64,000 bases of DNA from Solirubrobacteraceae bacterium (GCA_030447785.1 JAUJOF010000005.1:29351-93350), one strand, 5' to 3'; shown: positions 1 to 64,000, counted from the stretch's first letter. Program-made: numbers and translations. The notes: generated by a model not told the origin, from the sequence alone.

Positions 1-103
1 GCAGGCGATCCTCGCTGGAGGCCAGCACGGTGAAGGTGGCCAGCAGGGTGGCCGCCGCCATCGACAGGAGCACCGCGGTCTTGAGGAAGTCGATGAACCG
101 CAC
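1..103 (-). CDS. N-terminus of a membrane protein (partial)
   Basis: The window edge cuts this minus-strand gene. It starts at a GTG at 101-103, and an in-frame TAG lies only three codons upstream, so no longer start is available. The visible 34 residues hold a short polar start followed by one hydrophobic segment (about residues 8-27) and then a charged Ser-Glu-Asp-Arg stretch, as in a signal anchor or first membrane helix. No family can be recognised from so little. It lies downstream of otsB on the same strand, separated by the repeat at 123-200. Confidence 0.45.
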   Translation of the reverse strand, partial: MRFIDFLKTAVLLSMAAATLLATFTVLASSEDRL

Positions 104-122
104 CGGATACGCCTAGGGGGGC

Positions 123-200
123 GCGAGGCGGCCAGCCGGGGCGAGCGCAGCGAGCCGTGGGACGTGGGCGCCCAGGTCGCGAGGGCGACCCATGCTCCTA
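123..200. repeat. Dispersed structured repeat, copy 1
   Basis: About 80 bp nearly shared with 41754-41834, in the same orientation. Shared blocks include gaggcggcca, gcgagccgtggga and cccaggtcgcg. Read on the minus strand it begins with the TAG stop codon of otsB, then a small hairpin (GTCGC-CCTC-GCGAC), then an inverted GCTCGCTGCGCTCGC-type segment. In the second copy the hairpin arms are kept while the loop differs, so an RNA structure is plausible. Possible roles are a transcription end signal or a REP-like element. Confidence 0.65.
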
Positions 201-1004
201 GGCGTCCACCAGGGCCCGCAACAGTCCGCGCACGCCCAAGGGCCCCTCGACCAGCGCGTCGGCCGCCTCCTCGAGGCCGGGCGGGGTCTCGTCGGAGCGC
301 ACGCCGATGCACACCGCCCCCTCCAGGCGGCCGTCCTCGACCAGCGCGCGCAGGCGCTCGAAGGCGTCCAGGTCGGTGAGGTCGTCGCCGACGTACAGCG
401 CGCGGTGCACCGCGCGCTCCTCCAGCAGGCGCTCGATCCCGCGCCCCTTGTCCAGGGGCACCGGGGGACGTACCTCCAGCACCTTGCGACCCCAGTGGGT
501 GAACAGGCCGGCCTGCTCGGCCTGGTCGCCCACGGCGCATATCGCCCGCTGGGCGGCATCTTCGTCGGGCGCCCCCCGCCAGTGGAAGGCGGCGATCCCG
601 CGCTTGTCCTCCCGGCGCACCCGCAGTCGGTGCAGCTGGTCGGTCCACGCGCCGTCGGCGAACCGGCGCACCCGGTCGGCCCACTGCTCGACCTCGGGAT
701 CGAGCTGCACGCGCGTACCTCCCGGAGCCAGGAGCTCGGCACCGTGGCTGCCCACGTAGGCGATGGAGCCCAGCGACACGATCCGCCGCGCGACGGTGGC
801 CTCGCGGCCGCTGACGCAGCCCACCAGGCCGTAGCGGCGGGCCACCGCGATGAGCTGCGCGCGGGTGGGCTCGGGCACCTGCGCATCGTCGGCGTGGCGC
901 ACGATGGGGGCCAGCGTGCCGTCCACGTCGAGCAGCACGGCGGCACGGGCGGGTTCCGCGCGCAGGGGCTGGAGGGCCTCGGCGAGCGTGACTTGGGCGG
1001 ACAC
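198..1004 (-). CDS. otsB: Trehalose-6-phosphate phosphatase
   Basis: Removes phosphate from trehalose 6-phosphate, the last step of the OtsA-OtsB route to the osmoprotectant trehalose. It is a 268-residue HAD-fold protein, the usual size. The nucleophile motif DVDGT sits at residues 26-30, the second HAD Ser is in the SGRE stretch near residue 64, and the Mg-binding GDDLTD motif is near residue 205. The start is GTG at 1004. It is divergent from the TSUP genes with only 17 bp between the starts, so the promoters must overlap. The partner otsA is not in the window. The stop codon is part of the repeat at 123-200. Confidence 0.9.
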   Translation of the reverse strand: MSAQVTLAEALQPLRAEPARAAVLLDVDGTLAPIVRHADDAQVPEPTRAQLIAVARRYGLVGCVSGREATVARRIVSLGSIAYVGSHGAELLAPGGTRVQLDPEVEQWADRVRRFADGAWTDQLHRLRVRREDKRGIAAFHWRGAPDEDAAQRAICAVGDQAEQAGLFTHWGRKVLEVRPPVPLDKGRGIERLLEERAVHRALYVGDDLTDLDAFERLRALVEDGRLEGAVCIGVRSDETPPGLEEAADALVEGPLGVRGLLRALVDA

Positions 1005-1021
1005 GCCTCTAGTATGGCCGC

Positions 1022-1384
1022 ATGCCCTCCCGGCGAACCCTCACGCTGGCGGGCGTGGGGACGCTGGCGGGACTGTTCAGCGGTCTGTTCGGCATCGGCG
1101 GCGGGATCGTCCTGGTGCCGCTGCTCATCCTCGTGCTGCGTTTCGGCGAGCGCGAGGCCACCGGCACCTCTCTGGCCGCGATCGTCCTGATCGCAGCAGT
1201 GGCGGCAGGCGTCCAAGGCCTCTACGGCAACGTCCGCCTCGTCGAGGCGACGCTGGTCGGAGTGCCCGCGGTGGGCGGCGTGCTGGCCGGCACATGGCTG
1301 CAACAGCGCGTTCCCACGCGCGCGATCTCCCTGCTCTTCGCGGCTTTGCTCGTCGCCTCGGCGGTCGAGCTGGTGCTGGGCTAG
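1022..1384 (+). CDS. Half-size TauE/SafE (TSUP) permease, first half
   Basis: A 120-residue membrane protein of the TauE/SafE (DUF81) family, whose members export sulfite, sulfoacetate and similar organosulfur anions. Family proteins are usually about 250 residues with two repeated halves, each with a glycine-rich LG-x-GGG loop. This one carries a single copy (GIGGG at residues 24-28) and about four hydrophobic segments, so it is one half. The second half is the next gene, four bases downstream in a different frame. The two presumably assemble as a heterodimer. A recent split of a full-length gene is the alternative. Confidence 0.8.
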   Translation: MPSRRTLTLAGVGTLAGLFSGLFGIGGGIVLVPLLILVLRFGEREATGTSLAAIVLIAAVAAGVQGLYGNVRLVEATLVGVPAVGGVLAGTWLQQRVPTRAISLLFAALLVASAVELVLG

Positions 1385-1388
1385 CGCG

Positions 1389-1763
1389 GTGTTCGAGGCG
1401 GTGGGGGTGGGCCTGGTGGCGGGACTGGCCGCCGGGATGCTCGGGGTCGGCGGGGGTGCCCTGATCGTCCCCGGCCTGGTGGTCTTCCTCGGCCTGAGCC
1501 AGGTCGAGGCCGAGGCGACCTCGCTCCTGGCCATCGTGCCCACCGCCCTCGTCGGAGCCTGGCGTCAGCATCGCTACGGCAACGTGCGCCTGCACGACGG
1601 CTTGCGCCTGGGGGTGCTCGCGGTGAGCGGCGCGATCGTCGGCGTCGTGCTGGCCAACATCCTTCCGGTCCGAGCGCTGGAGCTCGCCTTCGCGGCGCTG
1701 CTGGTGGTCGTCGCCGCCCGCCTCGCGCGCGACGCGTTGCGCTCGGCTCCGGAGTCGGCGTAA
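1389..1763 (+). CDS. Half-size TauE/SafE (TSUP) permease, second half
   Basis: A 124-residue partner of the preceding gene and also a single DUF81 repeat, with GVGGG at residues 19-23 followed by hydrophobic helices and a short charged tail. It starts at GTG 1389, four bases after the upstream stop and in another frame, so the two are translationally coupled. Both halves share a Y-G-N-V-R motif before a hydrophobic segment, which supports origin by duplication. Together the two lengths equal one normal TSUP exporter. The substrate cannot be inferred. Confidence 0.8.
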   Translation: MFEAVGVGLVAGLAAGMLGVGGGALIVPGLVVFLGLSQVEAEATSLLAIVPTALVGAWRQHRYGNVRLHDGLRLGVLAVSGAIVGVVLANILPVRALELAFAALLVVVAARLARDALRSAPESA

Positions 1764-1780
1764 CGACTTGCCGTTCCTGC

Positions 1781-2773
1781 GTGGTTGTGGCACACGCCGT
1801 GGCTGACTGCTCACCGAGAAAGGAGGAAGGTGGGCGGCGTGACGGACGTGGGCCCTTCTACCCTTGCCGGGCGATCGCAGAAGGGCCCAGCCCCTTCTCA
1901 GGTGGCGCTGGGCAGTGGGGCGTGCTGGATCGACGGCAGCTTATGGCCGGTGGCTTGAGCTCGGGCGCGATCGAACATTGGGTGCGCACCGGGCGGTTGC
2001 GGCGCCTGTACCGAGGGGTCTACGCCTTCGGCCACGCGCAACTGCGTAGCGAGGGACGGTGGATGGCGGCGGTGTTGGCCGGCGGACCCGGCGCCGTGCT
2101 CAGCCACCGCGACGCTGCGGCCCTGTGGGAGCTGCTCCGCCCGCCGCGCCGCACGCTCATCGACGTGACCACGCCGCAGCGCTCGAGAAAGCGCGTCGCC
2201 GGCATCGACCTCCACCGCACAAGACAGCTGCCTGCTTCCTCGGTGACCATGCGACGCAACATCCCGGTGACCACGATCGCGCGGACGCTGCTCGATCTGG
2301 CCGACGTCGCCCCGCTCCATCACCTGCGCCGGGCGGTCGACGAGGCCCGTCGCCGGGGCTGGCTCAACCGCCGCCAGCTCGACCAGGTGCTGCGCAGCGA
2401 AGCTCCGGGTCGCCGCGGCGCCCGGCAGCTGTACGAGCTCCTCGGTCGCGACCGTCCTATCGCCCTGACCCGTTCGGACCTGGAGGAGCGCTTCCTCGGT
2501 CTTGTCGAGCAGGCGGGACTGCCCGCCCCGCTGGTCAACGCGAAGCTCCTGGGCAGGGAGCGCGACTTCGTGTGGCCCGCTCAGCGCCTGGTCGTCGAGG
2601 TCGACAGCTTCGAGTACCACCGCACCCCGGAGCGCTTCGAGGATGACCGCGCCCGCGACCGGACGCTGACCGTCGCCGGCTGGCGCGTCGCGCGGATCAC
2701 CGACCAGGCGCTCGAGCACGAGCCCCACGCCGTCGCGGCGGACCTGCGGCTTCTCGTAAAGCGCCCCGGGTAG
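1781..2773 (+). CDS. AbiEi-type/DUF559 protein
   Basis: Resembles the actinobacterial family that joins an AbiEi-antitoxin-like winged-helix N-terminus (GQWGV...RRQL...GLSSGAI, then LYRGVYAFGH) to a C-terminal DUF559 domain of PD-(D/E)XK nuclease fold (VVEVDSFEYH near residue 270). The cognate AbiEii toxin is not adjacent, as is usual for these orphan proteins, and their role is unsettled. The N-terminus is uncertain. The best Shine-Dalgarno (aaggagg at 1820-1826) precedes GTG codons at 1830 and 1839 in a different frame, which encodes a plausible N-terminus before losing homology near 1905. This suggests a frameshift there; otherwise the real start is near 1900. Confidence 0.65.
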   Translation: MVVAHAVADCSPRKEEGGRRDGRGPFYPCRAIAEGPSPFSGGAGQWGVLDRRQLMAGGLSSGAIEHWVRTGRLRRLYRGVYAFGHAQLRSEGRWMAAVLAGGPGAVLSHRDAAALWELLRPPRRTLIDVTTPQRSRKRVAGIDLHRTRQLPASSVTMRRNIPVTTIARTLLDLADVAPLHHLRRAVDEARRRGWLNRRQLDQVLRSEAPGRRGARQLYELLGRDRPIALTRSDLEERFLGLVEQAGLPAPLVNAKLLGRERDFVWPAQRLVVEVDSFEYHRTPERFEDDRARDRTLTVAGWRVARITDQALEHEPHAVAADLRLLVKRPG

Positions 2774-2784
2774 GGAAGAAGCTC

Positions 2785-3435
2785 GTGCCCTCCCACAAGG
2801 ACGTTGTCGCCGCCCTGCTGGAGCGCCACGGCACCACCTACGCGGGCGAGGCGGGGATCCCGCTGGGCTCGGATGCTGGACCGAGCGGGCTGTGGCGGCT
2901 GCTGTGGCTGTCGCTGTAGCTCAGCGCCCGCATCTGCGCCGACCTCGCCGTGCGGGGCGCGCGGGCCCTGGCCGACGAGGGATGGACGAGCGCCCGGAAG
3001 CTCGCCGACTCCACCTGGGAGCGCCGAGCCAAGGTGCTCAACGAGGCGGGCTCCGCCCGTTACGACGAGCGCACCGCGACCATGCTCGGGGAGACGGCCG
3101 AGCTTGATGGGCGAGCGCTACCGCGGCGACCTGCGCCGCCTGCGCGACGAGGCCGCTCGCGACCCCGCCCGCGAGCTGCTCGAGGAGTGCAAGGGAATCG
3201 GCGACGTGGGGGTGGACATCTTCTTCCGCGAGGTGCAGGGGGAGTGGCAGGAGCCGCGTCCCTTCCTGGGCGAGCGCGCGCTGCGCTCCGCGGGCAGGCT
3301 CGACCTGCCCGCGGACTTCAAACGCCTCGCCAAGCTGGCCGGGGACTCCCCCTTCGACACCGTCCGCCCGGCGCCGCGCGCGTGCGCGCCGAGCTGGCCG
3401 GCGACCACGACGAGATCCGCGACGGAGCGGCGTAG
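2785..3435 (+). pseudogene. Decayed helix-hairpin-helix endonuclease/glycosylase-like gene
   Basis: The remnants read as an HhH endonuclease-III-like protein. The pieces are an N-terminal part starting at GTG 2785 (KDVVAALLERHG), then LSARICADLAV after an in-frame TAG at 2917-2919, then GDLRRLRDEA...CKGIGDVGVDIF (the HhH hairpin) after a frameshift near 3105, and finally VRAELAGDHDEIRDG after a second shift near 3370. A nonsense codon plus two frame changes make a functional protein unlikely. The original stop (3433-3435) lies inside the tRNA-Sec fragment, so the gene ended against the attachment site. Loss could follow insertion of the neighbouring element. Confidence 0.7.
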
Positions 3436-3484
3436 GAGTCGAACCTACCCACCGGGGGGTCGCCCCGGCCGACCGGCTTTGAAG
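3423..3484 (-). tRNA. Truncated tRNA-Sec 3' half, probable attL
   Basis: On the minus strand this reads as the 3' half of a selenocysteine tRNA: anticodon loop CTTCAAA (anticodon TCA, plus-strand 3478-3484), a long GC-rich variable arm, a T-arm GTAGG-TTCGACT-CCTAC, an 8-nt acceptor strand GCCGCTCC and a G discriminator at 3423. The matching 5' acceptor (GGAGCGGC) is absent upstream, and the 5' arm of the anticodon stem does not pair. The gene is therefore cut in the anticodon loop, the usual crossover point of tyrosine integrases, next to the integrase gene. I did not find a restored tRNA-Sec at the right side. Confidence 0.6.
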
Positions 3485-3543
3485 TGCCACCAGTCCCGTT
3501 GCGACCCGGCCGTTTGCAGCGGTCCCGTGTCGCTGAGTTGCGC

Positions 3544-4782
3544 TCAGTTGCGCTGCAAGTCGCCGTTTCGGGACACGAGCGGGGACACGGCATCGCCGCG
3601 GAAGGCGCCCGACAGGCGCGCCGCGTCATCGGCGCCCGGGCGGTGGTGGACGTAGCGCATCGTCGTGGTCACGTGAGCATGGCCGAGCATCGCCTGCACG
3701 TCGCTCAGCGGGAACGCACGCACCGCGACGCTGCCGAAGCAGTGGCGCAGGTCGTGGAAGCGGATCCGACGCAGCCCGGCTGCCTCGAGCGCGGCGTGGT
3801 AGCGCTCGGTCAGGCGGTAGTGGTCTAGGTGCTCGCCGACCGTCGAGCAGAACACCAGGTCGTCCTCGGCGGTGAAGTGCTCGCGGCGGCTGAGGCGGTC
3901 CAGCGGCCCTACCAGCTCGGCCACGAGCGGCACGCTGCGCACCTTCCCGCTCTTGGGCGCCTTCTCAGCCTTCGCGGCCTTGCTCCACGCCCGGCGGACG
4001 TGGACGCGCTGGCCGGCGAAGTCGATGTCACGCCAGCGCAGCGCCAGCAGCTCGCCGAGGCGCAGCCCGGTCATCGCCGCGGTCAGGTAGAGCGTGGCGT
4101 CTTGCTCGTCGGCTGCCGCACGCGCCAGGGCGGCCAGCTCGCCGGCATCGAAGGTGTCGAACTCGCCGCTGTAGCGCACGGTGGGGCGGTCGACCAGCTC
4201 GGCGCTGGCCGGGTTGCGCTCGAGGCCGTGCTCGCGCACCGCGTGCCTGAACACGCCGTGGGCGACGGTCAGGTGGCGCACGACGGTCCGCGGCGACAGC
4301 GGCTTGGCCGAGTCGCCTGCTCGGGTGCGTCCTCGCGACGTGCTCAGCAGCTGGTCTCGCAGCTTGGCCACGTCGCGCGGCGTGATGGACACCACCGGGC
4401 GCTCGCCCCAGCGCGGGAGCAGGTAGCGCTCGATGCTGAGGCGGTAGTCGTGCACGGTCGCGTACTCGCGGCCCTTGACGTGCTCGACGTGGCGCAGGAA
4501 CCCCGCCGCGGCGTCGGCGAACGTGGCGCCGTCGGGCTGGTGGTCGTAGGCGCCCTCGCCCACCCTGCGCCGCTCTGCGGCGAGGAGGTCCGCGAGCGCG
4601 TCGTGGGCCTGGCGCTTGGTCAGGGCGCCCGCGGGCGGCTTGCCGCCGCCCAGGTGGGCAGCGGCGAGCCGGCGGGTGGTCTGCTCGGGCTCGCGCCCGG
4701 GCACGCGGGTCTTGACGTACCAGACCGGCCCCTCGCGCAGCTCGCGCCGCACGAGGTGACCGGTGACCCGGTGGGCAGCCAT
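3544..4782 (-). CDS. int: Phage-type tyrosine integrase
   Basis: Site-specific recombinase that integrates the element. At 412 residues it has an N-terminal arm-binding region, a SAM-like core-binding domain (about residues 85-190) and a catalytic domain. The catalytic residues are visible: Arg in TGLRLGELL (about 243), the HDLRH box (about 342), His in GHAHVTTT and the Tyr nucleophile in MRYVHH (about 374). It lies 60 bp from the tRNA-Sec fragment, the normal arrangement for a tRNA-targeting integrase. Its ATG overlaps the stop of the upstream small gene (TGATG), so it is read at the end of a coupled gene string. Confidence 0.93.
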   Translation of the reverse strand: MAAHRVTGHLVRRELREGPVWYVKTRVPGREPEQTTRRLAAAHLGGGKPPAGALTKRQAHDALADLLAAERRRVGEGAYDHQPDGATFADAAAGFLRHVEHVKGREYATVHDYRLSIERYLLPRWGERPVVSITPRDVAKLRDQLLSTSRGRTRAGDSAKPLSPRTVVRHLTVAHGVFRHAVREHGLERNPASAELVDRPTVRYSGEFDTFDAGELAALARAAADEQDATLYLTAAMTGLRLGELLALRWRDIDFAGQRVHVRRAWSKAAKAEKAPKSGKVRSVPLVAELVGPLDRLSRREHFTAEDDLVFCSTVGEHLDHYRLTERYHAALEAAGLRRIRFHDLRHCFGSVAVRAFPLSDVQAMLGHAHVTTTMRYVHHRPGADDAARLSGAFRGDAVSPLVSRNGDLQRN

Positions 4783-5045
4783 CAGGCGGCCTCGCGGGCC
4801 GGGCGCGGCTCGTCAGGCGGCCAGCCGATGACGTCGAGGATGTCCAGGCCCTCGCGGGCGATCGCAACGGCGTTCTGCACGTCGCTGGACAGCGCGCCGA
4901 CCGGCCAGGGCGCAACGGTCGCCAGGCGCTCGATCTCGCGGATCGCGTGCTTCAGATCCGTCGCGGCGGCGTTCATCATCGCGCGACGAACCACCTCGGC
5001 CTGCTCGGCGGTGAGGGTGACGGTGACTGCGGCGGTCGCGGTCAT
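4782..5045 (-). CDS. Small mobile-element protein, unknown function
   Basis: 87 residues with no recognised family. The N-terminus is Thr/Val/Ala-rich (TVTLTAEQAEVVRRAM), and the middle is predicted helical (AATDLKHAIREIERLA). The C-terminus is Pro/Glu/Arg-rich. It overlaps the upstream gene (ATGA at 5042-5045) and the integrase start, so it is co-translated with int. Its position and size would suit an accessory or recombination directionality role, but nothing in the sequence demonstrates it. Confidence 0.7.
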   Translation of the reverse strand: MTATAAVTVTLTAEQAEVVRRAMMNAAATDLKHAIREIERLATVAPWPVGALSSDVQNAVAIAREGLDILDVIGWPPDEPRPAREAA

Positions 5046-5359
5046 GCCGCCACCCCGTTCGCACGCATCCGGGCGTCCATGTTGCGCCTGTTGGCGTGGC
5101 TGAGATCGAAGATCGACTCAGCTCGCGCTTCCTGTTCGCGGAGGACGAGCCCCACCCGTGTGAGTACGTCGTCGGGGTGGACGTAGGCCCGCTCGAGAGC
5201 CGTGCGGACGGTCGCCTCGAGGAGGTCGAGCACGGCCTCAGCGGCGTAGTTGTCGGTCTCGATGTTCACGCGCTCGCAGTTGAGGCAGTGCTTCTCCGCG
5301 TTGAGCGTGTTGGTCGCGACGCCGCATCCGTCGCAGCGACTAGGGGTGGTCGTGGGCAT
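5042..5359 (-). CDS. Small zinc-ribbon protein
   Basis: 105 residues. The N-terminus carries two Cys pairs (CDGC at residues 9-12 and CLNC about 15 residues later), which would form a zinc ribbon. The rest is acidic and helical (LDLLEATVRTALERAY...DDVLTRVGLVLREQEAR). It starts at ATG 5359 and overlaps the downstream gene by 4 bp. It is one of several Cys-pair proteins in this element and probably binds nucleic acid or a protein partner, but no family is recognised. Confidence 0.7.
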   Translation of the reverse strand: MPTTTPSRCDGCGVATNTLNAEKHCLNCERVNIETDNYAAEAVLDLLEATVRTALERAYVHPDDVLTRVGLVLREQEARAESIFDLSHANRRNMDARMRANGVAA

Positions 5360-5362
5360 GGT

Positions 5363-5812
5363 CTACGCCTCCACCGGCTCGCGGTTGCCGTCGGCCTGGT
5401 CGAGGATCGCCTCGCACCTCTCGCACAGGTCAGCCGCCTGGCGCAGCTCGGCGCTCGACGGGCCACCCTCCTCGCCGAGCCGATCGTGCTGCGCGTGAAG
5501 CGCCGAGCGGGCGACTCGCGTGAGGGCCGGGTTTGAACGAACAGCCTTGAGCTCCACGGGGGAGCCATCCAAGGCGCAGCCCAACTGATCGACCAGCGCG
5601 TCGAGTGCGCGCATATCCGCTCGGGCGTCGTCCAGCTTTGCGAAGTGGCTGGCCCCGTCATCCCCGAGCACGTCCGAGGTCGCATAGTCGACGGAGTTCG
5701 CCGCGCTGCCAAGCAGCGAGAGCGCAGACTCTCGCAAGGCGTCGGCCAGGCCGCCCTTGACGGTGGCGCGATCGCCGGTGATGGTCAGGTGCGGCATGTG
5801 GACATCCGGCAT
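5363..5812 (-). CDS. Hypothetical mobile-element protein
   Basis: 149 residues, unrecognised. The ATG at 5812 has a good Shine-Dalgarno (AAGGAG) eight bases upstream; the frame is open further upstream, but that stretch is proline/arginine-rich non-coding sequence. The protein is mostly predicted helix, with a CERC pair near the C-terminus (ADLCERCEAILDQ). It ends three bases before the start of the next gene. It lies directly after the tape-measure gene, but nothing ties it to virion assembly. About 170 bp upstream of it hold no gene, only a small CCCAC/GTGGG hairpin. Confidence 0.65.
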   Translation of the reverse strand: MPDVHMPHLTITGDRATVKGGLADALRESALSLLGSAANSVDYATSDVLGDDGASHFAKLDDARADMRALDALVDQLGCALDGSPVELKAVRSNPALTRVARSALHAQHDRLGEEGGPSSAELRQAADLCERCEAILDQADGNREPVEA

Positions 5813-6006
5813 GGTGGGCTCCTTCGGTCGGTTGTGACGCCGAGGGTGCCGCCGGTCGGTGAGGGCGAGAACGCGCCCCTGTCGGGTAGCGTTTCGCTCG
5901 CGCCGGGGGTTGCGGCCCTCGGTGCCACGGGGCGGGCCGTTCGCGCGGCGCCGCCCCACTTTTGTGTGGGTACGTCGGGCACCCTACGCCGCCTCGGCGA
6001 GCTTGT

Positions 6007-9000
6007 CTAGCCGCACCTCGGCGATGATCGGTACCTGCACCCTCGCGGCCGGCTCGCGACCCCCACGATCGTGTTTCTCAGGTCGGTGAACTGCTGGCCG
6101 CGGGACTGCAACGCCAGCGTCCCGCCGTACTCCTTGAGATCCTCCGCGCTATCACGGATCGCCTCCTGGGCCTCCAACTGGGCCTGCAACACCGCATTCT
6201 CCTTCGCCCACACCTGCTCGGCGATCTGGCGGGCAAGCACCGGGTCGCCCTGCCCGACTGCCTCAGCCTGCTGGGCCTGCAACGCCGCGACCTCAGAACG
6301 CAACGCCGGGAGCACCTGCGCCGAGATGAAGTCCGCGCGCGCTCCGCCTCCAGTCTCAAAGGTGCCGGCCAGGCGCTGCTCGAGCTCCAAGCGCGACAGC
6401 AGGCTGTCCACGCGCGAGTAGCCGTGTGCGGTGAGATCAACGGCGTCCTGTCGCACCCGAAAAGCGGCGTCGCGGACAAGATCGGCGCTGTCGGCCATCG
6501 CCCCCGTCAACTCCACGGCCGCGCCCGCCGCCGCGTCCACGGCCTGGCGCCACACGTCGATGGACCCGACCGTCAGCGCGTGCCATGCCTGGGCGTTCAG
6601 CGCGTCGATCTGCTGGCGCAGATGCGGGATGACGTGCGCCTGGATCGCGCCCGCGCGCTCGAGCATCCCGCCCGGGGTGTCCGTGGTGCGTGCGAGGCGC
6701 TGACCGGCTTCGATTCCCGCCTGGGCATGGCGACCTAGCCCCGCATGGAACCCCACGAGATCCACGCGGTCCTGGGCGTGGGTGAAGACCTGCGCGCGGG
6801 CGTTCTGAGCGAGCTGCACCGCGGTGTCAGCGATGGAGTCCTGCAAGCCGCGCAGCTGCTCCTCGAGGTCGCGGCTGGCGTCGGTGTTCCTCGCGGCCTT
6901 GGCGCGCCTGATCGCTGCCTGAAGCGGCGCGATCTGGCCGGTCATCGCGTCGCGCTGCTGGGTCAGCCCCCATGCCGTCCACTGCAACCCCTCGACGCTG
7001 TCCGCTTCGATGCCTCGCAGGCCGAGGTGTCGCTCGACCCGCCCACCGATGCGCTGAGCGGACTCGATCGCGCCGCCCACACCAGCACCGATGCCCTGCA
7101 GGCGCTCCGTGGTCTGCGTCTGGACCATCTCCAGTGCGCGCTCCAGCCGCTCGAGCTGGGGGCGCTCGCGCGTGGCGACACCATGCCGGCGGATCCGCCG
7201 GATCATTTTCTCCAGTTCGCTGCGGGTGCGATCCAGCACCGTGAACGTCACCCGCCGCGCGTGTTGCAGCGCCTCCTCGAGTGCCTGGAGATGGCGATCG
7301 GCGCGGGTTTCCGCGTTGGCGGGCAGCGCGCCCAGCGCGCGGACCTGCGCGGTCGGGCCGCCCGTCGTGAGAACCCGCTCGGTCGCCTCACGGCCAACAA
7401 GAGTCAGCGCACGCTCGAGACGCTGCACCTGCGGACGCTCACGGCGGGTGACGCCGCCGCGGCGGACCCGCGCGATCATCCCCTCGAGTTCCTTGCGGGT
7501 GCGCTCGATCTCCGCGACGGTCACGCGACGGGTCTGGGCCAGCGCCTCCTCCAGCGCTGTTAGGGCGCGCTTGGTTCGCGTGTCGGCGTTGTGAGGCAGC
7601 TGGTTGAGCTGGCGCACCCGTGCCATCGGGTCGACGAAGCCTCCGCGGGCCGCGCGAGCGGGAACGACCTGCTCGCCCTGGTGGACGTACGCCAGGCCGT
7701 CCTGGGGGATCGTGCCGCCGGTCTGGTAGGACCCGACGAACGGGGGGACAAAGCCGCCGCGGGCATACGCCCCGCCGCCGCGGGCCTGCATCACGTTCAG
7801 CGCTCGCGCCCAGTTACCGCCACCGTAGGTCTGACGCATGTAGCGAAACGCGGCGACCGCGTTGTGCAAGGGGTTTCGGATGTTGCCCATCCCCCGCAGC
7901 ATGTGCGCCCGGAAAGTCGGGCCGATCGTCTGGAACATCCCGATCGACGGGGTGCCGCGACGGGCGTTGACATCCCAGTTGTTCTGAGCGCTGGGATTGA
8001 AGCCCGACTCGCGGCGGGCTTGGCGGACCGCCATCCCCATCCAACCCGACCGCAGGCCCTGGGGGATACCCACGACCCTCATTGCTTGGGCGATGACCCG
8101 GCGGGCCGCAGCCTCGCCGATACCGCCGCCCGGACCAGGACCGTGGCTGGTTACCGCCAGATCTTCCATCGCCCGGTCGAGCTTGCGCTGCGCCGCCCTG
8201 CGCACCTTGTCGACGGCGCCCTGCGCGATCTGCGAGACCTGCCCGAGGTCGTCGCGAACGTTCGGCCGCTTGATCCGCGCGATCCCGCCACCGGGAACGC
8301 CACCACCGCCACCCCACTCGACGTGGGCGTGGTTGCCACGGCCATGGTTCGGATACGAGATCCCGATCCCGCCGGTGCCGTACAGCACCTTCTTCCCCGC
8401 CCGGATCGCGGCACGCAACCCAGCCTCGAGGGTCGCCCACGAACCACCCGGGCCCGGGACCACATCGAGGGCTGTGCCGGTCACGTTGTGGCCCGGCGAC
8501 TGGTGGCCGCCACCCGGGTCATAGCCGTAGCCGATCTGGATCTTGAAGCGCCGGATCCACGAGCTGACCGACCGAGCGATCGCCGGGTTGACCTTGTCGC
8601 GGCCACCCGTCGTATTCGGGTCACCGGGGACGCGGACCATCCCGCCCCGCGCCATGTAGTTGGGAGTGGCGACCTTGGAGAAAAGCCCCGAGAGGCCCCC
8701 GATCGGGGCCATCATCTGGTCGGCCGCCCGCTTCTGATGGCGGGTGAAGACCGCCACGTTCTCGCCCCGAGCGATCACGTGAGGCTGGCCGTTGAGCATC
8801 GCCGGGACCGTGTCGCGGCCAGCCTCCCCCTCACGACCCACCTGCACCAGACCACCCGTGGCCTTGCGCACCGGGCCGCCACGGGCACGCTCACCGACCC
8901 CGTAGAGCTTGAGCGCGTTGGTCATCTGCCTGCGGATGTTCGCCAGGCCCCTGCTGGTCGCCTCGCGCCCGAGGCTCATCGAGGACTGGATCGCGCCTGC

Positions 9001-12000
9001 CGCGGAGGACATGTTCCCGGCGAGCGCCTTGCGTCCGGCCGTCGAGTCGTTATCCATCCGCCGGCGCACGGAGCCCATCGAGCTGGTCGTGGTGTTGCGA
9101 AGCCTCTCCAGGTGATCCCCGCCGGTGGACGCGGCGTTGCCAAGCGCCCGGGTAATCCGCCCGCCAGCGACGCGGGCCTGGTCACCCGCGTTGTCCGCGC
9201 CGCTCGCGAAGCGACGCAGCTCCCCGCGCGCACCGGGGAACCGCCGCCCGACATCGGTCGCACCGTCGGCCAGGCGGTCCAGGCCCCGGGGGGCGTCTGT
9301 CCGGGACAGGCCGCGTGAGGCGGCCACGAACCCTTTTACGCTCGTCTCTGCCCGCGACAGGCTCTGCTGGGCGGCCTGACCGAAGTCCCTGACCATCGCC
9401 TTGCCCTGCTCAAGCTTGGCGGTCACCCCGCCGATCGCCGGCTCCAACGACGGGGCCTTTAGGAGATCCGGGGGGATCACGAGCTGCCCGGCGCGCTGGG
9501 TGAGCTGCTGCTGCGCGGCGCGGATGAACTGCGGGGCGTAGGCGGCGGCGCCCGCGGCGGCGGTCGCGACACCGACCTGGCGGCCGACCTCGACGGCCGC
9601 GACCTTCCACTGCGCTCCTGCCTCGACGGTGCCGGCTGCGGCCCCGGCGACGAACTGGCCGCCGGCGTCAGCGCCTACGACCTGGGCGTCTGCGGGGGAA
9701 GGCATCGCGACGGGCGGCGCCGGGGCGGTCACCGTGGCCGGGACCCGCCCCCCGGCCTGGAAGTGCGGGGCCTGGCGGGCAAGCGCCGAGCTGAGCGTCG
9801 CTCCTCCGGCCATGAGCTGCTGCCCGTGCCCGGTGAGCACCGCGGCGCCCGCCGGGGCCGCCATGAGCGTCCCGTCGCGCCTGGGGTTGCCGGGGACCAC
9901 CGCCCCGCGTCCCCGGTGGACGATCATCTCGCCGCCCGCAGCCATGAACGGCACCAGACCACCAGTGGCCATCGCCGCGATACGCCCGCCCACGCGCTTG
10001 CCAGGGAGGAGACTGTTGAGCATCGGCCCGAGGATCGGAATCCTCATTCCCTTGCCCTTCTTGGGATCAGCAACCTGCACCGGGAAAGCCTGCTGCAGCT
10101 CTGGACTCGCCCGATAGATCTCAAAGGTCATGGCCGCAACGGCGGCAAGACCCATGGTCTTGCCCAGGGTGCGACCGACGCCCCCAAACGCTCCCTTCAT
10201 GCGACCGAGGCGCTTGCCGTGGTTGAGACCAGGGCCGACATCGGTGCTGACCGTGCTGGCGATTCTGGTAGTAGCGACACTGCCCGCGCTATTGCCCGCG
10301 CTACGGAACACGCTGGTAAACGCCCGGCGGAACTTGTCCCTGAGACGCCCCATCCGGCCAGGCAGTGCGTCCGCAGCGTTCCCGGCAACCGAGCCTGCGA
10401 CAGCGGTTCCGCCCGATCGCCCGGCTCTGCCCATCACCCTGGCCACAACATCGCGCACCCCGCCGAGCGCCTTGCCAACCCGCCCGGAGGCACCCTTCAC
10501 GCCGCTGGCCAGCGCCTGCCCGATACGCGAGCCGCGCGCAACGCCACCGACGGTCTTGATCGCGCCGCCCAGCGCCCTGATGTCGCGGCCGAGGCGCATG
10601 ACCGGGCCGATCACCAGACCGAAACCCGCGAACGCGGCGATCCCGAGCTTCACCGGACCGGGCAGACCAACGAACGTCTTCAAGATCTTGTTCAGCGGAG
10701 GCAGAAGGTTCTGACCGACCGTGATCGCCAGCGACTGGGCGTTGGCCTTGACCTGCTGCCACTGATACGCAGTCGACTGCGACTGCTGAGCCAGAGCACG
10801 ACTGGTCGCGCCAGACGCCTTGCCCATCCCCTCGAGATCCTCCTTGGCTCCCTTCGAGTTCTTGCCGGTCAGCGCAAGCGCGCCGCCGAGCGCGCGGACG
10901 TTGGGGAACAGCTTGGCCAGCTCCTCCTTGCTGCCCCCCGTCGTCTTGGCAAGCGTTTCAAGAGCGCCCTGGAAGCCCTTCTGCTTGATCAGCGCCTCAC
11001 CCGACTCGTACCCGAGCTTCTTGAGGGTCTCGCTCAGGGCCGTCCCGGGCTTGAGCAGCGTCGTCATGATCGCCTTGATGCGCGTCATGGTCTCCGGGGC
11101 GGAGATGCCAGCCTTGGTCATCGTCGCGATCGACGCGCCAACCTGCTTCAACCCGACCCCAAGCGAAGACGCAAAGGGCAACACGTCGCCGACCTCCTGA
11201 GCCAGCGACTCGAAGCTGATCACGCCACGATCAACCGTCCTGAACAGCTGGTCGGAGACCTTGCCCGCGGCGCTGGCGGGCATCCGGTAGGCGTTGAGAA
11301 CAGCGGCCACCGCTTTGGTGGAGACCTCGGTGGTCGTCAGTCCGGCCGTTGCAGCGCGGGCCGTCGAGCCGAGGATCTGCATGGATTCCTTGGCGTTGAA
11401 CCCCGACGAGACCAGGTCGTAGAGGCCGTTGGCCAGCGTGATCGGCGCCTGCGCCGTCTGCCCCCCGAGCTCTCGCACCCGCTGGCCGACTCGCTGCAGC
11501 TCACGCTCGGAGAGCTGCGCGATGGAGTTGACGTTGCGCAACGCCTTGTCGAAGTCGATCACCGCTTTGGCGGAGAAGATCGCCCCCAGTCCCACGGCAA
11601 GCCGGCCCGTCGCGGCCGCACCCGCAGCAACCCCCCCAGCAGCAGGCGGCGCGTTACGGGGAGTCGCGGGGCGAGGAGTCCCCCGATTGGAGCGATGCGC
11701 GGCCGTGGCCTGGTTCACAGCGGCCGCCTCGGCACGCTTCGCGCGAGCAGTGGCCTCACTGACCTGCTGGACCTGCGCGCCGACACGCGCAGCGTGCTGC
11801 TCAGCGCTTCCAAGCCCGCGGTAGGCCGCTGAAGCCCGTGTCGTCGCGTTGGCGTTGGCGGTCATGCTCGCCGCCGCACGCCCACCCGTCTGGAGCGCCT
11901 GGCCCTGGGCCTGGGAGAGGTGACGAACCGCGCCGGTCAGCTGCGTGGCACCGGTCGCTGCACGGGTCGCCGCCTGGGTCTGAGCAGTCCCAGCCTGCTG

Positions 12001-12135
12001 GGCAGTGCGCGCGAGCTTCGCGTTCAGCTTGTCCGTGGTGGCCATGGACCGCTGGACCACGCGGTCCTGGCTGAGCATCTTCTGGGTGCCACGGTCAACG
12101 AGGTCGACCAAGTAGCGGATGCGTACGTCAGCCAC
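6007..12135 (-). CDS. Phage tail tape-measure protein with M15-like and lytic transglycosylase domains
   Basis: 2042 residues. Sets tail length and probably helps DNA or particle entry. Order: Ala/Gln-rich coiled start; TIGR01760-type tape-measure core (about 190-440: DFDKALRNVN, ALAQEVGD-like segments); hydrophobic helices (about 480-520 and 660-700); Gly/Ala-rich linkers; an M15-like peptidase (about 1180-1280, H-x7-D in HNVTGTALD and HAHVEW); an SLT transglycosylase (about 1340-1460, RRESGFNPSAQNNWD); then long helical repeats. It starts at GTG 12135. The last residues look wrong: a one-base shift in the C-run near 6058-6062 restores a natural ending (VQVPIIAEVRLDKLAEAA) that stops at 5985, so the 3' end is frameshifted in nature or in the assembly. 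Confidence 0.88.
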   Translation of the reverse strand: MADVRIRYLVDLVDRGTQKMLSQDRVVQRSMATTDKLNAKLARTAQQAGTAQTQAATRAATGATQLTGAVRHLSQAQGQALQTGGRAAASMTANANATTRASAAYRGLGSAEQHAARVGAQVQQVSEATARAKRAEAAAVNQATAAHRSNRGTPRPATPRNAPPAAGGVAAGAAATGRLAVGLGAIFSAKAVIDFDKALRNVNSIAQLSERELQRVGQRVRELGGQTAQAPITLANGLYDLVSSGFNAKESMQILGSTARAATAGLTTTEVSTKAVAAVLNAYRMPASAAGKVSDQLFRTVDRGVISFESLAQEVGDVLPFASSLGVGLKQVGASIATMTKAGISAPETMTRIKAIMTTLLKPGTALSETLKKLGYESGEALIKQKGFQGALETLAKTTGGSKEELAKLFPNVRALGGALALTGKNSKGAKEDLEGMGKASGATSRALAQQSQSTAYQWQQVKANAQSLAITVGQNLLPPLNKILKTFVGLPGPVKLGIAAFAGFGLVIGPVMRLGRDIRALGGAIKTVGGVARGSRIGQALASGVKGASGRVGKALGGVRDVVARVMGRAGRSGGTAVAGSVAGNAADALPGRMGRLRDKFRRAFTSVFRSAGNSAGSVATTRIASTVSTDVGPGLNHGKRLGRMKGAFGGVGRTLGKTMGLAAVAAMTFEIYRASPELQQAFPVQVADPKKGKGMRIPILGPMLNSLLPGKRVGGRIAAMATGGLVPFMAAGGEMIVHRGRGAVVPGNPRRDGTLMAAPAGAAVLTGHGQQLMAGGATLSSALARQAPHFQAGGRVPATVTAPAPPVAMPSPADAQVVGADAGGQFVAGAAAGTVEAGAQWKVAAVEVGRQVGVATAAAGAAAYAPQFIRAAQQQLTQRAGQLVIPPDLLKAPSLEPAIGGVTAKLEQGKAMVRDFGQAAQQSLSRAETSVKGFVAASRGLSRTDAPRGLDRLADGATDVGRRFPGARGELRRFASGADNAGDQARVAGGRITRALGNAASTGGDHLERLRNTTTSSMGSVRRRMDNDSTAGRKALAGNMSSAAGAIQSSMSLGREATSRGLANIRRQMTNALKLYGVGERARGGPVRKATGGLVQVGREGEAGRDTVPAMLNGQPHVIARGENVAVFTRHQKRAADQMMAPIGGLSGLFSKVATPNYMARGGMVRVPGDPNTTGGRDKVNPAIARSVSSWIRRFKIQIGYGYDPGGGHQSPGHNVTGTALDVVPGPGGSWATLEAGLRAAIRAGKKVLYGTGGIGISYPNHGRGNHAHVEWGGGGGVPGGGIARIKRPNVRDDLGQVSQIAQGAVDKVRRAAQRKLDRAMEDLAVTSHGPGPGGGIGEAAARRVIAQAMRVVGIPQGLRSGWMGMAVRQARRESGFNPSAQNNWDVNARRGTPSIGMFQTIGPTFRAHMLRGMGNIRNPLHNAVAAFRYMRQTYGGGNWARALNVMQARGGGAYARGGFVPPFVGSYQTGGTIPQDGLAYVHQGEQVVPARAARGGFVDPMARVRQLNQLPHNADTRTKRALTALEEALAQTRRVTVAEIERTRKELEGMIARVRRGGVTRRERPQVQRLERALTLVGREATERVLTTGGPTAQVRALGALPANAETRADRHLQALEEALQHARRVTFTVLDRTRSELEKMIRRIRRHGVATRERPQLERLERALEMVQTQTTERLQGIGAGVGGAIESAQRIGGRVERHLGLRGIEADSVEGLQWTAWGLTQQRDAMTGQIAPLQAAIRRAKAARNTDASRDLEEQLRGLQDSIADTAVQLAQNARAQVFTHAQDRVDLVGFHAGLGRHAQAGIEAGQRLARTTDTPGGMLERAGAIQAHVIPHLRQQIDALNAQAWHALTVGSIDVWRQAVDAAAGAAVELTGAMADSADLVRDAAFRVRQDAVDLTAHGYSRVDSLLSRLELEQRLAGTFETGGGARADFISAQVLPALRSEVAALQAQQAEAVGQGDPVLARQIAEQVWAKENAVLQAQLEAQEAIRDSAEDLKEYGGTLALQSRGQQFTDLRNTIVGVASRPRGCRYRSSPRCG

Positions 12136-12364
12136 CGGCCCTCACCGCCCCTCCATCAGCCAACCCGAGGCCAACCCGAGGCCGACCCGCGCCGAGAACC
12201 GCAGCCCCCGCGATCCTGGCGAAGTTGCCGACCATCCTGCGGGTAGTTCGCCCGGTCGTGCGCTCCAAGCCCCGCAGCTCGCGCTCTGCCTGACCGATGC
12301 CGCGGCGGAGTCCGCGGGAGTCCGCGGTCAGGCGATATCTGAGTTCTCTGCTGCGCGCGGGCAT
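12128..12364 (-). CDS. Short tape-measure-like N-terminal protein
   Basis: 78 residues from ATG 12364, overlapping the tape-measure start by 8 bp. The sequence (RELRYRLTADSRGLRRGIGQAEREL...RRMVGNFARIAGAAVLGAG) resembles the amphipathic opening of tape-measure proteins: an R-Y-L/RLTAD strand, a coiled coil and then a hydrophobic helix. After the helix it turns into Arg/Gly-rich sequence. It may be a truncated duplicate of a tape-measure N-terminus or the remnant of a second one. No independent function is evident. Confidence 0.55.
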   Translation of the reverse strand: MPARSRELRYRLTADSRGLRRGIGQAERELRGLERTTGRTTRRMVGNFARIAGAAVLGAGRPRVGLGLADGGAVRAGG

Positions 12365-12374
12365 GAGTGAAATT

Positions 12375-12704
12375 CTACCTTCCCTTCCGGCGGCGACTGT
12401 GACGCCGACCGCCGCGTTTTTGCCCGTTACCAACCTTCACCGCAACCCAGTGCAGGCGGCGGTCCTCAGCAGCCTCACAACGCATGTGCTCGTGCCCGGG
12501 AGCCTGAAGCAGCATGAAGTAGGCGACCAGGGTGACAAAATCCTCCGGGTTCAGATCGAACAGATCAGGCAGCAGCCACGATCGCACCTGCGGGTCGAGG
12601 GCGAAGTTCGCGTCCACAATCTCTGCGATGTGCTCAGGGTCGATGCCCTGGCCGTCAGCGCGCGCCGTGGGGTGAAAGGGGGGGAAAGGGGGCTTCGGGC
12701 TCAC
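12375..12704 (-). CDS. Phage-like small protein, possible tail-assembly protein
   Basis: 109 residues, starting at GTG 12704, which overlaps the upstream stop (GTGA) and has GGAG eight bases upstream. It has a proline-rich start, an acidic helical middle (DPEHIAEIVDANFALDP, then LNPEDFVTLVAYFMLLQ) and a basic tail. It sits directly before the tape-measure genes, where tail-assembly chaperones are normally encoded; that position is the only hint to function. I do not see the slippery-site fusion typical of the G/GT chaperone pair. Confidence 0.55.
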   Translation of the reverse strand: MSPKPPFPPFHPTARADGQGIDPEHIAEIVDANFALDPQVRSWLLPDLFDLNPEDFVTLVAYFMLLQAPGHEHMRCEAAEDRRLHWVAVKVGNGQKRGGRRHSRRRKGR

Positions 12705-13180
12705 AAGGACCACTCCGGTCGGATCGCCCCCAACGTCGGGGCCTCCCTCAGCCGGGCGCGACGCTCAGCCGATCGCCCCGCCGCGATCGACTCGATCTGC
12801 GCTTGGCCACCGACCTCCGCCACCGCACGCCACCGCAAGTTGCGCCGGCCCTTCGGCGTAAGGCCAAGACCGTCCATCCGCACTCGCACTTCGCCGCTCA
12901 GCGCGGCCGTCGGCTGGCGATGGCACTCCTCAGCGAGCCGGATGGTGTCCAGCGCGTAGGCGATATCGGCCGGCGTGTACTGCCCTGTCGACGGGTCCGC
13001 GCGCCACGCCCTCCACAACCGGCGCGTGGCCTCAGACCACGGCCCGTGGCCCCGCGCGCGCCTGGGCAGCGAGGGCAGCACCGGGGTCTCGAGCGGCGCG
13101 AGGTCGACCCACTCCCCGCCCGCCGGCACGTTGCGGCGCCGACGCTGTCCAGGTTGCTTCGGAGGCGCCCCCGGGGTCAC
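12701..13180 (-). CDS. Terminase-small-subunit-like protein, paralogue 1
   Basis: 159 residues. It resembles the small-terminase-like proteins of actinophages: a basic GQRRRRN N-terminus, a hydrophobic WSEATRRLWRAWRAD segment, YTPADIAYALDTIRLAEE, and a C-terminal GLTPKGRRNLRWRAV helix. Such proteins recognise packaging sites and recruit the large terminase. It starts at GTG 13180, two bases after the upstream stop. The preceding gene has the same plan and shares the PxQPGQRxRRN start, so this is a tandem duplication. There is no large terminase in the element. Confidence 0.6.
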   Translation of the reverse strand: MTPGAPPKQPGQRRRRNVPAGGEWVDLAPLETPVLPSLPRRARGHGPWSEATRRLWRAWRADPSTGQYTPADIAYALDTIRLAEECHRQPTAALSGEVRVRMDGLGLTPKGRRNLRWRAVAEVGGQAQIESIAAGRSAERRARLREAPTLGAIRPEWSL

Positions 13181-13182
13181 CG

Positions 13183-13650
13183 CTACACCGCCCGCAACTT
13201 GCGGACCTCCGCCGGCCCACGCTTGGCCGACGGCGACCGCTCAGCCTGGGCGACCTCCCACTGCAACCGCCGGCGCGCCAACGGAGAAATCCCGAAGCGA
13301 TCCTCAAGCTGGCGAATCTCGCCGTCGCCGTCGAAGCCGCGGACGACCGTCACCTCGCCATCAACGCTGGACGCCGCGAAGACCTCCGGGTCACCCGCCT
13401 CCACGCGCTCGCGCCGATCAACCAGCGAACACAGACGCGTCAACGGGAAGACATCGGCCTCCGTATACGTCGCAGCCATCGGCGAGGACCACAACGCACG
13501 CCAATACGCCTGGCCGAACTCGCCCCACACGACGCTCGTGCGCGGCTTCGGAGCCCTCCCAGAACGCCCCCCGGCCGGAAGCTGACGCCACTCGCTCTGC
13601 TCCCGATTGCGCCGCACACGCTGCCCCGGAGGCTTCGGCGTAGCGCCCAT
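13183..13650 (-). CDS. Terminase-small-subunit-like protein, paralogue 2
   Basis: 155 residues from ATG 13650, with CGGAG a few bases upstream. Same layout as the following gene: a PKPPGQRVRRN start, a central WGEFGQAYWRALWSS...YTEADVFPLTRLCSLVDRR segment, and a C-terminal FGISPLARRRLQWEV helix. The two proteins are clearly related but diverged, with more negative charge in this one's middle. Presumably DNA-recognition subunits. A role in diverting packaging to element DNA would fit a satellite lifestyle, but this is inferred from context only. Confidence 0.58.
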   Translation of the reverse strand: MGATPKPPGQRVRRNREQSEWRQLPAGGRSGRAPKPRTSVVWGEFGQAYWRALWSSPMAATYTEADVFPLTRLCSLVDRRERVEAGDPEVFAASSVDGEVTVVRGFDGDGEIRQLEDRFGISPLARRRLQWEVAQAERSPSAKRGPAEVRKLRAV

Positions 13651-13747
13651 TACTCCGATTCCCCAGATCCGTACACACCGACAGCGAGGTGGCGGGAGCA
13701 GGGAACGGGGTCGTCGCCCGCGAGGATCGGGTGCCGCCCCCCGGTCA

Positions 13748-14623
13748 TCAGTCCACCACCTCAAGCTCCGCGGGCTCCGCGACGAGCCCATGCCAGCGCT
13801 TGCGTCGGATGACCCAAGGGGTGAGACCTAGCCCTTGGGCTTCTCCCACACCGGTCACGATGAGGCCCACGTAGCGGTCGACGATCCCGCAGGCGGTGCC
13901 GTTCGCGTGGCTCCATGCGTTTGCCCACACCCTCAGGTCCGCAGTGCTCGGTCCCGTCGGGCCGCCGGGGTGTGAGTGCCACGCCCCGCAAACCGCGATC
14001 TCGTGACCCGCCAAGACCCTGTCTTTGATCTTGCCATGCTCAACCCGGAAGTCGAGCCCGAAGGTGCTGCGACCAAGGAGAGAGGACGGGCCAGGAGGGT
14101 GCGCTTCGATGACCTTGGTGCTCGCAGCGTCGCTTCGCGAGCGCAAACACGGGCGCAAACCGACCAGCAGGCCACCAGTTTCGTGAGTGCGCGGAACCGC
14201 GCGGGTGGCGGCTTGGAGACCGTCGAGCGCGTGGCGCGACAGCTTCACCACCGTCGGTGAGACAGTGGACGAGAGGTCAGGGAGCTCTCCGGTTCGATGT
14301 AGCGGCGCACTAAACCCGAGGGACCAAGTGGGGGGCGGCAGATAGTCGTCGTCCGGCAGCGTCGGTCCGGCGGTGCGGGAGCTTTGCCCAGCGGTCTTGC
14401 CGGTCCGTCCGTTGGATGGAGAGGGAAACTTTTCCTTTCCATCCCGGTTCGGGGATACAGGTTTGAGCCCGAACTTCTCCGGATAGTCGCGGACGATCGG
14501 GTGATCGGGCGCGACACAGTCAACGCCGGCCGTGATCTCGACGCGCTCGCCGTCGTACAGCGCGGTGAACGACTGCGTCGCGACCAGCATGTCTCGCTGG
14601 TTCGGTGGGTTGTCAGTACGCAT
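13748..14623 (-). CDS. JAMM/MPN metalloprotease-domain protein
   Basis: 291 residues from ATG 14623 (GGAGG six bases upstream). The C-terminal half is a JAB1/MPN domain with the complete JAMM zinc motif: the Glu in HETGG, then HSHP followed by a Ser and an Asp eight and eleven residues later (WHSHPGGPTGPSTAD). Prokaryotic JAMM proteins cleave ubiquitin-like tags or phage tail components. The N-terminal part (FTALYDGERVEITAGVD...DHPIVRDYPEKFG) resembles a small beta-rich domain seen at the start of phage structural proteins. A proline/serine-rich linker joins them. Substrate unknown. Confidence 0.75.
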   Translation of the reverse strand: MRTDNPPNQRDMLVATQSFTALYDGERVEITAGVDCVAPDHPIVRDYPEKFGLKPVSPNRDGKEKFPSPSNGRTGKTAGQSSRTAGPTLPDDDYLPPPTWSLGFSAPLHRTGELPDLSSTVSPTVVKLSRHALDGLQAATRAVPRTHETGGLLVGLRPCLRSRSDAASTKVIEAHPPGPSSLLGRSTFGLDFRVEHGKIKDRVLAGHEIAVCGAWHSHPGGPTGPSTADLRVWANAWSHANGTACGIVDRYVGLIVTGVGEAQGLGLTPWVIRRKRWHGLVAEPAELEVVD

Positions 14624-14884
14624 GGGATTCCTCCGTAGTGGGGGTGAGTGGTCTCGCCGCCCGGCCGCCCAGGAGGGCGAGACGGCCGGGCTGGGCGAGA
14701 TCCCCGCGCTGCTGAGCCTCCACGGCGCGGCCTCGACGCGGAGCGAGTCCACGCGAAGATCAGTAAGTGTGAAGTCCGCGCCGGTCGACATGCCAGCGCA
14801 GCCACGGCGCGGACAGACGAGCCGGTGATCGCTCCACAGCAGCACAGAGCCGCAGGTGGGGCAGGTCTCAGCCGCCAGCGTCAC
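14624..14884 (-). other. In-frame upstream zinc-ribbon coding segment
   Basis: From GTG 14884, which overlaps the upstream stop as GTGA, the frame is open straight into the JAMM gene with no stop codon. The first 30 residues make a compact zinc ribbon (CPTCGS, then CPRRGC). The following 45 residues are Pro/Ser/Arg-rich and look unlike protein. Either the JAMM protein is really 378 residues with an N-terminal zinc ribbon, or a small ribbon gene has lost its stop and the JAMM gene restarts at 14623, where the Shine-Dalgarno is strong. Confidence 0.45.
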
Positions 14885-15111
14885 GACGCCTCCCGCTCGC
14901 TCGTGGGCGTGCTGCCGCCGCGGCGCTCGAAGTCCTCGAGGGCGTCGACGCGCCAGCGCTTGTAGCGCCCGAGTTGCACGGTCGGCAGCAGTCCCTCGCG
15001 GGCCATGCGGTAGACGTGCGCTCGCGGCACGGCCCACCGCTCGGCGACCTCCTCGGCAGTCAGCAGGCGGCCAGGCGCCGTGTCAGTTGCGTGAGCGGGC
15101 CGAGCGGTCAC
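14881..15111 (-). CDS. Excisionase/MerR-type helix-turn-helix protein
   Basis: 76 residues from GTG 15111, overlapping the upstream stop (GTGA). The core (LLTAEEVAERWAVPRAHVYRMAREGLLPTVQLGRYKRWRVDALEDFERR) is a textbook excisionase/AlpA-like winged helix-turn-helix. In mobile elements such proteins bend DNA for excision or switch on element genes. It is the only clear DNA-binding regulator seen here, and together with the integrase it would control mobilisation. The frame is open further upstream, but that would overlap the preceding gene extensively. Confidence 0.78.
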   Translation of the reverse strand: MTARPAHATDTAPGRLLTAEEVAERWAVPRAHVYRMAREGLLPTVQLGRYKRWRVDALEDFERRGGSTPTSEREAS

Positions 15112-15539
15112 GGTGTCGACCTCCGCGCGCGGTAGGCCCGTTGCCGACAGGCGTTTGAGCAGTAGCGGGCATCCTCCCGCTTGAACTTCCACGCCGAGGG
15201 CATGTGCTCGTGGATGCTGTTCTCGCAGCCGGGGCCAGCGCACTTGTTCCACGGTGTGACCGTGCGCTTCGGGGCGTTACGGCTGTCGCGGCGCGCGCGC
15301 TTAGACGTAACGCTCACGCCGCTGTCCTCCCACGTCGGGCTGGCCATGCGCCGCCAGGCCAGGAGCGCGGCGTATCCGTCGCCGTCGCGCCGTGCGCAGC
15401 TGTCGCAGACGGCCCCTTTGAAGTCGCCGGGCTCGCTCGCGTGCCAGTGGCCGGCGGGCAGCTCGAGGACATCGAGGCAGCGCGTGCACTCTGCGGCGGT
15501 GGCCTGGTGGGCGAGGCGGTGAGCGACGCGGGCGCTCAT
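15108..15539 (-). CDS. Cys-rich zinc-finger protein
   Basis: 143 residues. Two metal-binding clusters are visible: CTRC with CDSC in the first 50 residues, and CAGPGC with CSNAC near the C-terminus (RYCSNACRQRAYRARR), the latter like small zinc fingers in phage and plasmid proteins. Between them is a basic linker. ATG 15539 overlaps the stop of the previous gene by 4 bp, and the TGA overlaps the HTH gene start. Probably nucleic-acid binding. No specific role can be assigned. Confidence 0.7.
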   Translation of the reverse strand: MSARVAHRLAHQATAAECTRCLDVLELPAGHWHASEPGDFKGAVCDSCARRDGDGYAALLAWRRMASPTWEDSGVSVTSKRARRDSRNAPKRTVTPWNKCAGPGCENSIHEHMPSAWKFKREDARYCSNACRQRAYRARRSTP

Positions 15540-15799
15540 GCTTCCTCCCCGGGACCGAAGATGACATCAGCTTCTGCCTCGCGGAAGAGGCGATCCGCGC
15601 GCTCACCAGCCGTGATGCACCCGGGGCAGACGTCCGAGACCGATTCGTCGTCGGTGAACTGCTCCCATCCGGGCAGGTGCTCCCACTGGGCAGGCGGTCG
15701 ACGAAAGGCAGCCGGAGAGAAGTCCTCGACGATGACGATCTCCTCGGGAACTTCGACGTGCGTGTTGCAGCGGTCGCAAGTCCAGACCATGCGCCTCAT
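15536..15799 (-). CDS. Small acidic zinc-ribbon protein
   Basis: 87 residues, with CDRC at residues 8-11 and CPGC about 50 residues later, otherwise acidic (VPEEIVIVEDFSP, then REAEADVIFGPGEE). The two Cys pairs could close one zinc site. It is coupled to both neighbours by 4-bp overlaps and follows the ATPase gene. It could be a partner of the replication ATPase or a transcription-related ribbon. Nothing more is evident. Confidence 0.68.
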   Translation of the reverse strand: MRRMVWTCDRCNTHVEVPEEIVIVEDFSPAAFRRPPAQWEHLPGWEQFTDDESVSDVCPGCITAGERADRLFREAEADVIFGPGEEA

Positions 15800-17223
15800 G
15801 CCATCTCTCCGGTCCGCCCGCAGACCGCGCAGCGGAGCTCGTCATCCTCGGGGTCGGGGATCGGGACCGGTCGCTCGCACCGGCACCGCTCCACCACAGT
15901 CGCGCCATTCACGTCGGTTTGGCGCGACTGTGCGAACGACGCGGCGAAATCCCCCATGTTTGCTGGGGTTTCGCCAGTCGCGCCAGTCGCGCCGTAGCCA
16001 GTGGCGCCATTGAGGGTGGCGCGACTGTCAAGGCTCCACCACGTGACGCGCGGGAAGCCCTCGGATTCCATGCTCACCTCGGCGTCGTGAGCGGCACGTT
16101 GGAGCGTGCGCTCGGGGATGCCCTGGCGCTTGGCGGCCTCCTTTATCTCCTTCGCGCGGTGGCGCTCACCGTCGCCGAGCAGGTCGGCCAGCAGCTCCTC
16201 AGCGCGCTCGAGCTTGGTTGCCGGCGGGTCGTCTTGGTCGGTGCCCAGCAGCGCCGTTCCGGCCACGCCGCACTCCCCGAGCGCCACGAGGCGGTTCGTG
16301 TCGACGGTCGCGCCGCCAGCGGTGACGCTGGTTGTCTCGTGCGCGTAGGCGAGCGTCGGTGCGAGCCGTGCCCAGTTGGACTTCACGTGCCCGAGGGCGC
16401 GCCGGTCGCCGCCCTCACCCTCGGGGTCGTCGGGGTCGCGGGTGAAGACCAGCAGGGAGCGCGCGCCGCCGACCAGGCCAATGGACCCACCCACTCTGTA
16501 GATCGCATCGGTGCCCTGCGCCTTGTTCAAGTGGGCGACGACGACAACGGCGATCCCCAGGCGCTGCGCCATCCCGGCCAGCGGCGCGAGAGCCCGCCGG
16601 ACGCTGTGGTCGCTCTTGGTCGAGACCTGCTCGCCCAGGTGGGCGCTCAGCGGGTCGACGATGACCAGCCGAGCACCGGCCTCGCGGGCGTGGGCCTCGA
16701 GGCGCGCTACGTCATCGGGGAGGGTGAACGGGCGCTCCTGGCCCTCCGCGTCGCGGATGGTGAAGAACTCGACGCGGGCGAGGTCGGCCTCGGCGGCTGC
16801 CAGTCGCGGGACGATGACGTGGCCCGGCGAGTCTTCGGCGTTGGCGACGAGGACGGTGCCGGCAGGCCCGTAGCGGCCCGCGGTGACGCCGGCCGCCAGC
16901 TGGCACGTCCACGTCGACTTGCCGAGCCCAGGATCACCGGCGAGCAGAGTCAGCGCGCCGAGCGGCACCCGGTCCGCGAGCAGGAACTCGACCGGCTCCA
17001 CGCGCACGTCGCAGGCGCGGATGATCCGCAGGCCGGGCGTCCGTCCGTTGCCTGCGCTGGTGCCTTCCGGGGTCGGCTCCGGGAGGATCGCCGCGCTCGG
17101 CCGGTAGGGCCGGGCGGTGCAGCTCTCACATAGGACGCGCTCGTGGTGTTCTCGGCTCGACGCGACCTGGACGTCTTCGCGGTGGCATCCGGTACAACGG
17201 CCGCTCCAGGTGGGAGCGCTCAT
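15796..17223 (-). CDS. RepA-like RecA-fold ATPase flanked by zinc ribbons
   Basis: 475 residues. The central domain is a RecA/DnaB-fold ATPase of the RepA/AAA_25 type: Walker A GDPGLGKST near residue 93, Walker B LVIVDPLSAH near 188, and a sensor-like VVVVAHLNKA. RepA-type hexameric helicases replicate small plasmids and phage-like elements. An N-terminal zinc ribbon (CTGC, CESC) and a C-terminal one (CRC, CAVC) flank it. A winged-helix-like stretch (EIKEAAKRQGIPERTLQRAA) precedes the tail. No primase gene is visible next to it. It starts at ATG 17223 and overlaps the upstream gene. Confidence 0.8.
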   Translation of the reverse strand: MSAPTWSGRCTGCHREDVQVASSREHHERVLCESCTARPYRPSAAILPEPTPEGTSAGNGRTPGLRIIRACDVRVEPVEFLLADRVPLGALTLLAGDPGLGKSTWTCQLAAGVTAGRYGPAGTVLVANAEDSPGHVIVPRLAAAEADLARVEFFTIRDAEGQERPFTLPDDVARLEAHAREAGARLVIVDPLSAHLGEQVSTKSDHSVRRALAPLAGMAQRLGIAVVVVAHLNKAQGTDAIYRVGGSIGLVGGARSLLVFTRDPDDPEGEGGDRRALGHVKSNWARLAPTLAYAHETTSVTAGGATVDTNRLVALGECGVAGTALLGTDQDDPPATKLERAEELLADLLGDGERHRAKEIKEAAKRQGIPERTLQRAAHDAEVSMESEGFPRVTWWSLDSRATLNGATGYGATGATGETPANMGDFAASFAQSRQTDVNGATVVERCRCERPVPIPDPEDDELRCAVCGRTGEMA

Positions 17224-18011
17224 CGCCCCGCCTCCTCGCGCTCGACGGCGAGCAGGACGCGCAACAGGGCGGGCGTGACCTTGGCGTAGCGCTCATGCCG
17301 CCAGAGCTTGAGCTCCGGCGGCGGTGATGGGCCGTCGTCATCGCTAGGGCTGCCTCGGCTCGCCGTCGCGGTGCGCCGGGCGGGCGCGGCACGTCGGCCA
17401 CGCGAGCGAGTTCCGGTGCGCCGCCGGCTGGCGCAGGGACGCGGCCTGGGAGGCGTCGAGTGCTGCGCCTTCGGCGCTTTGGGGTGGAGGATGGCGTTAG
17501 CCTCGGCGACTACCTCGGGGGTAGCACCCAACTTGCGTAGCCGCTCCCAGAAGGTCGGATCGCGGCGATGGAGTGCAAGGCCGTGAGCTTCCATCTCGTC
17601 GCCGAGGACTTGGCTCCAAGGGCAGTTGTTGTCGTGGTCGCCGTCCTCGTCGTACCAGGCCTCGCAGCCGTGCAGCTCGCAGGAGTGCTCGCGATCTCCG
17701 AAGTAGCACGCCATGTCCCAGTCGCGCATGCCCCGGAGATCGTCGGCCGATAGCCGGCGTAGGCAGACGTTCCGCAGTGCCTCCTCGCGCACCGCACGGT
17801 ACTTCTCGAAGGCGCTAAGGGAACAGGCCGCATCTCCGTCCCCGTAGACCTCGACCATGCCGGCGGCGGTCACCTCGAAGGGGTCGTGGAAGGGCGCGGC
17901 GTGGTGCCAGTTGGCACCATCGACGTTCGAAGTGAAGAAGGTCGTGGCCGCGTCGTCGTCGATCTCGACGACTTCGTCGGGCCCTTCCCAACCGTCGTAC
18001 TCGTCCTGCAC
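17220..18011 (-). CDS. Hypothetical protein at the head of the element operon
   Basis: 263 residues from GTG 18011 (GAGGGA nine bases upstream; the frame is open to 18101 but without a good start). An acidic N-terminus is followed by a His/Cys/Asp-rich middle (WDMACYFGDREHSCELHGCEAWYDEDGD) that could bind metal, and a helical C-terminal part interrupted by an Arg/Pro/Ser-rich linker. No family recognised. As the first gene of the minus-strand string it is followed by the RepA-like ATPase with an ATGA overlap, so it may take part in replication or control. Confidence 0.6.
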   Translation of the reverse strand: MQDEYDGWEGPDEVVEIDDDAATTFFTSNVDGANWHHAAPFHDPFEVTAAGMVEVYGDGDAACSLSAFEKYRAVREEALRNVCLRRLSADDLRGMRDWDMACYFGDREHSCELHGCEAWYDEDGDHDNNCPWSQVLGDEMEAHGLALHRRDPTFWERLRKLGATPEVVAEANAILHPKAPKAQHSTPPRPRPCASRRRTGTRSRGRRAAPARRTATASRGSPSDDDGPSPPPELKLWRHERYAKVTPALLRVLLAVEREEAGR

Positions 18012-18107
18012 GGGTCTGCGTCCCTCTCGGTAGCCCGGCTCAGCCAAGCGCCGGATCGCTGGGCAAAGCTTAGAGGCCTCACCCGACGACACGCCGTGCA
18101 CAACGAA

Positions 18108-18137
18108 CGAACGCCGGCCTCGGGGGGCCGGCGTTCG
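18108..18137. terminator. Perfect 12-bp hairpin at the element's right side
   Basis: Arms cgaacgccggcc (18108-18119) and ggccggcgttcg (18126-18137) with a 6-base loop. No T-run follows on either strand. It separates the tRNA at 18311-18384 from the first gene of the element, so it may stop tRNA read-through or mark the element boundary. The 170 bp between it and the tRNA show no gene and no copy of the tRNA-Sec core. Confidence 0.6.
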
Positions 18138-18310
18138 CTAGGACGGTGGCTGAGGCCGTCGGGTGGCCGGACGCAGACCGGCGCCCCGAACTGTAGGCGG
18201 TCCGGCCGATGGATCGCTCCGCAAGGGAACGACGGAGAGCGTGGGTCCACGGCCGGTCCATGTTCTCGCTGCCTGCCGCCAGATACCTGCTGATTTGCGG
18301 GTCTTTCGCT

Positions 18311-18384
18311 TGGGCCGGGTGGGACTCGAACCCACGTCGTACGGATTATGAGTCCGCTGCTCTGACCAACTGAGCTACCGGCCC
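18311..18384 (-). tRNA. tRNA with CAT anticodon (elongator Met, or Ile2)
   Basis: 74 nt with a complete cloverleaf: 7-bp acceptor GGGCCGG/CCGGCCC with A discriminator, D-loop with GTTGG, anticodon stem CGGA/TCCG around the loop CTCATAA (anticodon CAT), and T-arm GTGGG-TTCGAGT-CCCAC. CCA is not encoded. CAT with a CTCATAA loop fits elongator tRNA-Met, but tRNA-Ile with a lysidine-modified CAT looks very similar, and I cannot separate them by eye. Its 3' end faces the mobile element. Confidence 0.93.
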
Positions 18385-18405
18385 GGGACCGAAGCTACCC
18401 GCCCG

Positions 18406-19815
18406 TCAGCACCAGCCTCGTTGCGGTAGGCGTACGTCGCGGAACTTCGCGACGCGGTCCAGGAGCGCCACGGCCCACGGCGCGGCGAGATGAGAGCCGG
18501 TGGTGCGGACCGTCCCGCCGGTGGCGCCCGTCGTGACGTAGGTGGCCCTGGTGCCGGGGTGCAGGCGCAGGTAGCGCTCGAGCTCGAAGCGCACCATCCG
18601 CGCGCCGTCGCGGGTGCGCCGCTCGAGTGCCGGGTCGTTGGAGTCGGTGACGCGCACGAGGCGGTCCTGGGGCTCGAAGATCCGGACGGCCTCGGGGATG
18701 AAGGCGTGGTTCCAGTAGCCCGCCTCGGTGTGCAGGTTGCTGAACATCGTGAACGAGCTCTCGGTCTTGAGCCCCAGGTAGGGGCTGAGGCTGTTGGCCA
18801 CCAGCAGCCCGATCCCCACGGCGAACACCGCGTGCCCGAGTCGCAGCGACCCGGGCGGGTGGTTCCACGGGCGCCCCCGGGCCAGGCCCAGGGCGAGCAC
18901 GACCGCCGCGCCGAGCATGAGCGCGACGAGGAGGATCCGCGTGCCGTTGGAGATCAGGACGCGACCGGCGGCGGGCTCGAGGGAGAAGACGACCGCGGCT
19001 ACCAGCCAGCAGCCCACCGCCACGGGGAACGCGGCGCGCGAGCCGGCCGCTCGCTGCGCGCGACGCGCCCAGCGACCAAGGGCGGGGCGCACGGCGGCGA
19101 CGGCGCGCAGGCGACCCGCGGTGTCGGCGGGCAGGAAGACCACGTAGAGCGCCAGGGCCAGGGCCGAGAACGGGACGTTGCCCGCGAGGGCGAGGACGGC
19201 GTGGAAGGCGCCGCCCACCGCCAGGCCCAGCACCCGTGTGCGGGGGACGGCCAGCAGGACCACGAGCGCGAGCTCGACGAGCACGGTGCCCCAGATGGCG
19301 GGAGCCACCCGCCATGACCCGGCGAGCAGCGAGGGATCGAACCACGCGATCCGGGTCGACAGCGAGACCGCGCAGCTGATGTCGGGGTCGAAGAAGCCGC
19401 TGTTCATCTTCGCGAGGGCCGCGGCCGCGTAGACCACCAGGAGCTGCACGCGCAGGAACGGCGCGATGCGCTCGAACAGCGCCCCGGGATCGGGCAGCCG
19501 GCGGGTCGGCAGGCTCGTCCAGGCCACGTAGGCCAGCACGCAGGCCCCGCTGACCAGCACGAGCAGGGTGTGGCTGCCCACCTCGGGCATGTCGAGCGCC
19601 ACCGACAGCACCTTGGCCGCGAGCATGGCCAGGAAGCGCGCGACCGACGTGGGACGCAGGATGCTCCACAGCGCCGCCAGGACCACCAGGAAGTGGACGG
19701 ACAGGACCTCGAAGCCCTCCCACCACAGCTGATGGAAGATCAGCGAGACGGCGAAGGCCAGTGCGAACAGGCCGAACAGCCACGTTGCGCCGGCCCGGCC
19801 TTCTTTCACCCTCAT
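18406..19815 (-). CDS. HTTM-domain membrane protein
   Basis: 469 residues from ATG 19815. It has a dozen or so hydrophobic segments and belongs to the HTTM (horizontally transferred transmembrane) family, related to vitamin-K-dependent gamma-carboxylase membrane domains. Typical motifs are an early FHQLWWEGFE, FLRVQLLVVYAAAALAKM, then DP...W before GTVLVELALV. After the membrane part is a soluble C-terminal segment (SPYLGLKTESSFTMFSNL...) shared by bacterial HTTM proteins. Function in bacteria is unknown. It is divergent from the SDR gene, with 43 bp between starts. Confidence 0.78.
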   Translation of the reverse strand: MRVKEGRAGATWLFGLFALAFAVSLIFHQLWWEGFEVLSVHFLVVLAALWSILRPTSVARFLAMLAAKVLSVALDMPEVGSHTLLVLVSGACVLAYVAWTSLPTRRLPDPGALFERIAPFLRVQLLVVYAAAALAKMNSGFFDPDISCAVSLSTRIAWFDPSLLAGSWRVAPAIWGTVLVELALVVLLAVPRTRVLGLAVGGAFHAVLALAGNVPFSALALALYVVFLPADTAGRLRAVAAVRPALGRWARRAQRAAGSRAAFPVAVGCWLVAAVVFSLEPAAGRVLISNGTRILLVALMLGAAVVLALGLARGRPWNHPPGSLRLGHAVFAVGIGLLVANSLSPYLGLKTESSFTMFSNLHTEAGYWNHAFIPEAVRIFEPQDRLVRVTDSNDPALERRTRDGARMVRFELERYLRLHPGTRATYVTTGATGGTVRTTGSHLAAPWAVALLDRVAKFRDVRLPQRGWC

Positions 19816-19858
19816 CACCCCCGGTAACGAGGCAGGCGTGTGATTGGATCTTCGCCCC

Positions 19859-20593
19859 ATGGCCGGCCGCGCCGCCATCGTGACCGGGGCCTCGACGGGC
19901 ATCGGCCTGGCCATCGCCCGGATGCTGGGCGAGGAGGGCCACGCGCTGACGGTCAACTCGCGCCGGCCCGAGAAGATCCAGGCCGCCCACGACGAGCTGG
20001 CGGGCGCGGGGCTCGAGATCCACCAGGTCGCCGGCGACGTCGGCGACGAGGACGTCGTCCGCCGCGTGGTCAGCGAGCATCGCGAGCGCTTCGGGCGCCT
20101 CGACGTGCTGGTCAACAACGCGGGCGTGGGCATCGGCCAGCCGATCGGCGACCTGAGCACGAAGCGCATGGACGTCCAGCTGGGGGCCAACCTGCGCTCG
20201 ACCATCCTCTTCTACCGTGAGGCGCTCGAGCTCCTCGCGACGGCCGGCCAGGAGCATCGCAACGCGCTGGTGGTCAACACCGCGAGCGTGGCGGGCAAGC
20301 AGGGCGAGGCGTGGCTGTCGGTGTACTCGGCCACCAAGGCCGGGGTCGTGGCCTTCACCGAGTCGATGAACCGCGAGCTGAAGGACACCGGCATCAAGTC
20401 CACCGCGCTGTGCCCCGCCTTCGTGGACACGCCGATGACCGACTTCATCAAGGAGCACGTCCCCGCCGAGGGCATGATCGCCACCCAGGACATCGCCGAG
20501 GCCGTGCGCATGCTGCTGCGCCTCTCCCCCGGCTGCGTGATCCCCGAGCTGATCTTCACCGCGCCCGGCGGGGCGCTGGGCCTGTCCTCCTAG
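19859..20593 (+). CDS. Short-chain dehydrogenase/reductase
   Basis: 244 residues from ATG 19859. Classical SDR: cofactor loop TGASTGIG at residues 9-16, an Arg-rich stretch after beta-2 (NSRRPEK) suggesting NADP(H), the NNAG motif near 88, and the catalytic Ser...YSATK (Tyr near 155, Lys near 159). The last part (LIFTAPGGALGLSS) is the usual SDR C-terminal strand. Substrate cannot be predicted. FabG-like 3-ketoacyl reductases have the same layout, but no fatty-acid genes are nearby. Confidence 0.88.
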   Translation: MAGRAAIVTGASTGIGLAIARMLGEEGHALTVNSRRPEKIQAAHDELAGAGLEIHQVAGDVGDEDVVRRVVSEHRERFGRLDVLVNNAGVGIGQPIGDLSTKRMDVQLGANLRSTILFYREALELLATAGQEHRNALVVNTASVAGKQGEAWLSVYSATKAGVVAFTESMNRELKDTGIKSTALCPAFVDTPMTDFIKEHVPAEGMIATQDIAEAVRMLLRLSPGCVIPELIFTAPGGALGLSS

Positions 20594-20605
20594 GCGCGGG
20601 CCGGG

Positions 20606-21076
20606 TCAGGCGGGCGCGCGCTCGCGCCGGGCCGGCGCGGCCTGGGGGACCTCCACGGGCGCTGGCCCGTGCAGCCACGCCCGGCCCGTCCCGGCGGCCT
20701 CGCGCGCACGGCGGGCGCGTGCGGTGGCCTGGTGGTCGGCCACGGCACCGGCCAGTTCCCCGGCGGCGGCGTCGGCGCGCAGCATCGCGCCCTCGAGTTG
20801 GGCCTCCAGCACGCCCAGCTGGCGGGCGCTGACCCTCACCGGCCCCTTCGTGGCCCCCACGAACCGGTCCCACGCGCGGGCGAAGGCCAGCAGGTCGGTG
20901 CGCCCGCCGCGGCGGTGGGCGGCGAGCATCGGGCACGTGCCGCCGTGCCCATCGGTGTAGGCCCCGGCGATGATGCAGCCGCTGCGCACCCCCGCGAGCA
21001 TGGCCTCCTGGGTGGCGCGCGGCAGGCACTCCACCGCGAGGCGCAGGTCGTCGATCGCCGCGTGTCGTCGTGCCAT
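20606..21076 (-). CDS. Conserved hypothetical protein
   Basis: 156 residues, convergent with the SDR gene. I know similar proteins from actinobacterial genomes only as hypotheticals. They share the opening RRHAAIDDLRLAVECLP, a Cys-containing motif (GAYTDGHGGTCPMLAAHRRGGR) and an FARAWDRF segment. The second half is a helical, charged region ending in a basic Pro/Ala-rich tail. The GAYTD...CPMLA motif looks like a binding site, but no function is known to me. Confidence 0.75.
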   Translation of the reverse strand: MARRHAAIDDLRLAVECLPRATQEAMLAGVRSGCIIAGAYTDGHGGTCPMLAAHRRGGRTDLLAFARAWDRFVGATKGPVRVSARQLGVLEAQLEGAMLRADAAAGELAGAVADHQATARARRAREAAGTGRAWLHGPAPVEVPQAAPARRERAPA

Positions 21077-21165
21077 AGGGTGGTCTGCGAGCTCCTCGTC
21101 GCCGGTCGGGGGCCGGACCCTAGAGAGGGCAGCGACGATCTCCTGCGGCTGAAAGGGAAGTTGCG

Positions 21166-22200
21166 ATGAGGCTGGGCGTGCACATCGGCTACTGGGGCCT
21201 GGGCCTCAGCTCCCAGGACCAGCTCGAGATCGTCCAGGAGGCCGAGCGGCTCGGCTACGACTCGGTGTGGACCGCCGAGGCCTACGGCTCCGACGCCGCG
21301 ACCATCCTGGGCTGGCTGGCCGGACAGACCTCGACCATCAGGCTGGGCTCGGCCATCTTCCAGATGCCCGGGCGCTCGGCGGCCATGACCGCGATGACCG
21401 CGGCGACCATCGACCAGCTCTCCGACGGGCGCATGCTGCTGGGCATCGGCTCGAGCGGCCCGCAGGTCAGCGAGGGCTGGCACGGCGTGCGCTTCGCCCG
21501 CCAGCTGCAGCGCACGCGCGAGTACGTCGAGGTGGTGCGCATGGCCCTGCGCCGCGAGCGCGTGGACTTCCACGGCCAGACGCTCGAGCTGCCCCTGCCC
21601 GACGGCCCGGGCAAGGCGCTGAAGCTGACCATCGCACCGGTGCAGGAGGAGATCCCGATCTACCTGGCCGCGATCGGCCCCAGGAACACCGCGCTGGCCG
21701 GCGAGATCGCCGACGGGTGGATCCCCACCCTCTTCTCCCCCGAGCACGTCAGCGAGTTCCGCCCGCTGCTGGAGGAGGGCGCGGCGCGCTCGGGCCGCTC
21801 GCTTGAGGGCTTCGCCATGGCGCCGACGGTCAACGTGTACGTCAGCGACGACGTGGCCGCCGCGCGCGACCTCATGCGCCCCTTTCTCGCGCTGTACATC
21901 GGGGGGATGGGCTCGCGCGAGCAGAACTTCTACAACGCGCTGGTGGCCCGCTACGGCTTCGAGGACGCCGCGCGGGAGGTCCAGGACCTCTACCTGGACG
22001 GCCGCAAGGAGGAGGCCGCCGGCGCGCTGCCCGACGAGCTGATCGACATGGTCACGCTGGCCGGCCCCCGCGACCACGTGCGCGAGCGCCTGCAGGTCTT
22101 CCGCGAGGCGGGCGTGCACACCCTGGGCGTGACGCCGGTGGCCTTCGCCAAGGACGAGCGCGTGGAGCAGCTGCGCCTGGTGGCGGAGTTGGCGGCCTGA
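21166..22200 (+). CDS. LLM-class F420-dependent oxidoreductase
   Basis: 344 residues, a luciferase-like TIM barrel. Opens with MRLGVHIGYWGLG and the LLM-type strands LGYDSVWTAEAYGSDA, IRLGSAIFQMPGRSA and LLGIGSSGPQVSEGWHG, which match the coenzyme-F420-dependent group (similar to N5,N10-methylene-H4MPT reductases) common in actinobacteria. Substrate unknown. It starts at ATG 21166 with AAGGGAAG upstream. The glycosyltransferase follows after 23 bp on the same strand, so the two are probably one transcript. Confidence 0.88.
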   Translation: MRLGVHIGYWGLGLSSQDQLEIVQEAERLGYDSVWTAEAYGSDAATILGWLAGQTSTIRLGSAIFQMPGRSAAMTAMTAATIDQLSDGRMLLGIGSSGPQVSEGWHGVRFARQLQRTREYVEVVRMALRRERVDFHGQTLELPLPDGPGKALKLTIAPVQEEIPIYLAAIGPRNTALAGEIADGWIPTLFSPEHVSEFRPLLEEGAARSGRSLEGFAMAPTVNVYVSDDVAAARDLMRPFLALYIGGMGSREQNFYNALVARYGFEDAAREVQDLYLDGRKEEAAGALPDELIDMVTLAGPRDHVRERLQVFREAGVHTLGVTPVAFAKDERVEQLRLVAELAA

Positions 22201-22223
22201 GCGCAGCGGGCGAGCGCCCCGCC

Positions 22224-23450
22224 GTGGCTCCGACACCGGGTCGGCCGTTGCGCCTGCTCCTGGGGGCCTTCGGCGACCCCGGCCACGCCTTTCCGATGCT
22301 GGCCCTGGCCCGGGCGCTGGGCGCACGCGGCCACATGGTGACCCTCGAGACCTGGGAGCGCTGGCGCGAGCACGTCGAGGCCGAGGGCGCAGCGTTCGCG
22401 CCGGCGCCCGAGTACCACGTCTTTCCCACCCGCGAGCGCCCGCTCAAGCCCTACCAGGCGGTGGTGCGCGCCGCAACGCAGACCGCGGCGCTGGTGGAGG
22501 AGCTGCGCCCCGACGCGGTGGTGGCCGACATCCTCACCCTCGCCCCCGCGCTGGCCGCCGAGCGCGCGGGCGTGGCGGTGGCCACGCTGATCCCTCACGT
22601 CGACCCGCGCCTGCCGCCGGGCGCACCGCCCTACTCGCTGGGCGCGCGCTGGCCGCGCGGTCGGGTGGGGCGCGCGCTGTGGCGCGCCGGAGACCGGGTG
22701 GTGCGCCGGGGCCTGGAGCAGGGTCGCCTCGAGCTCAACGAGACCCGCCGGCGGCTGGGCCTGAGGCCGCTGGACCACGTGCACGGCGGCATCTCGCGCG
22801 AGCTCGCGCTGGTCGGCACCTTCCCCCAGCTCGAGTATCCCTACGCCCGTCCGCCGGCCACCCACATCGTGGGCCCGCTGCTGTGGGAGCCCCCCTACCA
22901 GGACGTCGCTCTGCCCGAGGGGGACGGCCCCCTGGTGCTCGTAGCGCCCTCCACCGCCCAGGACGGCGGCCATCGCCTGCTGCGCGCCGCCCTGGAGGGC
23001 CTGGCCGACCTGCCGGTGCGGGTGCTGGCCACCATCAACCGCCGCGTCCCCGACCCCCCGCTGGGCCCGCTGCCCCCCAACGCCCGCGTGGTCGAGTGGC
23101 TGTCCTACGCGCGCACCATGCCCCGTTGCGATCTCGTCGTCTGTCATGGCGGCCACGGCACGGTGGTGCGCGCCCTGGCCTGCGGCTGCGCCCCTGTGAT
23201 CGCCCCTGCCGGCGGGGACATGAACGAGAACGCCGCCCGCGTGGACTGGGCCGGCGCGGGGATCCGCCTGCCCGGTCGGTTCACCACCCCCCGCGGCGTG
23301 CGCCTGGCGGTGCAGCGCGCGCTGGCCACGCCCTCGGTCTCCGCGCGAGCACGCGAGCTGGCGGCCTGGTCGGCGCGCCACGACGCAGCGGCGCGCGCGG
23401 CGGGGCTGGTGGAGGGCTTTGCCCGGGAGCGTTCCGTCCGGACCCGATGA
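22224..23450 (+). CDS. GT1-family glycosyltransferase (UGT/MGT-like)
   Basis: 408 residues. A GT-B enzyme of the kind that glycosylates small lipophilic acceptors such as macrolides, sterols or carotenoids. The N-terminal domain opens with LLLGAFGDPGHAFPMLALARAL, and the donor-binding motif CHGGHGTVVRALACGCAPVIAP lies at about residues 305-330, followed by DMNENAARVDWAGAGIRL. It starts at GTG 22224. No aglycone pathway is adjacent, so the acceptor is unknown. The oxidoreductase upstream may act on the same compound. Confidence 0.85.
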   Translation: MAPTPGRPLRLLLGAFGDPGHAFPMLALARALGARGHMVTLETWERWREHVEAEGAAFAPAPEYHVFPTRERPLKPYQAVVRAATQTAALVEELRPDAVVADILTLAPALAAERAGVAVATLIPHVDPRLPPGAPPYSLGARWPRGRVGRALWRAGDRVVRRGLEQGRLELNETRRRLGLRPLDHVHGGISRELALVGTFPQLEYPYARPPATHIVGPLLWEPPYQDVALPEGDGPLVLVAPSTAQDGGHRLLRAALEGLADLPVRVLATINRRVPDPPLGPLPPNARVVEWLSYARTMPRCDLVVCHGGHGTVVRALACGCAPVIAPAGGDMNENAARVDWAGAGIRLPGRFTTPRGVRLAVQRALATPSVSARARELAAWSARHDAAARAAGLVEGFARERSVRTR

Positions 23451-23456
23451 GAACAT

Positions 23457-24170
23457 GTGTTCGTGGGAAGGGACTGGCTCGCCGAACAGCTCTCCGCCGG
23501 ACGCTCGATCGAGTCGATCGCGCGGGAGGTCGGGAAGGACCCGTCGACGGTGGGCTACTGGGTGCGCAAGCATGGGCTCGTCTCGGTGCACGCGAAGCGC
23601 CACACCAACCGCGGAGTGCTTGACCGTGTCGGCCTGGAGGAGCTCGTCGCTCGTGGCCTCACCACGCGCGAGATCGCCGCGGCGGTCGAGCGCAGCCAAG
23701 GAACCGTCCGCCACTGGCTGAAGCGCTATGGGCTGAAGACAGACGGCGCTCGACGGATCGTCGTCGACGGCGAGAACGGCGCGCGCGACCAGCTGCGCAT
23801 CTGCCGGTCTCACGGCGAGACGACGCACCGCCTTCGCGGTGACGGGGCGTACCGCTGCCTGCGGTGCCGTTCGGAGGCCGTCGCAGAGTGGCGACGCCGG
23901 GTCAAGCAGCGGCTCGTGGCCGAGTGCGGTGGGGGCTGCGCGCTATGTGGCTATGCCCGGCATGCGGCTGTCCTCCAGTTCCATCATCTCGACCCCTCGA
24001 CGAAGGTCTTCGCGATCGGCAGCCGCGGCTTGGGGCGCGCCTTGGCTGAGCTGCGAGCAGAGGCGGCCAAGTGCGTGCTGCTCTGCCCTACATGCCACGC
24101 CGAGGTGGAACTGGGAGCCGCTACGCTTCCGATGTCGCTGCCCCTCCGGGGTAGCTCAGATCCGGGGTAG
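23457..24170 (+). CDS. Helix-turn-helix HNH endonuclease
   Basis: 237 residues. Two N-terminal helix-turn-helix units (SIESIAREVGKDPSTVGYWVRKHGL, then TTREIAAAVERSQGTVRHWLKRYGL) are followed by a zinc-binding CRSHG...CLRCRS segment and a C-terminal HNH nuclease (CALCGYARHAAVLQFHHLDP...LLCPTCHAEVE). The stop codon (24168-24170) is inside the tRNA-Asn gene, and the last codons are a copy of the tRNA 5' end. The gene therefore abuts tRNA-Asn like a homing or tRNA-targeting element. It starts at GTG 23457, six bases after the glycosyltransferase stop. Confidence 0.83.
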   Translation: MFVGRDWLAEQLSAGRSIESIAREVGKDPSTVGYWVRKHGLVSVHAKRHTNRGVLDRVGLEELVARGLTTREIAAAVERSQGTVRHWLKRYGLKTDGARRIVVDGENGARDQLRICRSHGETTHRLRGDGAYRCLRCRSEAVAEWRRRVKQRLVAECGGGCALCGYARHAAVLQFHHLDPSTKVFAIGSRGLGRALAELRAEAAKCVLLCPTCHAEVELGAATLPMSLPLRGSSDPG

Positions 24171-24174
24171 CTCA
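24145..24174 (+). repeat. 14-bp direct repeat of the tRNA-Asn 5' end
   Basis: tccggggtagctca occurs at 24145-24158 and again at 24161-24174, two bases apart. The second copy is the authentic 5' acceptor and D-stem start of tRNA-Asn. The first lies in the final codons of the HNH gene. It may be a scar of insertion next to the tRNA. Confidence 0.85.
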
Positions 24175-24234
24175 ATTAGGCAGAGCCGCACGCTGTTAAC
24201 GTGAAGGTTGTGGGTTCGAGTCCCACCCCCGGAG
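24161..24234 (+). tRNA. tRNA-Asn(GTT)
   Basis: 74 nt: acceptor TCCGGGG/CCCCGGA with G discriminator, D-arm with AATTAGG, anticodon stem CACG/CGTG around CTGTTAA (anticodon GTT), and T-arm GTGGG-TTCGAGT-CCCAC. CCA is not encoded. The top base pair of the anticodon stem is mismatched (G-A). The HNH gene's stop lies within its first ten bases, so processing must separate mRNA and tRNA if they are co-transcribed. Confidence 0.93.
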
Positions 24235-24243
24235 CTTCGACAT

Positions 24244-24266
24244 AGGCCCCGCTGCCAGCGGGGCCT
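24244..24266. terminator. Bidirectional hairpin between tRNA-Asn and dnaG
   Basis: Perfect inverted repeat aggccccgctg / cagcggggcct around a single C. It lies between two convergent units, tRNA-Asn on plus and dnaG on minus. No long T-run follows, as is usual in very GC-rich genomes. Confidence 0.7.
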
Positions 24267-24282
24267 CGTCATTCTCGAAGGC

Positions 24283-26130
24283 TCAGGTGACGGCGTCGGG
24301 GTGCGACCCCTCCTCGTTGGCGCGCTGGATGGCCGCGTCGAAGCGGATGCGCAGCTCCTCGCGGCGGCGGGCCAGCTCGGCCACGCTGGTGCCGGCCGAG
24401 CGGGCGGCGGCCAGCTCGCGCTCGGAGCGGGCGAGGGCGAGCTGCAGGCGCTGGGCCTCGAAGGCCGCCGGTGAGGCGGTGAGGCGATCGGCGCGGACGG
24501 TCAGCTCGGCCAGCAGCGACGCGAGCGTCGGATCGTCGTCGGGTAGGTCGGCGGTGGGCTGGTCGAGGTGCTCGAGCAGGTGCGCGGCCACGCGGCGCGA
24601 CAGCTCGCCGGTGAGGTCGCGCTCGGGCTCGAGCTCGCTGAGGGCCTCGCGCCCGAGGCCGGGCAGCGCGATGCAGTAGGCCAGGAAGGCGCGCTCCGCG
24701 TGCTCGCGGCGCTCCAGCGCGGGGCGGGCGGGCGGGGGCGGCGATCCGTCGACCTTCCCCCCACCCGCGGCACGACCGCCGGCCCCGCCGCCACGCGCCA
24801 CCGCGCCGGCACCGGCCCTCGCGCGCCCGTCTGTCCTGCCCAGCAGCGAGGTGACCGTCTCGGGCTCGAGGTCCATGCGGTCGGCGATCAGCCGCGTGAG
24901 CTCCTCACGCAGCACCGAGGCGGGCAGCGGGGCGAGGACGGGGCGCAGCTCGCCCAGCACGACGTCCTTGCCCTCCGCGCTCGACAGGTCGCCGGTGCGC
25001 AGCGCGCGCTCCACGCGAAAGCGCACGAAGGCCACCGACCGCTCCACGGCCGCGCGCATCGCCCCGGCGCCGTCGCGGGCGATGAGGTCGGCCGGGTCGA
25101 GGCCTTCGGGCAAGGGCACCACGCGCAGCTCCAGGCGCCGCCCGGCGGCGACCTGGGCGGCGCGCACCATCGCGGCCTCGCCCGCGCTGTCGGCGTCCAG
25201 GGCCAGCAGCACGGTGGGCGCCAGGCGCGACAGCTCGCCCACCTGCTCCTCGGTCAGGGCCGTGCCCATGATGCCCACCGCGTTGTGCAGCCCGCCCTGG
25301 TGCAGGGCGAGCACGTCGGTGTAGCCCTCCGCGGCGATCACCTGGCCGGCCTTGGCGGCGTGGGCGCGCGCGAGGTCGGCGCCGAAGACCATCGCACCCT
25401 TGTGGAAGAGGTCCCCCTCGGGCGAGTTGAGGTACTTCGGGCCGCGGCCGTCGTCCATGCGCCGTCCGGCGAAGCCCAGCACGCGCCCGCGCGGGTCGCA
25501 CAGCGGGAAGGTGATCTGCGCGCGGAAGCGATCATAGACGCGCCCACCGCCCTGGGGGCGCTGCACCAGGCCCGCGTCGTACAGCTCCTTGGCGCCGAAG
25601 CCGCTGCGCTGGGAGGCCAGCATCACCGTGTCCCACCGCGACGGCGCGTAGCCCACCCGGAACTCGCGCAGGGTGGCCTCCTCCAGCCCCCGCTCGGCGA
25701 GGTAGGCCCGCGCGCGCGCCGCCTCGTCGGACTCCCACAGGTGGCGCACGTAGAAGGCCGCGGTGCGCTCCAGCAGCTCGTGCAGGCGCTCGCGCCGGCG
25801 GCGGCGCTCGGCCGCCTGGGGATCCTCGGCCTCGTGCACGAGCTCGATGTTGAAGCGCTCGGCCAGCGCCTGGACGGCGTCGGCGAAGTCCAGGCCCTCG
25901 GTCTCCTGCACGAAGCGGAACACGTCGCCACCCGCCCCGCAGCCGAAGCAGTGGTACATCTTCTTGGACGGGCTGATTCCGAAGGACGGGGTGCGCTCGT
26001 CGTGAAAGGGACAGCGGCCCTGCCAGCGGTCCCCGCCGGCGCGGCGCAGCTCGGTACGCGGGGAGACCACCCCGACCATGTCGACGGCGTCGCGCACCCG
26101 CTCGATCGACTCCTTGGTGAAGCGCGCCAT
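24283..26130 (-). CDS. dnaG: DNA primase
   Basis: Synthesises RNA primers at the replication fork. 615 residues. N-terminal CHC2 zinc finger with C40, H43, C61 and C64 (CPFH...CFGC), then the catalytic TOPRIM core (about residues 160-380; the EGYTD motif near 270 and the LALDADSAGEAA acidic motif near 310). A Gly/Ala/Arg-rich linker (about 445-480) precedes the C-terminal helicase-binding domain. It follows dgt with a 43-bp gap on the same strand, the conserved actinobacterial dgt-dnaG order. Confidence 0.96.
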   Translation of the reverse strand: MARFTKESIERVRDAVDMVGVVSPRTELRRAGGDRWQGRCPFHDERTPSFGISPSKKMYHCFGCGAGGDVFRFVQETEGLDFADAVQALAERFNIELVHEAEDPQAAERRRRRERLHELLERTAAFYVRHLWESDEAARARAYLAERGLEEATLREFRVGYAPSRWDTVMLASQRSGFGAKELYDAGLVQRPQGGGRVYDRFRAQITFPLCDPRGRVLGFAGRRMDDGRGPKYLNSPEGDLFHKGAMVFGADLARAHAAKAGQVIAAEGYTDVLALHQGGLHNAVGIMGTALTEEQVGELSRLAPTVLLALDADSAGEAAMVRAAQVAAGRRLELRVVPLPEGLDPADLIARDGAGAMRAAVERSVAFVRFRVERALRTGDLSSAEGKDVVLGELRPVLAPLPASVLREELTRLIADRMDLEPETVTSLLGRTDGRARAGAGAVARGGGAGGRAAGGGKVDGSPPPPARPALERREHAERAFLAYCIALPGLGREALSELEPERDLTGELSRRVAAHLLEHLDQPTADLPDDDPTLASLLAELTVRADRLTASPAAFEAQRLQLALARSERELAAARSAGTSVAELARRREELRIRFDAAIQRANEEGSHPDAVT

Positions 26131-26173
26131 CAGGAGGGTGCCAGGGTTCGGGGGGTCGTACGCGCCACGGGCC

Positions 26174-27214
26174 TCAGGGCTCGAAGGGTTGGGGCACGCT
26201 GAGGCCGGTGAAGACCCGCACCGCGTAGCGGTCGGTCATGCCCGCCACGTAGTCGGTCACGCGCTGGGCCAGGTCGGCGTCGGGCGCCCCCCGGCCATCG
26301 GGCAGCTCCCCGGGCCGGTCGGCGTAGCGGTGGAACAGGGTCGCCACCACGCGCTCGATCTTGGCGTGCTCGCGCCGCGCGGTCTCGCCCATGTAGACCT
26401 CGGCGAACATGAAGTCGCGCAGCGCGGTCATGGTCGCGCCCGCCGCCTCGCCCTGCACGATGTCCTGTGCCACCGCGGAGGTCTCCACCAGGTCGTGCAC
26501 CAGCGTGTCGATGCGCTGGGAGCCCGTGTCGCCCAGCGCGGCGATGGCCTCCATGGGCAGGCGCTCCTGGGCCAGCACCCCGGCGCGCAGGGCGTCGTCG
26601 ATGTCGTGGTTGAGGTAGGCGACGCGGTCGACCAGGCGCACGATTCGCCCCTCGAGCGTCGCGGGCCGCGGCGCGCGGCCGGAGTGGCAGAGGATGCCGT
26701 CGCGCACCCGCTGGTCGAGGTTGAGCCCCGCGCCCTCGCGCTCCAGGCGCTCGACCACGCGCAGGGAGTGCTCGAAGTGGCGGAAGCCGCGGCCGAAGCG
26801 CTCGGTCAGGCAACGGTCGAGCACCGCCTCCCCGATGTGCCCGAAGGGCGGGTGGCCGAGGTCGTGGCCGAGGCCGATGGCCTCCGTGAGGTCCTCGTTG
26901 AGCCCCAGCGCCCGCGCCACCGTGCGTGAGATCTGGGTGACCTCGATGGTGTGGGTCAGGCGCGTGCGGTAGTGATCGCCCTCGGGCGCCACGAAGACCT
27001 GCGTCTTGTGCTTGAGCCGGCGGAAGGCCCTGGTGTGCACGATCCGGTCGCGGTCGCGCTGGAAGGGCGAGCGCAGCGCGCAGTCGGGCTCCTCGACGGC
27101 CCGGAGCACCGGCCACGAGCGCGCGGCCAGCGGGGACAGGTGCTCCTCCTCCCACGCGCGCCGGCGGGCGGGCAGCCCGCCGGCCACCGGCCCGATCGTC
27201 GCGTCCACATGCAT
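26174..27214 (-). CDS. dgt: Deoxyguanosinetriphosphate triphosphohydrolase-like protein
   Basis: 346 residues from ATG 27214. Cleaves dNTPs to nucleoside and triphosphate. HD-domain protein: TRLTHTIEVTQISR, then the HD pair in GLGHDLGHPPFGHIGE (about residues 115-127), then VAYLNHDIDDAL. The short actinobacterial form matches the family of dGTPase-like proteins encoded next to dnaG. It is divergent from the small Cys-pair gene at 27380. The frame is open further upstream, but that segment is not protein-like. Confidence 0.93.
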   Translation of the reverse strand: MHVDATIGPVAGGLPARRRAWEEEHLSPLAARSWPVLRAVEEPDCALRSPFQRDRDRIVHTRAFRRLKHKTQVFVAPEGDHYRTRLTHTIEVTQISRTVARALGLNEDLTEAIGLGHDLGHPPFGHIGEAVLDRCLTERFGRGFRHFEHSLRVVERLEREGAGLNLDQRVRDGILCHSGRAPRPATLEGRIVRLVDRVAYLNHDIDDALRAGVLAQERLPMEAIAALGDTGSQRIDTLVHDLVETSAVAQDIVQGEAAGATMTALRDFMFAEVYMGETARREHAKIERVVATLFHRYADRPGELPDGRGAPDADLAQRVTDYVAGMTDRYAVRVFTGLSVPQPFEP

Positions 27215-27379
27215 GGCGGCCGATTCTGGCAGGGGCGGTGGCGGCGGCCCGGAGTTGTCACAGAGTCGGGCGCCGAGCGAGCGTGCCGGGGGTGCGTCGT
27301 GGGTGACGAGTGTGCGGCGGAGTCGCTGAAAATCCTCCCGACAGGCGGCGGGCCGCTTCGGCGCCGGGATGCTGGCGTC

Positions 27380-27709
27380 ATGACCAGCCTGTCGTGCCGC
27401 GCCTGCCCCGTGGTGCGTCCCCTCGTCCTGCGACCGTGGCCTGTCCCCGGCTTCCGCCCGTGCGACGACTGCGCCCTCGACGTCGTGCTGGTCCTCGGCG
27501 CGGACGAGCGCATCCACCGGCTCGAGGTTCTCGAGGAGGACGACCACGTCGCCGTGGAGGCGCTGGTCCTCACGCCCCTGGACCGCCCCTTCGAAGGCCG
27601 GCGCGATCGCTCGAGGAGAGTCTGGCTGGAGCGGCCGCTCGACGCGCGTCGGGTGCTCGACGCGAGTCGGGCCTTCGCGCCGGTGGAGCGCGTGGACGTG
27701 GAGCGGTGA
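27380..27709 (+). CDS. Hypothetical protein with two Cys pairs
   Basis: 109 residues from ATG 27380. The N-terminus has CRAC (residues 6-9) and, 18 residues on, CDDC, which could bind zinc. The remainder is rich in Val, Leu, Asp, Glu and Arg (VLVLGADERIHRLEVLEEDDHVAVEALVL). No family recognised. Codon use fits a coding sequence, but the lack of a clear Shine-Dalgarno and of recognisable relatives keeps confidence modest. It is followed 48 bp downstream by the Uma2 gene. Confidence 0.5.
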   Translation: MTSLSCRACPVVRPLVLRPWPVPGFRPCDDCALDVVLVLGADERIHRLEVLEEDDHVAVEALVLTPLDRPFEGRRDRSRRVWLERPLDARRVLDASRAFAPVERVDVER

Positions 27710-27756
27710 GCGGATCCCGTGGCCGGAGGCCCGTGGCCGCGGGTACCCTCGGCGGC

Positions 27757-28317
27757 ATGGTCCCGCCGCACCTCACCCCGTGGTCGCCCGACCTGGAGAC
27801 CTATCACCGCATGGCCGAGTTGGGCGTCTTCGGGGACGAGCGGGTCGAGTTGCTGGACGGCGTCCTGCACGCCATGAGCCCCAAGGGTCGCGAGCACGAG
27901 CAGGCGCTGAGCTTTCTCACCCGGCGGGCGGTGATGGCGCTCGGGGAGGACTACGAGGTGCGCATCCAGCTCGCCCTCTCCCTGGCCGAGCGCAGCGTGC
28001 CCGAGCCCGATCTGGCCATCGCGAGCTGGGAGATCGAGCGCCCCTACCACCCGGTGACCGCAAACCTGGTTTGCGAGGTGGCCGCCTCCTCGCTGAAGAC
28101 GGACCGCACGACGAAGCTCGCGATCTACGCGCGCTATGCCATCCCCGAGTACTGGGTGGTCGACGTCAACCTCGACGGCCTCAGCCTGGAGCAGCACACC
28201 GAGCCGGTGGGCGAGACCTACGCCCGCACCCGCCTGCTGCGCTCGGGCACCGTCGAGGCCACGCAGGTCCCCTTCGCGCTGGAGCTCGACGACCTATGGG
28301 CCGCGGCGACCCGCTAG
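27757..28317 (+). CDS. Uma2-family (DUF820) PD-(D/E)XK protein
   Basis: 186 residues. Uma2 proteins are putative restriction-like nucleases, very numerous in cyanobacteria and some actinobacteria, with unknown role. The characteristic segments are present: GDERVELLDGVLHAMSPKGREHEQA, SVPEPDLAI, then LVCEVAASSLKTDRTTKLAIYARYAIPEYWVVD, where the Glu, Lys and Asp form the nuclease-like site. It starts at ATG 27757. It is convergent with recO, with 14 bp between the stops. Confidence 0.85.
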   Translation: MVPPHLTPWSPDLETYHRMAELGVFGDERVELLDGVLHAMSPKGREHEQALSFLTRRAVMALGEDYEVRIQLALSLAERSVPEPDLAIASWEIERPYHPVTANLVCEVAASSLKTDRTTKLAIYARYAIPEYWVVDVNLDGLSLEQHTEPVGETYARTRLLRSGTVEATQVPFALELDDLWAAATR

Positions 28318-28331
28318 GGGCACCGCCGCCC

Positions 28332-29066
28332 CTACCCCGCGCTTGCCGACCGCAGGCGGACCCCCGCGTGGTGCTCGGCCATAGCCGCGATGGCCCGCTC
28401 GGCCTGGCGCAGATGGCGCGCGTCGGCAACCGGGCCCTCGGCCAGAGGGTGGCCCAGGGCCCCGGCCAGGAAGGCATGGGCTTCTGGGTCCAGGGGGAAT
28501 GCGCTGGCCTCGCAGGCGCCGCACACCACGCCGCCCGCCGCGCCGGAGAACCCGCTGAGGTGCTCGCGCTCGCCGCAGCTCGCGCAGCCCGCCAGCTGGG
28601 GCGCGAGCCCGGCGGCCAGCAGCAGCTTGAGGCGGAAGGCCAGCTGATTGGCGTGCGTGGCGTGATCGCGATCGCCGCCCACCCCGGCGTCGAGCAGCGC
28701 CAGCTCGGAGCACAGGAGGTGGAAGGCTGCGGGCTGGGGATCGGCGCTGTCGATGAGCCGGGCCGTCGCGTCGCAGGCGCGCGCGGCGGCGTCCAGGGCG
28801 CGGGCGTCCTCGCGCAGATGGCGATGGGGCCGGACGGTGTCGGCACTGGTCACCGTGAGCAGCTCCGAGCGGCCTTCGTACAGGACGAGGTTCGTGCGTG
28901 TGAAGGGCTCCAGACGCCCGCCGAAGCGGCTGCGCGCACGGCGCACGCCCTTGGCGATGGCCGCCACCCGCCCGCGGGCGGGCGTGAGGAGGTGCAGGAT
29001 GCGGTCGGCCTCCCCATAGCGCAGGGAGCGCAGCACCACCGCCTCGAGTTTCAGCGCGCCGGGCAC
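28332..29066 (-). CDS. recO: DNA repair protein RecO
   Basis: Loads RecA onto SSB-coated DNA in the RecFOR pathway. 244 residues from GTG 29066. N-terminal OB fold (EAVVLRSLRYGEADRILHLLTP...GRVAAIAKGVRRARSRFGGRLEPF), helical middle, and a zinc-binding region with CASC and CGAC. Normal length. It is divergent from the glutaredoxin gene, with 36 bp between starts. Confidence 0.93.
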   Translation of the reverse strand: MPGALKLEAVVLRSLRYGEADRILHLLTPARGRVAAIAKGVRRARSRFGGRLEPFTRTNLVLYEGRSELLTVTSADTVRPHRHLREDARALDAAARACDATARLIDSADPQPAAFHLLCSELALLDAGVGGDRDHATHANQLAFRLKLLLAAGLAPQLAGCASCGEREHLSGFSGAAGGVVCGACEASAFPLDPEAHAFLAGALGHPLAEGPVADARHLRQAERAIAAMAEHHAGVRLRSASAG

Positions 29067-29102
29067 GGTTGGCCCTCGCCACCCACTATACTTTGTGAAG
29101 TA

Positions 29103-29357
29103 ATGAGCACGATCACCGTTTACACCACCATTCCCTGTGGCTACTGCACGCGGGTCAAGGCGCTGCTGGACGCCCGTGGCCTCGAGTACCAGGAGATCAA
29201 CCTCGCACGCGACGCGGACGGCCGCATGCAGTTGCTGGAGCGCACCGGCATGATGACCTTCCCGCAGGTCTTCGTCGGCGACGAGCTCGTCGGCGGCTTC
29301 ACCGAGACGCTGCTGGCCGAGCAGACCGGGCGCCTGCAGGAGCTGCTCGCCGCCTGA
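29103..29357 (+). CDS. Glutaredoxin
   Basis: 84 residues. Thioredoxin-fold thiol-disulfide carrier of the NrdH/glutaredoxin type with the redox motif CGYC (C12, C15) after TVYTTIP, and the cis-proline region TFPQVFVG followed by GGFTE. Actinobacteria usually lack glutathione, so it may work with mycothiol or thioredoxin reductase like mycoredoxin. The last 59 bp overlap the 3' end of mutM on the other strand. Leader bases are unusually AT-rich for this genome (ctatactttgtgaagta). Confidence 0.9.
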   Translation: MSTITVYTTIPCGYCTRVKALLDARGLEYQEINLARDADGRMQLLERTGMMTFPQVFVGDELVGGFTETLLAEQTGRLQELLAA

Positions 29358-30186
29358 GGCGCGGGCGGGGCTGGCAGGTCTCGCAGACATAGGTTCCCCG
29401 CCCCGCCGCGACCAGCTTGCGCACGGGACCACCGCACGCCGGGCACGGCCGCCCGGCGCGGCGGTGGACCAGGAACTCGTCCTGGAAGGAGCCGCGCACG
29501 CCGTCGGCGTGGCGGAAGTCGTCGATGGTCGCCCCGCCCGCGTCGATGCCCGCGCGCAGGGCGGCCACGACCGCGTCGCGCAGCGCCTCGAGCTGGGCCG
29601 GGCGCAGCGCCCCGACCGGGCGCAGCGGGTGGATGCGCGCGCGGAACAGGGCCTCGTCGGCGTAGATGTTGCCCACGCCGGCCAGCTTGGTCTGGTCGAG
29701 CAGGAACGCCTTGACGGGAGCGCGGCGCCCACGCGCCAGCGCGCGCAGGGCCGCCGTCGAGAAGGCCTCGCCGAGGGGCTCGACACCCAGCCGGGCGGCG
29801 AAGAAGGCGTCTCGCGCCTCGTGGCCCACCAGCAGCTCGCCGGTGCCAAAGCGCCGTGGGTCGCAGAAGACGATGCGGTGGGTGTCGTGAAGGAGGAAGG
29901 TGACGCGGGCGTGCGGCGGGCGGGCACCCGGCGGGTCGGCCAGCAGCGTTCCTGTCATGCGCAGGTGGGTGGCCAGGAAGACCTCGCCGTGAAGCTCCCA
30001 GGTGAGGTACTTGCCCCGGCGGCTGAGGCGCTCGATCGTCCGGCCCGCCACCGCGGCCTCGATCTCGTGGGGGTGCAGGGGGGCGCACCAGCGCGGGTCG
30101 GCGATGGCCAGCTCAGCCAGCGTGCGTCCCTCGACCATGGGCGCGAGCTGGCGGCGGATGGTCTCGACCTCGGGCAGCTCGGGCAT
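29299..30186 (-). CDS. mutM: Formamidopyrimidine-DNA glycosylase
   Basis: Excises 8-oxoguanine and Fapy lesions. 295 residues from ATG 30186. The PELPEVETI start gives the catalytic Pro2 and Glu3. KFLLDQTKLAGVGNIYADE is the H2TH region, and the zinc finger is CPACGG...CETCQ. The natural end of the family is right after CETCQ; here a basic tail of about 23 residues follows and overlaps the convergent glutaredoxin gene, so the tail may be extra read-through sequence. Confidence 0.94.
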   Translation of the reverse strand: MPELPEVETIRRQLAPMVEGRTLAELAIADPRWCAPLHPHEIEAAVAGRTIERLSRRGKYLTWELHGEVFLATHLRMTGTLLADPPGARPPHARVTFLLHDTHRIVFCDPRRFGTGELLVGHEARDAFFAARLGVEPLGEAFSTAALRALARGRRAPVKAFLLDQTKLAGVGNIYADEALFRARIHPLRPVGALRPAQLEALRDAVVAALRAGIDAGGATIDDFRHADGVRGSFQDEFLVHRRAGRPCPACGGPVRKLVAAGRGTYVCETCQPRPRLRRRAAPAGARSARPAASR

Positions 30187-30241
30187 GTGCGCTGCGAGTA
30201 TGCCTCCAGAGTGCTGCCAGCCGGTGCTGGCAGGATCGTGA

Positions 30242-31435
30242 TCAGTTGCTGCCACCACCTGGGAGGAACGACCGGCCCGGCAGCTCGGGCTCGCTGCGTC
30301 CTCCGCCCAGCCAGGCCAGGACGCTGGCCCCCACGTCGGCCAACGCTCCGTCGTGGCGGCGGCCGGCATGGCCGGGGAAGGCGGCCAGCAGTGGGGCGTG
30401 CTCGCGGGTGTGGTCGGTGTGGGGCGCGAGGGGGTCGCAGCCGTGGTCGGCGCTCAGCACGAGCAGGTCCTCCTCGCCCAGGTGCCCCAGCCACTCCCCC
30501 ACCGCGGCGTCGATGGTCCGCAGCGCGCCGTGGAAGCCCTCGACGTCCTTGCGATGGCCGTAGCGCTGGTCGGTCTCCACCAGGTTGGTGAACACCAGGC
30601 CCGCCTCCAGCTCGCCGACCAGCCGCCCGGTGGCCTCGAGTGCCGCCGCGTTGGTGGCGCCCGGGTGGGCGTCGTCGAAGCCCCGCCCCGCGAACAGGTC
30701 GTGGGTCTTGCCCACCGCGTGCACGGGCACGCCGGCCTCGCGCAGGGCATCGAGGTGCGACGGGCCCGGCGGCGCCACGCTGAAGTCCTTGCGCCCGTCC
30801 GTGCCCGCGAAGGCACCGGGGACGCCCGCGAAGGGGCGGGCGATGACGCGCCCGACGGCGTGCTCGCCGGTCATCACCGTGCGCGCGGCGGCGCAGGCCG
30901 CGTGCAGCTCCTCCTCGCCCAGCACGTCGGTGTGGGCGGCGAGCTGCAGGACGGAGTCCTGCGAGGTGTAGAGGATGGGGTGACCGGTGCGCAGGTGCTC
31001 GGCGCCGAAGTCGTCGATGGCATCAAGCCCGTTGTAGGGGCGGTTGCACAGCAGGTCGGCGCAGCCGATCGCCTCGCGCAGCGTGGCCAGCACCGCGGGC
31101 GGAAATCCCTGCGGGTAGGTCGGCGCGGGCGCCGGGGGGATCACGCCCATGAGCTCCCAGTGGCCGCTGGTGGAGTCCTTGCCCGGGCCCTGAGGCGCCA
31201 GTCGCCCGTGCAGGACGGGCTCGCGCGCCGGCGCGACGCCCTCCAGCGCGAGGATCGAGCCCAGCCCCAGGCGGCCGAGCACCGGGAGGTCGAGTCCGCC
31301 GGCGCTGCGCGCCAGGTGGCCAAGCGTGTCGGTGCCGGCATCGCCGTAGGCCTCGGCGTCGGGTGCCGCCCCCGCCCCGCAGGCATCGAGGACGACCACG
31401 AAGGCGCGCCGGGCGCCCCCGGAGGACCCGTTCAC
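30242..31435 (-). CDS. deoB: Phosphopentomutase
   Basis: Interconverts ribose-1-phosphate (or deoxyribose-1-phosphate) and the 5-phosphate in nucleoside salvage. 397 residues, alkaline-phosphatase superfamily. Metal-binding motifs are visible: LDACGAG near the start, KDSTSGHWELMG containing the phosphorylated Thr, NLVETDQRYGHRKD and SADHGCDP...DHTREHAP. It starts at GTG 31435, overlapping the lipoprotein stop as GTGA, so the two are co-translated. Confidence 0.93.
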   Translation of the reverse strand: MNGSSGGARRAFVVVLDACGAGAAPDAEAYGDAGTDTLGHLARSAGGLDLPVLGRLGLGSILALEGVAPAREPVLHGRLAPQGPGKDSTSGHWELMGVIPPAPAPTYPQGFPPAVLATLREAIGCADLLCNRPYNGLDAIDDFGAEHLRTGHPILYTSQDSVLQLAAHTDVLGEEELHAACAAARTVMTGEHAVGRVIARPFAGVPGAFAGTDGRKDFSVAPPGPSHLDALREAGVPVHAVGKTHDLFAGRGFDDAHPGATNAAALEATGRLVGELEAGLVFTNLVETDQRYGHRKDVEGFHGALRTIDAAVGEWLGHLGEEDLLVLSADHGCDPLAPHTDHTREHAPLLAAFPGHAGRRHDGALADVGASVLAWLGGGRSEPELPGRSFLPGGGSN

Positions 31436-32001
31436 GCCACGGGCTCGCTGAGCTCGATCGACTCGAGGACCTCCTCGAAGACCTCCTCGTCCACCCGTCC
31501 GAAGTCCCGGGGGCGTGCGTAGGCGTCGATGACGTACTCCGAGTCGAAGGCGTAGACGTGCACGGAGTGCACGACGCGCTCGCGGCCCGCGATGGTTCCC
31601 TTCGCCACGATCTCCACGGCCGGGCGGTCGTCGATCTCGGTGACCTCGGAGTCGCGCACCCGAAGGCCGGGGTCGCGCGCCTTCGCGGCGTCGGTGAGAT
31701 TGTCCAGCGCGGCCTGCAGTTCCGCCTCGCTGGCGGGCAGCGGCTCGCTGCGCGGGTAGCGCCACACGCTCAGCACCGCGGTCCCCGTGCTGCTGGCGAT
31801 CACCTGCGGCGGCGAGCCCTCGGTGACCCGCCAGCCGTTGGGCACCCGCAGGGCCAGGCCGGCGTCATCGATCTTCCGCTGCGAGAAGCCGAAGGGCGAC
31901 CCGGGCGTGTCGGCGTCGGGTGGGGGCGTGCGCGCGTTGCCACAGCCGGCGGCGAGCACGCCCGCGGCCAGGAGCGCGAGGAGGGCCGGGAGGCGGCGCA
32001 T
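31432..32001 (-). CDS. Lipoprotein of unknown function
   Basis: 189 residues with a signal peptide and lipobox (LAAGCG, Cys at about residue 20), so anchored to the outer face of the membrane. The mature part (LALRVPNGWRVTEGSPPQVI...TAVLSVWRYPR...VHVYAFDSEYVIDAYARP) resembles small extracytoplasmic beta-sandwich proteins of the PsbP/LpqN type seen in actinobacteria; that match is tentative. It lies between xerD and deoB and is coupled to deoB. Confidence 0.8.
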   Translation of the reverse strand: MRRLPALLALLAAGVLAAGCGNARTPPPDADTPGSPFGFSQRKIDDAGLALRVPNGWRVTEGSPPQVIASSTGTAVLSVWRYPRSEPLPASEAELQAALDNLTDAAKARDPGLRVRDSEVTEIDDRPAVEIVAKGTIAGRERVVHSVHVYAFDSEYVIDAYARPRDFGRVDEEVFEEVLESIELSEPVA

Positions 32002-32034
32002 GGCCGCCCATTGTCTCAGCGCGACCGTGGCGGG

Positions 32035-32979
32035 TCAGGGCAGGGACGCCCGCGGGTGGGCGGCGTGGTAGACGTCGCGCAGGCGCTCGGCGGAGAGGTG
32101 GGTGTAGACCTGGGTGGTGGCCACGTCGGCGTGGCCGAGCATCTCCTGCACGGCGCGCAGGTCGCACCCGCCGGCCAGGAGATGGGTGGCGAAGGTGTGG
32201 CGAAGCGTGTGGGGGCTCATCATGCCCTCCAGCCCGGCGCCCCGGGCGTGGCGCTGGACGATCTTGTACAGGCCCTGGCGGGTCAAGCCGGCCCCGCGGC
32301 GGTTGACGAACAGGTGATGCTCCTGGCGCGCGCCCACCAGCGCCGGACGCCCGCGCTCCACGTAGGCGCGCACGGCGCTGACCGCCTGGCGGCCGACCGG
32401 GACGAGGCGCTCCTTGGAGCCCTTGCCCCGAGCGCGCAGGACGGCGTGGCGCAGGTCGACATCGCCCACGCTCAGATCCACGGCCTCCGAGGCGCGCAGC
32501 CCGCAGGCGTACATCAGCTCCAGCAGCGCCCGGTCGCGCAACGAGGCGGGCTCGGTGCCCCGCGCGCTGTCGATCAGCCGGGTGACCTGCGCGCGGGAGA
32601 GCACGTGGGGCAGGCGCTGGCTCTTGCGCGGCGCGCGCAGGGACGCGGTGGGATCGCCCGCAAGCACGCCCTCGCGGCGCAGGTGGCGGTAGAAGGAGCG
32701 CAGGCAGGCCGTCTTGCGCTGCAGGGTCGCGGGCGCCACGGCGGGACGCTGCGGCCCGCCCGCGGCCAGCTCGGACAGGAAGCCCGCGAGGTCGTTGTGG
32801 CCGGCCTCGAGCACGTCGACCCCTGCGCGCTGCAGGTGGGCGCCGAGTTGGAGGAGATCGGAGCGGTAGGCCTCGAGCGTGTTGCGCGACAGGCCGCGCT
32901 CGAACTCGAGGTAGGCCAGGAAGTCGAGGACGTGGTGCTCGAAGGTACGGGCACAGGCAGCGGCGGAAGCGGTGGCCAC
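32035..32979 (-). CDS. xerD: Tyrosine recombinase XerD
   Basis: 314 residues. Resolves chromosome dimers at dif with XerC. N-terminal SAM-like domain (FLAYLEFERGLSRNTLEAYRSDL), then catalytic residues Arg in YACGLRASE, Lys in GKGSKERLVP, SPHTLRHTFATHLL, HADVATTQVYTH with the Tyr nucleophile. Family length is normal. In actinobacteria xerD commonly follows pyrG/recN and a nudix gene, as here, which argues for the housekeeping XerD rather than a phage integrase. Confidence 0.9.
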   Translation of the reverse strand: MATASAAACARTFEHHVLDFLAYLEFERGLSRNTLEAYRSDLLQLGAHLQRAGVDVLEAGHNDLAGFLSELAAGGPQRPAVAPATLQRKTACLRSFYRHLRREGVLAGDPTASLRAPRKSQRLPHVLSRAQVTRLIDSARGTEPASLRDRALLELMYACGLRASEAVDLSVGDVDLRHAVLRARGKGSKERLVPVGRQAVSAVRAYVERGRPALVGARQEHHLFVNRRGAGLTRQGLYKIVQRHARGAGLEGMMSPHTLRHTFATHLLAGGCDLRAVQEMLGHADVATTQVYTHLSAERLRDVYHAAHPRASLP

Positions 32980-33030
32980 GCCCCTGGATTCGCCCGCCGC
33001 GAGGCGATCCCTGCGGATGCAAGCGCGATG

Positions 33031-33582
33031 TCAGCCGGCCGGGGCGCCGGTGTCGCGCGCGCGGCGCAGCCACAGCAGGCCGACGAGCGTCTTGGCGTCG
33101 ACGGTGGCGTCGATGGCGGCGTCGAGGTCGGCCAGCGGCCAGCGGACGAGCTCGATGCGCTCGTCCTCCTCGGTCTTGGGGCGCTCGACCTGGCGCAGGC
33201 CGGTGGCCAGGAACACGCTGACCTCCTCGTCGGTGAAGCCCGTCGAGGAGAAGTAGCTCGTGGCGTGCAGCCAGGACTCGGCGGCCAGGCCGGTCTCCTC
33301 GGCCAGCTCGCGCCTGGCGGTCTCGAGCGGCTGCTCGCCCTCGACGTCCAGACGCCCGGCGGGGATCTCCAGCACGTCGTCGCGCCCGACCGCCTCGCGC
33401 GGCTGGCGGACGAGGTAGAGCGCTTCGTCGTCGTAGGCCACGATGCCCACGGCGCCGCCGTGGTGGACCCACTCCCGTGTCACCTCGCCGCCGTCGTCGT
33501 GACGAAACCGTCCTCGGTGCACGGAGAAGATCGGGCCCTCGTGGAGGGTCTCAGGGTCCAGGGGCTCGAAGCTCGGGCTCAT
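33031..33582 (-). CDS. NUDIX hydrolase, ADP-ribose pyrophosphatase type
   Basis: 183 residues. Complete Nudix box G-x5-E-x7-REL-x-EE-x-G (GRLDVEGEQPLETARRELAEE), preceded by the ADP-ribose-type opening (ETLHEGPIFSVHRGRFRHDDG) and the EIPAG motif. Hydrolyses ADP-ribose to AMP and ribose 5-phosphate. ATG 33582 overlaps the M20 peptidase stop. Sits between xerD and the peptidase, the order seen around xerD in other actinobacteria. Confidence 0.9.
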   Translation of the reverse strand: MSPSFEPLDPETLHEGPIFSVHRGRFRHDDGGEVTREWVHHGGAVGIVAYDDEALYLVRQPREAVGRDDVLEIPAGRLDVEGEQPLETARRELAEETGLAAESWLHATSYFSSTGFTDEEVSVFLATGLRQVERPKTEEDERIELVRWPLADLDAAIDATVDAKTLVGLLWLRRARDTGAPAG

Positions 33583-34763
33583 CGGGCGCATTCCTCCAGC
33601 AGGGAGAGGGACACGTCCAACATGCCCTCGAGTGCGGCCACCGACACGCACTCGCCCGGCTCGTGGTTGCGCTGGGTGCCGTTGGCCAGGTTGGTGCACC
33701 TCAGGCCCGCGGCCTGAAGCGCGTTGGCGTCCGACCCGCCGCCGGTGGCGATGCGCCGGGGGGCGTGACCGCACGTGCGCAGGGCGGCCTCGGCAGCCGC
33801 CACGGCGGCGTCGTCGTCGGCGTGGCGATAGCCGGCGAACAACTGCTCGACGGTCACGTCGAGGTCGCACTCGCACTCGGGGTCGTTGGCGGCGTCGTGG
33901 AGGTGGTCGACCAGCCGGGCGACGGTGGCCTCCGCGCGGGCGGCGTCCAGCGAACGGACCTCCCCGGTGACGGCGCAGCGCTCGGGCACGACGTTCGTGG
34001 CCTGGGTGGTGCCGCCGTGCACCGAGGCCACGCTGGCGGTGGTCTGCGGGTCGAGGCGGCCCAGGGGCATGGCCGCAACGGCGCGCGCGGCCGCCTGCAC
34101 CGCGCTGCGCCCGTCCTCGGGGCGGATGCCGGCGTGGGCGGCGCGGCCGTGCAGGTGCGCGGTGAAGCGAAAATAGGTGGGCGAGGCCATCACGATCTCG
34201 CCGATGGGGCTCGCGTGGTCGAAGACGTAGCCCCATTGCGAGCGCAGCGTGGTGACGTCGAGGGCCTTGGCGCCCGCGAGCGCGTCCTCCTCGGCGACCG
34301 TGAACACGAGCTCCAGCCCGACCGGCGAGCCCTCCACGGCGACGCGGTGGGCCAGGCCCAGCAGGACGGCGACCGCCGCCTTGTTGTCGGCCCCGAGGAT
34401 GCCCGCACGGGCGTCGCGCCAGGCACCGTCCTCCAATACGGGCTCGATCGGGCCCTCGTGGGCCACGGTGTCCACGTGGGCGCACAGCAGCACGCAGCGC
34501 TGTGCCCGCCCGGGGATGGCGACCACCACGTTGCCACACCCGGCGCCGGCCACGGCGGCCGCGCCGTCCTCCTCGGGGTGCAGGCCCAGCGCGCGCAGCT
34601 CGCCCGCCACCCGGTCCATGCAGGCCCGCTCGTCCCCGGAGGGGCTGGGGATGGCGCACAGCTGCGCGAACAGGTCGTTCACGCGCCGGCGCTCCAGCTC
34701 GCTGGCGGGACGCACGAGGAGCGACACTATCGGGCCTCCGATTGTCATCCGCCTGTCGCTCAT
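33579..34763 (-). CDS. M20-family peptidase, PepT-like
   Basis: 394 residues. Di-zinc aminopeptidase acting on short peptides. Motifs: IPSPSGDERACMDRV, LCAHVDTVA (zinc His and Asp), GADNKAAVAVLLGLA, EEDALAGAK (catalytic Glu pair) and a final zinc His in NHEPGECV. The family start is uncertain: ATG 34763 and ATG 34748 are both possible, and neither has a strong Shine-Dalgarno. Divergent from the DUF4383 gene. Confidence 0.85.
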   Translation of the reverse strand: MSDRRMTIGGPIVSLLVRPASELERRRVNDLFAQLCAIPSPSGDERACMDRVAGELRALGLHPEEDGAAAVAGAGCGNVVVAIPGRAQRCVLLCAHVDTVAHEGPIEPVLEDGAWRDARAGILGADNKAAVAVLLGLAHRVAVEGSPVGLELVFTVAEEDALAGAKALDVTTLRSQWGYVFDHASPIGEIVMASPTYFRFTAHLHGRAAHAGIRPEDGRSAVQAAARAVAAMPLGRLDPQTTASVASVHGGTTQATNVVPERCAVTGEVRSLDAARAEATVARLVDHLHDAANDPECECDLDVTVEQLFAGYRHADDDAAVAAAEAALRTCGHAPRRIATGGGSDANALQAAGLRCTNLANGTQRNHEPGECVSVAALEGMLDVSLSLLEECAR

Positions 34764-34858
34764 GGCTTGGCTGGTGGGGGGATCGGGAAGGTGGGACCCA
34801 TGAGCGCGGGAAGCGGTATGAGGCATCAGGACGCAAGCACGAGGAGGCGCAGGCAGCG

Positions 34859-35335
34859 ATGAGTCGGCAGATTGGCGGGCGCACCGTCGCACAGCTGTTC
34901 GCGCTGCTGCTCGGACTCGTGCTGATCGCTGTGGGCGCGTTCGGGTTCATCGCCAACGCGACTTTCGACCAGGCCCAGCTGGCGATCAACTTCCAGGGCG
35001 ACCCGGTCAATGGCGACCTCTTCCTGGGATTCGAGGTCAACGGCTGGCACAACGTGGTGCACATCGCCAGCGGCGCGCTCCTGCTCTTGGGTGGCCTGTC
35101 GCGCAGCGCCGCCCCGGGCGTCCTCATCGCCTTCGGACTCGTCTACGCCGCGGTCACGGTGCTGGGCTTCATCGACGAGCGCAACCTCCTCGGGATCATC
35201 CCCGTCAACACCGCGGACAACTTTCTGCACGCGGCGCTGACCGTGCTGGCGCTCGTCGTGGGCATCCTCGGCCTGGCAGAGGCCCGGCGGCGGCGGCCAC
35301 CGCCGACCAGGCCCGCCTCGCAGATGGCCGCCTGA
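34859..35335 (+). CDS. DUF4383 membrane protein
   Basis: 158 residues with four hydrophobic segments. The pattern GWHNVVHIASGALLLLGGLS, then VYAAVTVLGFID and DNFLHAALTVLALVVGILG is typical of DUF4383 proteins, small four-helix membrane proteins of unknown function common in actinobacteria. An Arg/Pro-rich cytoplasmic tail ends it. It is convergent with pyrG. Confidence 0.85.
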   Translation: MSRQIGGRTVAQLFALLLGLVLIAVGAFGFIANATFDQAQLAINFQGDPVNGDLFLGFEVNGWHNVVHIASGALLLLGGLSRSAAPGVLIAFGLVYAAVTVLGFIDERNLLGIIPVNTADNFLHAALTVLALVVGILGLAEARRRRPPPTRPASQMAA

Positions 35336-35409
35336 GCGCCCATCGCGCCAGGGCGCGAGCCGTCGAGGCGGCCGTCCGCTCACCCCCGCCCGGCGAGGTG
35401 ACCCAGTGC

Positions 35410-38833
<3,424 letters not shown>

Positions 38834-38886
38834 GCCCGAGGGTGTACCAGCCCCCGCCGACGGATCGGCGCGCCGTGATGGTCTTG

Positions 38887-39747
38887 TCACGAGGCCAGGC
38901 GGCCGAACTTGTCGCGAAAGCGCCGGTAGAAGGAGGAGCCGGGCACCTGCGCCAGGGCGCCCGCCTGGGGCAGAAAGCGCGTGGTGAGCGCCTCGCCGGG
39001 CTCGAGCTGGCCCGCCGCGCGGCCGTCGACCGCCACGTCGACGGCCTCCCTCGAGCAGTTGGCGATGGTCAGCGGGTCGCGCGGCGCGACCACCAGAGCC
39101 CGGGCGGTGAGCGTGTGGGGGGCGATGAACGAGACCACGAAGCCCTCCACGCCCCAGGCCAGCACGGGACCGCCGTTGGCCAGGTTGTAGCCCGTGGAGC
39201 CGGCGGGGGTGGCCACCACCAGGCCGTCGCAGCGCACCCGGCCCACCTCCTCGCCATCCAGCGCGTAGGCCAGGTTGGCCACGCGCTCGCCGGCGCGGCG
39301 GTTGATCGAGACATCGTTGATCGCCACGTGGATCTCGCCGCCGGCCTCCACGGACAGCGCAGGCAGGGCCAGCACCTCGAACTCGCGGCGGAAGGCCCGC
39401 TCGAACCCGTCGTCGCCCAGCTCCTGGGGCTCGACCGTGGCCAGGAAGCCGATCTCGCCGAAGTTCACCGCGAACACCGGCACGCCGGTGCCCGCGTAGC
39501 AACGCAGCGCGCGCAGGATGGTGCCGTCCCCGCCCAGCACGACGCACAGCTCCACGTCGTTGGCCACCGCGGCGTCGGTGATCGCGTGCTCGCCGGGGCG
39601 GAGGGCGTGCTTCTCGGTCTCCTCGGGATCGAAGCGCAGCACCAGCCCCTCCGCGGCGGCCGCGTGGTGCAACGCCTCGAGGGCGGGCGCGACCTGGTCC
39701 ATGCGCCGGTGGGTGAACACGGTGACCGCACGCTCGGGCGGGCTCAC
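38887..39747 (-). CDS. nadK: NAD kinase
   Basis: Phosphorylates NAD to NADP. 286 residues. The GGDGT motif lies at about residues 72-76, NFGEIGFLA follows, and the substrate strand TPAGSTGYNLANGGPVL is complete. The last residues (SSFYRRFRDKFG) match the actinobacterial enzyme. GTG 39747 overlaps the tlyA stop (GTGA). It precedes recN by 53 bp. Confidence 0.95.
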   Translation of the reverse strand: MSPPERAVTVFTHRRMDQVAPALEALHHAAAAEGLVLRFDPEETEKHALRPGEHAITDAAVANDVELCVVLGGDGTILRALRCYAGTGVPVFAVNFGEIGFLATVEPQELGDDGFERAFRREFEVLALPALSVEAGGEIHVAINDVSINRRAGERVANLAYALDGEEVGRVRCDGLVVATPAGSTGYNLANGGPVLAWGVEGFVVSFIAPHTLTARALVVAPRDPLTIANCSREAVDVAVDGRAAGQLEPGEALTTRFLPQAGALAQVPGSSFYRRFRDKFGRLAS

Positions 39748-40532
39748 GGCTCGACCTCCGCGGCGGCGGCCTCGAGATCGGCGAGCCCTGGGCGCCCGGC
39801 CTCACCCAGCCAGAGGAAGGTCTCGCGGTTGCCCTTGGGGCCGGGCAAGCCCGACGAGGCGAAGCCGAGCACGGCCGCGCCCGCCCGCCGCGCCGCTTCG
39901 GCCACGGTCACCATGGCGTTGCGGCGGTCGGCGGCCTCGCGCACCACCCCACCCTTGCCCACGCGCGTGCGACCGACCTCGAACTGCGGTTTGACGAGGA
40001 CGAGCGCGTCGAAGGCCGGGGTCGAGCAGGCCAGCAGGGCGGGGAGAACCGTGGTCAGGGAGATGAACGAGACGTCGGCGACAAGGAGGTCGGGGGCGTA
40101 GGGCAGCGCGCCGGGTTGCAGCGCCCGCGCGTTGTGGCGCTCGAGCACGGTGACGCGGGCGTCGGTGCGTACCTCCCACGCCAACTCGCCGTAGGCGACG
40201 TCGAGCGCTACGACGTGGGCGGCGCCCCGCTGGAGCAGGCAGTCGGTGAACCCCCCGGTGGAGGCGCCGACGTCCAGCGCGCGGCGCCCGGCGACGTCGA
40301 CGCCCAAGGCGTCGAGCGCGTTGGCCAGCTTGATCCCGCCGCGTGAGACGAACGGCGGCGGGGCCGTGACCTCGACGGACACATCGCCGGCCACGAGTTG
40401 GCCGGGCTTGTCGGCGCGGCGGCGATCGGAGCCCAGCAGAACCTCCCCGGCCATGATCGAGGCGGCGGCGCGGGTGCGGCTGGCGAACAGGCCGCGGTCG
40501 GCGAGCAGGCTGTCCAGGCGCACGCGGGGCAC
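39744..40532 (-). CDS. tlyA: rRNA 2'-O-methyltransferase TlyA
   Basis: 262 residues from GTG 40532. N-terminal S4 RNA-binding domain (LDSLLADRGLFASRTRAAASIMAGEVLL) and an FtsJ-type methyltransferase domain with SAM motif ALDVGASTGGFTDCLLQRGA and DVSFISL. TlyA methylates 16S C1409 and 23S C1920 in mycobacteria and determines capreomycin sensitivity. First gene of tlyA-nadK-recN, with its 5' region facing the intergenic RNA candidate. Confidence 0.93.
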   Translation of the reverse strand: MPRVRLDSLLADRGLFASRTRAAASIMAGEVLLGSDRRRADKPGQLVAGDVSVEVTAPPPFVSRGGIKLANALDALGVDVAGRRALDVGASTGGFTDCLLQRGAAHVVALDVAYGELAWEVRTDARVTVLERHNARALQPGALPYAPDLLVADVSFISLTTVLPALLACSTPAFDALVLVKPQFEVGRTRVGKGGVVREAADRRNAMVTVAEAARRAGAAVLGFASSGLPGPKGNRETFLWLGEAGRPGLADLEAAAAEVEP

Positions 40533-40559
40533 GGCGGAAGACTAGGTGCGTGCGCGTGG

Positions 40560-40772
40560 CGACCCGGATGCGCTGTGCGCATCCGCACGAGGACGTGGTC
40601 GAAGGCGACCGGTGTGCGTGGTGTCACACCAGAACGCCTTTTGGCCGGGCATCATTCGCATGGCGATGAGCGCAGTGTCGCCCATCACCCACTTTCCGCA
40701 GAGATCAGCAGCAAGACTCATCACATAGCAGCATCTCTCCTCCCCGGAACGGCCCGCCTCTGGCGGGCCGTT
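40560..40772 (+). ncRNA. Candidate small RNA ending in an intrinsic terminator
   Basis: About 210 bp without a convincing gene and noticeably less GC-rich than its surroundings. On the plus strand it starts with a hairpin (cggatgcgc/gcgcatccg), contains ggtgt-c-acacc, carries a C-rich single-stranded motif ctctcctcccc that is complementary to Shine-Dalgarno sequences, and ends in a strong hairpin plus T-rich tail. No plus-strand coding gene precedes this terminator, which is the main reason to suspect an RNA. A 60-codon minus-strand frame (40542-40724) exists, but its third positions are far less GC-rich than neighbouring genes. Confidence 0.4.
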
Positions 40773-40779
40773 TCATTTG
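40748..40779 (+). terminator. Rho-independent terminator
   Basis: Perfect 11-bp stem aacggcccgcc (40748-40758), loop tct, ggcgggccgtt (40762-40772), followed on the plus strand by ttcattt. On the minus strand the downstream bases are CCGGGGAGG, so the signal is oriented for plus-strand transcription. Confidence 0.8.
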
Positions 40780-40815
40780 GGCTGCCGTCATCATCCCATC
40801 ACCGGCCCGTCCTCC

Positions 40816-41547
40816 TCACCGCGGGCTGATCCTGATGTGCACGTGGTCGTTGTGGAGTGGGATCTGCTGCACCACGCGCGGGGGGCCCTCGACGCCCACG
40901 TCGAAGCCCACGAAGGCGAAGCGCACCTCGGGCTGGGCCACGAAGGCATCGACGAGCTCCTGGGTGAGGCGGCGGTGCACCAGGCTGACCTTCCACGGCT
41001 CGCGCTGGCGTCCGTCGTGGCGGGGGTAGAGGATGTCGACGTCGAGCCCGTTCTGGTGGGAGGCGGGGCCCAACCCGCCGTACCGGCGACCGAAGGGTCC
41101 GCCCCGGGGCAGGCTGAGGTCGCCGACGAGCACCCGCGGGGCGCCGGGGTTCGCACGGCGGTACTCGCGCAGGCCGCGGCGGATCACCGCGAGCAGCCGC
41201 TGGGTGGCGAAGCGCCGCCACTGGCGGTTGGGCCGGCGGTGCAGGATGGGATCCCAGGAGACGAGGTCGCGGCCCTCGTCGGGCAGCATCACGCCGTTGA
41301 GCAGACGGCCGTCGTGGGGCCTGCCCACCGCACGGGAGGCCGGGCCACGTGTGCTCGTGTGCGCCGTGCGGGGCACGGCTCCGGGGGCCGTGGGGACCTT
41401 GCTCACCGCGGGCGCCATGTCCAGCTGCAACGGCTGGATGCGCCCCACCCGCTCGTGCGCTTGGAAGGCCTTCACCGCGCCGGGGCCCAGCCCGCCGACC
41501 ACGGCCGTGACGATGACGAGTTGGACCAGGCGGCCGAACGCGTCCAC
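40816..41547 (-). CDS. MepA-like murein endopeptidase
   Basis: 243 residues. One N-terminal membrane helix (LVQLVIVTAVVGGLGPGAV), a Pro/Ala-rich spacer, then an M74/LAS-type zinc peptidase domain like penicillin-insensitive murein endopeptidase: VGDLSLPRGGPFGRRYG, ASHQNGLDVDI (zinc His and Asp about 165) and PLHNDHVHIR (zinc His near the end). It would cut peptidoglycan cross-links on the outer face of the membrane. GTG start 41547. The 206 bp upstream hold no gene. Confidence 0.85.
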   Translation of the reverse strand: MDAFGRLVQLVIVTAVVGGLGPGAVKAFQAHERVGRIQPLQLDMAPAVSKVPTAPGAVPRTAHTSTRGPASRAVGRPHDGRLLNGVMLPDEGRDLVSWDPILHRRPNRQWRRFATQRLLAVIRRGLREYRRANPGAPRVLVGDLSLPRGGPFGRRYGGLGPASHQNGLDVDILYPRHDGRQREPWKVSLVHRRLTQELVDAFVAQPEVRFAFVGFDVGVEGPPRVVQQIPLHNDHVHIRISPR

Positions 41548-41753
41548 GTGCCTACTGATAGCCGATGTAGGACGGCACGGGCGCGGGGCGCTGCAGGCGG
41601 TGGCCGTCGCAGCACGGCGGTGATGAGGGCGCGCCCCACCGCGCCCCGAGAGCTCTGCTCATCCTCCCCACGGCGGGGCAGGGTAGTCGGCTCCGGCGAC
41701 GATTCGCGCCGCTAGCCACGCCCGCGGCCGTGGAATCACCCCGACGAGGGACG

Positions 41754-41834
41754 CCGAGGCGGCCAGGTGGGGCGCAGCGAACGAAGCGAGCCGTGGGAGG
41801 AGGGCCCAGGTCGCGGTAGCGACACCTCGTCCTA
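41754..41834. repeat. Dispersed structured repeat, copy 2
   Basis: Counterpart of 123-200 in the same orientation. Its right end contains the TAG stop of the lipoprotein gene (41832-41834, inside tcctagg), as copy 1 does for otsB. The small hairpin reads GTCGC-TACC-GCGAC here: same arms, different loop. The gcagcgaacgaagcgagc block forms an inverted repeat. Confidence 0.65.
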
Positions 41835-42622
41835 GGGCGAGACCGCCAGCACGGCGACGGGCCGCATGCCCGCCGAGCGGGCGCGGATGGGGTACCGGCC
41901 GGGCTCCTCCACGACGACGCTGAAGCGCGAGATCACCCCGGGACCGGCCTGCACGGTGAGGCCCAGGCCCTCCAGCACCACCTCGTCGGGGACGTCGGAG
42001 CGCACGCCCAGGGCGACGCGGTCGCCGGCGGTCGCGGTGATGGTCTGCGCCCCGCCCACGGGCGCCCCGGTGCGGACCTGGATCAGGCCCGAGACGTCGG
42101 CCTCCACGGCCGCACCGGGGCCGACGAGCGCCAGCTCGCGCGGGGCCAGCGGCTGGGGCGCCACGCCCTGCGCGCGCAGCGGCGCCTCGCCGCAGGCCAC
42201 CCGCGGGTTGCCCTGCGCCCCGCCGCCGCGCGAGAAGACGGTCACCGCGAGACGGCCTGCGCCGGGCGCGGGCGCCGAGAGGCGCCCGAAGGCCACGCCG
42301 TTGGGACCGGCGACGAGCTCGCGGGAGGACACGCCCGGGGGCGCCGGCGGGGCGTCGGCCCGCGGGGCTCCGGGGGGACTCGCCGTCCTTCGCGCTGGGC
42401 ACGTCTTCCCCACCTCCACCCGGTGGTGGCTGCCGGGGCGCAGGCCCCACACGGCGAGCGGCCCGCGGACCTCGCCGTCGGTGCGCCCCACTGCCGCCAG
42501 GCCGACGGGACCCCGGCCTCGACGGGGCGCAGCTCCACGGCGGCGGGGACCGCCTCCTCTGCGCCGGCGCACCCGACGAGGCCGAGCGCGAGGGCGCCCA
42601 GCGCCGCGGCCGACCGTCTCAC
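41832..42622 (-). pseudogene. Frameshifted lipoprotein gene
   Basis: From GTG 42622 (overlapping the hydrolase stop as GTGA) the frame encodes a lipoprotein signal with lipobox LGLVGCAG, then AVELRPVEAG. Homologous-looking protein continues in another frame from about 42511 (PVGLAAVGRTDGEVRGPLAVWGL) down to 41832. One missing G in the run at 42511-42514 joins the two, giving about 263 residues of a secreted, beta-rich, unrecognised protein. Either a recent mutation or an assembly error in a homopolymer. Confidence 0.65.
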
Positions 42623-43750
42623 GCGGCCAGCAGCGTGCGCATCCGCGCAGCGGCCTCGTCCAGCGCGGCATGGGCGTCGTCGAGCATCCCCGCAGGCGCA
42701 GGAAGCCGTGGACCATGCCCGCCCACACCCGCACGTCGACCTGCACGCCGGCGGCGCGCAGGCGCTCGGCGTAGTCCAGGCCGTCGTCACGCAGCGGGTC
42801 GAGCTCGGCCTGCACGATCACCGCGGGGGCAGCCCCGCGAGGTCGGGGGCGCGCAGCGGCGAGGCGTCGGGGGTACGGGCGGCACCCTCGGGCGCGTAGG
42901 CGTCCCAGTACCAGCGCATCTGATCGCGCGTCAGGACGTACCCCTCCGCCAGCTCCACGGCCGAGGCGGTGGCCAGCGCGCCGTCCAGGGCGGGGTAGAC
43001 CAGCAGCTGCGCGCGCAGGGCCGGGTGGGAGGGGTCGGAATGATCGCGCGCGCGACGAGCCAGCGCCGCGGCGAGATTGCCCCCCGCGCTGTCGCCGCCG
43101 ACGGCCAGGCGGTCGGGAGCGGCGCCCAGCGAGCTCGCCCGATCTCGCATCCAGGCCAGGACCGTCCCCGCGTCGTCCAGCCCGGCCGGGAAGCGGTGCT
43201 CGGGCGCCAGGCGGGAGTCGGCCGAGACCACGATGGCCTGCACGCGGTTGGCCAGCGCGCGGCACAGCGCGTCGACGCCGTCCAGGTCGCCCACGACCCA
43301 GCCGCCGCCGTGCAGGTAGAGCAGCGCGGGGAGCGCCGCGCGCGGGCCGGGCGGATCCAGGGCCCCCACACCCTGGTCGATGCCGGCGCCGTCCCGGCCG
43401 GCGTGCGGCGCGTCATCCCGGGGCCGGGCCCCGGCGCCCCCGCCGCCGGGGCGCCCCGCGTCACTCCCTCGCTCGACGGCCGGCACGTACAACCGCACCG
43501 CCACGCCGCCGGCGTCCTCGTCGCGCACCTCGGCCACCGGCTCGCGCGGGCCGGTGCGCAGCTCGGTGATCAGGCGGTAGGCCGCACGCGCCTCCCCCAC
43601 GTCGTCGGGCGGCGGGCGGTCGCCCTCGAGCAGGAGGTCACGCACCTGCGGGTGGGCACGCGCCAGGCGCTCCTCCAGAGAAGGCGCCCCCGCGGCGGGA
43701 GTGCCTGCGGGGGCCCGCCTCGGTCGGCCGCCCTGGCCCCCGTCCGTCAC
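42619..43750 (-). pseudogene. Frameshifted alpha/beta hydrolase (HSL-type)
   Basis: From GTG 43750 the frame encodes an esterase/lipase of the hormone-sensitive-lipase family: oxyanion motif YLHGGGWVVGDL, RLAPEHRFPAG, and nucleophile GGDSAGGNLA. It stops early near 42820. The catalytic Asp region (VIVQAELDPLRDDG) and the His region (VWAGMVHGFLRL) are intact in a second frame, and the C-terminal helix (MLDDAHAALDEAAARM) in a third. Single-base deletions in the G runs at 42825-42829 and 42688-42691 explain both shifts. If real, the enzyme is dead; if the assembly is wrong, it is a normal 378-residue hydrolase. Confidence 0.75.
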
Positions 43751-45696
43751 GCCACCGCGGAGCGCTCGCCGACCGCGCTGAGGATGCGCTCGGCGATCCG
43801 CTCGCCGGTGTAGCCGACCTCGTGGTGCAGCAGGGCCGGCTTGCCGTGGGTGACGTAGCGATCCGGGAGGCCGACGCGCAGCACGCGCGGCAGCTCCAGC
43901 CCCGCGTCGTTGAGGTTCTCCCACACGCCCGAGCCGAAGCCTCCGGCCAGCACGCCCTCCTCCACGGTGACCAGCAGCTCGTGCTCGGCGGCCAGCTGGG
44001 CCAGCAGCGCCCCGTCCAGCGGCTTGGCGAAGCGGGCGTCGGCCACGGTGACCGCCATCCCCTGCTCGGCGAGCAGATCCGCCGCCTGCAGGCCCTTCTG
44101 CACGCCGGTCCCATAGCCCACGATGGCCACGCGCCGGCCCTCGCGCAGGACCTGGCCGGTGCCCAGCTCGATCGCGTGGGGCTCGTCGGGCAACCCGACG
44201 CCGACCGCCTCGCCGCGCGGGTAGCGCAGCGCGATCGGCCCGTCGTCGTAGGTCAGCGCCGTGCGCAGCATGTGCACGAGCATGGCCTCGTCGCGCGGGG
44301 CCATCAGCACGATGTTGGGCAGCGCGCGCAGGTAGGCGATGTCGAAGACGCCGTGGTGGGTGGGTCCGTCGTCGCCGACCAGCCCGGCGCGGTCCATGGC
44401 GAAGACCACGTTGAGCGACTGCAGGCACACGTCGTGGACGATCTGGTCGAAGGCGCGCTGCAGGAAGGTCGAGTAGATGGCCGCCACGGGCTTGGCGCCC
44501 TCCAGGGCGAGCCCCGAGGCGAACAGGATCGCCTGCTGCTCGGCGATGCCCACGTCGTAGTAGCGCTCGGGCAGGGCCTTCTGCAGGATGTTCATCCCGG
44601 TGCCGGAGTTCATCGCCGCGGTGATCCCCAGCACGCGGGAGTCGCGGCGACACTCCTCGACCAGGGCGTCCCCGAAGATCTTCGTGTACTGGGCGGGCGC
44701 CGGGTTGGCGTCCTTGCCCGCGGGCCGGGGGACGGGCTTGGCGGGCGCGCGGTTGGCGATGGAGTTGGGCTTGGCGGCATGCCACTTCTCCATGCCCTCC
44801 AGCCCGCCGTCCTCGGCGGGAGCGAAGCCCTTTCCCTTCACGGTGGCGATGTGCACCACCACGGGACGCTCGGCGTCCAGGGCCTGGCGCAGCGCGCTGC
44901 GCAGCTGGCGGGTGTCGTGGCCGTCGATGACGCCCATGTAGGCCCAGTCGAGCTCCTCCCACCACAGGTTGGGTGCCCAGAAGGCCTTGATGGACTCCTT
45001 GAGCTGGGGGCCCAGGCGCTCGAGCGCGTGGCCGATGCCACCGGGCAGCTCCGCGAGGTTCTTCTCCACCTCCTCGCGCGCATGCCACAGCTTGGGGTTG
45101 AGGCGCATGCGGTTGAAGTAGCCGCTCAGCGCGCCGACGTTGGGCGAGATCGACATGCCGTTGTCGTTGAGCACCACCACGATCGGCGTGCCCAGCCCGC
45201 CGGCCTGTGAGATGGCCTCGAAGGCTACGCCGCCGGTCATGGCGCCGTCGCCGGCCACCGCGACGACCTTGCCCGCCCGCGGCTCGCCACGGCGGCGCAT
45301 GGCCTCCTTGAGCCCGACCGCATAGCCGATCGACGTGGAGGCGTGGCCCGCCCCCATGATGTCGTGCTCGCTCTCGTGGATCGCACAGAAGGGGGCGAGG
45401 CCCTCGTACTGGCGAATGGTGGCCAGCGCGTCGCGCCGGCCGGTGAGCACCTTGTGGGGATAGGCCTGGTGGCCGACGTCCCACAGGATCTTGTCGCGCG
45501 GGGAGTCCAGCAGCGAGTGCAGTGCGACCGCCAGCTCGCAGGTCCCCAGGTTGGCGCCGAAGTGCCCGCCGATCTCACCGACCGTGTCGATGATGTGCTC
45601 GCGCACCTCCTGGGCGATCCGCGCGAGCTGCTCCTCGGACAGGCCGTGGAGATCCTGGGGGCGGTCGATGCGGTCGAGGAGGCGGGCGGGGCTCAT
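43747..45696 (-). CDS. dxs: 1-deoxy-D-xylulose-5-phosphate synthase
   Basis: First enzyme of the MEP isoprenoid pathway: condenses pyruvate and glyceraldehyde 3-phosphate. 649 residues from ATG 45696. Thiamine-diphosphate motif GDGAMTGGVAFEAISQAG...NDN near residue 150, the transketolase pyrimidine domain with DVGIAEQQAI, and FAMDRAGLVGDDGPTHHG. The C-terminal domain is complete. It follows the polyprenyl synthase gene and overlaps the hydrolase start. Confidence 0.96.
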   Translation of the reverse strand: MSPARLLDRIDRPQDLHGLSEEQLARIAQEVREHIIDTVGEIGGHFGANLGTCELAVALHSLLDSPRDKILWDVGHQAYPHKVLTGRRDALATIRQYEGLAPFCAIHESEHDIMGAGHASTSIGYAVGLKEAMRRRGEPRAGKVVAVAGDGAMTGGVAFEAISQAGGLGTPIVVVLNDNGMSISPNVGALSGYFNRMRLNPKLWHAREEVEKNLAELPGGIGHALERLGPQLKESIKAFWAPNLWWEELDWAYMGVIDGHDTRQLRSALRQALDAERPVVVHIATVKGKGFAPAEDGGLEGMEKWHAAKPNSIANRAPAKPVPRPAGKDANPAPAQYTKIFGDALVEECRRDSRVLGITAAMNSGTGMNILQKALPERYYDVGIAEQQAILFASGLALEGAKPVAAIYSTFLQRAFDQIVHDVCLQSLNVVFAMDRAGLVGDDGPTHHGVFDIAYLRALPNIVLMAPRDEAMLVHMLRTALTYDDGPIALRYPRGEAVGVGLPDEPHAIELGTGQVLREGRRVAIVGYGTGVQKGLQAADLLAEQGMAVTVADARFAKPLDGALLAQLAAEHELLVTVEEGVLAGGFGSGVWENLNDAGLELPRVLRVGLPDRYVTHGKPALLHHEVGYTGERIAERILSAVGERSAVA

Positions 45697-45718
45697 GGGA
45701 TCGAGGCTAGAAGGGTCA

Positions 45719-46669
45719 CTAGTCCTGACGGGTGAGGATGAAGTCGGTGATCTGCTCCAGCTCGGGCGCTCCGGCGGGCGCGGCGCCCGCCAGCGCGGCG
45801 CGGGCGTTGCGATGTGACTCGGAGGCCAGTCCACGAGCGCCCTCGACCCCGTGCTCGGTCACGTAGGTGCGCTTGCCGTGGCGCTCGTCGCTGCCCCGGG
45901 GCTTGCCCAGGGCGTCGTCGGTCCCGGTGACGTCGAGGATGTCGTCCACGATCTGGAAGAGCACGCCTAGTTCCGCCGCGAAGTCCCGGAAGTGCATTGT
46001 GACAGTCTGGTTCGCGCCGGCCAGGAGGAGTACGCCCTCCACCGAGGCACAGATCAGGCGCCCCGTCTTGAGCCCGTGCAGGCGGCGCAGCAGCAGCGCG
46101 CCCTCCATCCCCTCAGGCGCGCCGCCGTCGACGTCGAGGTACTGACCGCCCACCATCCCGTCCACGCCCGTGGCGCCGGCCAGGCGACCGACCGCGCGCA
46201 GCACGTCGGCGGGCTCGCCGGCCTGCTGGGTGAGCACCAGCCGGAAGGCCTCGGCGTACAGGCCGTCGCCGGCCAGGATGGCCACGTCCTCGCCGAAGAC
46301 CTTGTGGTTGGTGGGTCGTCCACGGCGCAGGTCGTCGTCGTCCATGGCGGGCAGGTCGTCGTGGATGAGCGAGTAGGTGTGGATGAGCTCCACCGCCGCG
46401 GCGTAGGGCAGGACGTCGCGCTCGTCGTGCCCCAGCGCGCGGGCGGTGGCCAGCGAGAGGACCGGGCGGATGCGCTTGCCGCCGGCCAGCAGCGAGTAGC
46501 GCATCGCCTCCTCCAGGCCGCGGGTGAGGTGGTCGGGGTCGCTGAAGCGAAGCCCGGCCAGGTAGGCGTCGACGGTGGCCCGCAGCGCCTCGGGGTAGGC
46601 GGCGCGGCCCGCGCCACGATCGGTCGATTCCCGCCGCTGAGCGATGCTGATCGACCGATCGTCGCTCAC
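45719..46669 (-). CDS. Polyprenyl (farnesyl/geranylgeranyl) diphosphate synthase
   Basis: 316 residues. Chain-elongating trans-prenyltransferase. First Asp-rich motif LIHDDLPAMDDDDLRRG (about residue 100), GKRIRPVL, the second Asp-rich motif FQIVDDILDVTG (about 235) and KTG. An IspA-like enzyme by context, beside dxs. The product chain length (C15 or C20) cannot be fixed by eye. GTG 46669 overlaps the xseB stop. Confidence 0.9.
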   Translation of the reverse strand: MSDDRSISIAQRRESTDRGAGRAAYPEALRATVDAYLAGLRFSDPDHLTRGLEEAMRYSLLAGGKRIRPVLSLATARALGHDERDVLPYAAAVELIHTYSLIHDDLPAMDDDDLRRGRPTNHKVFGEDVAILAGDGLYAEAFRLVLTQQAGEPADVLRAVGRLAGATGVDGMVGGQYLDVDGGAPEGMEGALLLRRLHGLKTGRLICASVEGVLLLAGANQTVTMHFRDFAAELGVLFQIVDDILDVTGTDDALGKPRGSDERHGKRTYVTEHGVEGARGLASESHRNARAALAGAAPAGAPELEQITDFILTRQD

Positions 46670-46863
46670 AGGAGGCTGTCCTGTCCGGGCAGCGTCTCGC
46701 GCCCGGCCTCGCGCGCGCGGCGCTCGAGCTCGACCGAGGCCTGCGAGGCCAGGCCCGCGCAGTCTTCCACGAGCCCGGCGGCGGCGTCGGGGCTCAGCTC
46801 CCCCGAGCGCAGCTGCTCGGCAGCGCGCTCCAGGCGCGTGATGAGGTCGTCCAGCTCAGTCAT
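46666..46863 (-). CDS. xseB: Exodeoxyribonuclease VII small subunit
   Basis: 65 residues, the family size. Helical: LDDLITRLERAAEQLRSGEL, then GLVEDCAGLASQASVELERR. Binds the large subunit XseA to form ExoVII, a single-strand exonuclease. The start overlaps the nusB stop by 8 bp and the end overlaps the prenyl synthase start. xseA, normally next door, is not in this window. Confidence 0.85.
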   Translation of the reverse strand: MTELDDLITRLERAAEQLRSGELSPDAAAGLVEDCAGLASQASVELERRAREAGRETLPGQDSLL

Positions 46864-47260
46864 CCCCGAGATGCTCTCGCAGGACGGCGGCCAACACGCC
46901 GTTGACGAAGCCGGGCGCGTCGGCGCCGCAGAACGTCTTGGCGATCTCGACCGCCTCGCTGATGGCCCCCTCGGGCGGGATGGGCTGGTCGGCGGGGATC
47001 GCGTCGGGGTGGCGCATCTCGGTGATGGCCGTGCGCAGGATGGCGCGCTCCAGCGGCGCGATCCGCGTGACCGTCCATCCGTAGGCGTGGCGCTCGACCA
47101 GCGCGTCGGCCTCGCCGGCGTGGTCGGCCGCCGCGTGGGCCAGCGCGCGGGTGAAGGGGCGCGCGTCGCGCTCGAAGACGTCGTCCAGCGGCCGGCCGGT
47201 CAGGTCGTGCTGATAGAGCGCGAAGACGGCCGCGCGGCGCTGTTCGGTGCGACGGGACAC
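46856..47260 (-). CDS. nusB: Transcription antitermination factor NusB
   Basis: 134 residues from GTG 47260. All-helical NusB: RRTEQRRAAVFALYQHDL at the start, IAPLERAILRTAITEMRH, ISEAVEIAKTFCGADAPGFVNGVLAAV at the end. Binds boxA RNA with NusE (S10) for rRNA antitermination. The efp-nusB order is widespread. Confidence 0.93.
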   Translation of the reverse strand: MSRRTEQRRAAVFALYQHDLTGRPLDDVFERDARPFTRALAHAAADHAGEADALVERHAYGWTVTRIAPLERAILRTAITEMRHPDAIPADQPIPPEGAISEAVEIAKTFCGADAPGFVNGVLAAVLREHLGDD

Positions 47261-47264
47261 ACGC

Positions 47265-47825
47265 CTACACGCGCGACATGTACTCGCCCGTGGCGGTCTG
47301 GATCTTGATGCGGTCGCCCACGTCGACGAACAGCGGGACCGCCACCGTCGCTCCCGTCTCCACGGTGGCCGGCTTGGTGCCCCCGCCCGAGACGGTGTCC
47401 CCGCGCAGGCCGGGGTCGGCCTGGGTGACCTCGAGCTCCACGGAGGCGGGCAGCTGCAGGTCGGAGGGCCGGTCGTCGATGAACAGCACGTCGACCTCGT
47501 CGCTGGGCCGCGTCCAGCGCAGCGCATCGGCCACGGTCTCCTCGGGGACGGCCATCTGCTCGTAGGAGCCGGTATCCATGAAATGCGCCTCGGTACCGTC
47601 GGCGTAGAGGAACTGCATCTTGCGCGCCTCGGTGCGCACCGCGCGGAACTTCTCGCCGGCGCGGAACGTGCGGTCGATGACCGCGCCGTCAGAGGCGCGG
47701 CGCAGCTTGGTGCGCACGAACGCACCGCCCTTGCCGGGCTTGACGTGCTGGAACTCGAGGATCTTGAAGACGGTCCCCTCGACGTCGATGTGGTTGCCGT
47801 TCTTGAACTGGTTGGTGGAGATCAT
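47265..47825 (-). CDS. efp: Translation elongation factor P
   Basis: 186 residues. Rescues ribosomes stalled on polyproline. Three beta domains: the KOW-like N-terminus (STNQFKNGNHIDVEGTVFKILEFQHVKPGKGGAFV, with the loop Lys32 that may carry a modification), the OB domain and the C-terminal signature VDVGDRIKIQTATGEYMSRV. It ends four bases before the nusB start. Many proteins in this window are rich in proline runs, so EF-P is expected to matter. Confidence 0.96.
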   Translation of the reverse strand: MISTNQFKNGNHIDVEGTVFKILEFQHVKPGKGGAFVRTKLRRASDGAVIDRTFRAGEKFRAVRTEARKMQFLYADGTEAHFMDTGSYEQMAVPEETVADALRWTRPSDEVDVLFIDDRPSDLQLPASVELEVTQADPGLRGDTVSGGGTKPATVETGATVAVPLFVDVGDRIKIQTATGEYMSRV

Positions 47826-47891
47826 GCCGCGCTGAAGGCTACCTCCGGTCGTGCCACGGTCCCGCCGACGTGGCCGCACGCGGGCCCGCGC

Positions 47892-47934
47892 GTCCGCATG
47901 CGCGGACGGCCCGCGGCCGGCTGGACCGCGGGCC
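47892..47934. terminator. Tandem hairpins upstream of efp
   Basis: Two adjacent inverted repeats: gtccgc-atgc-gcggac (47892-47907) and ggcccgcgg / ccgcgggcc with a 9-base loop (47908-47934). They lie between the small membrane gene and efp, both on minus, and probably end the first and separate the two transcripts. No T-run. Confidence 0.6.
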
Positions 47935-47950
47935 ATGCCCTACGCCGACG

Positions 47951-48124
47951 TCAGGCCCGGCGCGCTCCGCCGAAGCGTGAGCCCAGGCCGTAGCCGCCGG
48001 TGGGAATGCCGGCCAGCAACACGAGGACCGCGGCGATGATGCCCACGATCGTCGGCAGGCCCAGCGCCACGCACACCGCGTACACGAGGGCCGCGACCAC
48101 CACGGCGATGAGGATCCCGATCAT
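47951..48124 (-). CDS. 57-residue two-helix membrane protein
   Basis: From ATG 48124 with a very strong Shine-Dalgarno (AAAGGAGA eight bases upstream). Two hydrophobic segments (ILIAVVVAALVYAVCVAL and IVGIIAAVLVLLAGI) are separated by a short Gly-Leu-Pro turn and followed by a Gly/Arg-rich cytoplasmic-looking tail (GGYGLGSRFGG). No family recognised. The Shine-Dalgarno, codon use and the terminator-like hairpins behind it all support a real gene. Confidence 0.7.
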   Translation of the reverse strand: MIGILIAVVVAALVYAVCVALGLPTIVGIIAAVLVLLAGIPTGGYGLGSRFGGARRA

Positions 48125-48221
48125 TGAGATCTCCTTTCTTCTCTCCTCGGGGATTCCATATGTGGTGAGGTTCCCCGGCCGACCATGAGGTCATGCTGCT
48201 GACGGACGGATGTCCGAGTGG

Positions 48222-49070
48222 TCAGAGCCCGACGCTGGTGCCCTCCGCAGCCAGCGCCAGCGAGGCTCGATCCCCGCCCGCCTCGATCCAGCGCTCGGTG
48301 GCCTCGATGCGCATGAGGTCCAGCGCCGCGTCGTCGTGCGAGGGATCGTGGTGGAAGAGGTGCAGGCGCCTGGAACCCGCGCGGGCGGCGAAGTCGACGG
48401 CGTCGCCCAGCGCGGAGTGCCCCCACCCGCGCGTGAGCCGGTATTCGTCCTCGGTGTACTGACCGTCGTGGATGAGCAGATCGGCGTCGCGCGCCAGCCC
48501 GAGCCCGCTGATCCACTCGGCGGGCCCGGAGTGCAGCGGCTGGCCCAGCGCGGGCTCGTGGTCGGGCAGGTAGCACAGCACCGAGTCGCCCTCGGTGATC
48601 CGGTAGCCGAGGGTGGGGCCGCGGTGGTTGACCAGCCGGCATTGCACGCGGGCGCCTCCCACCCGAAAGGGCTCGCTCGGCGCGACGCGGAAGCGCACCT
48701 TTGCGGGCAGGTCGCGGATCTCCACCGGCGACAGCGGCGCGGACAGGTAGCGCGCCAGCCGTCGGCGCAGCGGTCCGCGAAGCGACGGGGGGCCCCAGAC
48801 GGTTACCTCGGCGCCGGGGTCGAACAGCGGCGCGAAGAACAGCAGCCCGTTGATGTGGTCCAGGTGCAGGTGGGTGAGCAGGATGTGGATGGGCGCCGGT
48901 CCTCCGGCCATGCGCTGGCCCAGCGCGCGGATGCCGCTGCCCGCGTCCAGCACCACGCTGACGTGGTCCTCGAGCTCCACCTGCACGCACGCGGTGTTGC
49001 CTCCGTGGCGGGCCATCGCCCGGTCGGCGACGGGGATCGAGCCGCGCACCCCCCAGAACTCGGCCCTCAC
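48222..49070 (-). CDS. MBL-fold metallo-hydrolase
   Basis: 282 residues from GTG 49070. Opens with FWGVRGSIPV...RHGGNTACV, the signature of an MBL subfamily related to PhnP and bacterial cyclic-nucleotide phosphodiesterases. The zinc motif THLHLDHINGL is intact, as are later ligands (H in LVNHRG, LPDHEP, LLIHDGQY, GWGHSALGDAV). GTGA overlap with the PAS gene upstream implies the pair works together, probably in signalling. Substrate unknown. Confidence 0.85.
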   Translation of the reverse strand: MRAEFWGVRGSIPVADRAMARHGGNTACVQVELEDHVSVVLDAGSGIRALGQRMAGGPAPIHILLTHLHLDHINGLLFFAPLFDPGAEVTVWGPPSLRGPLRRRLARYLSAPLSPVEIRDLPAKVRFRVAPSEPFRVGGARVQCRLVNHRGPTLGYRITEGDSVLCYLPDHEPALGQPLHSGPAEWISGLGLARDADLLIHDGQYTEDEYRLTRGWGHSALGDAVDFAARAGSRRLHLFHHDPSHDDAALDLMRIEATERWIEAGGDRASLALAAEGTSVGL

Positions 49071-49480
49071 CCCGGCCCGTCCCTGGACGGCCAGAAGACG
49101 ACGATCGCCCCGGCGAAGCCCTCGGGGCCGATCAGGGGCAGCGCGCTGGTCTCCACGCACACCACGTCGCCGTGGTCGCCGCGGATGTTGCAGCGGTCGT
49201 GAGCGGGGCGGTTCTCGCGCAGGGCCGTGGTCAGCGGCAGGTGCACCTCGCGCATGGGCTCCCCCGCGTCGGTCACGGGGCCGATGGCGTCCCACTGGTC
49301 GCGCGTGAGGCGGCCGGTCTCCTCGAAGCGCTGGCCGAGGATCTGCGCCGCGCCGTCGTTGTAGAAGATCACGTCGCCGTCGGCGTCGGTGAGGAACGCG
49401 GCGATGGAGATGATGGAGATGAGGTTGCGCGCGAGGATCAGCTCGAGGGGCATCCCGCGGAACTCGGCCTCGGCTCCCAT
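49067..49480 (-). CDS. PAS-domain protein
   Basis: 137 residues from ATG 49480, essentially a single PAS sensor domain: IAAFLTDADGDVIFYNDGAAQILGQRFEE, then CNIRGDHGDVVCVETSALPLIG, and GAIVVFW. No output domain of its own, so it may sense a small molecule or redox state and act through the MBL protein translated with it. Confidence 0.8.
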   Translation of the reverse strand: MGAEAEFRGMPLELILARNLISIISIAAFLTDADGDVIFYNDGAAQILGQRFEETGRLTRDQWDAIGPVTDAGEPMREVHLPLTTALRENRPAHDRCNIRGDHGDVVCVETSALPLIGPEGFAGAIVVFWPSRDGPG

Positions 49481-49554
49481 CGCGCGCCACCCTAGTTGCT
49501 CACCTGCGCGGTCGCGCCGAGCGTGCGCACACGGGCTCACCGAGACCGCTTGGC

Positions 49555-50631
49555 TCACACGGACTGCAGCGCCTTGGGCAGCGAGCTGAGCACGTCGTGC
49601 CCCTCGGCGGTGATCGCGACGAGGTCCTCGATGCGCACGCCGACGCGCCCGGGGACGTAGACGCCCGGCTCGACGGTGACCACATGCCCGGCACGCAGCG
49701 GGTCGTCGCTCGCCTGGCGCGACAGGCGCGGTGCCTCGTGGACCTCCATCCCCACGCCGTGGCCCAGGCCGTGTCCGAAGTGCTCGCCGTGGCCGGCTCC
49801 CTCGATGACGTCGCGAGCGACCGCGTCGACCTCCTTGCCGCTGGGCCCGGGGCGCACCGCGGTCAGGGCCTGGGCCTGCGCGCGCTCGACCAGGTCGTAG
49901 AGCGCGCGCGCCTCGGGATCGAGCTGTCCGGTCGCGTAGGTGCGCGTGCAGTCCGACGCGTAGCCGTCCAGCTGGGCGCCCCAGTCGACGACCACCAGCG
50001 TGTCCGCGGGGATGGAAACGTCGCGGGGCTCGGCGTGGGGCAGCGCGGCGTGCTCGGCGGCGGCGACGATGGGCGCGAAGGAGGCACCCTGCGCCCCGCG
50101 CCGGCGCATGGCCACCTCGAGGTCCAGCGCCACCTCGCGCTCGGTGCGTCCCACCAGCCCGCGCGCGAGCACCTCGGTGAGCGCGTCGTCGGCCAGCGCA
50201 GCGGCGGCGCGGATGCGCTCGAGCTCGCCGGCGTCCTTGATCGCGCGCAGGTCGGCGATCACGCCGCCGGCGGGCACCAGCTCGATGCCCTCGGGGGCCA
50301 GCTCCACCAGGCGCGCGTGGTCCTTGACCGTCAGGTCGGTGTCGTCGAAGCCCACGCGCGCCGGCGCGCGCAGGCCCTCGGCGACCTGCTCGAGCAGCTT
50401 CTGGGCGATCTCGTGGTTCCAGCCCTCCCCCACCTGCTCGCGCGCCTGAGTGAGGTAGCGAAAGTCGGTGACGAAGCGCCGGTCGGCGGGGCCCACGATC
50501 ACCGCGGCGCTGGAGCCGGTGAACCCGCACAGCCAGCGCACGTCGACCAGGCGGCTGACCAACAGCGCGTCGAGCTCGCGCTCGCCCACGGCGGCATCGA
50601 CGGCCTGAGCGCGATCCTCGCGGGCGGTCAC
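49555..50631 (-). CDS. pepQ: Xaa-Pro dipeptidase/aminopeptidase
   Basis: 358 residues, pita-bread fold M24 metallopeptidase that cleaves at Xaa-Pro. The metal ligands are visible in VVVDWGAQLDGYASDCTRTYATG, GLGHGVGMEVHEAP, VTVEPGVYVPG and GVRIEDLV. N-terminal creatinase-like domain (LVDVRWLCGFTGSSA). GTG 50631 overlaps the aroQ stop. The aroB-aroQ-pepQ-efp-nusB order is widespread in Gram-positive bacteria. Confidence 0.92.
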   Translation of the reverse strand: MTAREDRAQAVDAAVGERELDALLVSRLVDVRWLCGFTGSSAAVIVGPADRRFVTDFRYLTQAREQVGEGWNHEIAQKLLEQVAEGLRAPARVGFDDTDLTVKDHARLVELAPEGIELVPAGGVIADLRAIKDAGELERIRAAAALADDALTEVLARGLVGRTEREVALDLEVAMRRRGAQGASFAPIVAAAEHAALPHAEPRDVSIPADTLVVVDWGAQLDGYASDCTRTYATGQLDPEARALYDLVERAQAQALTAVRPGPSGKEVDAVARDVIEGAGHGEHFGHGLGHGVGMEVHEAPRLSRQASDDPLRAGHVVTVEPGVYVPGRVGVRIEDLVAITAEGHDVLSSLPKALQSV

Positions 50632-51128
50632 AGGTGCTCCCGCAGGCGCGCGAGCGCGGTGGCGTAGCCGTCGGGCCCCTCCCCGCTGACCGTCGCCACG
50701 CACAGGTCGCGGATCACCGACGTGCGCCGGAAGGGCTCGCGCTCGTCCACCGCCGAGAGGTGCACCTCCACGGCGGGCAGGCCGGCGATTTCCAGCGCGT
50801 CGCGGATGGCGTAGGCGTAGTGGGTCCACGCCCCGGGGTTGAGCACCAGGCCGTCGGCGGCGGTGCGCGCCGCGTGCAGGCGCTCGACGTAAGCCTGCTC
50901 GGCGTTGGCCTGGAAGAAGGAGGGCCGCAGGTCCAGGCGCGCGGCGAAGCCCGCGATGCGCTCCTCGAGCTGGGCCAGGGTGAGGGTGCCGTAGTGGGCC
51001 GGGTCGCGCCGGCCGAGCTGGTCGAGGTTGACCCCGTGCAGGACGTCCACGCGCGCGCCGGCCCGGCGCCCGCCCGCCCCAGCCCGCGGCTCGACCGAAG
51101 CGCTGTCGGACTCGCTCGCGGCGCTCAT
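50628..51128 (-). CDS. aroQ: Type II 3-dehydroquinate dehydratase
   Basis: Third step of the shikimate pathway. 166 residues. A short Ser/Ala/Arg-rich extension precedes the domain. Motifs: LHGVNLDQLGRRDPAHYG (contains the catalytic region), NPGAWTHYAYAIRDAL, VEVHLS and EPFRRTSV. The usual first motif is GPNLN; here it is GVNLD, a conservative change. ATG 51128 overlaps the aroKB stop. Confidence 0.92.
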   Translation of the reverse strand: MSAASESDSASVEPRAGAGGRRAGARVDVLHGVNLDQLGRRDPAHYGTLTLAQLEERIAGFAARLDLRPSFFQANAEQAYVERLHAARTAADGLVLNPGAWTHYAYAIRDALEIAGLPAVEVHLSAVDEREPFRRTSVIRDLCVATVSGEGPDGYATALARLREHL

Positions 51129-52621
51129 GACGCCGCCAACTCTCTCACGGCGGCGCGCACGTCGGCGTCGTCGACCGCCTGGCCGTGGCGCACGTCACCG
51201 GGCGCGTGGACGAGCACGAAGGGGGTGCGCTCGCCCGTGCGCTTCTTGTCGCGGCGGGTCAGGGCCACCACCGCGTCGGGGTCGACCCCGCGCGGGAGCG
51301 CGGTGGGCAGACCGGCACCCTCGAGGAGCGCGCGCGTGCGCTCGCGCAGCGTGTCCTGGCCCGAGAGGCGCAGCGCGCCCAGCAGGCCCAGGCCCACCGC
51401 CTCGCCGTGGCGCAGCGCGCCGTAGCCCGTGGCGGTCTCCAGCGCGTGAGCGACGGTGTGGCCGAGGTTGAGGACCTGGCGGCGCCCGCCGTCGCGCTCG
51501 TCGGCGCGCACGACGGCGAGCTTGGTGCGCGCGCAGGCGAGCACCATGGCGGCGTCCACTTCGTCGCCGCGCTCCACGCGAGCCCACAGCGTGCCACCGG
51601 CGATCAGCGCGGTCTTGAGCACCTCGGCATAGCCCGCCGCGCGCTCAGCCGGCGGCAGCGTGTCCAGCGTGGAGGGCACCACGTGCACCGCCGCGGGCTG
51701 GTGGTAGGCCCCGACGTAGTTCTTGGCCTGCGGGAGATCGACGCCCGTCTTGCCCCCGTAGGCGGAGTCGACCTGGGCCACGAGCGTGGTGGGCACGTGC
51801 ACGACGGGCACGCCGCGCTGGTAGGTGGCCGCGCAGAAGCCGGCGAGGTCGCCGACCACGCCGCCGCCCAGGGCGAGCACTCGGCCGGCACGGGTCAGCC
51901 CGGCCTCGACCATCGCCTCCCACACCTGCTGGGCGGTGGCCAGGGTCTTGTGGGGCTCGCCGGGCGGGAAGAGGATCGGCGGCCGCGCCGCCGCGATCCG
52001 CTGTGCGTACAGGGCCGCCACCGTGGTGTCGCTGACCAGCACGTCGCCCTCGCGCGCGGCGGGCCAGGCCTCCTCGCCGACGAGCACGGCGTGGTCGCCC
52101 GAGGCGGTGGTGGCCCACAGCAGGCGCTCGCCGGGGCGCAGGGAACTCAGCGCCTCGCGCGCGGCGGGCACCGCGTCGGCGCTGGGCAGGAACGCGTCGG
52201 CGACCTGCTCGTAGACGGGGGCGCGGGCGGCGAACAGCTCCGCGAAGCGCTCGCGGTCGCGCGCGAGGGGCCGCTTGTCGCGGCGCGAGCAGCGCTCCCA
52301 CGCCGTCTCGAGGGACACGTCGAGCAGCACGGCGGTGTGGTCGGCCAGGGCGGCGCGCACCCGCGGCGAACCCAGCGCTCCGCCGCCCAGCGCGATCGCC
52401 CCGCCACGCGCCAGCGCCTCGAGGACCATGGCCTCCTCGCGCTCGCGGAAGGCGCCCTCGCCGTGGCGCTCGAAGAACGCCGGGATCGGGCCGTGCTCAC
52501 CTTCGAACAGGACGTCGGTGTCCAGACCGTCGGGACCCCACGTCCGGGCGGCCCGGGACTTGCCCGCGCCCATGAAGCCGATGAAGACCAGTGCGCGGCG
52601 CGAGCTCAGCGGCGCTGCCAT
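51125..52621 (-). CDS. aroKB: Shikimate kinase / 3-dehydroquinate synthase fusion
   Basis: 498 residues that join two shikimate-pathway enzymes in one chain. Residues 1 to about 165 are shikimate kinase: Walker A GFMGAGKS (15-22), GLDTD, the AFREREE motif, and RPLARD in the lid. From about 170 on is dehydroquinate synthase: GGGVVGDLAGFCAATYQRG, STLDTLPPAERAAGYAEV, NLGHTVAHALE with zinc ligands, and HGEAVGLG. Separate aroK and aroB genes are the norm. ATG 52621 lies within the end of aroC (16-bp overlap). Confidence 0.93.
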   Translation of the reverse strand: MAAPLSSRRALVFIGFMGAGKSRAARTWGPDGLDTDVLFEGEHGPIPAFFERHGEGAFREREEAMVLEALARGGAIALGGGALGSPRVRAALADHTAVLLDVSLETAWERCSRRDKRPLARDRERFAELFAARAPVYEQVADAFLPSADAVPAAREALSSLRPGERLLWATTASGDHAVLVGEEAWPAAREGDVLVSDTTVAALYAQRIAAARPPILFPPGEPHKTLATAQQVWEAMVEAGLTRAGRVLALGGGVVGDLAGFCAATYQRGVPVVHVPTTLVAQVDSAYGGKTGVDLPQAKNYVGAYHQPAAVHVVPSTLDTLPPAERAAGYAEVLKTALIAGGTLWARVERGDEVDAAMVLACARTKLAVVRADERDGGRRQVLNLGHTVAHALETATGYGALRHGEAVGLGLLGALRLSGQDTLRERTRALLEGAGLPTALPRGVDPDAVVALTRRDKKRTGERTPFVLVHAPGDVRHGQAVDDADVRAAVRELAAS

Positions 52622-53775
52622 CCGATCCGCTCCTCGTAGGCGCGGACGGCCTGGCGGACGTCGTCGATGCTGTCGCCGCCGAACTTCTGGCGGTAGGCGC
52701 CGGCCAGCACGTGGGCGACCATGGCCTCCCCCACCACGCCCGCGGCGGGCACGGTGCACGAGTCGGTGCGCTCGCGCAGGGCCTGCGCGGGCTCGCGGGT
52801 GACCAGATCGACCGAGCGAAGCGGCTGGGTGAGGGTGGGCAGGGGCTTCATGGCCCCGCGCACCAGCAGCGGCTCGCCGGTCGTCATGCCGCCCTCGAGG
52901 CCGCCCGAGCGGTTGGTCTCGCGAAAGAAGCCGCGCTCCTCGGAGTGGAAGATCTCGTCGTGGGCGCCCGAGCCGGGGCGCTCGGCCAGGTCGAAGCCGT
53001 CGCCCAGCGCGCAGCCCTTGACGGCCTGGATGGAGCAGATGGCCAGCGCCAGGCGACCGTCCAGGCGCTCCTCCCAGGAGACGTGCGAGCCCAGGCCGGG
53101 GGTGAGGCCGAAGGCGATGACCTCGAAGACGCCGCCCAGCGACTCGTTGGCCTTGCGCTGCACGTTGATGTGCTCGACCATCTCCCGACTCGCGCCGGGG
53201 TCGAGGCAGCGCACGGGGTCGTCGTCCACCCCGTCGAAGTCGGCCACGGTGAGTGCCCCGGAACGGTCGGGCACATGAATGGTGCCGATCTGCACCACGT
53301 GCGAGCGCACCTCGACGCCCAGCGCGCGCAAGAAGGCGCGGGCGATGGCGCCACCGGCCACGCGGGCAGCGGTTTCGCGCGCGCTGGCGCGCTCGAGCAC
53401 GTCGCGCACGTCGGTGAAGGCGTACTTCCACGTGCCCACCAGATCGGCGTGCCCGGGGCGCGGCAGGTGCACCTCGTCGACCTCGGCCTCCACCGGCCAG
53501 GGGTTCATCCGTTCCTCCCAGTTGGCGAAGTCGCGGTTGTCGATGCGCATGGCGATGGGCCCGCCCAGCGTGCGCCCGTGGCGCACCCCGGCGGTGACCT
53601 CGGCACGGTCGCGCTCGATCTTCATCCGCCCGCCACGCCCGTGGCCCAGCTGGCGCCGGGCCATGTCGCGGTTGAGCGCCTCGGGGTCGAGCTCCAGTCC
53701 GGCGGGCAGGCCCTCGACCACGCAGGTGAGGCCGGGGCCGTGCGATTCGCCGGCGGTGATGAGCCTGAGCGCCAT
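52606..53775 (-). CDS. aroC: Chorismate synthase
   Basis: Final step to chorismate; needs reduced FMN. 389 residues from ATG 53775. Signatures: GESHGPGL at the start, RPGHADLVG, RASARETAARVAGGA (FMN site) and RSGGLEGGMTTGEPL. First gene of a coupled aroC-aroKB-aroQ-pepQ unit. The upstream 160 bp carry three hairpins that would end the pilus transcript. Confidence 0.96.
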   Translation of the reverse strand: MALRLITAGESHGPGLTCVVEGLPAGLELDPEALNRDMARRQLGHGRGGRMKIERDRAEVTAGVRHGRTLGGPIAMRIDNRDFANWEERMNPWPVEAEVDEVHLPRPGHADLVGTWKYAFTDVRDVLERASARETAARVAGGAIARAFLRALGVEVRSHVVQIGTIHVPDRSGALTVADFDGVDDDPVRCLDPGASREMVEHINVQRKANESLGGVFEVIAFGLTPGLGSHVSWEERLDGRLALAICSIQAVKGCALGDGFDLAERPGSGAHDEIFHSEERGFFRETNRSGGLEGGMTTGEPLLVRGAMKPLPTLTQPLRSVDLVTREPAQALRERTDSCTVPAAGVVGEAMVAHVLAGAYRQKFGGDSIDDVRQAVRAYEERIGWQRR

Positions 53776-53822
53776 GGGGCGGCGCAGTGTATGGGCCTGC
53801 TTAGCCGTATCTCAGTAGACGA

Positions 53823-53915
53823 GATCGACATCCATGTCGATCCTTCGAGAAAAGATCGCTTCGCCGTTCCGGCGGCGAGTCCCGGACAGATCGCTACGCG
53901 ATCGGCCCGGGACGG
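53823..53915. terminator. Three-hairpin intergenic block between the pilus locus and aroC
   Basis: Near-adjacent inverted repeats: gatcgacat-cc-atgtcgatc (53823-53842), cgccg-ttc-cggcg (about 53862-53874), and a composite stem gtcccgg...ccgggac that encloses gatcgc-tac-gcgatc (about 53879-53913). They separate the last pilus gene from aroC, both minus-strand. Likely a compound termination region. It is slightly less GC-rich than its surroundings. Confidence 0.6.
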
Positions 53916-53935
53916 CCAGCCTCCCGAGATAGTCC

Positions 53936-54973
53936 TTACAACCCCAGCACGCTGCGCCAGCGCGAGACGAGGTCCCACTCGCCGCCGGCCGCCGCGACGG
54001 CCGCGGCCCCCTTGCCCTTCGTGCAGTTCTCGGGGTCGCCGCCGGTCTGGAAGGTGCCGCTGCGCGGGTCGAAGGTGAGCATCCCGTAGCCGCCGTCGCT
54101 GTTGAGCAGGCACTCGCCGACGCGCGAGGTGCGCTCGAAGGCCCGCCGCGCGGTCGCCTCGTCGCGCGTGGTCACGCGGCGGATGGCGACCACCTTCAGG
54201 ACGTAACGGCGCTCGCCGATGATGACGTCCGCGTCACGGCCGCGCTTGAGGCGCAGCAGCGAGCACTCGCCGGCCGGCTCGTCGTTGCAGTTGGACCCCT
54301 TCACGCGCACGCCGTCCTTGATGAGGAAGCCCGCCGACTCGCCCTCGTTGAACACGCCGAAGAACAGGACGAGCGGGTTACGCGAGCTGGGCAGCGGAGT
54401 CAGCCGGGGCACATCGCCGCGCAGGCTTCCGCGCCGACCGGCCGAGGCCATGCGCACGTCGACCTCGTAGAAGGTGTACTCGGGTCCCCGGCGCCGGACC
54501 GGGGGCTCGGGGGAACCGGTCGAGCCGCCGGAGCCGCTCGAGCCGCCGGAGCCGCCCGAGCCGCCAGCGCCGGTCGAGCCACTCGAGCCGCTCGAGCCGC
54601 CGGGGTCCGGAACAGGGGCGGGGGACGCGCCCGGCGGGACGCCGCCGGGGAGGTCGCCGCCAGGCAGCGGTGTGCCGCCGGGCAGCGGGACGAGGCCGGA
54701 ACCGGGGCTGTCGGGCGCACTGCGCCGGAAGGGATCGCTGCGCTCGCCCGACATTCCGCGCTCGTCGCCCAGCTGGGTCTCCTCGGCCATGGTCACCGCG
54801 CTGGCCGCGCGGCCTGGAACGGCGCCGCCGGCCGCCGCGCCGGTGGGGTCGTCGCCGCCCCCCGCGGTGAAGGCCACCCCCAGCGCGGCCACGATGCCGA
54901 TCGCCAGCAGGGCGGCCACCGGCCACAGACGCTTCTCGACCAGATCGCGGGCGATGCTGCGCAGGGCATTCAT
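53936..54973 (-). CDS. Pilus-locus protein with Gly/Ser linker
   Basis: 345 residues. One N-terminal membrane helix (WPVAALLAIGIVAALGVAF), a long low-complexity Gly/Ser/Pro region (about residues 90-160, runs of GGS and GSSGS) and a C-terminal folded domain (YTFYEVDVRMA...VLFFGVFNEGESAGFLIKDGV...). Position after pilO suggests a PilP-like role, but I do not see the PilP fold, so this is only positional. ATG 54973 overlaps the pilO stop. It ends with TAA, rare in this genome. Confidence 0.75.
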   Translation of the reverse strand: MNALRSIARDLVEKRLWPVAALLAIGIVAALGVAFTAGGGDDPTGAAAGGAVPGRAASAVTMAEETQLGDERGMSGERSDPFRRSAPDSPGSGLVPLPGGTPLPGGDLPGGVPPGASPAPVPDPGGSSGSSGSTGAGGSGGSGGSSGSGGSTGSPEPPVRRRGPEYTFYEVDVRMASAGRRGSLRGDVPRLTPLPSSRNPLVLFFGVFNEGESAGFLIKDGVRVKGSNCNDEPAGECSLLRLKRGRDADVIIGERRYVLKVVAIRRVTTRDEATARRAFERTSRVGECLLNSDGGYGMLTFDPRSGTFQTGGDPENCTKGKGAAAVAAAGGEWDLVSRWRSVLGL

Positions 54974-55698
54974 GGCGTGCCTCCGGTCGCGACGGGGGGA
55001 GTGGGGGGCGTGGCGGGCGTCGTGGCTGCGCCGGGAGGCTGGGCGCCGGCCGGGCCGGCCGGCGTGGCGCCCTGCGTCTGGGTCTGGCCCTCGGGAAGAG
55101 TGAAGGCGGTGGCGTTGACGGTCGCCGACACCGCGCGGCCGCCCTCGGCGTCCGTGGTCAGGGAGAACCCGTCGACGCGCAGCAGGCGGCCGTCGACGGC
55201 CACGCGCTCGTCCGTCAGGCGCACATAGCTCTGCAGCGAGCCCAGGAAGTCCGACAGGCGGAAGAACGGGCCCTCGTAGACGAAGGAGAAGGGCTGGCTG
55301 GGCAGCGTGGCCAGCGCGCCCTGCGCCGGCGCGGCGGTGGCAGCGGCCTCCGGCTGGGCGGCGTCGCCGCCACCAGCTCCCTGGAAGGAGCGGAAGTCGA
55401 CCTTCTCGCGGCGCGCGCTCGCCCCTACCTGGAAGAGGACCGTGGCGACGTCGTCGCCCGCGGGCGCGGCCTTGCCGATGGCGGCCAGCCGGGCGTAGTT
55501 GTCGCGGTACCCAGCCTCGGCGGCGCGGTCGCGCGCCAGGTCGCCGCGCGCCTGGTCGAGCGAGGCCTGGCTGGTCTCGACCTGCTCGGTCAGCTCGGCG
55601 GCCTTCTCGCGCGCGGGCGCGAGCAGGAGGAACCACAGGCCCGCCAGCATCAGGGCGCCGGCCACCACGGAGAGGGCGATGCGGTCGCGCGCGCTCAC
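54970..55698 (-). CDS. pilO: Type IV pilus inner-membrane protein PilO
   Basis: 242 residues. Short cytoplasmic start, one membrane helix (ALSVVAGALMLAGLWFLLL), a coiled coil (EKAAELTEQVETSQASLDQARGDLARDRAAEAGYRDNYARL) and a ferredoxin-like domain ending in a Pro/Ala/Thr-rich tail. This layout and the place after pilN identify PilO, part of the alignment complex PilMNO. GTG 55698 overlaps the pilN stop. Confidence 0.82.
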   Translation of the reverse strand: MSARDRIALSVVAGALMLAGLWFLLLAPAREKAAELTEQVETSQASLDQARGDLARDRAAEAGYRDNYARLAAIGKAAPAGDDVATVLFQVGASARREKVDFRSFQGAGGGDAAQPEAAATAAPAQGALATLPSQPFSFVYEGPFFRLSDFLGSLQSYVRLTDERVAVDGRLLRVDGFSLTTDAEGGRAVSATVNATAFTLPEGQTQTQGATPAGPAGAQPPGAATTPATPPTPPVATGGTP

Positions 55699-56468
55699 TG
55701 CTGGCCTCCTGGCGCCGGCGCCGGCGCCGGCGCCGGCGCTGGTGGCGCGGGTGCGGCGCCGGGCGCGGCGGCCGCAGCGGTCCCCGGCAGCGGCGCGAAG
55801 GTCACGGTCAGGTCGAAGCTCGTCTTGCAGCCGGTTGGAGCGCCGGCGACCGACTCGCCCTCGCCCTCGCTGGCCTGGCCGAGGTCGACGGCGCGCACGC
55901 CGCTCATCTGGCGCAGGCGCACGAGCATGTCGGCGACGTCGCGATCGGTGGGAACGCAGCCGGTGAGGGTCAGCGTGGGGCCGGCGGGCGCCGGCGCCCC
56001 GGCGGACGCCGGCGCCCCGGCGGTCGGAGGGGTCCCACCGGACGCCTGGCCCCCGGCGGTCGGAGGGGTCCCACCGGCGCCGCCCGCAGCCGACGCCGAG
56101 GCATCGAGCGAGGCCAGACGGGCATCGCCGGGCAGCGCCACCGCGAGCTCGCGCAGTACGCGCTCCCAATCCAGGCGGGCCTCGGCCAGCGTGCGCAGCG
56201 CACTGACCCGCTGGGTGCTCAGCTCGGCGAACTCGCCGTAGGGCTTCAGTGCAGCGGCCTGGGCGGAGACCTGCTCGGTCTCGGCGCGCAGGCGGACAAG
56301 CTCGTCCTCGCGATCCGCGATCTGGCGGGAGAGCAGGGCGTAGGCGCCGAAGGCCAGCAGCAGCACCCCGAGCACGCCGAGCAGGGCGTAGACGGCCCCG
56401 CCCGAGCGCCCGCTGCCGCTCGAGCCACCGCGGCGCTCCTCGTCCGGGATGAGATTGATGGCCCTCAC
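55695..56468 (-). CDS. pilN: Type IV pilus assembly protein PilN
   Basis: 257 residues. The N-terminal RAINLIPDEERR is the PilN motif that inserts into PilM. Then one membrane helix (VYALLGVLGVLLLAFGAYALL), a coiled coil, and a periplasm-side domain interrupted by Gly/Pro/Thr-rich repeats (GGTPPTAG twice). A final Ala-Pro dipeptide tail comes from a hexanucleotide repeat. Coupled to pilM and pilO by 4-bp overlaps. Confidence 0.85.
   Translation of the reverse strand: MRAINLIPDEERRGGSSGSGRSGGAVYALLGVLGVLLLAFGAYALLSRQIADREDELVRLRAETEQVSAQAAALKPYGEFAELSTQRVSALRTLAEARLDWERVLRELAVALPGDARLASLDASASAAGGAGGTPPTAGGQASGGTPPTAGAPASAGAPAPAGPTLTLTGCVPTDRDVADMLVRLRQMSGVRAVDLGQASEGEGESVAGAPTGCKTSFDLTVTFAPLPGTAAAAAPGAAPAPPAPAPAPAPAPGGQQ
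55711..55740 (+). repeat. Hexanucleotide tandem repeat in the pilN tail
   Basis: Five GGCGCC-type units in a row (six bases each), encoding an Ala-Pro tail on the minus strand. A change in unit number adds or removes two residues and keeps the reading frame. Confidence 0.8.
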
Positions 56469-57547
56469 GCGGCGAACTCCTCGACGGCCAGCCCCGCGGG
56501 CACAGCCATGGTCTCGGCCGGCACGTCACCCAGCGCGCCCGCGTGGGCCTCGGGCACACGGCCGATCTCGACCTCGGCGCCCAGCGCCTCGCGAAAGCCG
56601 TCGCGGAAGACGGGCAGCGCCGCCAGTGGACCGGTGAGGACCACACGCTGGGCGGGCTGGGCGCCGTCCTGCTGCCCGTAGAACTCGAGCGTCGTGCGCG
56701 CGGCGTCGGCCACGCGGCGGGCGCCGTCCTCGAGGGTGGCCCCCGCTGAAGAGACAATGCGCTCGTCGCCCTCCACCGGCGCACCATCCTCGGCGCGTCC
56801 TACGTGCTCGAGCCAGCCGCGGGCGTGTTCGAGGGTGAGCTCGTGACGGGGCGCCAGCGCGTTGGCCATCGCCTCGCCGCCGGCCGCGGCGACGCGGGTG
56901 AACAGGCACTGCCCCGCGCGCGAGACGGCCAGGGTGGTCAGGCCCGCCGCGTTGACGTACAGGGTGGTCAGCGGCTCGCCGCCCTCCGGGCGATGGAGCG
57001 CGCGGATCATGGCGAAGGCGCTGAGGTCGATCCCCGTGGGCTTGAGGCCGGCGCCGCGCACCGCGCTGAGCAGGCGCATGATCGACTCGCGCGCGGCGGC
57101 CACGACGATCACGCGCGTGCGCGGGCCCGCGGGCGTCTCCACCGCGCCGACGAGCTGGTAGTCGAGCACCGCCTGGTCGATGGGCAGCGGCAGCTCGTCG
57201 CCCGCCTGGAAGCGTACGGCGGCGTCGAGGTCCTTGTCGCTGAGCAGCGGCGGCAGGTCCAGCGTGCGGACCGCGACGCGTTGGGAAGCGACACCGACGC
57301 GCACGCGGCGGTCCAGATCGCTGCCCTCGAAGAGCTCGCGCACGGCGATGGCCAGCGCGTCGGCGTCGGCGACCTCCCCGTCGGGCACCAGAGCCGGGGC
57401 CAGCGGGCGGCGCGCGCAGCGTTCGAGCGCGACGACGCCGTTGACGCGCACCTGGGCGGCGGCGACGTAGCCGGGCTCGACCATGAGACCGGTGACGCAG
57501 GTGGATTTGCGCTTGGAGCCGAGCATCGCCACACCAGGTATCGGCAC
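56465..57547 (-). CDS. pilM: Type IV pilus assembly protein PilM
   Basis: 360 residues. Actin-like cytoplasmic ATPase that binds the PilN N-terminus. Recognisable by VRVGVASQRVAVRTLDLPP, AVRFQAGDELPLPIDQAVLDYQLVG (the PilM signature region), GIDLSAFAMIRAL, and the C-terminal GPLAALPVFRDGFREALGAEVE. The start is either GTG 57547 or ATG 57526; neither has a strong Shine-Dalgarno. First gene of the pilMNO block. Confidence 0.88.
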   Translation of the reverse strand: MPIPGVAMLGSKRKSTCVTGLMVEPGYVAAAQVRVNGVVALERCARRPLAPALVPDGEVADADALAIAVRELFEGSDLDRRVRVGVASQRVAVRTLDLPPLLSDKDLDAAVRFQAGDELPLPIDQAVLDYQLVGAVETPAGPRTRVIVVAAARESIMRLLSAVRGAGLKPTGIDLSAFAMIRALHRPEGGEPLTTLYVNAAGLTTLAVSRAGQCLFTRVAAAGGEAMANALAPRHELTLEHARGWLEHVGRAEDGAPVEGDERIVSSAGATLEDGARRVADAARTTLEFYGQQDGAQPAQRVVLTGPLAALPVFRDGFREALGAEVEIGRVPEAHAGALGDVPAETMAVPAGLAVEEFAA

Positions 57548-57574
57548 CTGCCCGGGCGGCTTGAAGCGGCGCCT

Positions 57575-57976
57575 TCAGGTTTGGCCGGGCGATGCGGTCG
57601 CCAGCCCCTCGGCGGTCGCCGCAGCGAGGAGCTCGCGGTCGTAGGCGATGAAGACGCCGAGATCGTCGCGCAGGGTCAGGGCCGTGGCGAGGTGGATGGC
57701 GTCCAGAGAACGCAAAGCTGGAGCGAACGGAGCGGTCCCCGCGCGGTCGGCCGTGGCGCGACTCCACGGCACCAGGGCGATCGCGGCCAGCACCTCCTCC
57801 ACGACCGCCATCTCTGAGGGGTCGCCCCCACGGCGGGCAGTGCGTCGCAACTCGACGGCCAAGAGCTCACTGCTCGCGTGCTGGTCCCACTGCGCCACCT
57901 CGTCGCGCAGCGCGCCGCTCTGCGTCTCCGCGCGGAAGAGCTTCACCGCGGCCGATGCGTCGAGGTAGGCGGTCAA
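57575..57976 (-). CDS. vapC: PIN-domain toxin (VapC-like)
   Basis: 133 residues. PIN ribonuclease: YLDASAAVKLF at the start (first acidic residue Asp6), Glu in LLAVELRR, Asp in SLDAIHLATAL, Asp in FIAYDREL, the four-acid site of VapC toxins, which cleave tRNA or rRNA. TTG start at 57976 overlaps the antitoxin stop. The pair splits the pilus locus between pilD and pilM. Confidence 0.85.
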   Translation of the reverse strand: MTAYLDASAAVKLFRAETQSGALRDEVAQWDQHASSELLAVELRRTARRGGDPSEMAVVEEVLAAIALVPWSRATADRAGTAPFAPALRSLDAIHLATALTLRDDLGVFIAYDRELLAAATAEGLATASPGQT

Positions 57977-58323
57977 CCGTAGTCCCGGTCCTTGCCTCGC
58001 GCCCAGTTGAGTGCATCGGTGGCGGGCGTGGGATCGTCCGGGTCGATCTCCTGCTCGTCGAGCCAGGGGAAGAGATGCTCGCCCCGCCGGATCGGCCGCT
58101 TGGCCGGGATGAGGCCGTACTTCTCGATGAGGCGCTGACGCTCCGCCTCGACAGGATCGTCCGCGCTGTGGATCACCTGCTCAGCCCCCCGCAACACGAG
58201 CGCGCGCAGGTGCGCGGCGGTGGAGCGGGTGTCACTCGCGGGCAGGTGCGAGCGGGTGTTTTCGAGGGCACGTTCGACCTCGGGATCCCGCGGGACGGGC
58301 GTGCGGGGATGAACGGTGGCCAC
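57973..58323 (-). CDS. Putative cognate antitoxin of the PIN protein
   Basis: 116 residues from GTG 58323 (GTG 58341 is the alternative). Not a classical VapB: larger, with helical charged N-terminus (DPEVERALENTRSHLP), a middle RALVLRGAEQVIHSADDP and an acidic C-terminus (LDEQEIDPDDPTPATDALNWARG) that could bind the toxin. Directly upstream a TACACT sequence lies eight bases before GTG 58323, which would suit a leaderless transcript. GTG-TAA-CAC at about 58350 is a small inverted repeat that may be an operator. Confidence 0.6.
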   Translation of the reverse strand: MATVHPRTPVPRDPEVERALENTRSHLPASDTRSTAAHLRALVLRGAEQVIHSADDPVEAERQRLIEKYGLIPAKRPIRRGEHLFPWLDEQEIDPDDPTPATDALNWARGKDRDYG

Positions 58324-58366
58324 GACCAAAAAGTGTACCACCTAAGTGTTACACCGGTGTCCTACC

Positions 58367-59128
58367 TCAGACCACAAAGCGGTCGACGTACCAGTCGACG
58401 ATCGCCTCGCCGGCGAAGAGGGCGACGAGCGAGCCGAGCACGAGGAAGGGACCGAAGGGGACAGCGGTCTTGCGCCCCTCGGCCACCCCTCGGCGGGCCA
58501 TGATCGCCACGCCGACCACGGTGCCGGCCAGCAGCGCGATGAAGATCGCCGGGCCCACCGCGCGACCCAGGAAGAGTCCCATCACGCCCGCCAGCTTCAC
58601 GTCGCCCATACCCATTCCCGCCGGGTAGGCCAGGGCGGCCATCAGCAGGAAGCCGCCGGCAGCCACGCCGGCGATCAGCCGCTCGGAGAGCGAGTCGGTG
58701 AGCAGAAGCGCGGCCACCGCGAGCGCCACGAGCGCCGCCGGTCCGACGAGCACGTTGGGGATGATCCGGTGCTCGAGGTCGATGGCCGCCACGGGGACCA
58801 GCAGCGTGACGAAGACCAATGGCAGGATCAGCTCCACGCCGATGCCGAAGCGCGCCACGCACGCGACGTACAGCGCGGCGGTGGTCGCCTCCACCACCGG
58901 ATAGCGCGCGGAGATCGGCGTCGCGCACGCGCGGCACCGTCCCCGCAGCAGGAGCCACGAGAAGATCGGCACGTTGTCGTAGGGCTTGACGTCCACCCCA
59001 CAGCCCGGGCAGCGCGAGCCCGGGCGCACGAGCGACTCGCGGCGGGGTACGCGGTGGGAGACCACGTTGAGGAACGATCCCATCACGGCGCCCAGGAGGG
59101 CGACGAAGAGCGAAGTTGTGACAGTCAC
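58367..59128 (-). CDS. pilD: Prepilin peptidase
   Basis: 253 residues, A24 aspartate peptidase that cuts and N-methylates prepilins. About eight membrane helices. The cytoplasmic zinc ribbon is present (CPGC...CRAC). Catalytic Asp residues lie in VAAIDLEHRIIPN and in GMGDVKLAGVMG. Family-typical length. It serves the pilins encoded just upstream on the same strand. Confidence 0.93.
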   Translation of the reverse strand: MTVTTSLFVALLGAVMGSFLNVVSHRVPRRESLVRPGSRCPGCGVDVKPYDNVPIFSWLLLRGRCRACATPISARYPVVEATTAALYVACVARFGIGVELILPLVFVTLLVPVAAIDLEHRIIPNVLVGPAALVALAVAALLLTDSLSERLIAGVAAGGFLLMAALAYPAGMGMGDVKLAGVMGLFLGRAVGPAIFIALLAGTVVGVAIMARRGVAEGRKTAVPFGPFLVLGSLVALFAGEAIVDWYVDRFVV

Positions 59129-59159
59129 CCTTCCGTCATCGGCACGCGCGCGGGCGCGC

Positions 59160-60446
59160 TCAAGGGACCCGAGGGATCTCGCGCCAGGTGTTCTGGATGA
59201 TGCCCGCGGAGCCGTAGGAGCGCAGCGCCTCGAACGCCGCGCCGTTGACGGTGAGCGAGGCTCCAGCGCCCCCGATCTCGAACACGCCCTTGCCCTCGAC
59301 GAAGACCGCGCCCCTGACGCCGTTGCTGCCGGTCAGCTTGACCAGCTTCTGATCGGAGCCGGACACGTTGGCGTGGTAGACCAGTCCGTGGTAGGTCGTG
59401 TTGCCCTGAAAGTCGATGAAGCCGTCCTCGATGATGAGCGCGCCCGGGGCCTCGGCCGTGTTGATGGCCGTGTTGGACTTGTAGGCCTGGTTGCATGTCT
59501 CGACGTAGACGACGGCTCCGGCGAGCTGACTTCCCTCAGGCGGACAGGTCGCGAAGTAGGTGCCGTTGGTGATCGCCGTCAGCTTGAGCCGTTCCAGCGC
59601 CTCGGGCGAGAGCGCCGGAGCGCCCGGGTAGCCGACCTTCGGCTTCGTATTGAGCTGGCTGGAGAGGACACGGTCCGTCGTCCACAGGGTGTCGATGTCG
59701 GCCAACGTCGTCTGACCGCCATCGACGCACTTCGTCTCCAGCAATGGATCGCAGCGGAGCAGTATCTCGGTGTTCAGCGTCGTGTCGGCCTGGGCGTTGA
59801 TGAGGACCTTGCCGCGGCCGCTGTTGCCGATCTCGAGCCGACCGGCCAGCAGCGCGGCGCGCGGCAGTTGCTGGGTCTCGCGCTCGGCCTGCACGAGGGC
59901 GACCATCGTGCGGGTGCGACCTCGCACCGTGGCCTGCGCCCGCACCCACAGCTTGCCGTCGCCGTTGCAGTCGTAGGCGGGCTGGCCCTGAGTGGAGGCG
60001 TCGGAGTAAAACGTGCTCGGGCTGGCGCTGCTCGAGCATGTGATGGGAACGGTCGTGGCGTTGTCGCGCACCTCGGTGCGCCAGGCGGTCGGGCCGTCCG
60101 TGTCGGGCGAGGGGAACAGCTTCCTGATCGTCGCCGCGTCCGGGCAGTTCGGCGAGGTCAGGGGATCGGAGTCCTGGGTGCACGGCGCGAAGACGAACGG
60201 CGCCGCCGCCGGGGTCCCCGCTCCGGCCCCCGGACCCGGCCAGCGCCGGGACACGGCGAAGATCTGGGCGTTGAGCACCCCTTCGCCGAGGTTGAACGAC
60301 GTCTCGCGGACCCGCTCCACGCCCGACTGCTCCTGCTGGACATCGACCTGGGCTAGCCCGGCCAGGCCGACGGTGAGCATGATCATCGTGAGCAGCAGTG
60401 CCGTCACGAGTGCGTTGCCGTGCTCTGCGGCGATGCGGTGTCTCAT
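59160..60446 (-). CDS. PilX-like minor pilin/pilus tip protein
   Basis: 428 residues. Starts with a short basic leader, Gly10, then a hydrophobic helix (NALVTALLLTMIMLTVGLAGLAQVDV). Mature position 5 is not Glu, as in PilX/GspK-type tip subunits. The remainder is a Thr/Asn-rich extracellular domain with several Cys (CTQDSD, NCPDAA, CDPLLETKCV, CPPEGS, CNQAYK), likely disulfide-bonded outside the cell, and a beta-helix-like end (GNTTYHGLVYHANVSGS...GVFEIGGAG). ATG 60446 overlaps the next gene's stop. Confidence 0.78.
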   Translation of the reverse strand: MRHRIAAEHGNALVTALLLTMIMLTVGLAGLAQVDVQQEQSGVERVRETSFNLGEGVLNAQIFAVSRRWPGPGAGAGTPAAAPFVFAPCTQDSDPLTSPNCPDAATIRKLFPSPDTDGPTAWRTEVRDNATTVPITCSSSASPSTFYSDASTQGQPAYDCNGDGKLWVRAQATVRGRTRTMVALVQAERETQQLPRAALLAGRLEIGNSGRGKVLINAQADTTLNTEILLRCDPLLETKCVDGGQTTLADIDTLWTTDRVLSSQLNTKPKVGYPGAPALSPEALERLKLTAITNGTYFATCPPEGSQLAGAVVYVETCNQAYKSNTAINTAEAPGALIIEDGFIDFQGNTTYHGLVYHANVSGSDQKLVKLTGSNGVRGAVFVEGKGVFEIGGAGASLTVNGAAFEALRSYGSAGIIQNTWREIPRVP

Positions 60447-61363
60447 GAGATCGTCACGTCCTGTTCTGGTGAGACGGCGCTCAGGCCACCGGGATCGGTC
60501 ACTTTCAGCCACACCTTGTAAGGCAGGGTGTTGGGGTCGAGGCGCTGGCTTGGGAAATCCGTCGCGTTCGTCGGGCACTCGCAGGTGATCCCCTCCCCGA
60601 GCCGCTTCTCGGCTCCGCTGGGCACACGTACCATCCACACGTAGGTCAGCGGCTGGCCCTCGGGGTCGGACGACGGCGATCCGTTGAGCGTCACCTTGCC
60701 GGCGGCCGCAGCGACCGTGAAGGCGGCGGTCGGCGCCCGGTTCTGGTTGCGCAGGAACGCGCCGCTGCGCAGGCGCGTCTCGCCCGGGGGGCGAAGGGGG
60801 TCCATGTCGACGAAGAGGTCGACGTTGACGGCGCTGATCGCGGTGGCCTGCGTGGCGTTGTAGGTGAACACCGCCCGGCTCCCGTTGGTCACGCCCTGGG
60901 CTACGACCTGTTGTCCGGTCCACCCTGCGCCGGGGCAGGCCGTGTCGGCCGGCACGGTCGGCGGATCAATCGATGTCCACGTCTGCCACTGCATCCACAT
61001 CCGCGCAGGGGCGTCGCTGGCGAGGCAGTAGCGCATGCGGCGCACGTTGCCCGCGTTCTGGGTCGCACCGCCCGGCCACACGGGATCGACGGTCTGGAAG
61101 ACCAGGTCGGCGGGGGCCGCCCGTTCGACGGCCTGCGGGACCGTTGCGTTGGGGCTGGCCAGGTTGCGCAGCTCCCTGGCGATCTGGCCGAGGTTGCGCC
61201 GCACGGCGTCCTGGGATTCGTTGCGCGCGGCCGCCCGGGCGCTGTCGCTCTCGAAGTTCGTGAAGGTGGTCAGCGTCGCGCCCAGGACGATGAGCATGAG
61301 CACCATGGACAGCAGCAGCTCGGGCAGCGAGATGCCCCGCTCGTCGCGCGCCAGGCGCTTCAT
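60443..61363 (-). CDS. PilW/PilJ-like minor pilin with PKD domain
   Basis: 306 residues. Class III/IV prepilin leader ending GI (Gly10 before ISLPELLLS), with Glu15 as the +5 Glu. The pilin helix is followed by a beta-rich head (RMRYCLASDAPARMWMQWQ...). The C-terminal 90 residues are a PKD-like beta-sandwich (RAPTAAFTVAAAAGKVTLNGSPSSDPEGQPLTYVW), a fold used in adhesion and carbohydrate contacts. Coupled to its neighbours by ATGA overlaps. Confidence 0.83.
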   Translation of the reverse strand: MKRLARDERGISLPELLLSMVLMLIVLGATLTTFTNFESDSARAAARNESQDAVRRNLGQIARELRNLASPNATVPQAVERAAPADLVFQTVDPVWPGGATQNAGNVRRMRYCLASDAPARMWMQWQTWTSIDPPTVPADTACPGAGWTGQQVVAQGVTNGSRAVFTYNATQATAISAVNVDLFVDMDPLRPPGETRLRSGAFLRNQNRAPTAAFTVAAAAGKVTLNGSPSSDPEGQPLTYVWMVRVPSGAEKRLGEGITCECPTNATDFPSQRLDPNTLPYKVWLKVTDPGGLSAVSPEQDVTIS

Positions 61364-62901
61364 CGCGTCACCGGCCCGGCCATCGTCGACTCGCCGAGCT
61401 GAGCGTTCACGGCGGTGACCCAGTACGTGTGGGAGGCGCCGTCGGTTCGCGGATCGGTGTAGCTGCTCTCGGTCCCCGCCACGCGGTCGTAGCGGTCGCC
61501 GTAGGTCTGGCCGTCGCGGTAGATCCGGTAGAACTCGACCTCGGCCGACGGCGACCGCGTCCAGTTCAGGGTCGTGGCGCCGTCGACGAGCGTCGCGGTC
61601 AGACCGCTGGGCGGCTCGGGCGGAACGGCCATGGCCGTGACCGCGCGGGAAGGAGAGAGGTCGCCCGGCCGAAGATTGCCGGCCGCGTCCTTGTCCAGGG
61701 CAACGACGTGGTAGGAGAGCGTAAGATCGGTCGGCGCGGGTGACTGGCGGCAGCTCGTGGCGCGGGTCTGCGCGCAGGCCAGCGTCTTGGTTCCGTCGGC
61801 CAGCTCCTGGTAGACGCGGTAGCCCTCGATGTCGCGCTCCTGGTTGGAGGTCCACTCGAACTCCACGGCGTCCCCGTTGCGTCCGGCGACGAAGTTCGCG
61901 GGCGCCTTGGACACGCGACGGTTGAGCACCACGGTGGTCGACCGTGTCGCGCCCGAGACGCCGTTGGCGTCGAACGCCTTCGCACCGACGAGGTAGGAGC
62001 CGTCGAGCACCCCCGCGTCGACCGTCCCGAGCGACCAGTTCCAGCCCCAATCGATCCCCGAGCCGGTGCCGTTCTGCGAGGCCCCGTTCAGCGACCACGT
62101 CACAGCGGCCGCCGGACGCGAGGTTCTCGCGCTGAAGGACACCGACGTCGTATCCGGGCCGATCTGGCCCGTGCCGGCGGGGTTGGTGCGGATCAGGTCG
62201 ATGATCGCCACGCCGGACGCCGACCCGGGGTTCGGGACGGTGGTGGACTGCAACGCGTAGCGCCCGCCGGTGCCGCGATCCCACGTGACGAGCGTGACCA
62301 CGCGCTTGTAGTCGTCGGGCATCGGGTCCAAGGTGGCGCTCGGCGGGCTCAGTAAGGAGGCGGCGACGGACGCCTCCACGAGGTTGTCCACGGTGCCGTC
62401 GGCGTTGAGGTCGACACCGCAGTTCCCGACGTCCAGCGCGGCGTCGCCCGAGGTGTCGAAGGCCTGGCCGCTGGCCACGAGGCTGAGGAGCTGGCGGCAT
62501 TCCGCCGGCGTGGTCGCCGTCGCCCCGGCGGCACAGAAGCTCGCTGGGTCGTGGGCGCCCGTGCCGTCGGAGGGATCGTCGACCGAGCAGGCGCCCATCG
62601 TCAGCGTGTACGTGACCCCGCCCCGGGGGACCTTCCAGCTCGTGTCGCCGGAGGTTGTCGCCAGCCCGGGCTTGGCCTGCACCGCGGGGACGACAGAGGC
62701 TGGCGTCAGCTGGTCGTAGGGGATCGAGCGGGCGGCCTCCACGACCTCGCGCTGCAGCGCGATGCCCTGCTCGCGGGCCTTGGTCCCCGCGGTGGTCGCG
62801 TTGGCGGTGTTGAGCATCAGCGCGGTGCCCGCCATGCCCACCATCAGCAGGAAGAAGGCGACCAGCACCTCCACCAGCGTGAATCCCCGCTCGTCGGACA
62901 T
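61360..62901 (-). CDS. PilV-like minor pilin with fibronectin-III domains
   Basis: 513 residues from ATG 62901. Prepilin leader MSDERG then FTLVEVLVAFFLLMVGMAGTAL, with Glu11 the +5 residue. A large head follows: a calcium-loop-like DLNADGTVDNLVE, then two fibronectin-type-III-like repeats (VEFEWTSNQERDIEGYRVYQ, then TTLNWTRSPSAEVEFYRIYR). PilV proteins are usually about 150 residues, so this is a strongly enlarged, adhesin-like form. Confidence 0.83.
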   Translation of the reverse strand: MSDERGFTLVEVLVAFFLLMVGMAGTALMLNTANATTAGTKAREQGIALQREVVEAARSIPYDQLTPASVVPAVQAKPGLATTSGDTSWKVPRGGVTYTLTMGACSVDDPSDGTGAHDPASFCAAGATATTPAECRQLLSLVASGQAFDTSGDAALDVGNCGVDLNADGTVDNLVEASVAASLLSPPSATLDPMPDDYKRVVTLVTWDRGTGGRYALQSTTVPNPGSASGVAIIDLIRTNPAGTGQIGPDTTSVSFSARTSRPAAAVTWSLNGASQNGTGSGIDWGWNWSLGTVDAGVLDGSYLVGAKAFDANGVSGATRSTTVVLNRRVSKAPANFVAGRNGDAVEFEWTSNQERDIEGYRVYQELADGTKTLACAQTRATSCRQSPAPTDLTLSYHVVALDKDAAGNLRPGDLSPSRAVTAMAVPPEPPSGLTATLVDGATTLNWTRSPSAEVEFYRIYRDGQTYGDRYDRVAGTESSYTDPRTDGASHTYWVTAVNAQLGESTMAGPVTR

Positions 62902-62977
62902 GGGAGGCGTATCGGCGCGTGCGCGCGGGGGGTTGAGGGTCGTCGGCGCGTATGGACGGCCGTCGCAGAACCCAGCC

Positions 62978-63001
62978 GGGGCGGGCCCGAAGGCCCGCCC
63001 C
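62978..63001 (-). terminator. Hairpin with UUCG tetraloop after pilA
   Basis: Stem ggggcgggcc / ggcccgcccc (10 bp). The minus-strand loop reads TTCG, an exceptionally stable tetraloop. It lies between pilA and the minor pilin genes and should end or attenuate the pilA transcript, giving more pilA than minor-pilin mRNA. Confidence 0.75.
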
Positions 63002-63026
63002 GTGATGCTGCTTTCGGGTGGGAGAT

Positions 63027-63437
63027 CTACCAGGTGGAGTTCTTGCAGCCACCGTTCGGCGCAGCGGTACCGACGCAGGTACGCGTATACCCGGTGGAGC
63101 TCTTCGTGATGTCGAACGTGTTGCCCGACGCTGAGGTGGCGCGCACCGTGTAGCCGGTCGTCGACGGTGTGCCCGCGACCACGACCGCGCCGGAGAAGTT
63201 GTCGGTGGACGTGGGGCATCCGACGTACGTCTGGCCCTCGGTGAAGCAGGACTCCATCTTGGAGACCGCGTTGCGAGCATCGGACTTGGACGCGGAGTCC
63301 TGGCCCTTCGTCTGCTGGCCCAGGAACGTCGGCAGGGCGATCGCGGCGAGGATGCCGATGATGAGGATGACGACCAGCAGCTCGATGAGGGTGAAGCCCT
63401 TCTCGTCGCCGGCCCGGTTGCGCAGGTTGCGCAGCAT
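63027..63437 (-). CDS. pilA: Major type IV pilin
   Basis: 136 residues. Prepilin leader with cleavage after Gly14, then FTLIELLVVILIIGILAAIALP, the conserved pilin helix with Glu19 as the +5 residue. The short head carries Cys pairs (CFTEGQTYVGC; CVGTAAPNGGC) and Ser/Thr-rich loops. ATG 63437 follows a strong Shine-Dalgarno (AGGAGG). Expression is probably set by the riboswitch in its leader. Assembly motors (PilB, PilT, PilC) are not in the window. Confidence 0.93.
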   Translation of the reverse strand: MLRNLRNRAGDEKGFTLIELLVVILIIGILAAIALPTFLGQQTKGQDSASKSDARNAVSKMESCFTEGQTYVGCPTSTDNFSGAVVVAGTPSTTGYTVRATSASGNTFDITKSSTGYTRTCVGTAAPNGGCKNSTW

Positions 63438-63442
63438 GTAGC

Positions 63443-63481
63443 CCTCCTAAGGACTGGATTGGTGTGCGAACGCCAGTCCTT
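63443..63481 (-). promoter_or_regulatory. Hairpin touching the pilA Shine-Dalgarno
   Basis: Minus-strand AAGGACTGG (63481-63473) pairs perfectly with CCAGTCCTT (63457-63449) across a 15-base loop, and the very next bases are the Shine-Dalgarno AGGAGG (63448-63443). The hairpin ends exactly where ribosome binding begins. It is the likely expression platform of the riboswitch, acting on translation. Confidence 0.65.
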
Positions 63482-63489
63482 GGAGCTGA

Positions 63490-63592
63490 CCCGGGCCGGC
63501 GGCCCTTCGGTGGTGGCCCGGCTTGCTCCTTACGTTGGAGCCCCGAGGCTTTGCGTCCCACCCTCGCGGGTGGTTTGCCCTTTGCACCTTGG
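63490..63592 (-). promoter_or_regulatory. Cyclic-di-GMP-I (GEMM) riboswitch
   Basis: The minus strand reads AAAGGGCAAACC, then a stem CCACCC-GCGA-GGGTGG with a GNRA tetraloop (63573-63558), then GGGACGCAAAGCC, then a second stem GCTCC...GGAGC. These are the conserved blocks of the GEMM-I aptamer (GGGCAAACC; GGGACGCAAAGCC; tetraloop and receptor). A further GC-rich stem (CCGGGCC/GGCCCGG, about 63492-63520) follows. It sits in the pilA leader, so pilin synthesis should respond to c-di-GMP. Its outer P1 stem is not clear by eye. Confidence 0.82.
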
Positions 63593-63610
63593 TCTGGCAG
63601 GTGCTGTATC

Positions 63611-63628
63611 GGTCCCCGAGCAGGGACC
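63611..63628 (-). terminator. Short hairpin after the upstream membrane gene
   Basis: ggtccc-cgagca-gggacc, beginning just after the TAA of the gene at 63630. It probably ends that transcript before the riboswitch, though the pilA promoter must then lie between 63590 and 63611 or within it. Confidence 0.5.
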
Positions 63629-63629
63629 T

Positions 63630-64000
63630 TTAGGCCATGCTCGACGTCCGCAACCCACCTGGACGGATGGACGACTCCAGCAGCCGATGGGCCATCCAGC
63701 CGGCGAGCGGCAGCGCCCACCCGAGGTACACGAGGCTCAGCACGTCCGCGCTGGCCTGGGTGAACAGCATGTCGAACGTCACCCAGTTCAGCGCCACGAA
63801 GGCGAGGGTCAGGATCGGCGGGCGATCGGTCCGGTACAGGCCCTCCCAGGCGGCCAGCGCCAACAGCGCCGGCAGCGCGTAGTAGCCGATGTTCCACGGG
63901 TCCAGCAGGCAGCGCAGATGGAGGACGAGCGCGAGGAGCAGCAGCGCCCCGCCCGGATCGATCCCGGCGTCCTTGCGCCGTCGCCACCACCACACGGCGG
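63630..64000 (-). CDS. C-terminus of a polytopic membrane protein (partial)
   Basis: The right window edge cuts this gene. The visible 123 or so residues have about four hydrophobic segments (GGALLLLALVLHLRCLLD, YYALPALLALAAWEGL, ILTLAFVALNWVTF, VLSLVYLGWALPLAGW). LRCLLDPWNIGYYALP resembles the last helices of membrane glycosyltransferases of the GT-C/DUF2029 (mannosyltransferase) type, but too little is visible to be certain. It ends with TAA at 63630. Confidence 0.55.
   Translation of the reverse strand, partial: AVWWWRRRKDAGIDPGGALLLLALVLHLRCLLDPWNIGYYALPALLALAAWEGLYRTDRPPILTLAFVALNWVTFDMLFTQASADVLSLVYLGWALPLAGWMAHRLLESSIRPGGLRTSSMA

What the first reader, a model, noticed from the sequence alone, without database searches (positions are those of the whole stretch)
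3423..18137. Possible phage-satellite-like element: integrase, RepA-type ATPase, two small terminases, JAMM protease and a full-length tape measure, without capsid genes
About 14.7 kb between a cut tRNA-Sec and a CAT-anticodon tRNA holds a coherent, mostly coupled minus-strand gene set. Integrase + AlpA/excisionase-like HTH + replication ATPase + small terminase is the toolkit of phage-inducible islands. Unusual here are the 2042-residue tape measure and a JAMM protease with no capsid, portal, large terminase or other tail gene. Seen: the gene content. Known: PICI/P4-type satellites use int, alpA, rep and terS to parasitise helpers. Inferred: this may be a satellite family that manipulates a helper's tail as well as its packaging. 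A decayed prophage is the sober alternative, but the genes between the ends are largely open and tightly coupled.
Basis: partly seen in the sequence, partly recalled or inferred. Interest (0 to 1): 0.75.

Follow-up and report, generated by a model that had tools for sequence, protein, structure and literature searches.

The report
Satellite-like element with tape-measure gene
A soil actinobacterium carries a tRNA-borne DNA element that looks like a parasite of bacterial viruses and brings its own tail-length 'ruler' gene but no virus head genes; three comparable elements, one of them elsewhere in the same genome, make it unlikely to be a one-off wreck of a virus.

Summary
The gene content is real: integrase, excisionase-like HTH, RepA-type ATPase, two small terminases, JAMM peptidase and a 2042-aa tape measure protein (TMP), with no terL, portal or capsid detected. 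Int, xis and repA belong to families found in small (about 3-19 kb) tRNA-inserted elements in Solirubrobacterales. Sibling elements carry a head module without tail genes, terS+terL, or defence cargo. TMP without other recognised tail genes recurs in a second element of the same genome (contig C5: p112 homologue, TMP, leader hairpin, p149, int), in a Conexibacter genome (19.1 kb, 44-bp att repeats; MCP+TMP), and in an IMG/VR contig (terS, terL, TMP, int, tRNA-Cys att). p112, just upstream of TMP, is under purifying selection (dN/dS 0.25). Best reading: a TMP-bearing phage satellite, analogous to the Vibrio PLEs that build chimeric tails with their own TMP (Nature 2026). Caveat: the ends do not match. 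The right end carries a 66-bp tRNA-Sec fragment whose intact partner lies on another contig; the left end abuts tRNA-Met. So the element is a hybrid of two siblings or a draft-assembly chimera. It also shows a truncated older TMP start and a probable TMP C-terminal frameshift. Helper dependence is untested.

The parts
3419..3484 (-). attR: 66-bp 3' part of tRNA-Sec, from the anticodon to just past the 3' end
   Evidence: identical to intact tRNA-Sec at G000:C21:4078-4168; only two copies in the assembly; G001 has the empty site
3544..4782 (-). tyrosine integrase, 412 aa
   Evidence: PF00589 3.3e-28; clade with G025, L276, L093 and phage L174, support 0.987
4782..5045 (-). p87, unknown, overlaps int
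5042..5359 (-). p105, zinc-ribbon-like; same position as C5 p119 but no BLAST similarity
5363..5812 (-). p149, unknown; homologue (199-aa ORF) in the C5 element
   Evidence: 38% identity over the 198-aa ORF
5929..5957 (-). conserved leader hairpin with bulged C and 6-nt loop, after a promoter-like TAGACA-17-TAGGGT (6009-5981), leader of p149-p105-p87-int
   Evidence: found in 6 elements of the family; all pairs kept, 4 of 9 covary in 5 distinct sequences
6007..12135 (-). tape measure protein, 2042 aa, with SLT domain; probable frameshift near the C-terminus
   Evidence: PF10145, phrog_167 2e-61; 44% identity over 525 columns to C5 TMP; frames
12128..12364 (-). p78: truncated N-terminus of another (C5-type) TMP, stop overlapping the TMP start
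   Evidence: 67.5% identity over 77 columns to C5 TMP residues 1-71
12375..12713 (-). p112, directly upstream of TMP; candidate tail assembly chaperone (inferred from position only)
   Evidence: 78% identity to C5 p110, dN/dS 0.25; single-sequence model poor
12701..13180 (-). small terminase 1
   Evidence: PF25673 7.2e-18; matches gene 1 (terminase small subunit) of actinophages
13183..13650 (-). small terminase 2 (start MGATPK; the ORF extends to 13791)
   Evidence: PF25673 1.3e-15; 31% identity to terS1
13748..14623 (-). JAMM/JAB metallopeptidase, 291 aa, HSHPGG...STAD motif intact; the longer ORF (to 15037) also covers a zinc ribbon from about 14884
   Evidence: PF14464 2.4e-7; PADLOC JAB 1.8e-11
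14881..15066 (-). xis/AlpA-type HTH (61 aa from LLTAEE; the ORF runs to 15252)
   Evidence: phrog_66 1.2e-10; homologues in L177, G025, G107
15108..15539 (-). zinc-finger-like protein, 143 aa
   Evidence: homologue next to repA in G001
15536..15799 (-). zinc-ribbon-like protein, 87 aa
   Evidence: sequence
15796..17223 (-). RepA-type ATPase, 475 aa
   Evidence: AAA_25 1.8e-29; homologues in 13 of 150 related genomes
17220..18101 (-). p293, unknown
   Evidence: no family match
18311..18384 (-). tRNA-Met (CAT), left boundary; sequence diverges from G001 right after the tRNA 3' end

Best explanation
This is a phage-satellite-type integrative element of Solirubrobacterales (Thermoleophilia), of a subtype that carries its own tape measure protein. 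Proposed working: the integrase (with xis) inserts and excises the element at the 3' half of tRNA genes (insertion shown by att repeats in siblings). RepA starts replication after excision (inferred from family). The small terminases would steer a helper phage's large terminase to package the element's DNA (inferred). The TMP, with p112 as a possible chaperone, would be built into tails made of the helper's tail tube and tip, giving chimeric tails whose length the satellite sets (inferred, by analogy with PLEs). Head, terL and the rest of the tail must come from a helper. This copy has mismatched ends (tRNA-Met and tRNA-Sec), so it is a hybrid of two sibling elements, by real recombination or by assembly, with the likeliest junction at about 12,135, where an older TMP start is cut off.
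For: Small elements of the same int/xis/repA families: ten loci bounded by 34-46 bp tRNA repeats, about 3 to 11 kb. Head-without-tail members with terL, portal, capsid, xis, int and often repA (L175-L180; L180 circular with a 35-bp terminal repeat). TerS+terL members (G107, G018, L120, L139). TMP members: C5 in the same genome; Conexibacter sp. S30A1 with 44-bp tRNA-Cys repeats at 442,340 and 461,439, MCP+TMP, no terL or portal; L276 with terS-terL-two small genes-TMP-int-attR. Ints of the window, G025 and L276 fall in one clade, support 0.987. p112/p110 dN/dS 0.25. Overlapping starts terS1-p112 and p78-TMP. No portal gene found in the assembly. Precedent: PLE TMPs are incorporated into virion tails (PMC12987554).
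Against: Ends come from two different tRNA genes. A truncated second TMP start and a probable TMP frameshift suggest damage or assembly error. No helper phage identified, no induction data. The close int clade also contains a full-size phage (L174), so int alone does not prove satellite life. p112 as chaperone rests on position only (model pLDDT 54). One of the four TMP elements (G025) has a capsid gene, and the TMPs are mostly mutually divergent.
Confidence: 0.58

Rival explanations
1. A decayed prophage: an ordinary siphophage lost head, packaging and most tail genes by deletions and only fragments remain.
For: Truncated TMP start at 12128-12364 and a probable frameshift near the TMP end; repA and int families also occur in full-size phage contigs.
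Against: The same plan (xis, zinc ribbon, peptidase, p112, TMP, leader, p149, int) recurs on C5 with different int and replication genes; L276 and Conexibacter also hold TMP without portal or other recognised tail genes; p112 is under purifying selection; genes are overlapping and mostly open.
Confidence: 0.22
2. A draft-assembly chimera: the contig joins the left part of an element at tRNA-Met to the right part of another at tRNA-Sec, so this exact gene set does not exist in the cell. (Not exclusive of the satellite reading of each half.)
For: attR is tRNA-Sec while the left end abuts tRNA-Met; the same-genus genome has the two tRNA-Sec flanks directly joined; C21 carries intact tRNA-Sec plus another repA-bearing left end whose repA frame runs into an unrelated sequence near the contig end.
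Against: terS1-p112 and p78-TMP overlap at their starts and the order from xis to int matches C5; a real chromosomal inversion between two resident siblings would give the same picture.
Confidence: 0.35
3. A satellite or island whose TMP is not built into virions but acts as a decoy that blocks tail assembly of invading phages (defence), or has a cell-wall role through its lytic domain.
For: Tail assembly is a known defence target (PMC12987554; PMC11364771, found); siblings carry defence genes such as SIR2, AbiE and type IV restriction.
Against: Length and domain make-up are those of complete TMPs with a lytic domain; in PLEs the TMP is found in the virion tail.
Confidence: 0.1

Closest known systems
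PLE (phage-inducible chromosomal island-like elements) of Vibrio cholerae
   Same: Satellites that encode their own TMP plus a putative tail assembly chaperone and use the helper's other tail parts (PMC12987554)
   Different: Different host phylum; here RepA/xis/tyrosine integrase at tRNA genes, two small terminases and JAMM; p112 not shown to be a chaperone; PLE gene set not searched here
Capsid-forming PICIs (cf-PICIs)
   Same: Sibling elements L175-L180 carry packaging and head genes but no recognised tail gene, as cf-PICIs do (PMC10690885); some cf-PICIs are reported to carry predicted tmp genes
   Different: The window element has no capsid, portal or terL
Streptomyces satellites MulchRoom and MiniFlayer
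   Same: Actinobacterial satellites with their own head and packaging genes, MulchRoom with an integrase (PMC10690885)
   Different: No TMP reported in the passages read; different lineage and gene set
PICI/SaPI and P4-type satellites
   Same: int, xis/AlpA-like HTH, replication ATPase, terS (own knowledge of these families)
   Different: No capsid-remodelling gene recognised; TMP and JAMM present

Membership tests
Phage satellite (general) | Integrase and att site, discrete element smaller than the helper phage | tested here: inconclusive
   int and one genuine att end present; the two ends belong to different tRNAs in this copy; siblings have matching 34-46 bp repeats
Phage satellite (general) | Lacks a complete set of virion genes | tested here: met
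   no terL, portal or capsid by sibling seeds; no other head or tail gene in PHROG/Pfam scans of the main ORFs apart from weak tail hits of JAMM
Phage satellite (general) | Depends on a helper phage for packaging and spread | not testable with these tools
   needs induction or infection experiments
cf-PICI | Encodes MCP, protease, portal, connectors, terS, terL | tested here: not met
   window element lacks them; met in part by siblings L175-L180
PICI | int, AlpA/Stl-type regulator, rep, terS in order | tested here: inconclusive
   int, xis-like HTH, repA and terS present; no Stl-type repressor identified
PLE | TMP with adjacent tail assembly chaperone | tested here: inconclusive
   TMP met; p112 sits where a chaperone would but no profile match and a poor fold model
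PLE | Homology to the PLE gene set (capsid remodelling, PLE integrase) | not tested
   no PLE genes were fetched for comparison
Prophage (decayed) | Same genes found together with head and full tail genes in intact relatives | tested here: not met
   full-size phage L174 shares only the integrase; p112 found only in this genome among 151

The most novel reading that the evidence does not exclude
A large satellite family of Thermoleophilia swaps whole modules (head, terminase, tape measure, defence) on related int/xis/repA backbones, and one branch (window, C5, L276) carries terminase-type and tape-measure genes but no head genes: satellites that hijack helper heads and rebuild helper tails around their own ruler, evolved independently of PLEs.
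Probability: 0.42. Interest if true: 0.78.

Novelty: new variant of a known kind. Interest (0 to 1): 0.6.

Why it matters
Satellite-encoded tape measure proteins were reported experimentally only in 2026, for Vibrio PLEs, with a note that other satellites carry predicted tmp genes (PMC12987554). If the reading is right, tail reprogramming is a recurrent satellite strategy in an environmental phylum, with two such elements in one genome. The Conexibacter element, in a complete named genome, gives a copy in which tail length and virion content could be tested.

Tried and rejected
Full phage relatives of terS1 in IMG/VR: none; of the TMP: one weak match. JAMM relatives in 150 related genomes: none. 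TMP searches over relatives failed twice on the server. Coordinate or reference errors. p112 fold prediction: low confidence, not used. tRNA-Met as true attR partner: rejected, no second copy of its 3' end in the assembly. L174 as the intact parent phage: rejected, no TMP recognised and only the integrase shared. p112 in IMG/VR: none. Idea that the terS-TMP step is a simple deletion scar: weakened by overlapping starts and the C5 copy.

Full report
What is there. The window lies at G000:C8:29351-93350 of a 3.3-Mb draft genome in 41 contigs, 87.7% complete. Among its relatives is G025, a single contig of 3,458,291 bp that equals Conexibacter sp. S30A1 by length and content, so the host is placed in Solirubrobacterales, class Thermoleophilia. 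Between 3419 and 18310 all genes run on the minus strand. From the tRNA-Met side they are p293, RepA-type ATPase, two zinc-finger-like proteins, xis-type HTH, a zinc ribbon and JAMM peptidase, two small terminases, p112, p78, a 2042-aa TMP, a conserved leader, p149, p105, p87 and integrase. Seeds for terL, portal and capsid taken from sibling elements find nothing in the window element.

The ends. ARAGORN's odd tRNA at 3424-3515 is a 66-bp 3' fragment of tRNA-Sec (3419-3484), identical to an intact tRNA-Sec on contig C21, starting at the anticodon. In G001, of the same genus, the C21 side and the window's left flank are directly joined at tRNA-Sec. So 3419-3484 is a genuine attR, but its partner is on C21, not at tRNA-Met. 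At the other end the sequence diverges from G001 right after the tRNA-Met 3' end, as an insertion there would, yet no second tRNA-Met fragment exists in the assembly. C21 next to tRNA-Sec holds another element end with a repA homologue (39% identical over part) that runs into unrelated sequence near the contig end. The window therefore joins two chromosomal loci. A recombination between two resident sibling elements or an assembly chimera would both explain it; the data do not decide.

The family. RepA relatives occur in 13 of 150 related genomes, and the integrase in many Solirubrobacterales. Where both ends are visible, 34-46 bp tRNA repeats bound elements of about 3 to 11 kb, and 44-bp repeats bound one of 19.1 kb. 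Contents fall into types: head genes (terL, portal, capsid) without recognised tail genes, L175-L180, with L180 circular; terS+terL without capsid, G107, G018, L120, L139; integrase with cargo such as AbiE; G002 and G004 carry SIR2-type genes, and G004 also a type IV restriction enzyme. This is the make-up expected of phage satellites.

TMP elements. (1) C5 in the same genome: D5 primase, xis-like HTH, zinc ribbons, terS-like HTH, a protein with an HEAGH metallopeptidase motif, p110, TMP of 1640 aa, leader, p199, p119 and integrase up to the contig end; no terL, portal or capsid found. It shares 550 bp at 76% (p112 to the TMP start), 500 bp at 80% (inside the TMP) and 196 bp at 83% (leader and p149) with the window, while the integrases are only 27% identical. 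(2) Conexibacter sp. S30A1: repA, xis, a capsid protein (its homologue in L130 matches phrog_2263 at 1.5e-18), TMP of 1475 aa with a phage lysozyme domain, a transposon-like insert and an integrase 50% identical to the window's; 19.1 kb between 44-bp tRNA-Cys repeats. (3) L276, an 18,088-bp IMG/VR contig: DnaB-like helicase, xis, RusA-like, terS, terL, two small genes, TMP of 1744 aa, two small genes, integrase and a tRNA-Cys fragment; no portal or capsid. The integrases of the window, Conexibacter and L276 form one clade with L093 and the phage contig L174 (support 0.987). L174 is a different full-size phage that shares only the integrase.

Selection and damage. p112 and p110 have dN/dS 0.25 by Nei-Gojobori over 110 codons. 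terS1-p112 and p78-TMP overlap at their starts. Against integrity: p78 is the truncated start of a C5-type TMP lying directly before the present TMP, and the TMP's own natural C-terminus seems to continue in another frame. Phage-like mosaic replacement, a hybrid junction or assembly error would all explain these.

Mechanism. Shown: insertion into tRNA 3' halves, family gene sets, absence of head genes here. Inferred: replication by RepA, terminase redirection by terS, and use of the satellite TMP in tails otherwise made by a helper. The closest tested case is PLE of V. cholerae, where satellite TMPs replace the phage's in chimeric tails; the authors note predicted tmp genes in other satellites, including cf-PICIs (PMC12987554). 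Actinobacterial satellites with own heads are known in Streptomyces (PMC10690885). The window element fails the cf-PICI definition (no capsid).

Side finding. A hairpin with a bulged C and a 6-nt loop follows a promoter-like sequence upstream of the integrase module in this element, in C5 and in L093, and occurs in three further elements; all pairs are kept and 4 of 9 covary. No Rfam family matches it in the window.

Verdict. A real and unusual gene set, best read as a TMP-bearing satellite of a poorly described satellite family, in a copy whose ends show that it is a hybrid or mis-joined.

Noticed in passing
window 5929-5957 (-); L282 14904-15060; L032 6469-6394; L093 231-265; L035 112-67; L031 about 9221 (-): Conserved covarying hairpin (bulged C, CGCNAA-like loop) after a promoter-like sequence, upstream of the integrase module where the downstream genes are visible; no Rfam match in the window.
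   Followed up: partly
L175-L180 (IMG/VR contigs, 9-14 kb): Head-encoding elements without recognised tail genes (terL, portal, protease/capsid, xis, int, often repA) in the same integrase family; L180 is circular with a 35-bp terminal repeat.
   Followed up: partly
L036, L038, L120, L139: Elements of about 8-10 kb with terS and terL but no capsid; in L036, L038 and L120 terL is followed by a roughly 200-230-aa protein.
   Followed up: partly
L035 463-1554; L029 7201-8193 and 8283-9836; L100 12167-13591: Sibling elements carry candidate defence genes: SIR2-like, type IV restriction (Mrr), AbiEii.
   Followed up: no
L026 (G000:C21) 1-1100: A repA-like frame appears to run into an unrelated, glycoside-hydrolase-like sequence (by eye) near the contig end, a possible misassembly.
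   Followed up: no
window 63508-63588 (-): c-di-GMP-I riboswitch-like match just under the Rfam gathering score (58.3 vs 59 bits).
   Followed up: no
L091 16636-18822 (Conexibacter sp. S30A1): Possible Tn7/TniAB-type transposon genes (by eye) inserted in the Conexibacter TMP element, between the TMP and the integrase-side genes.
   Followed up: no
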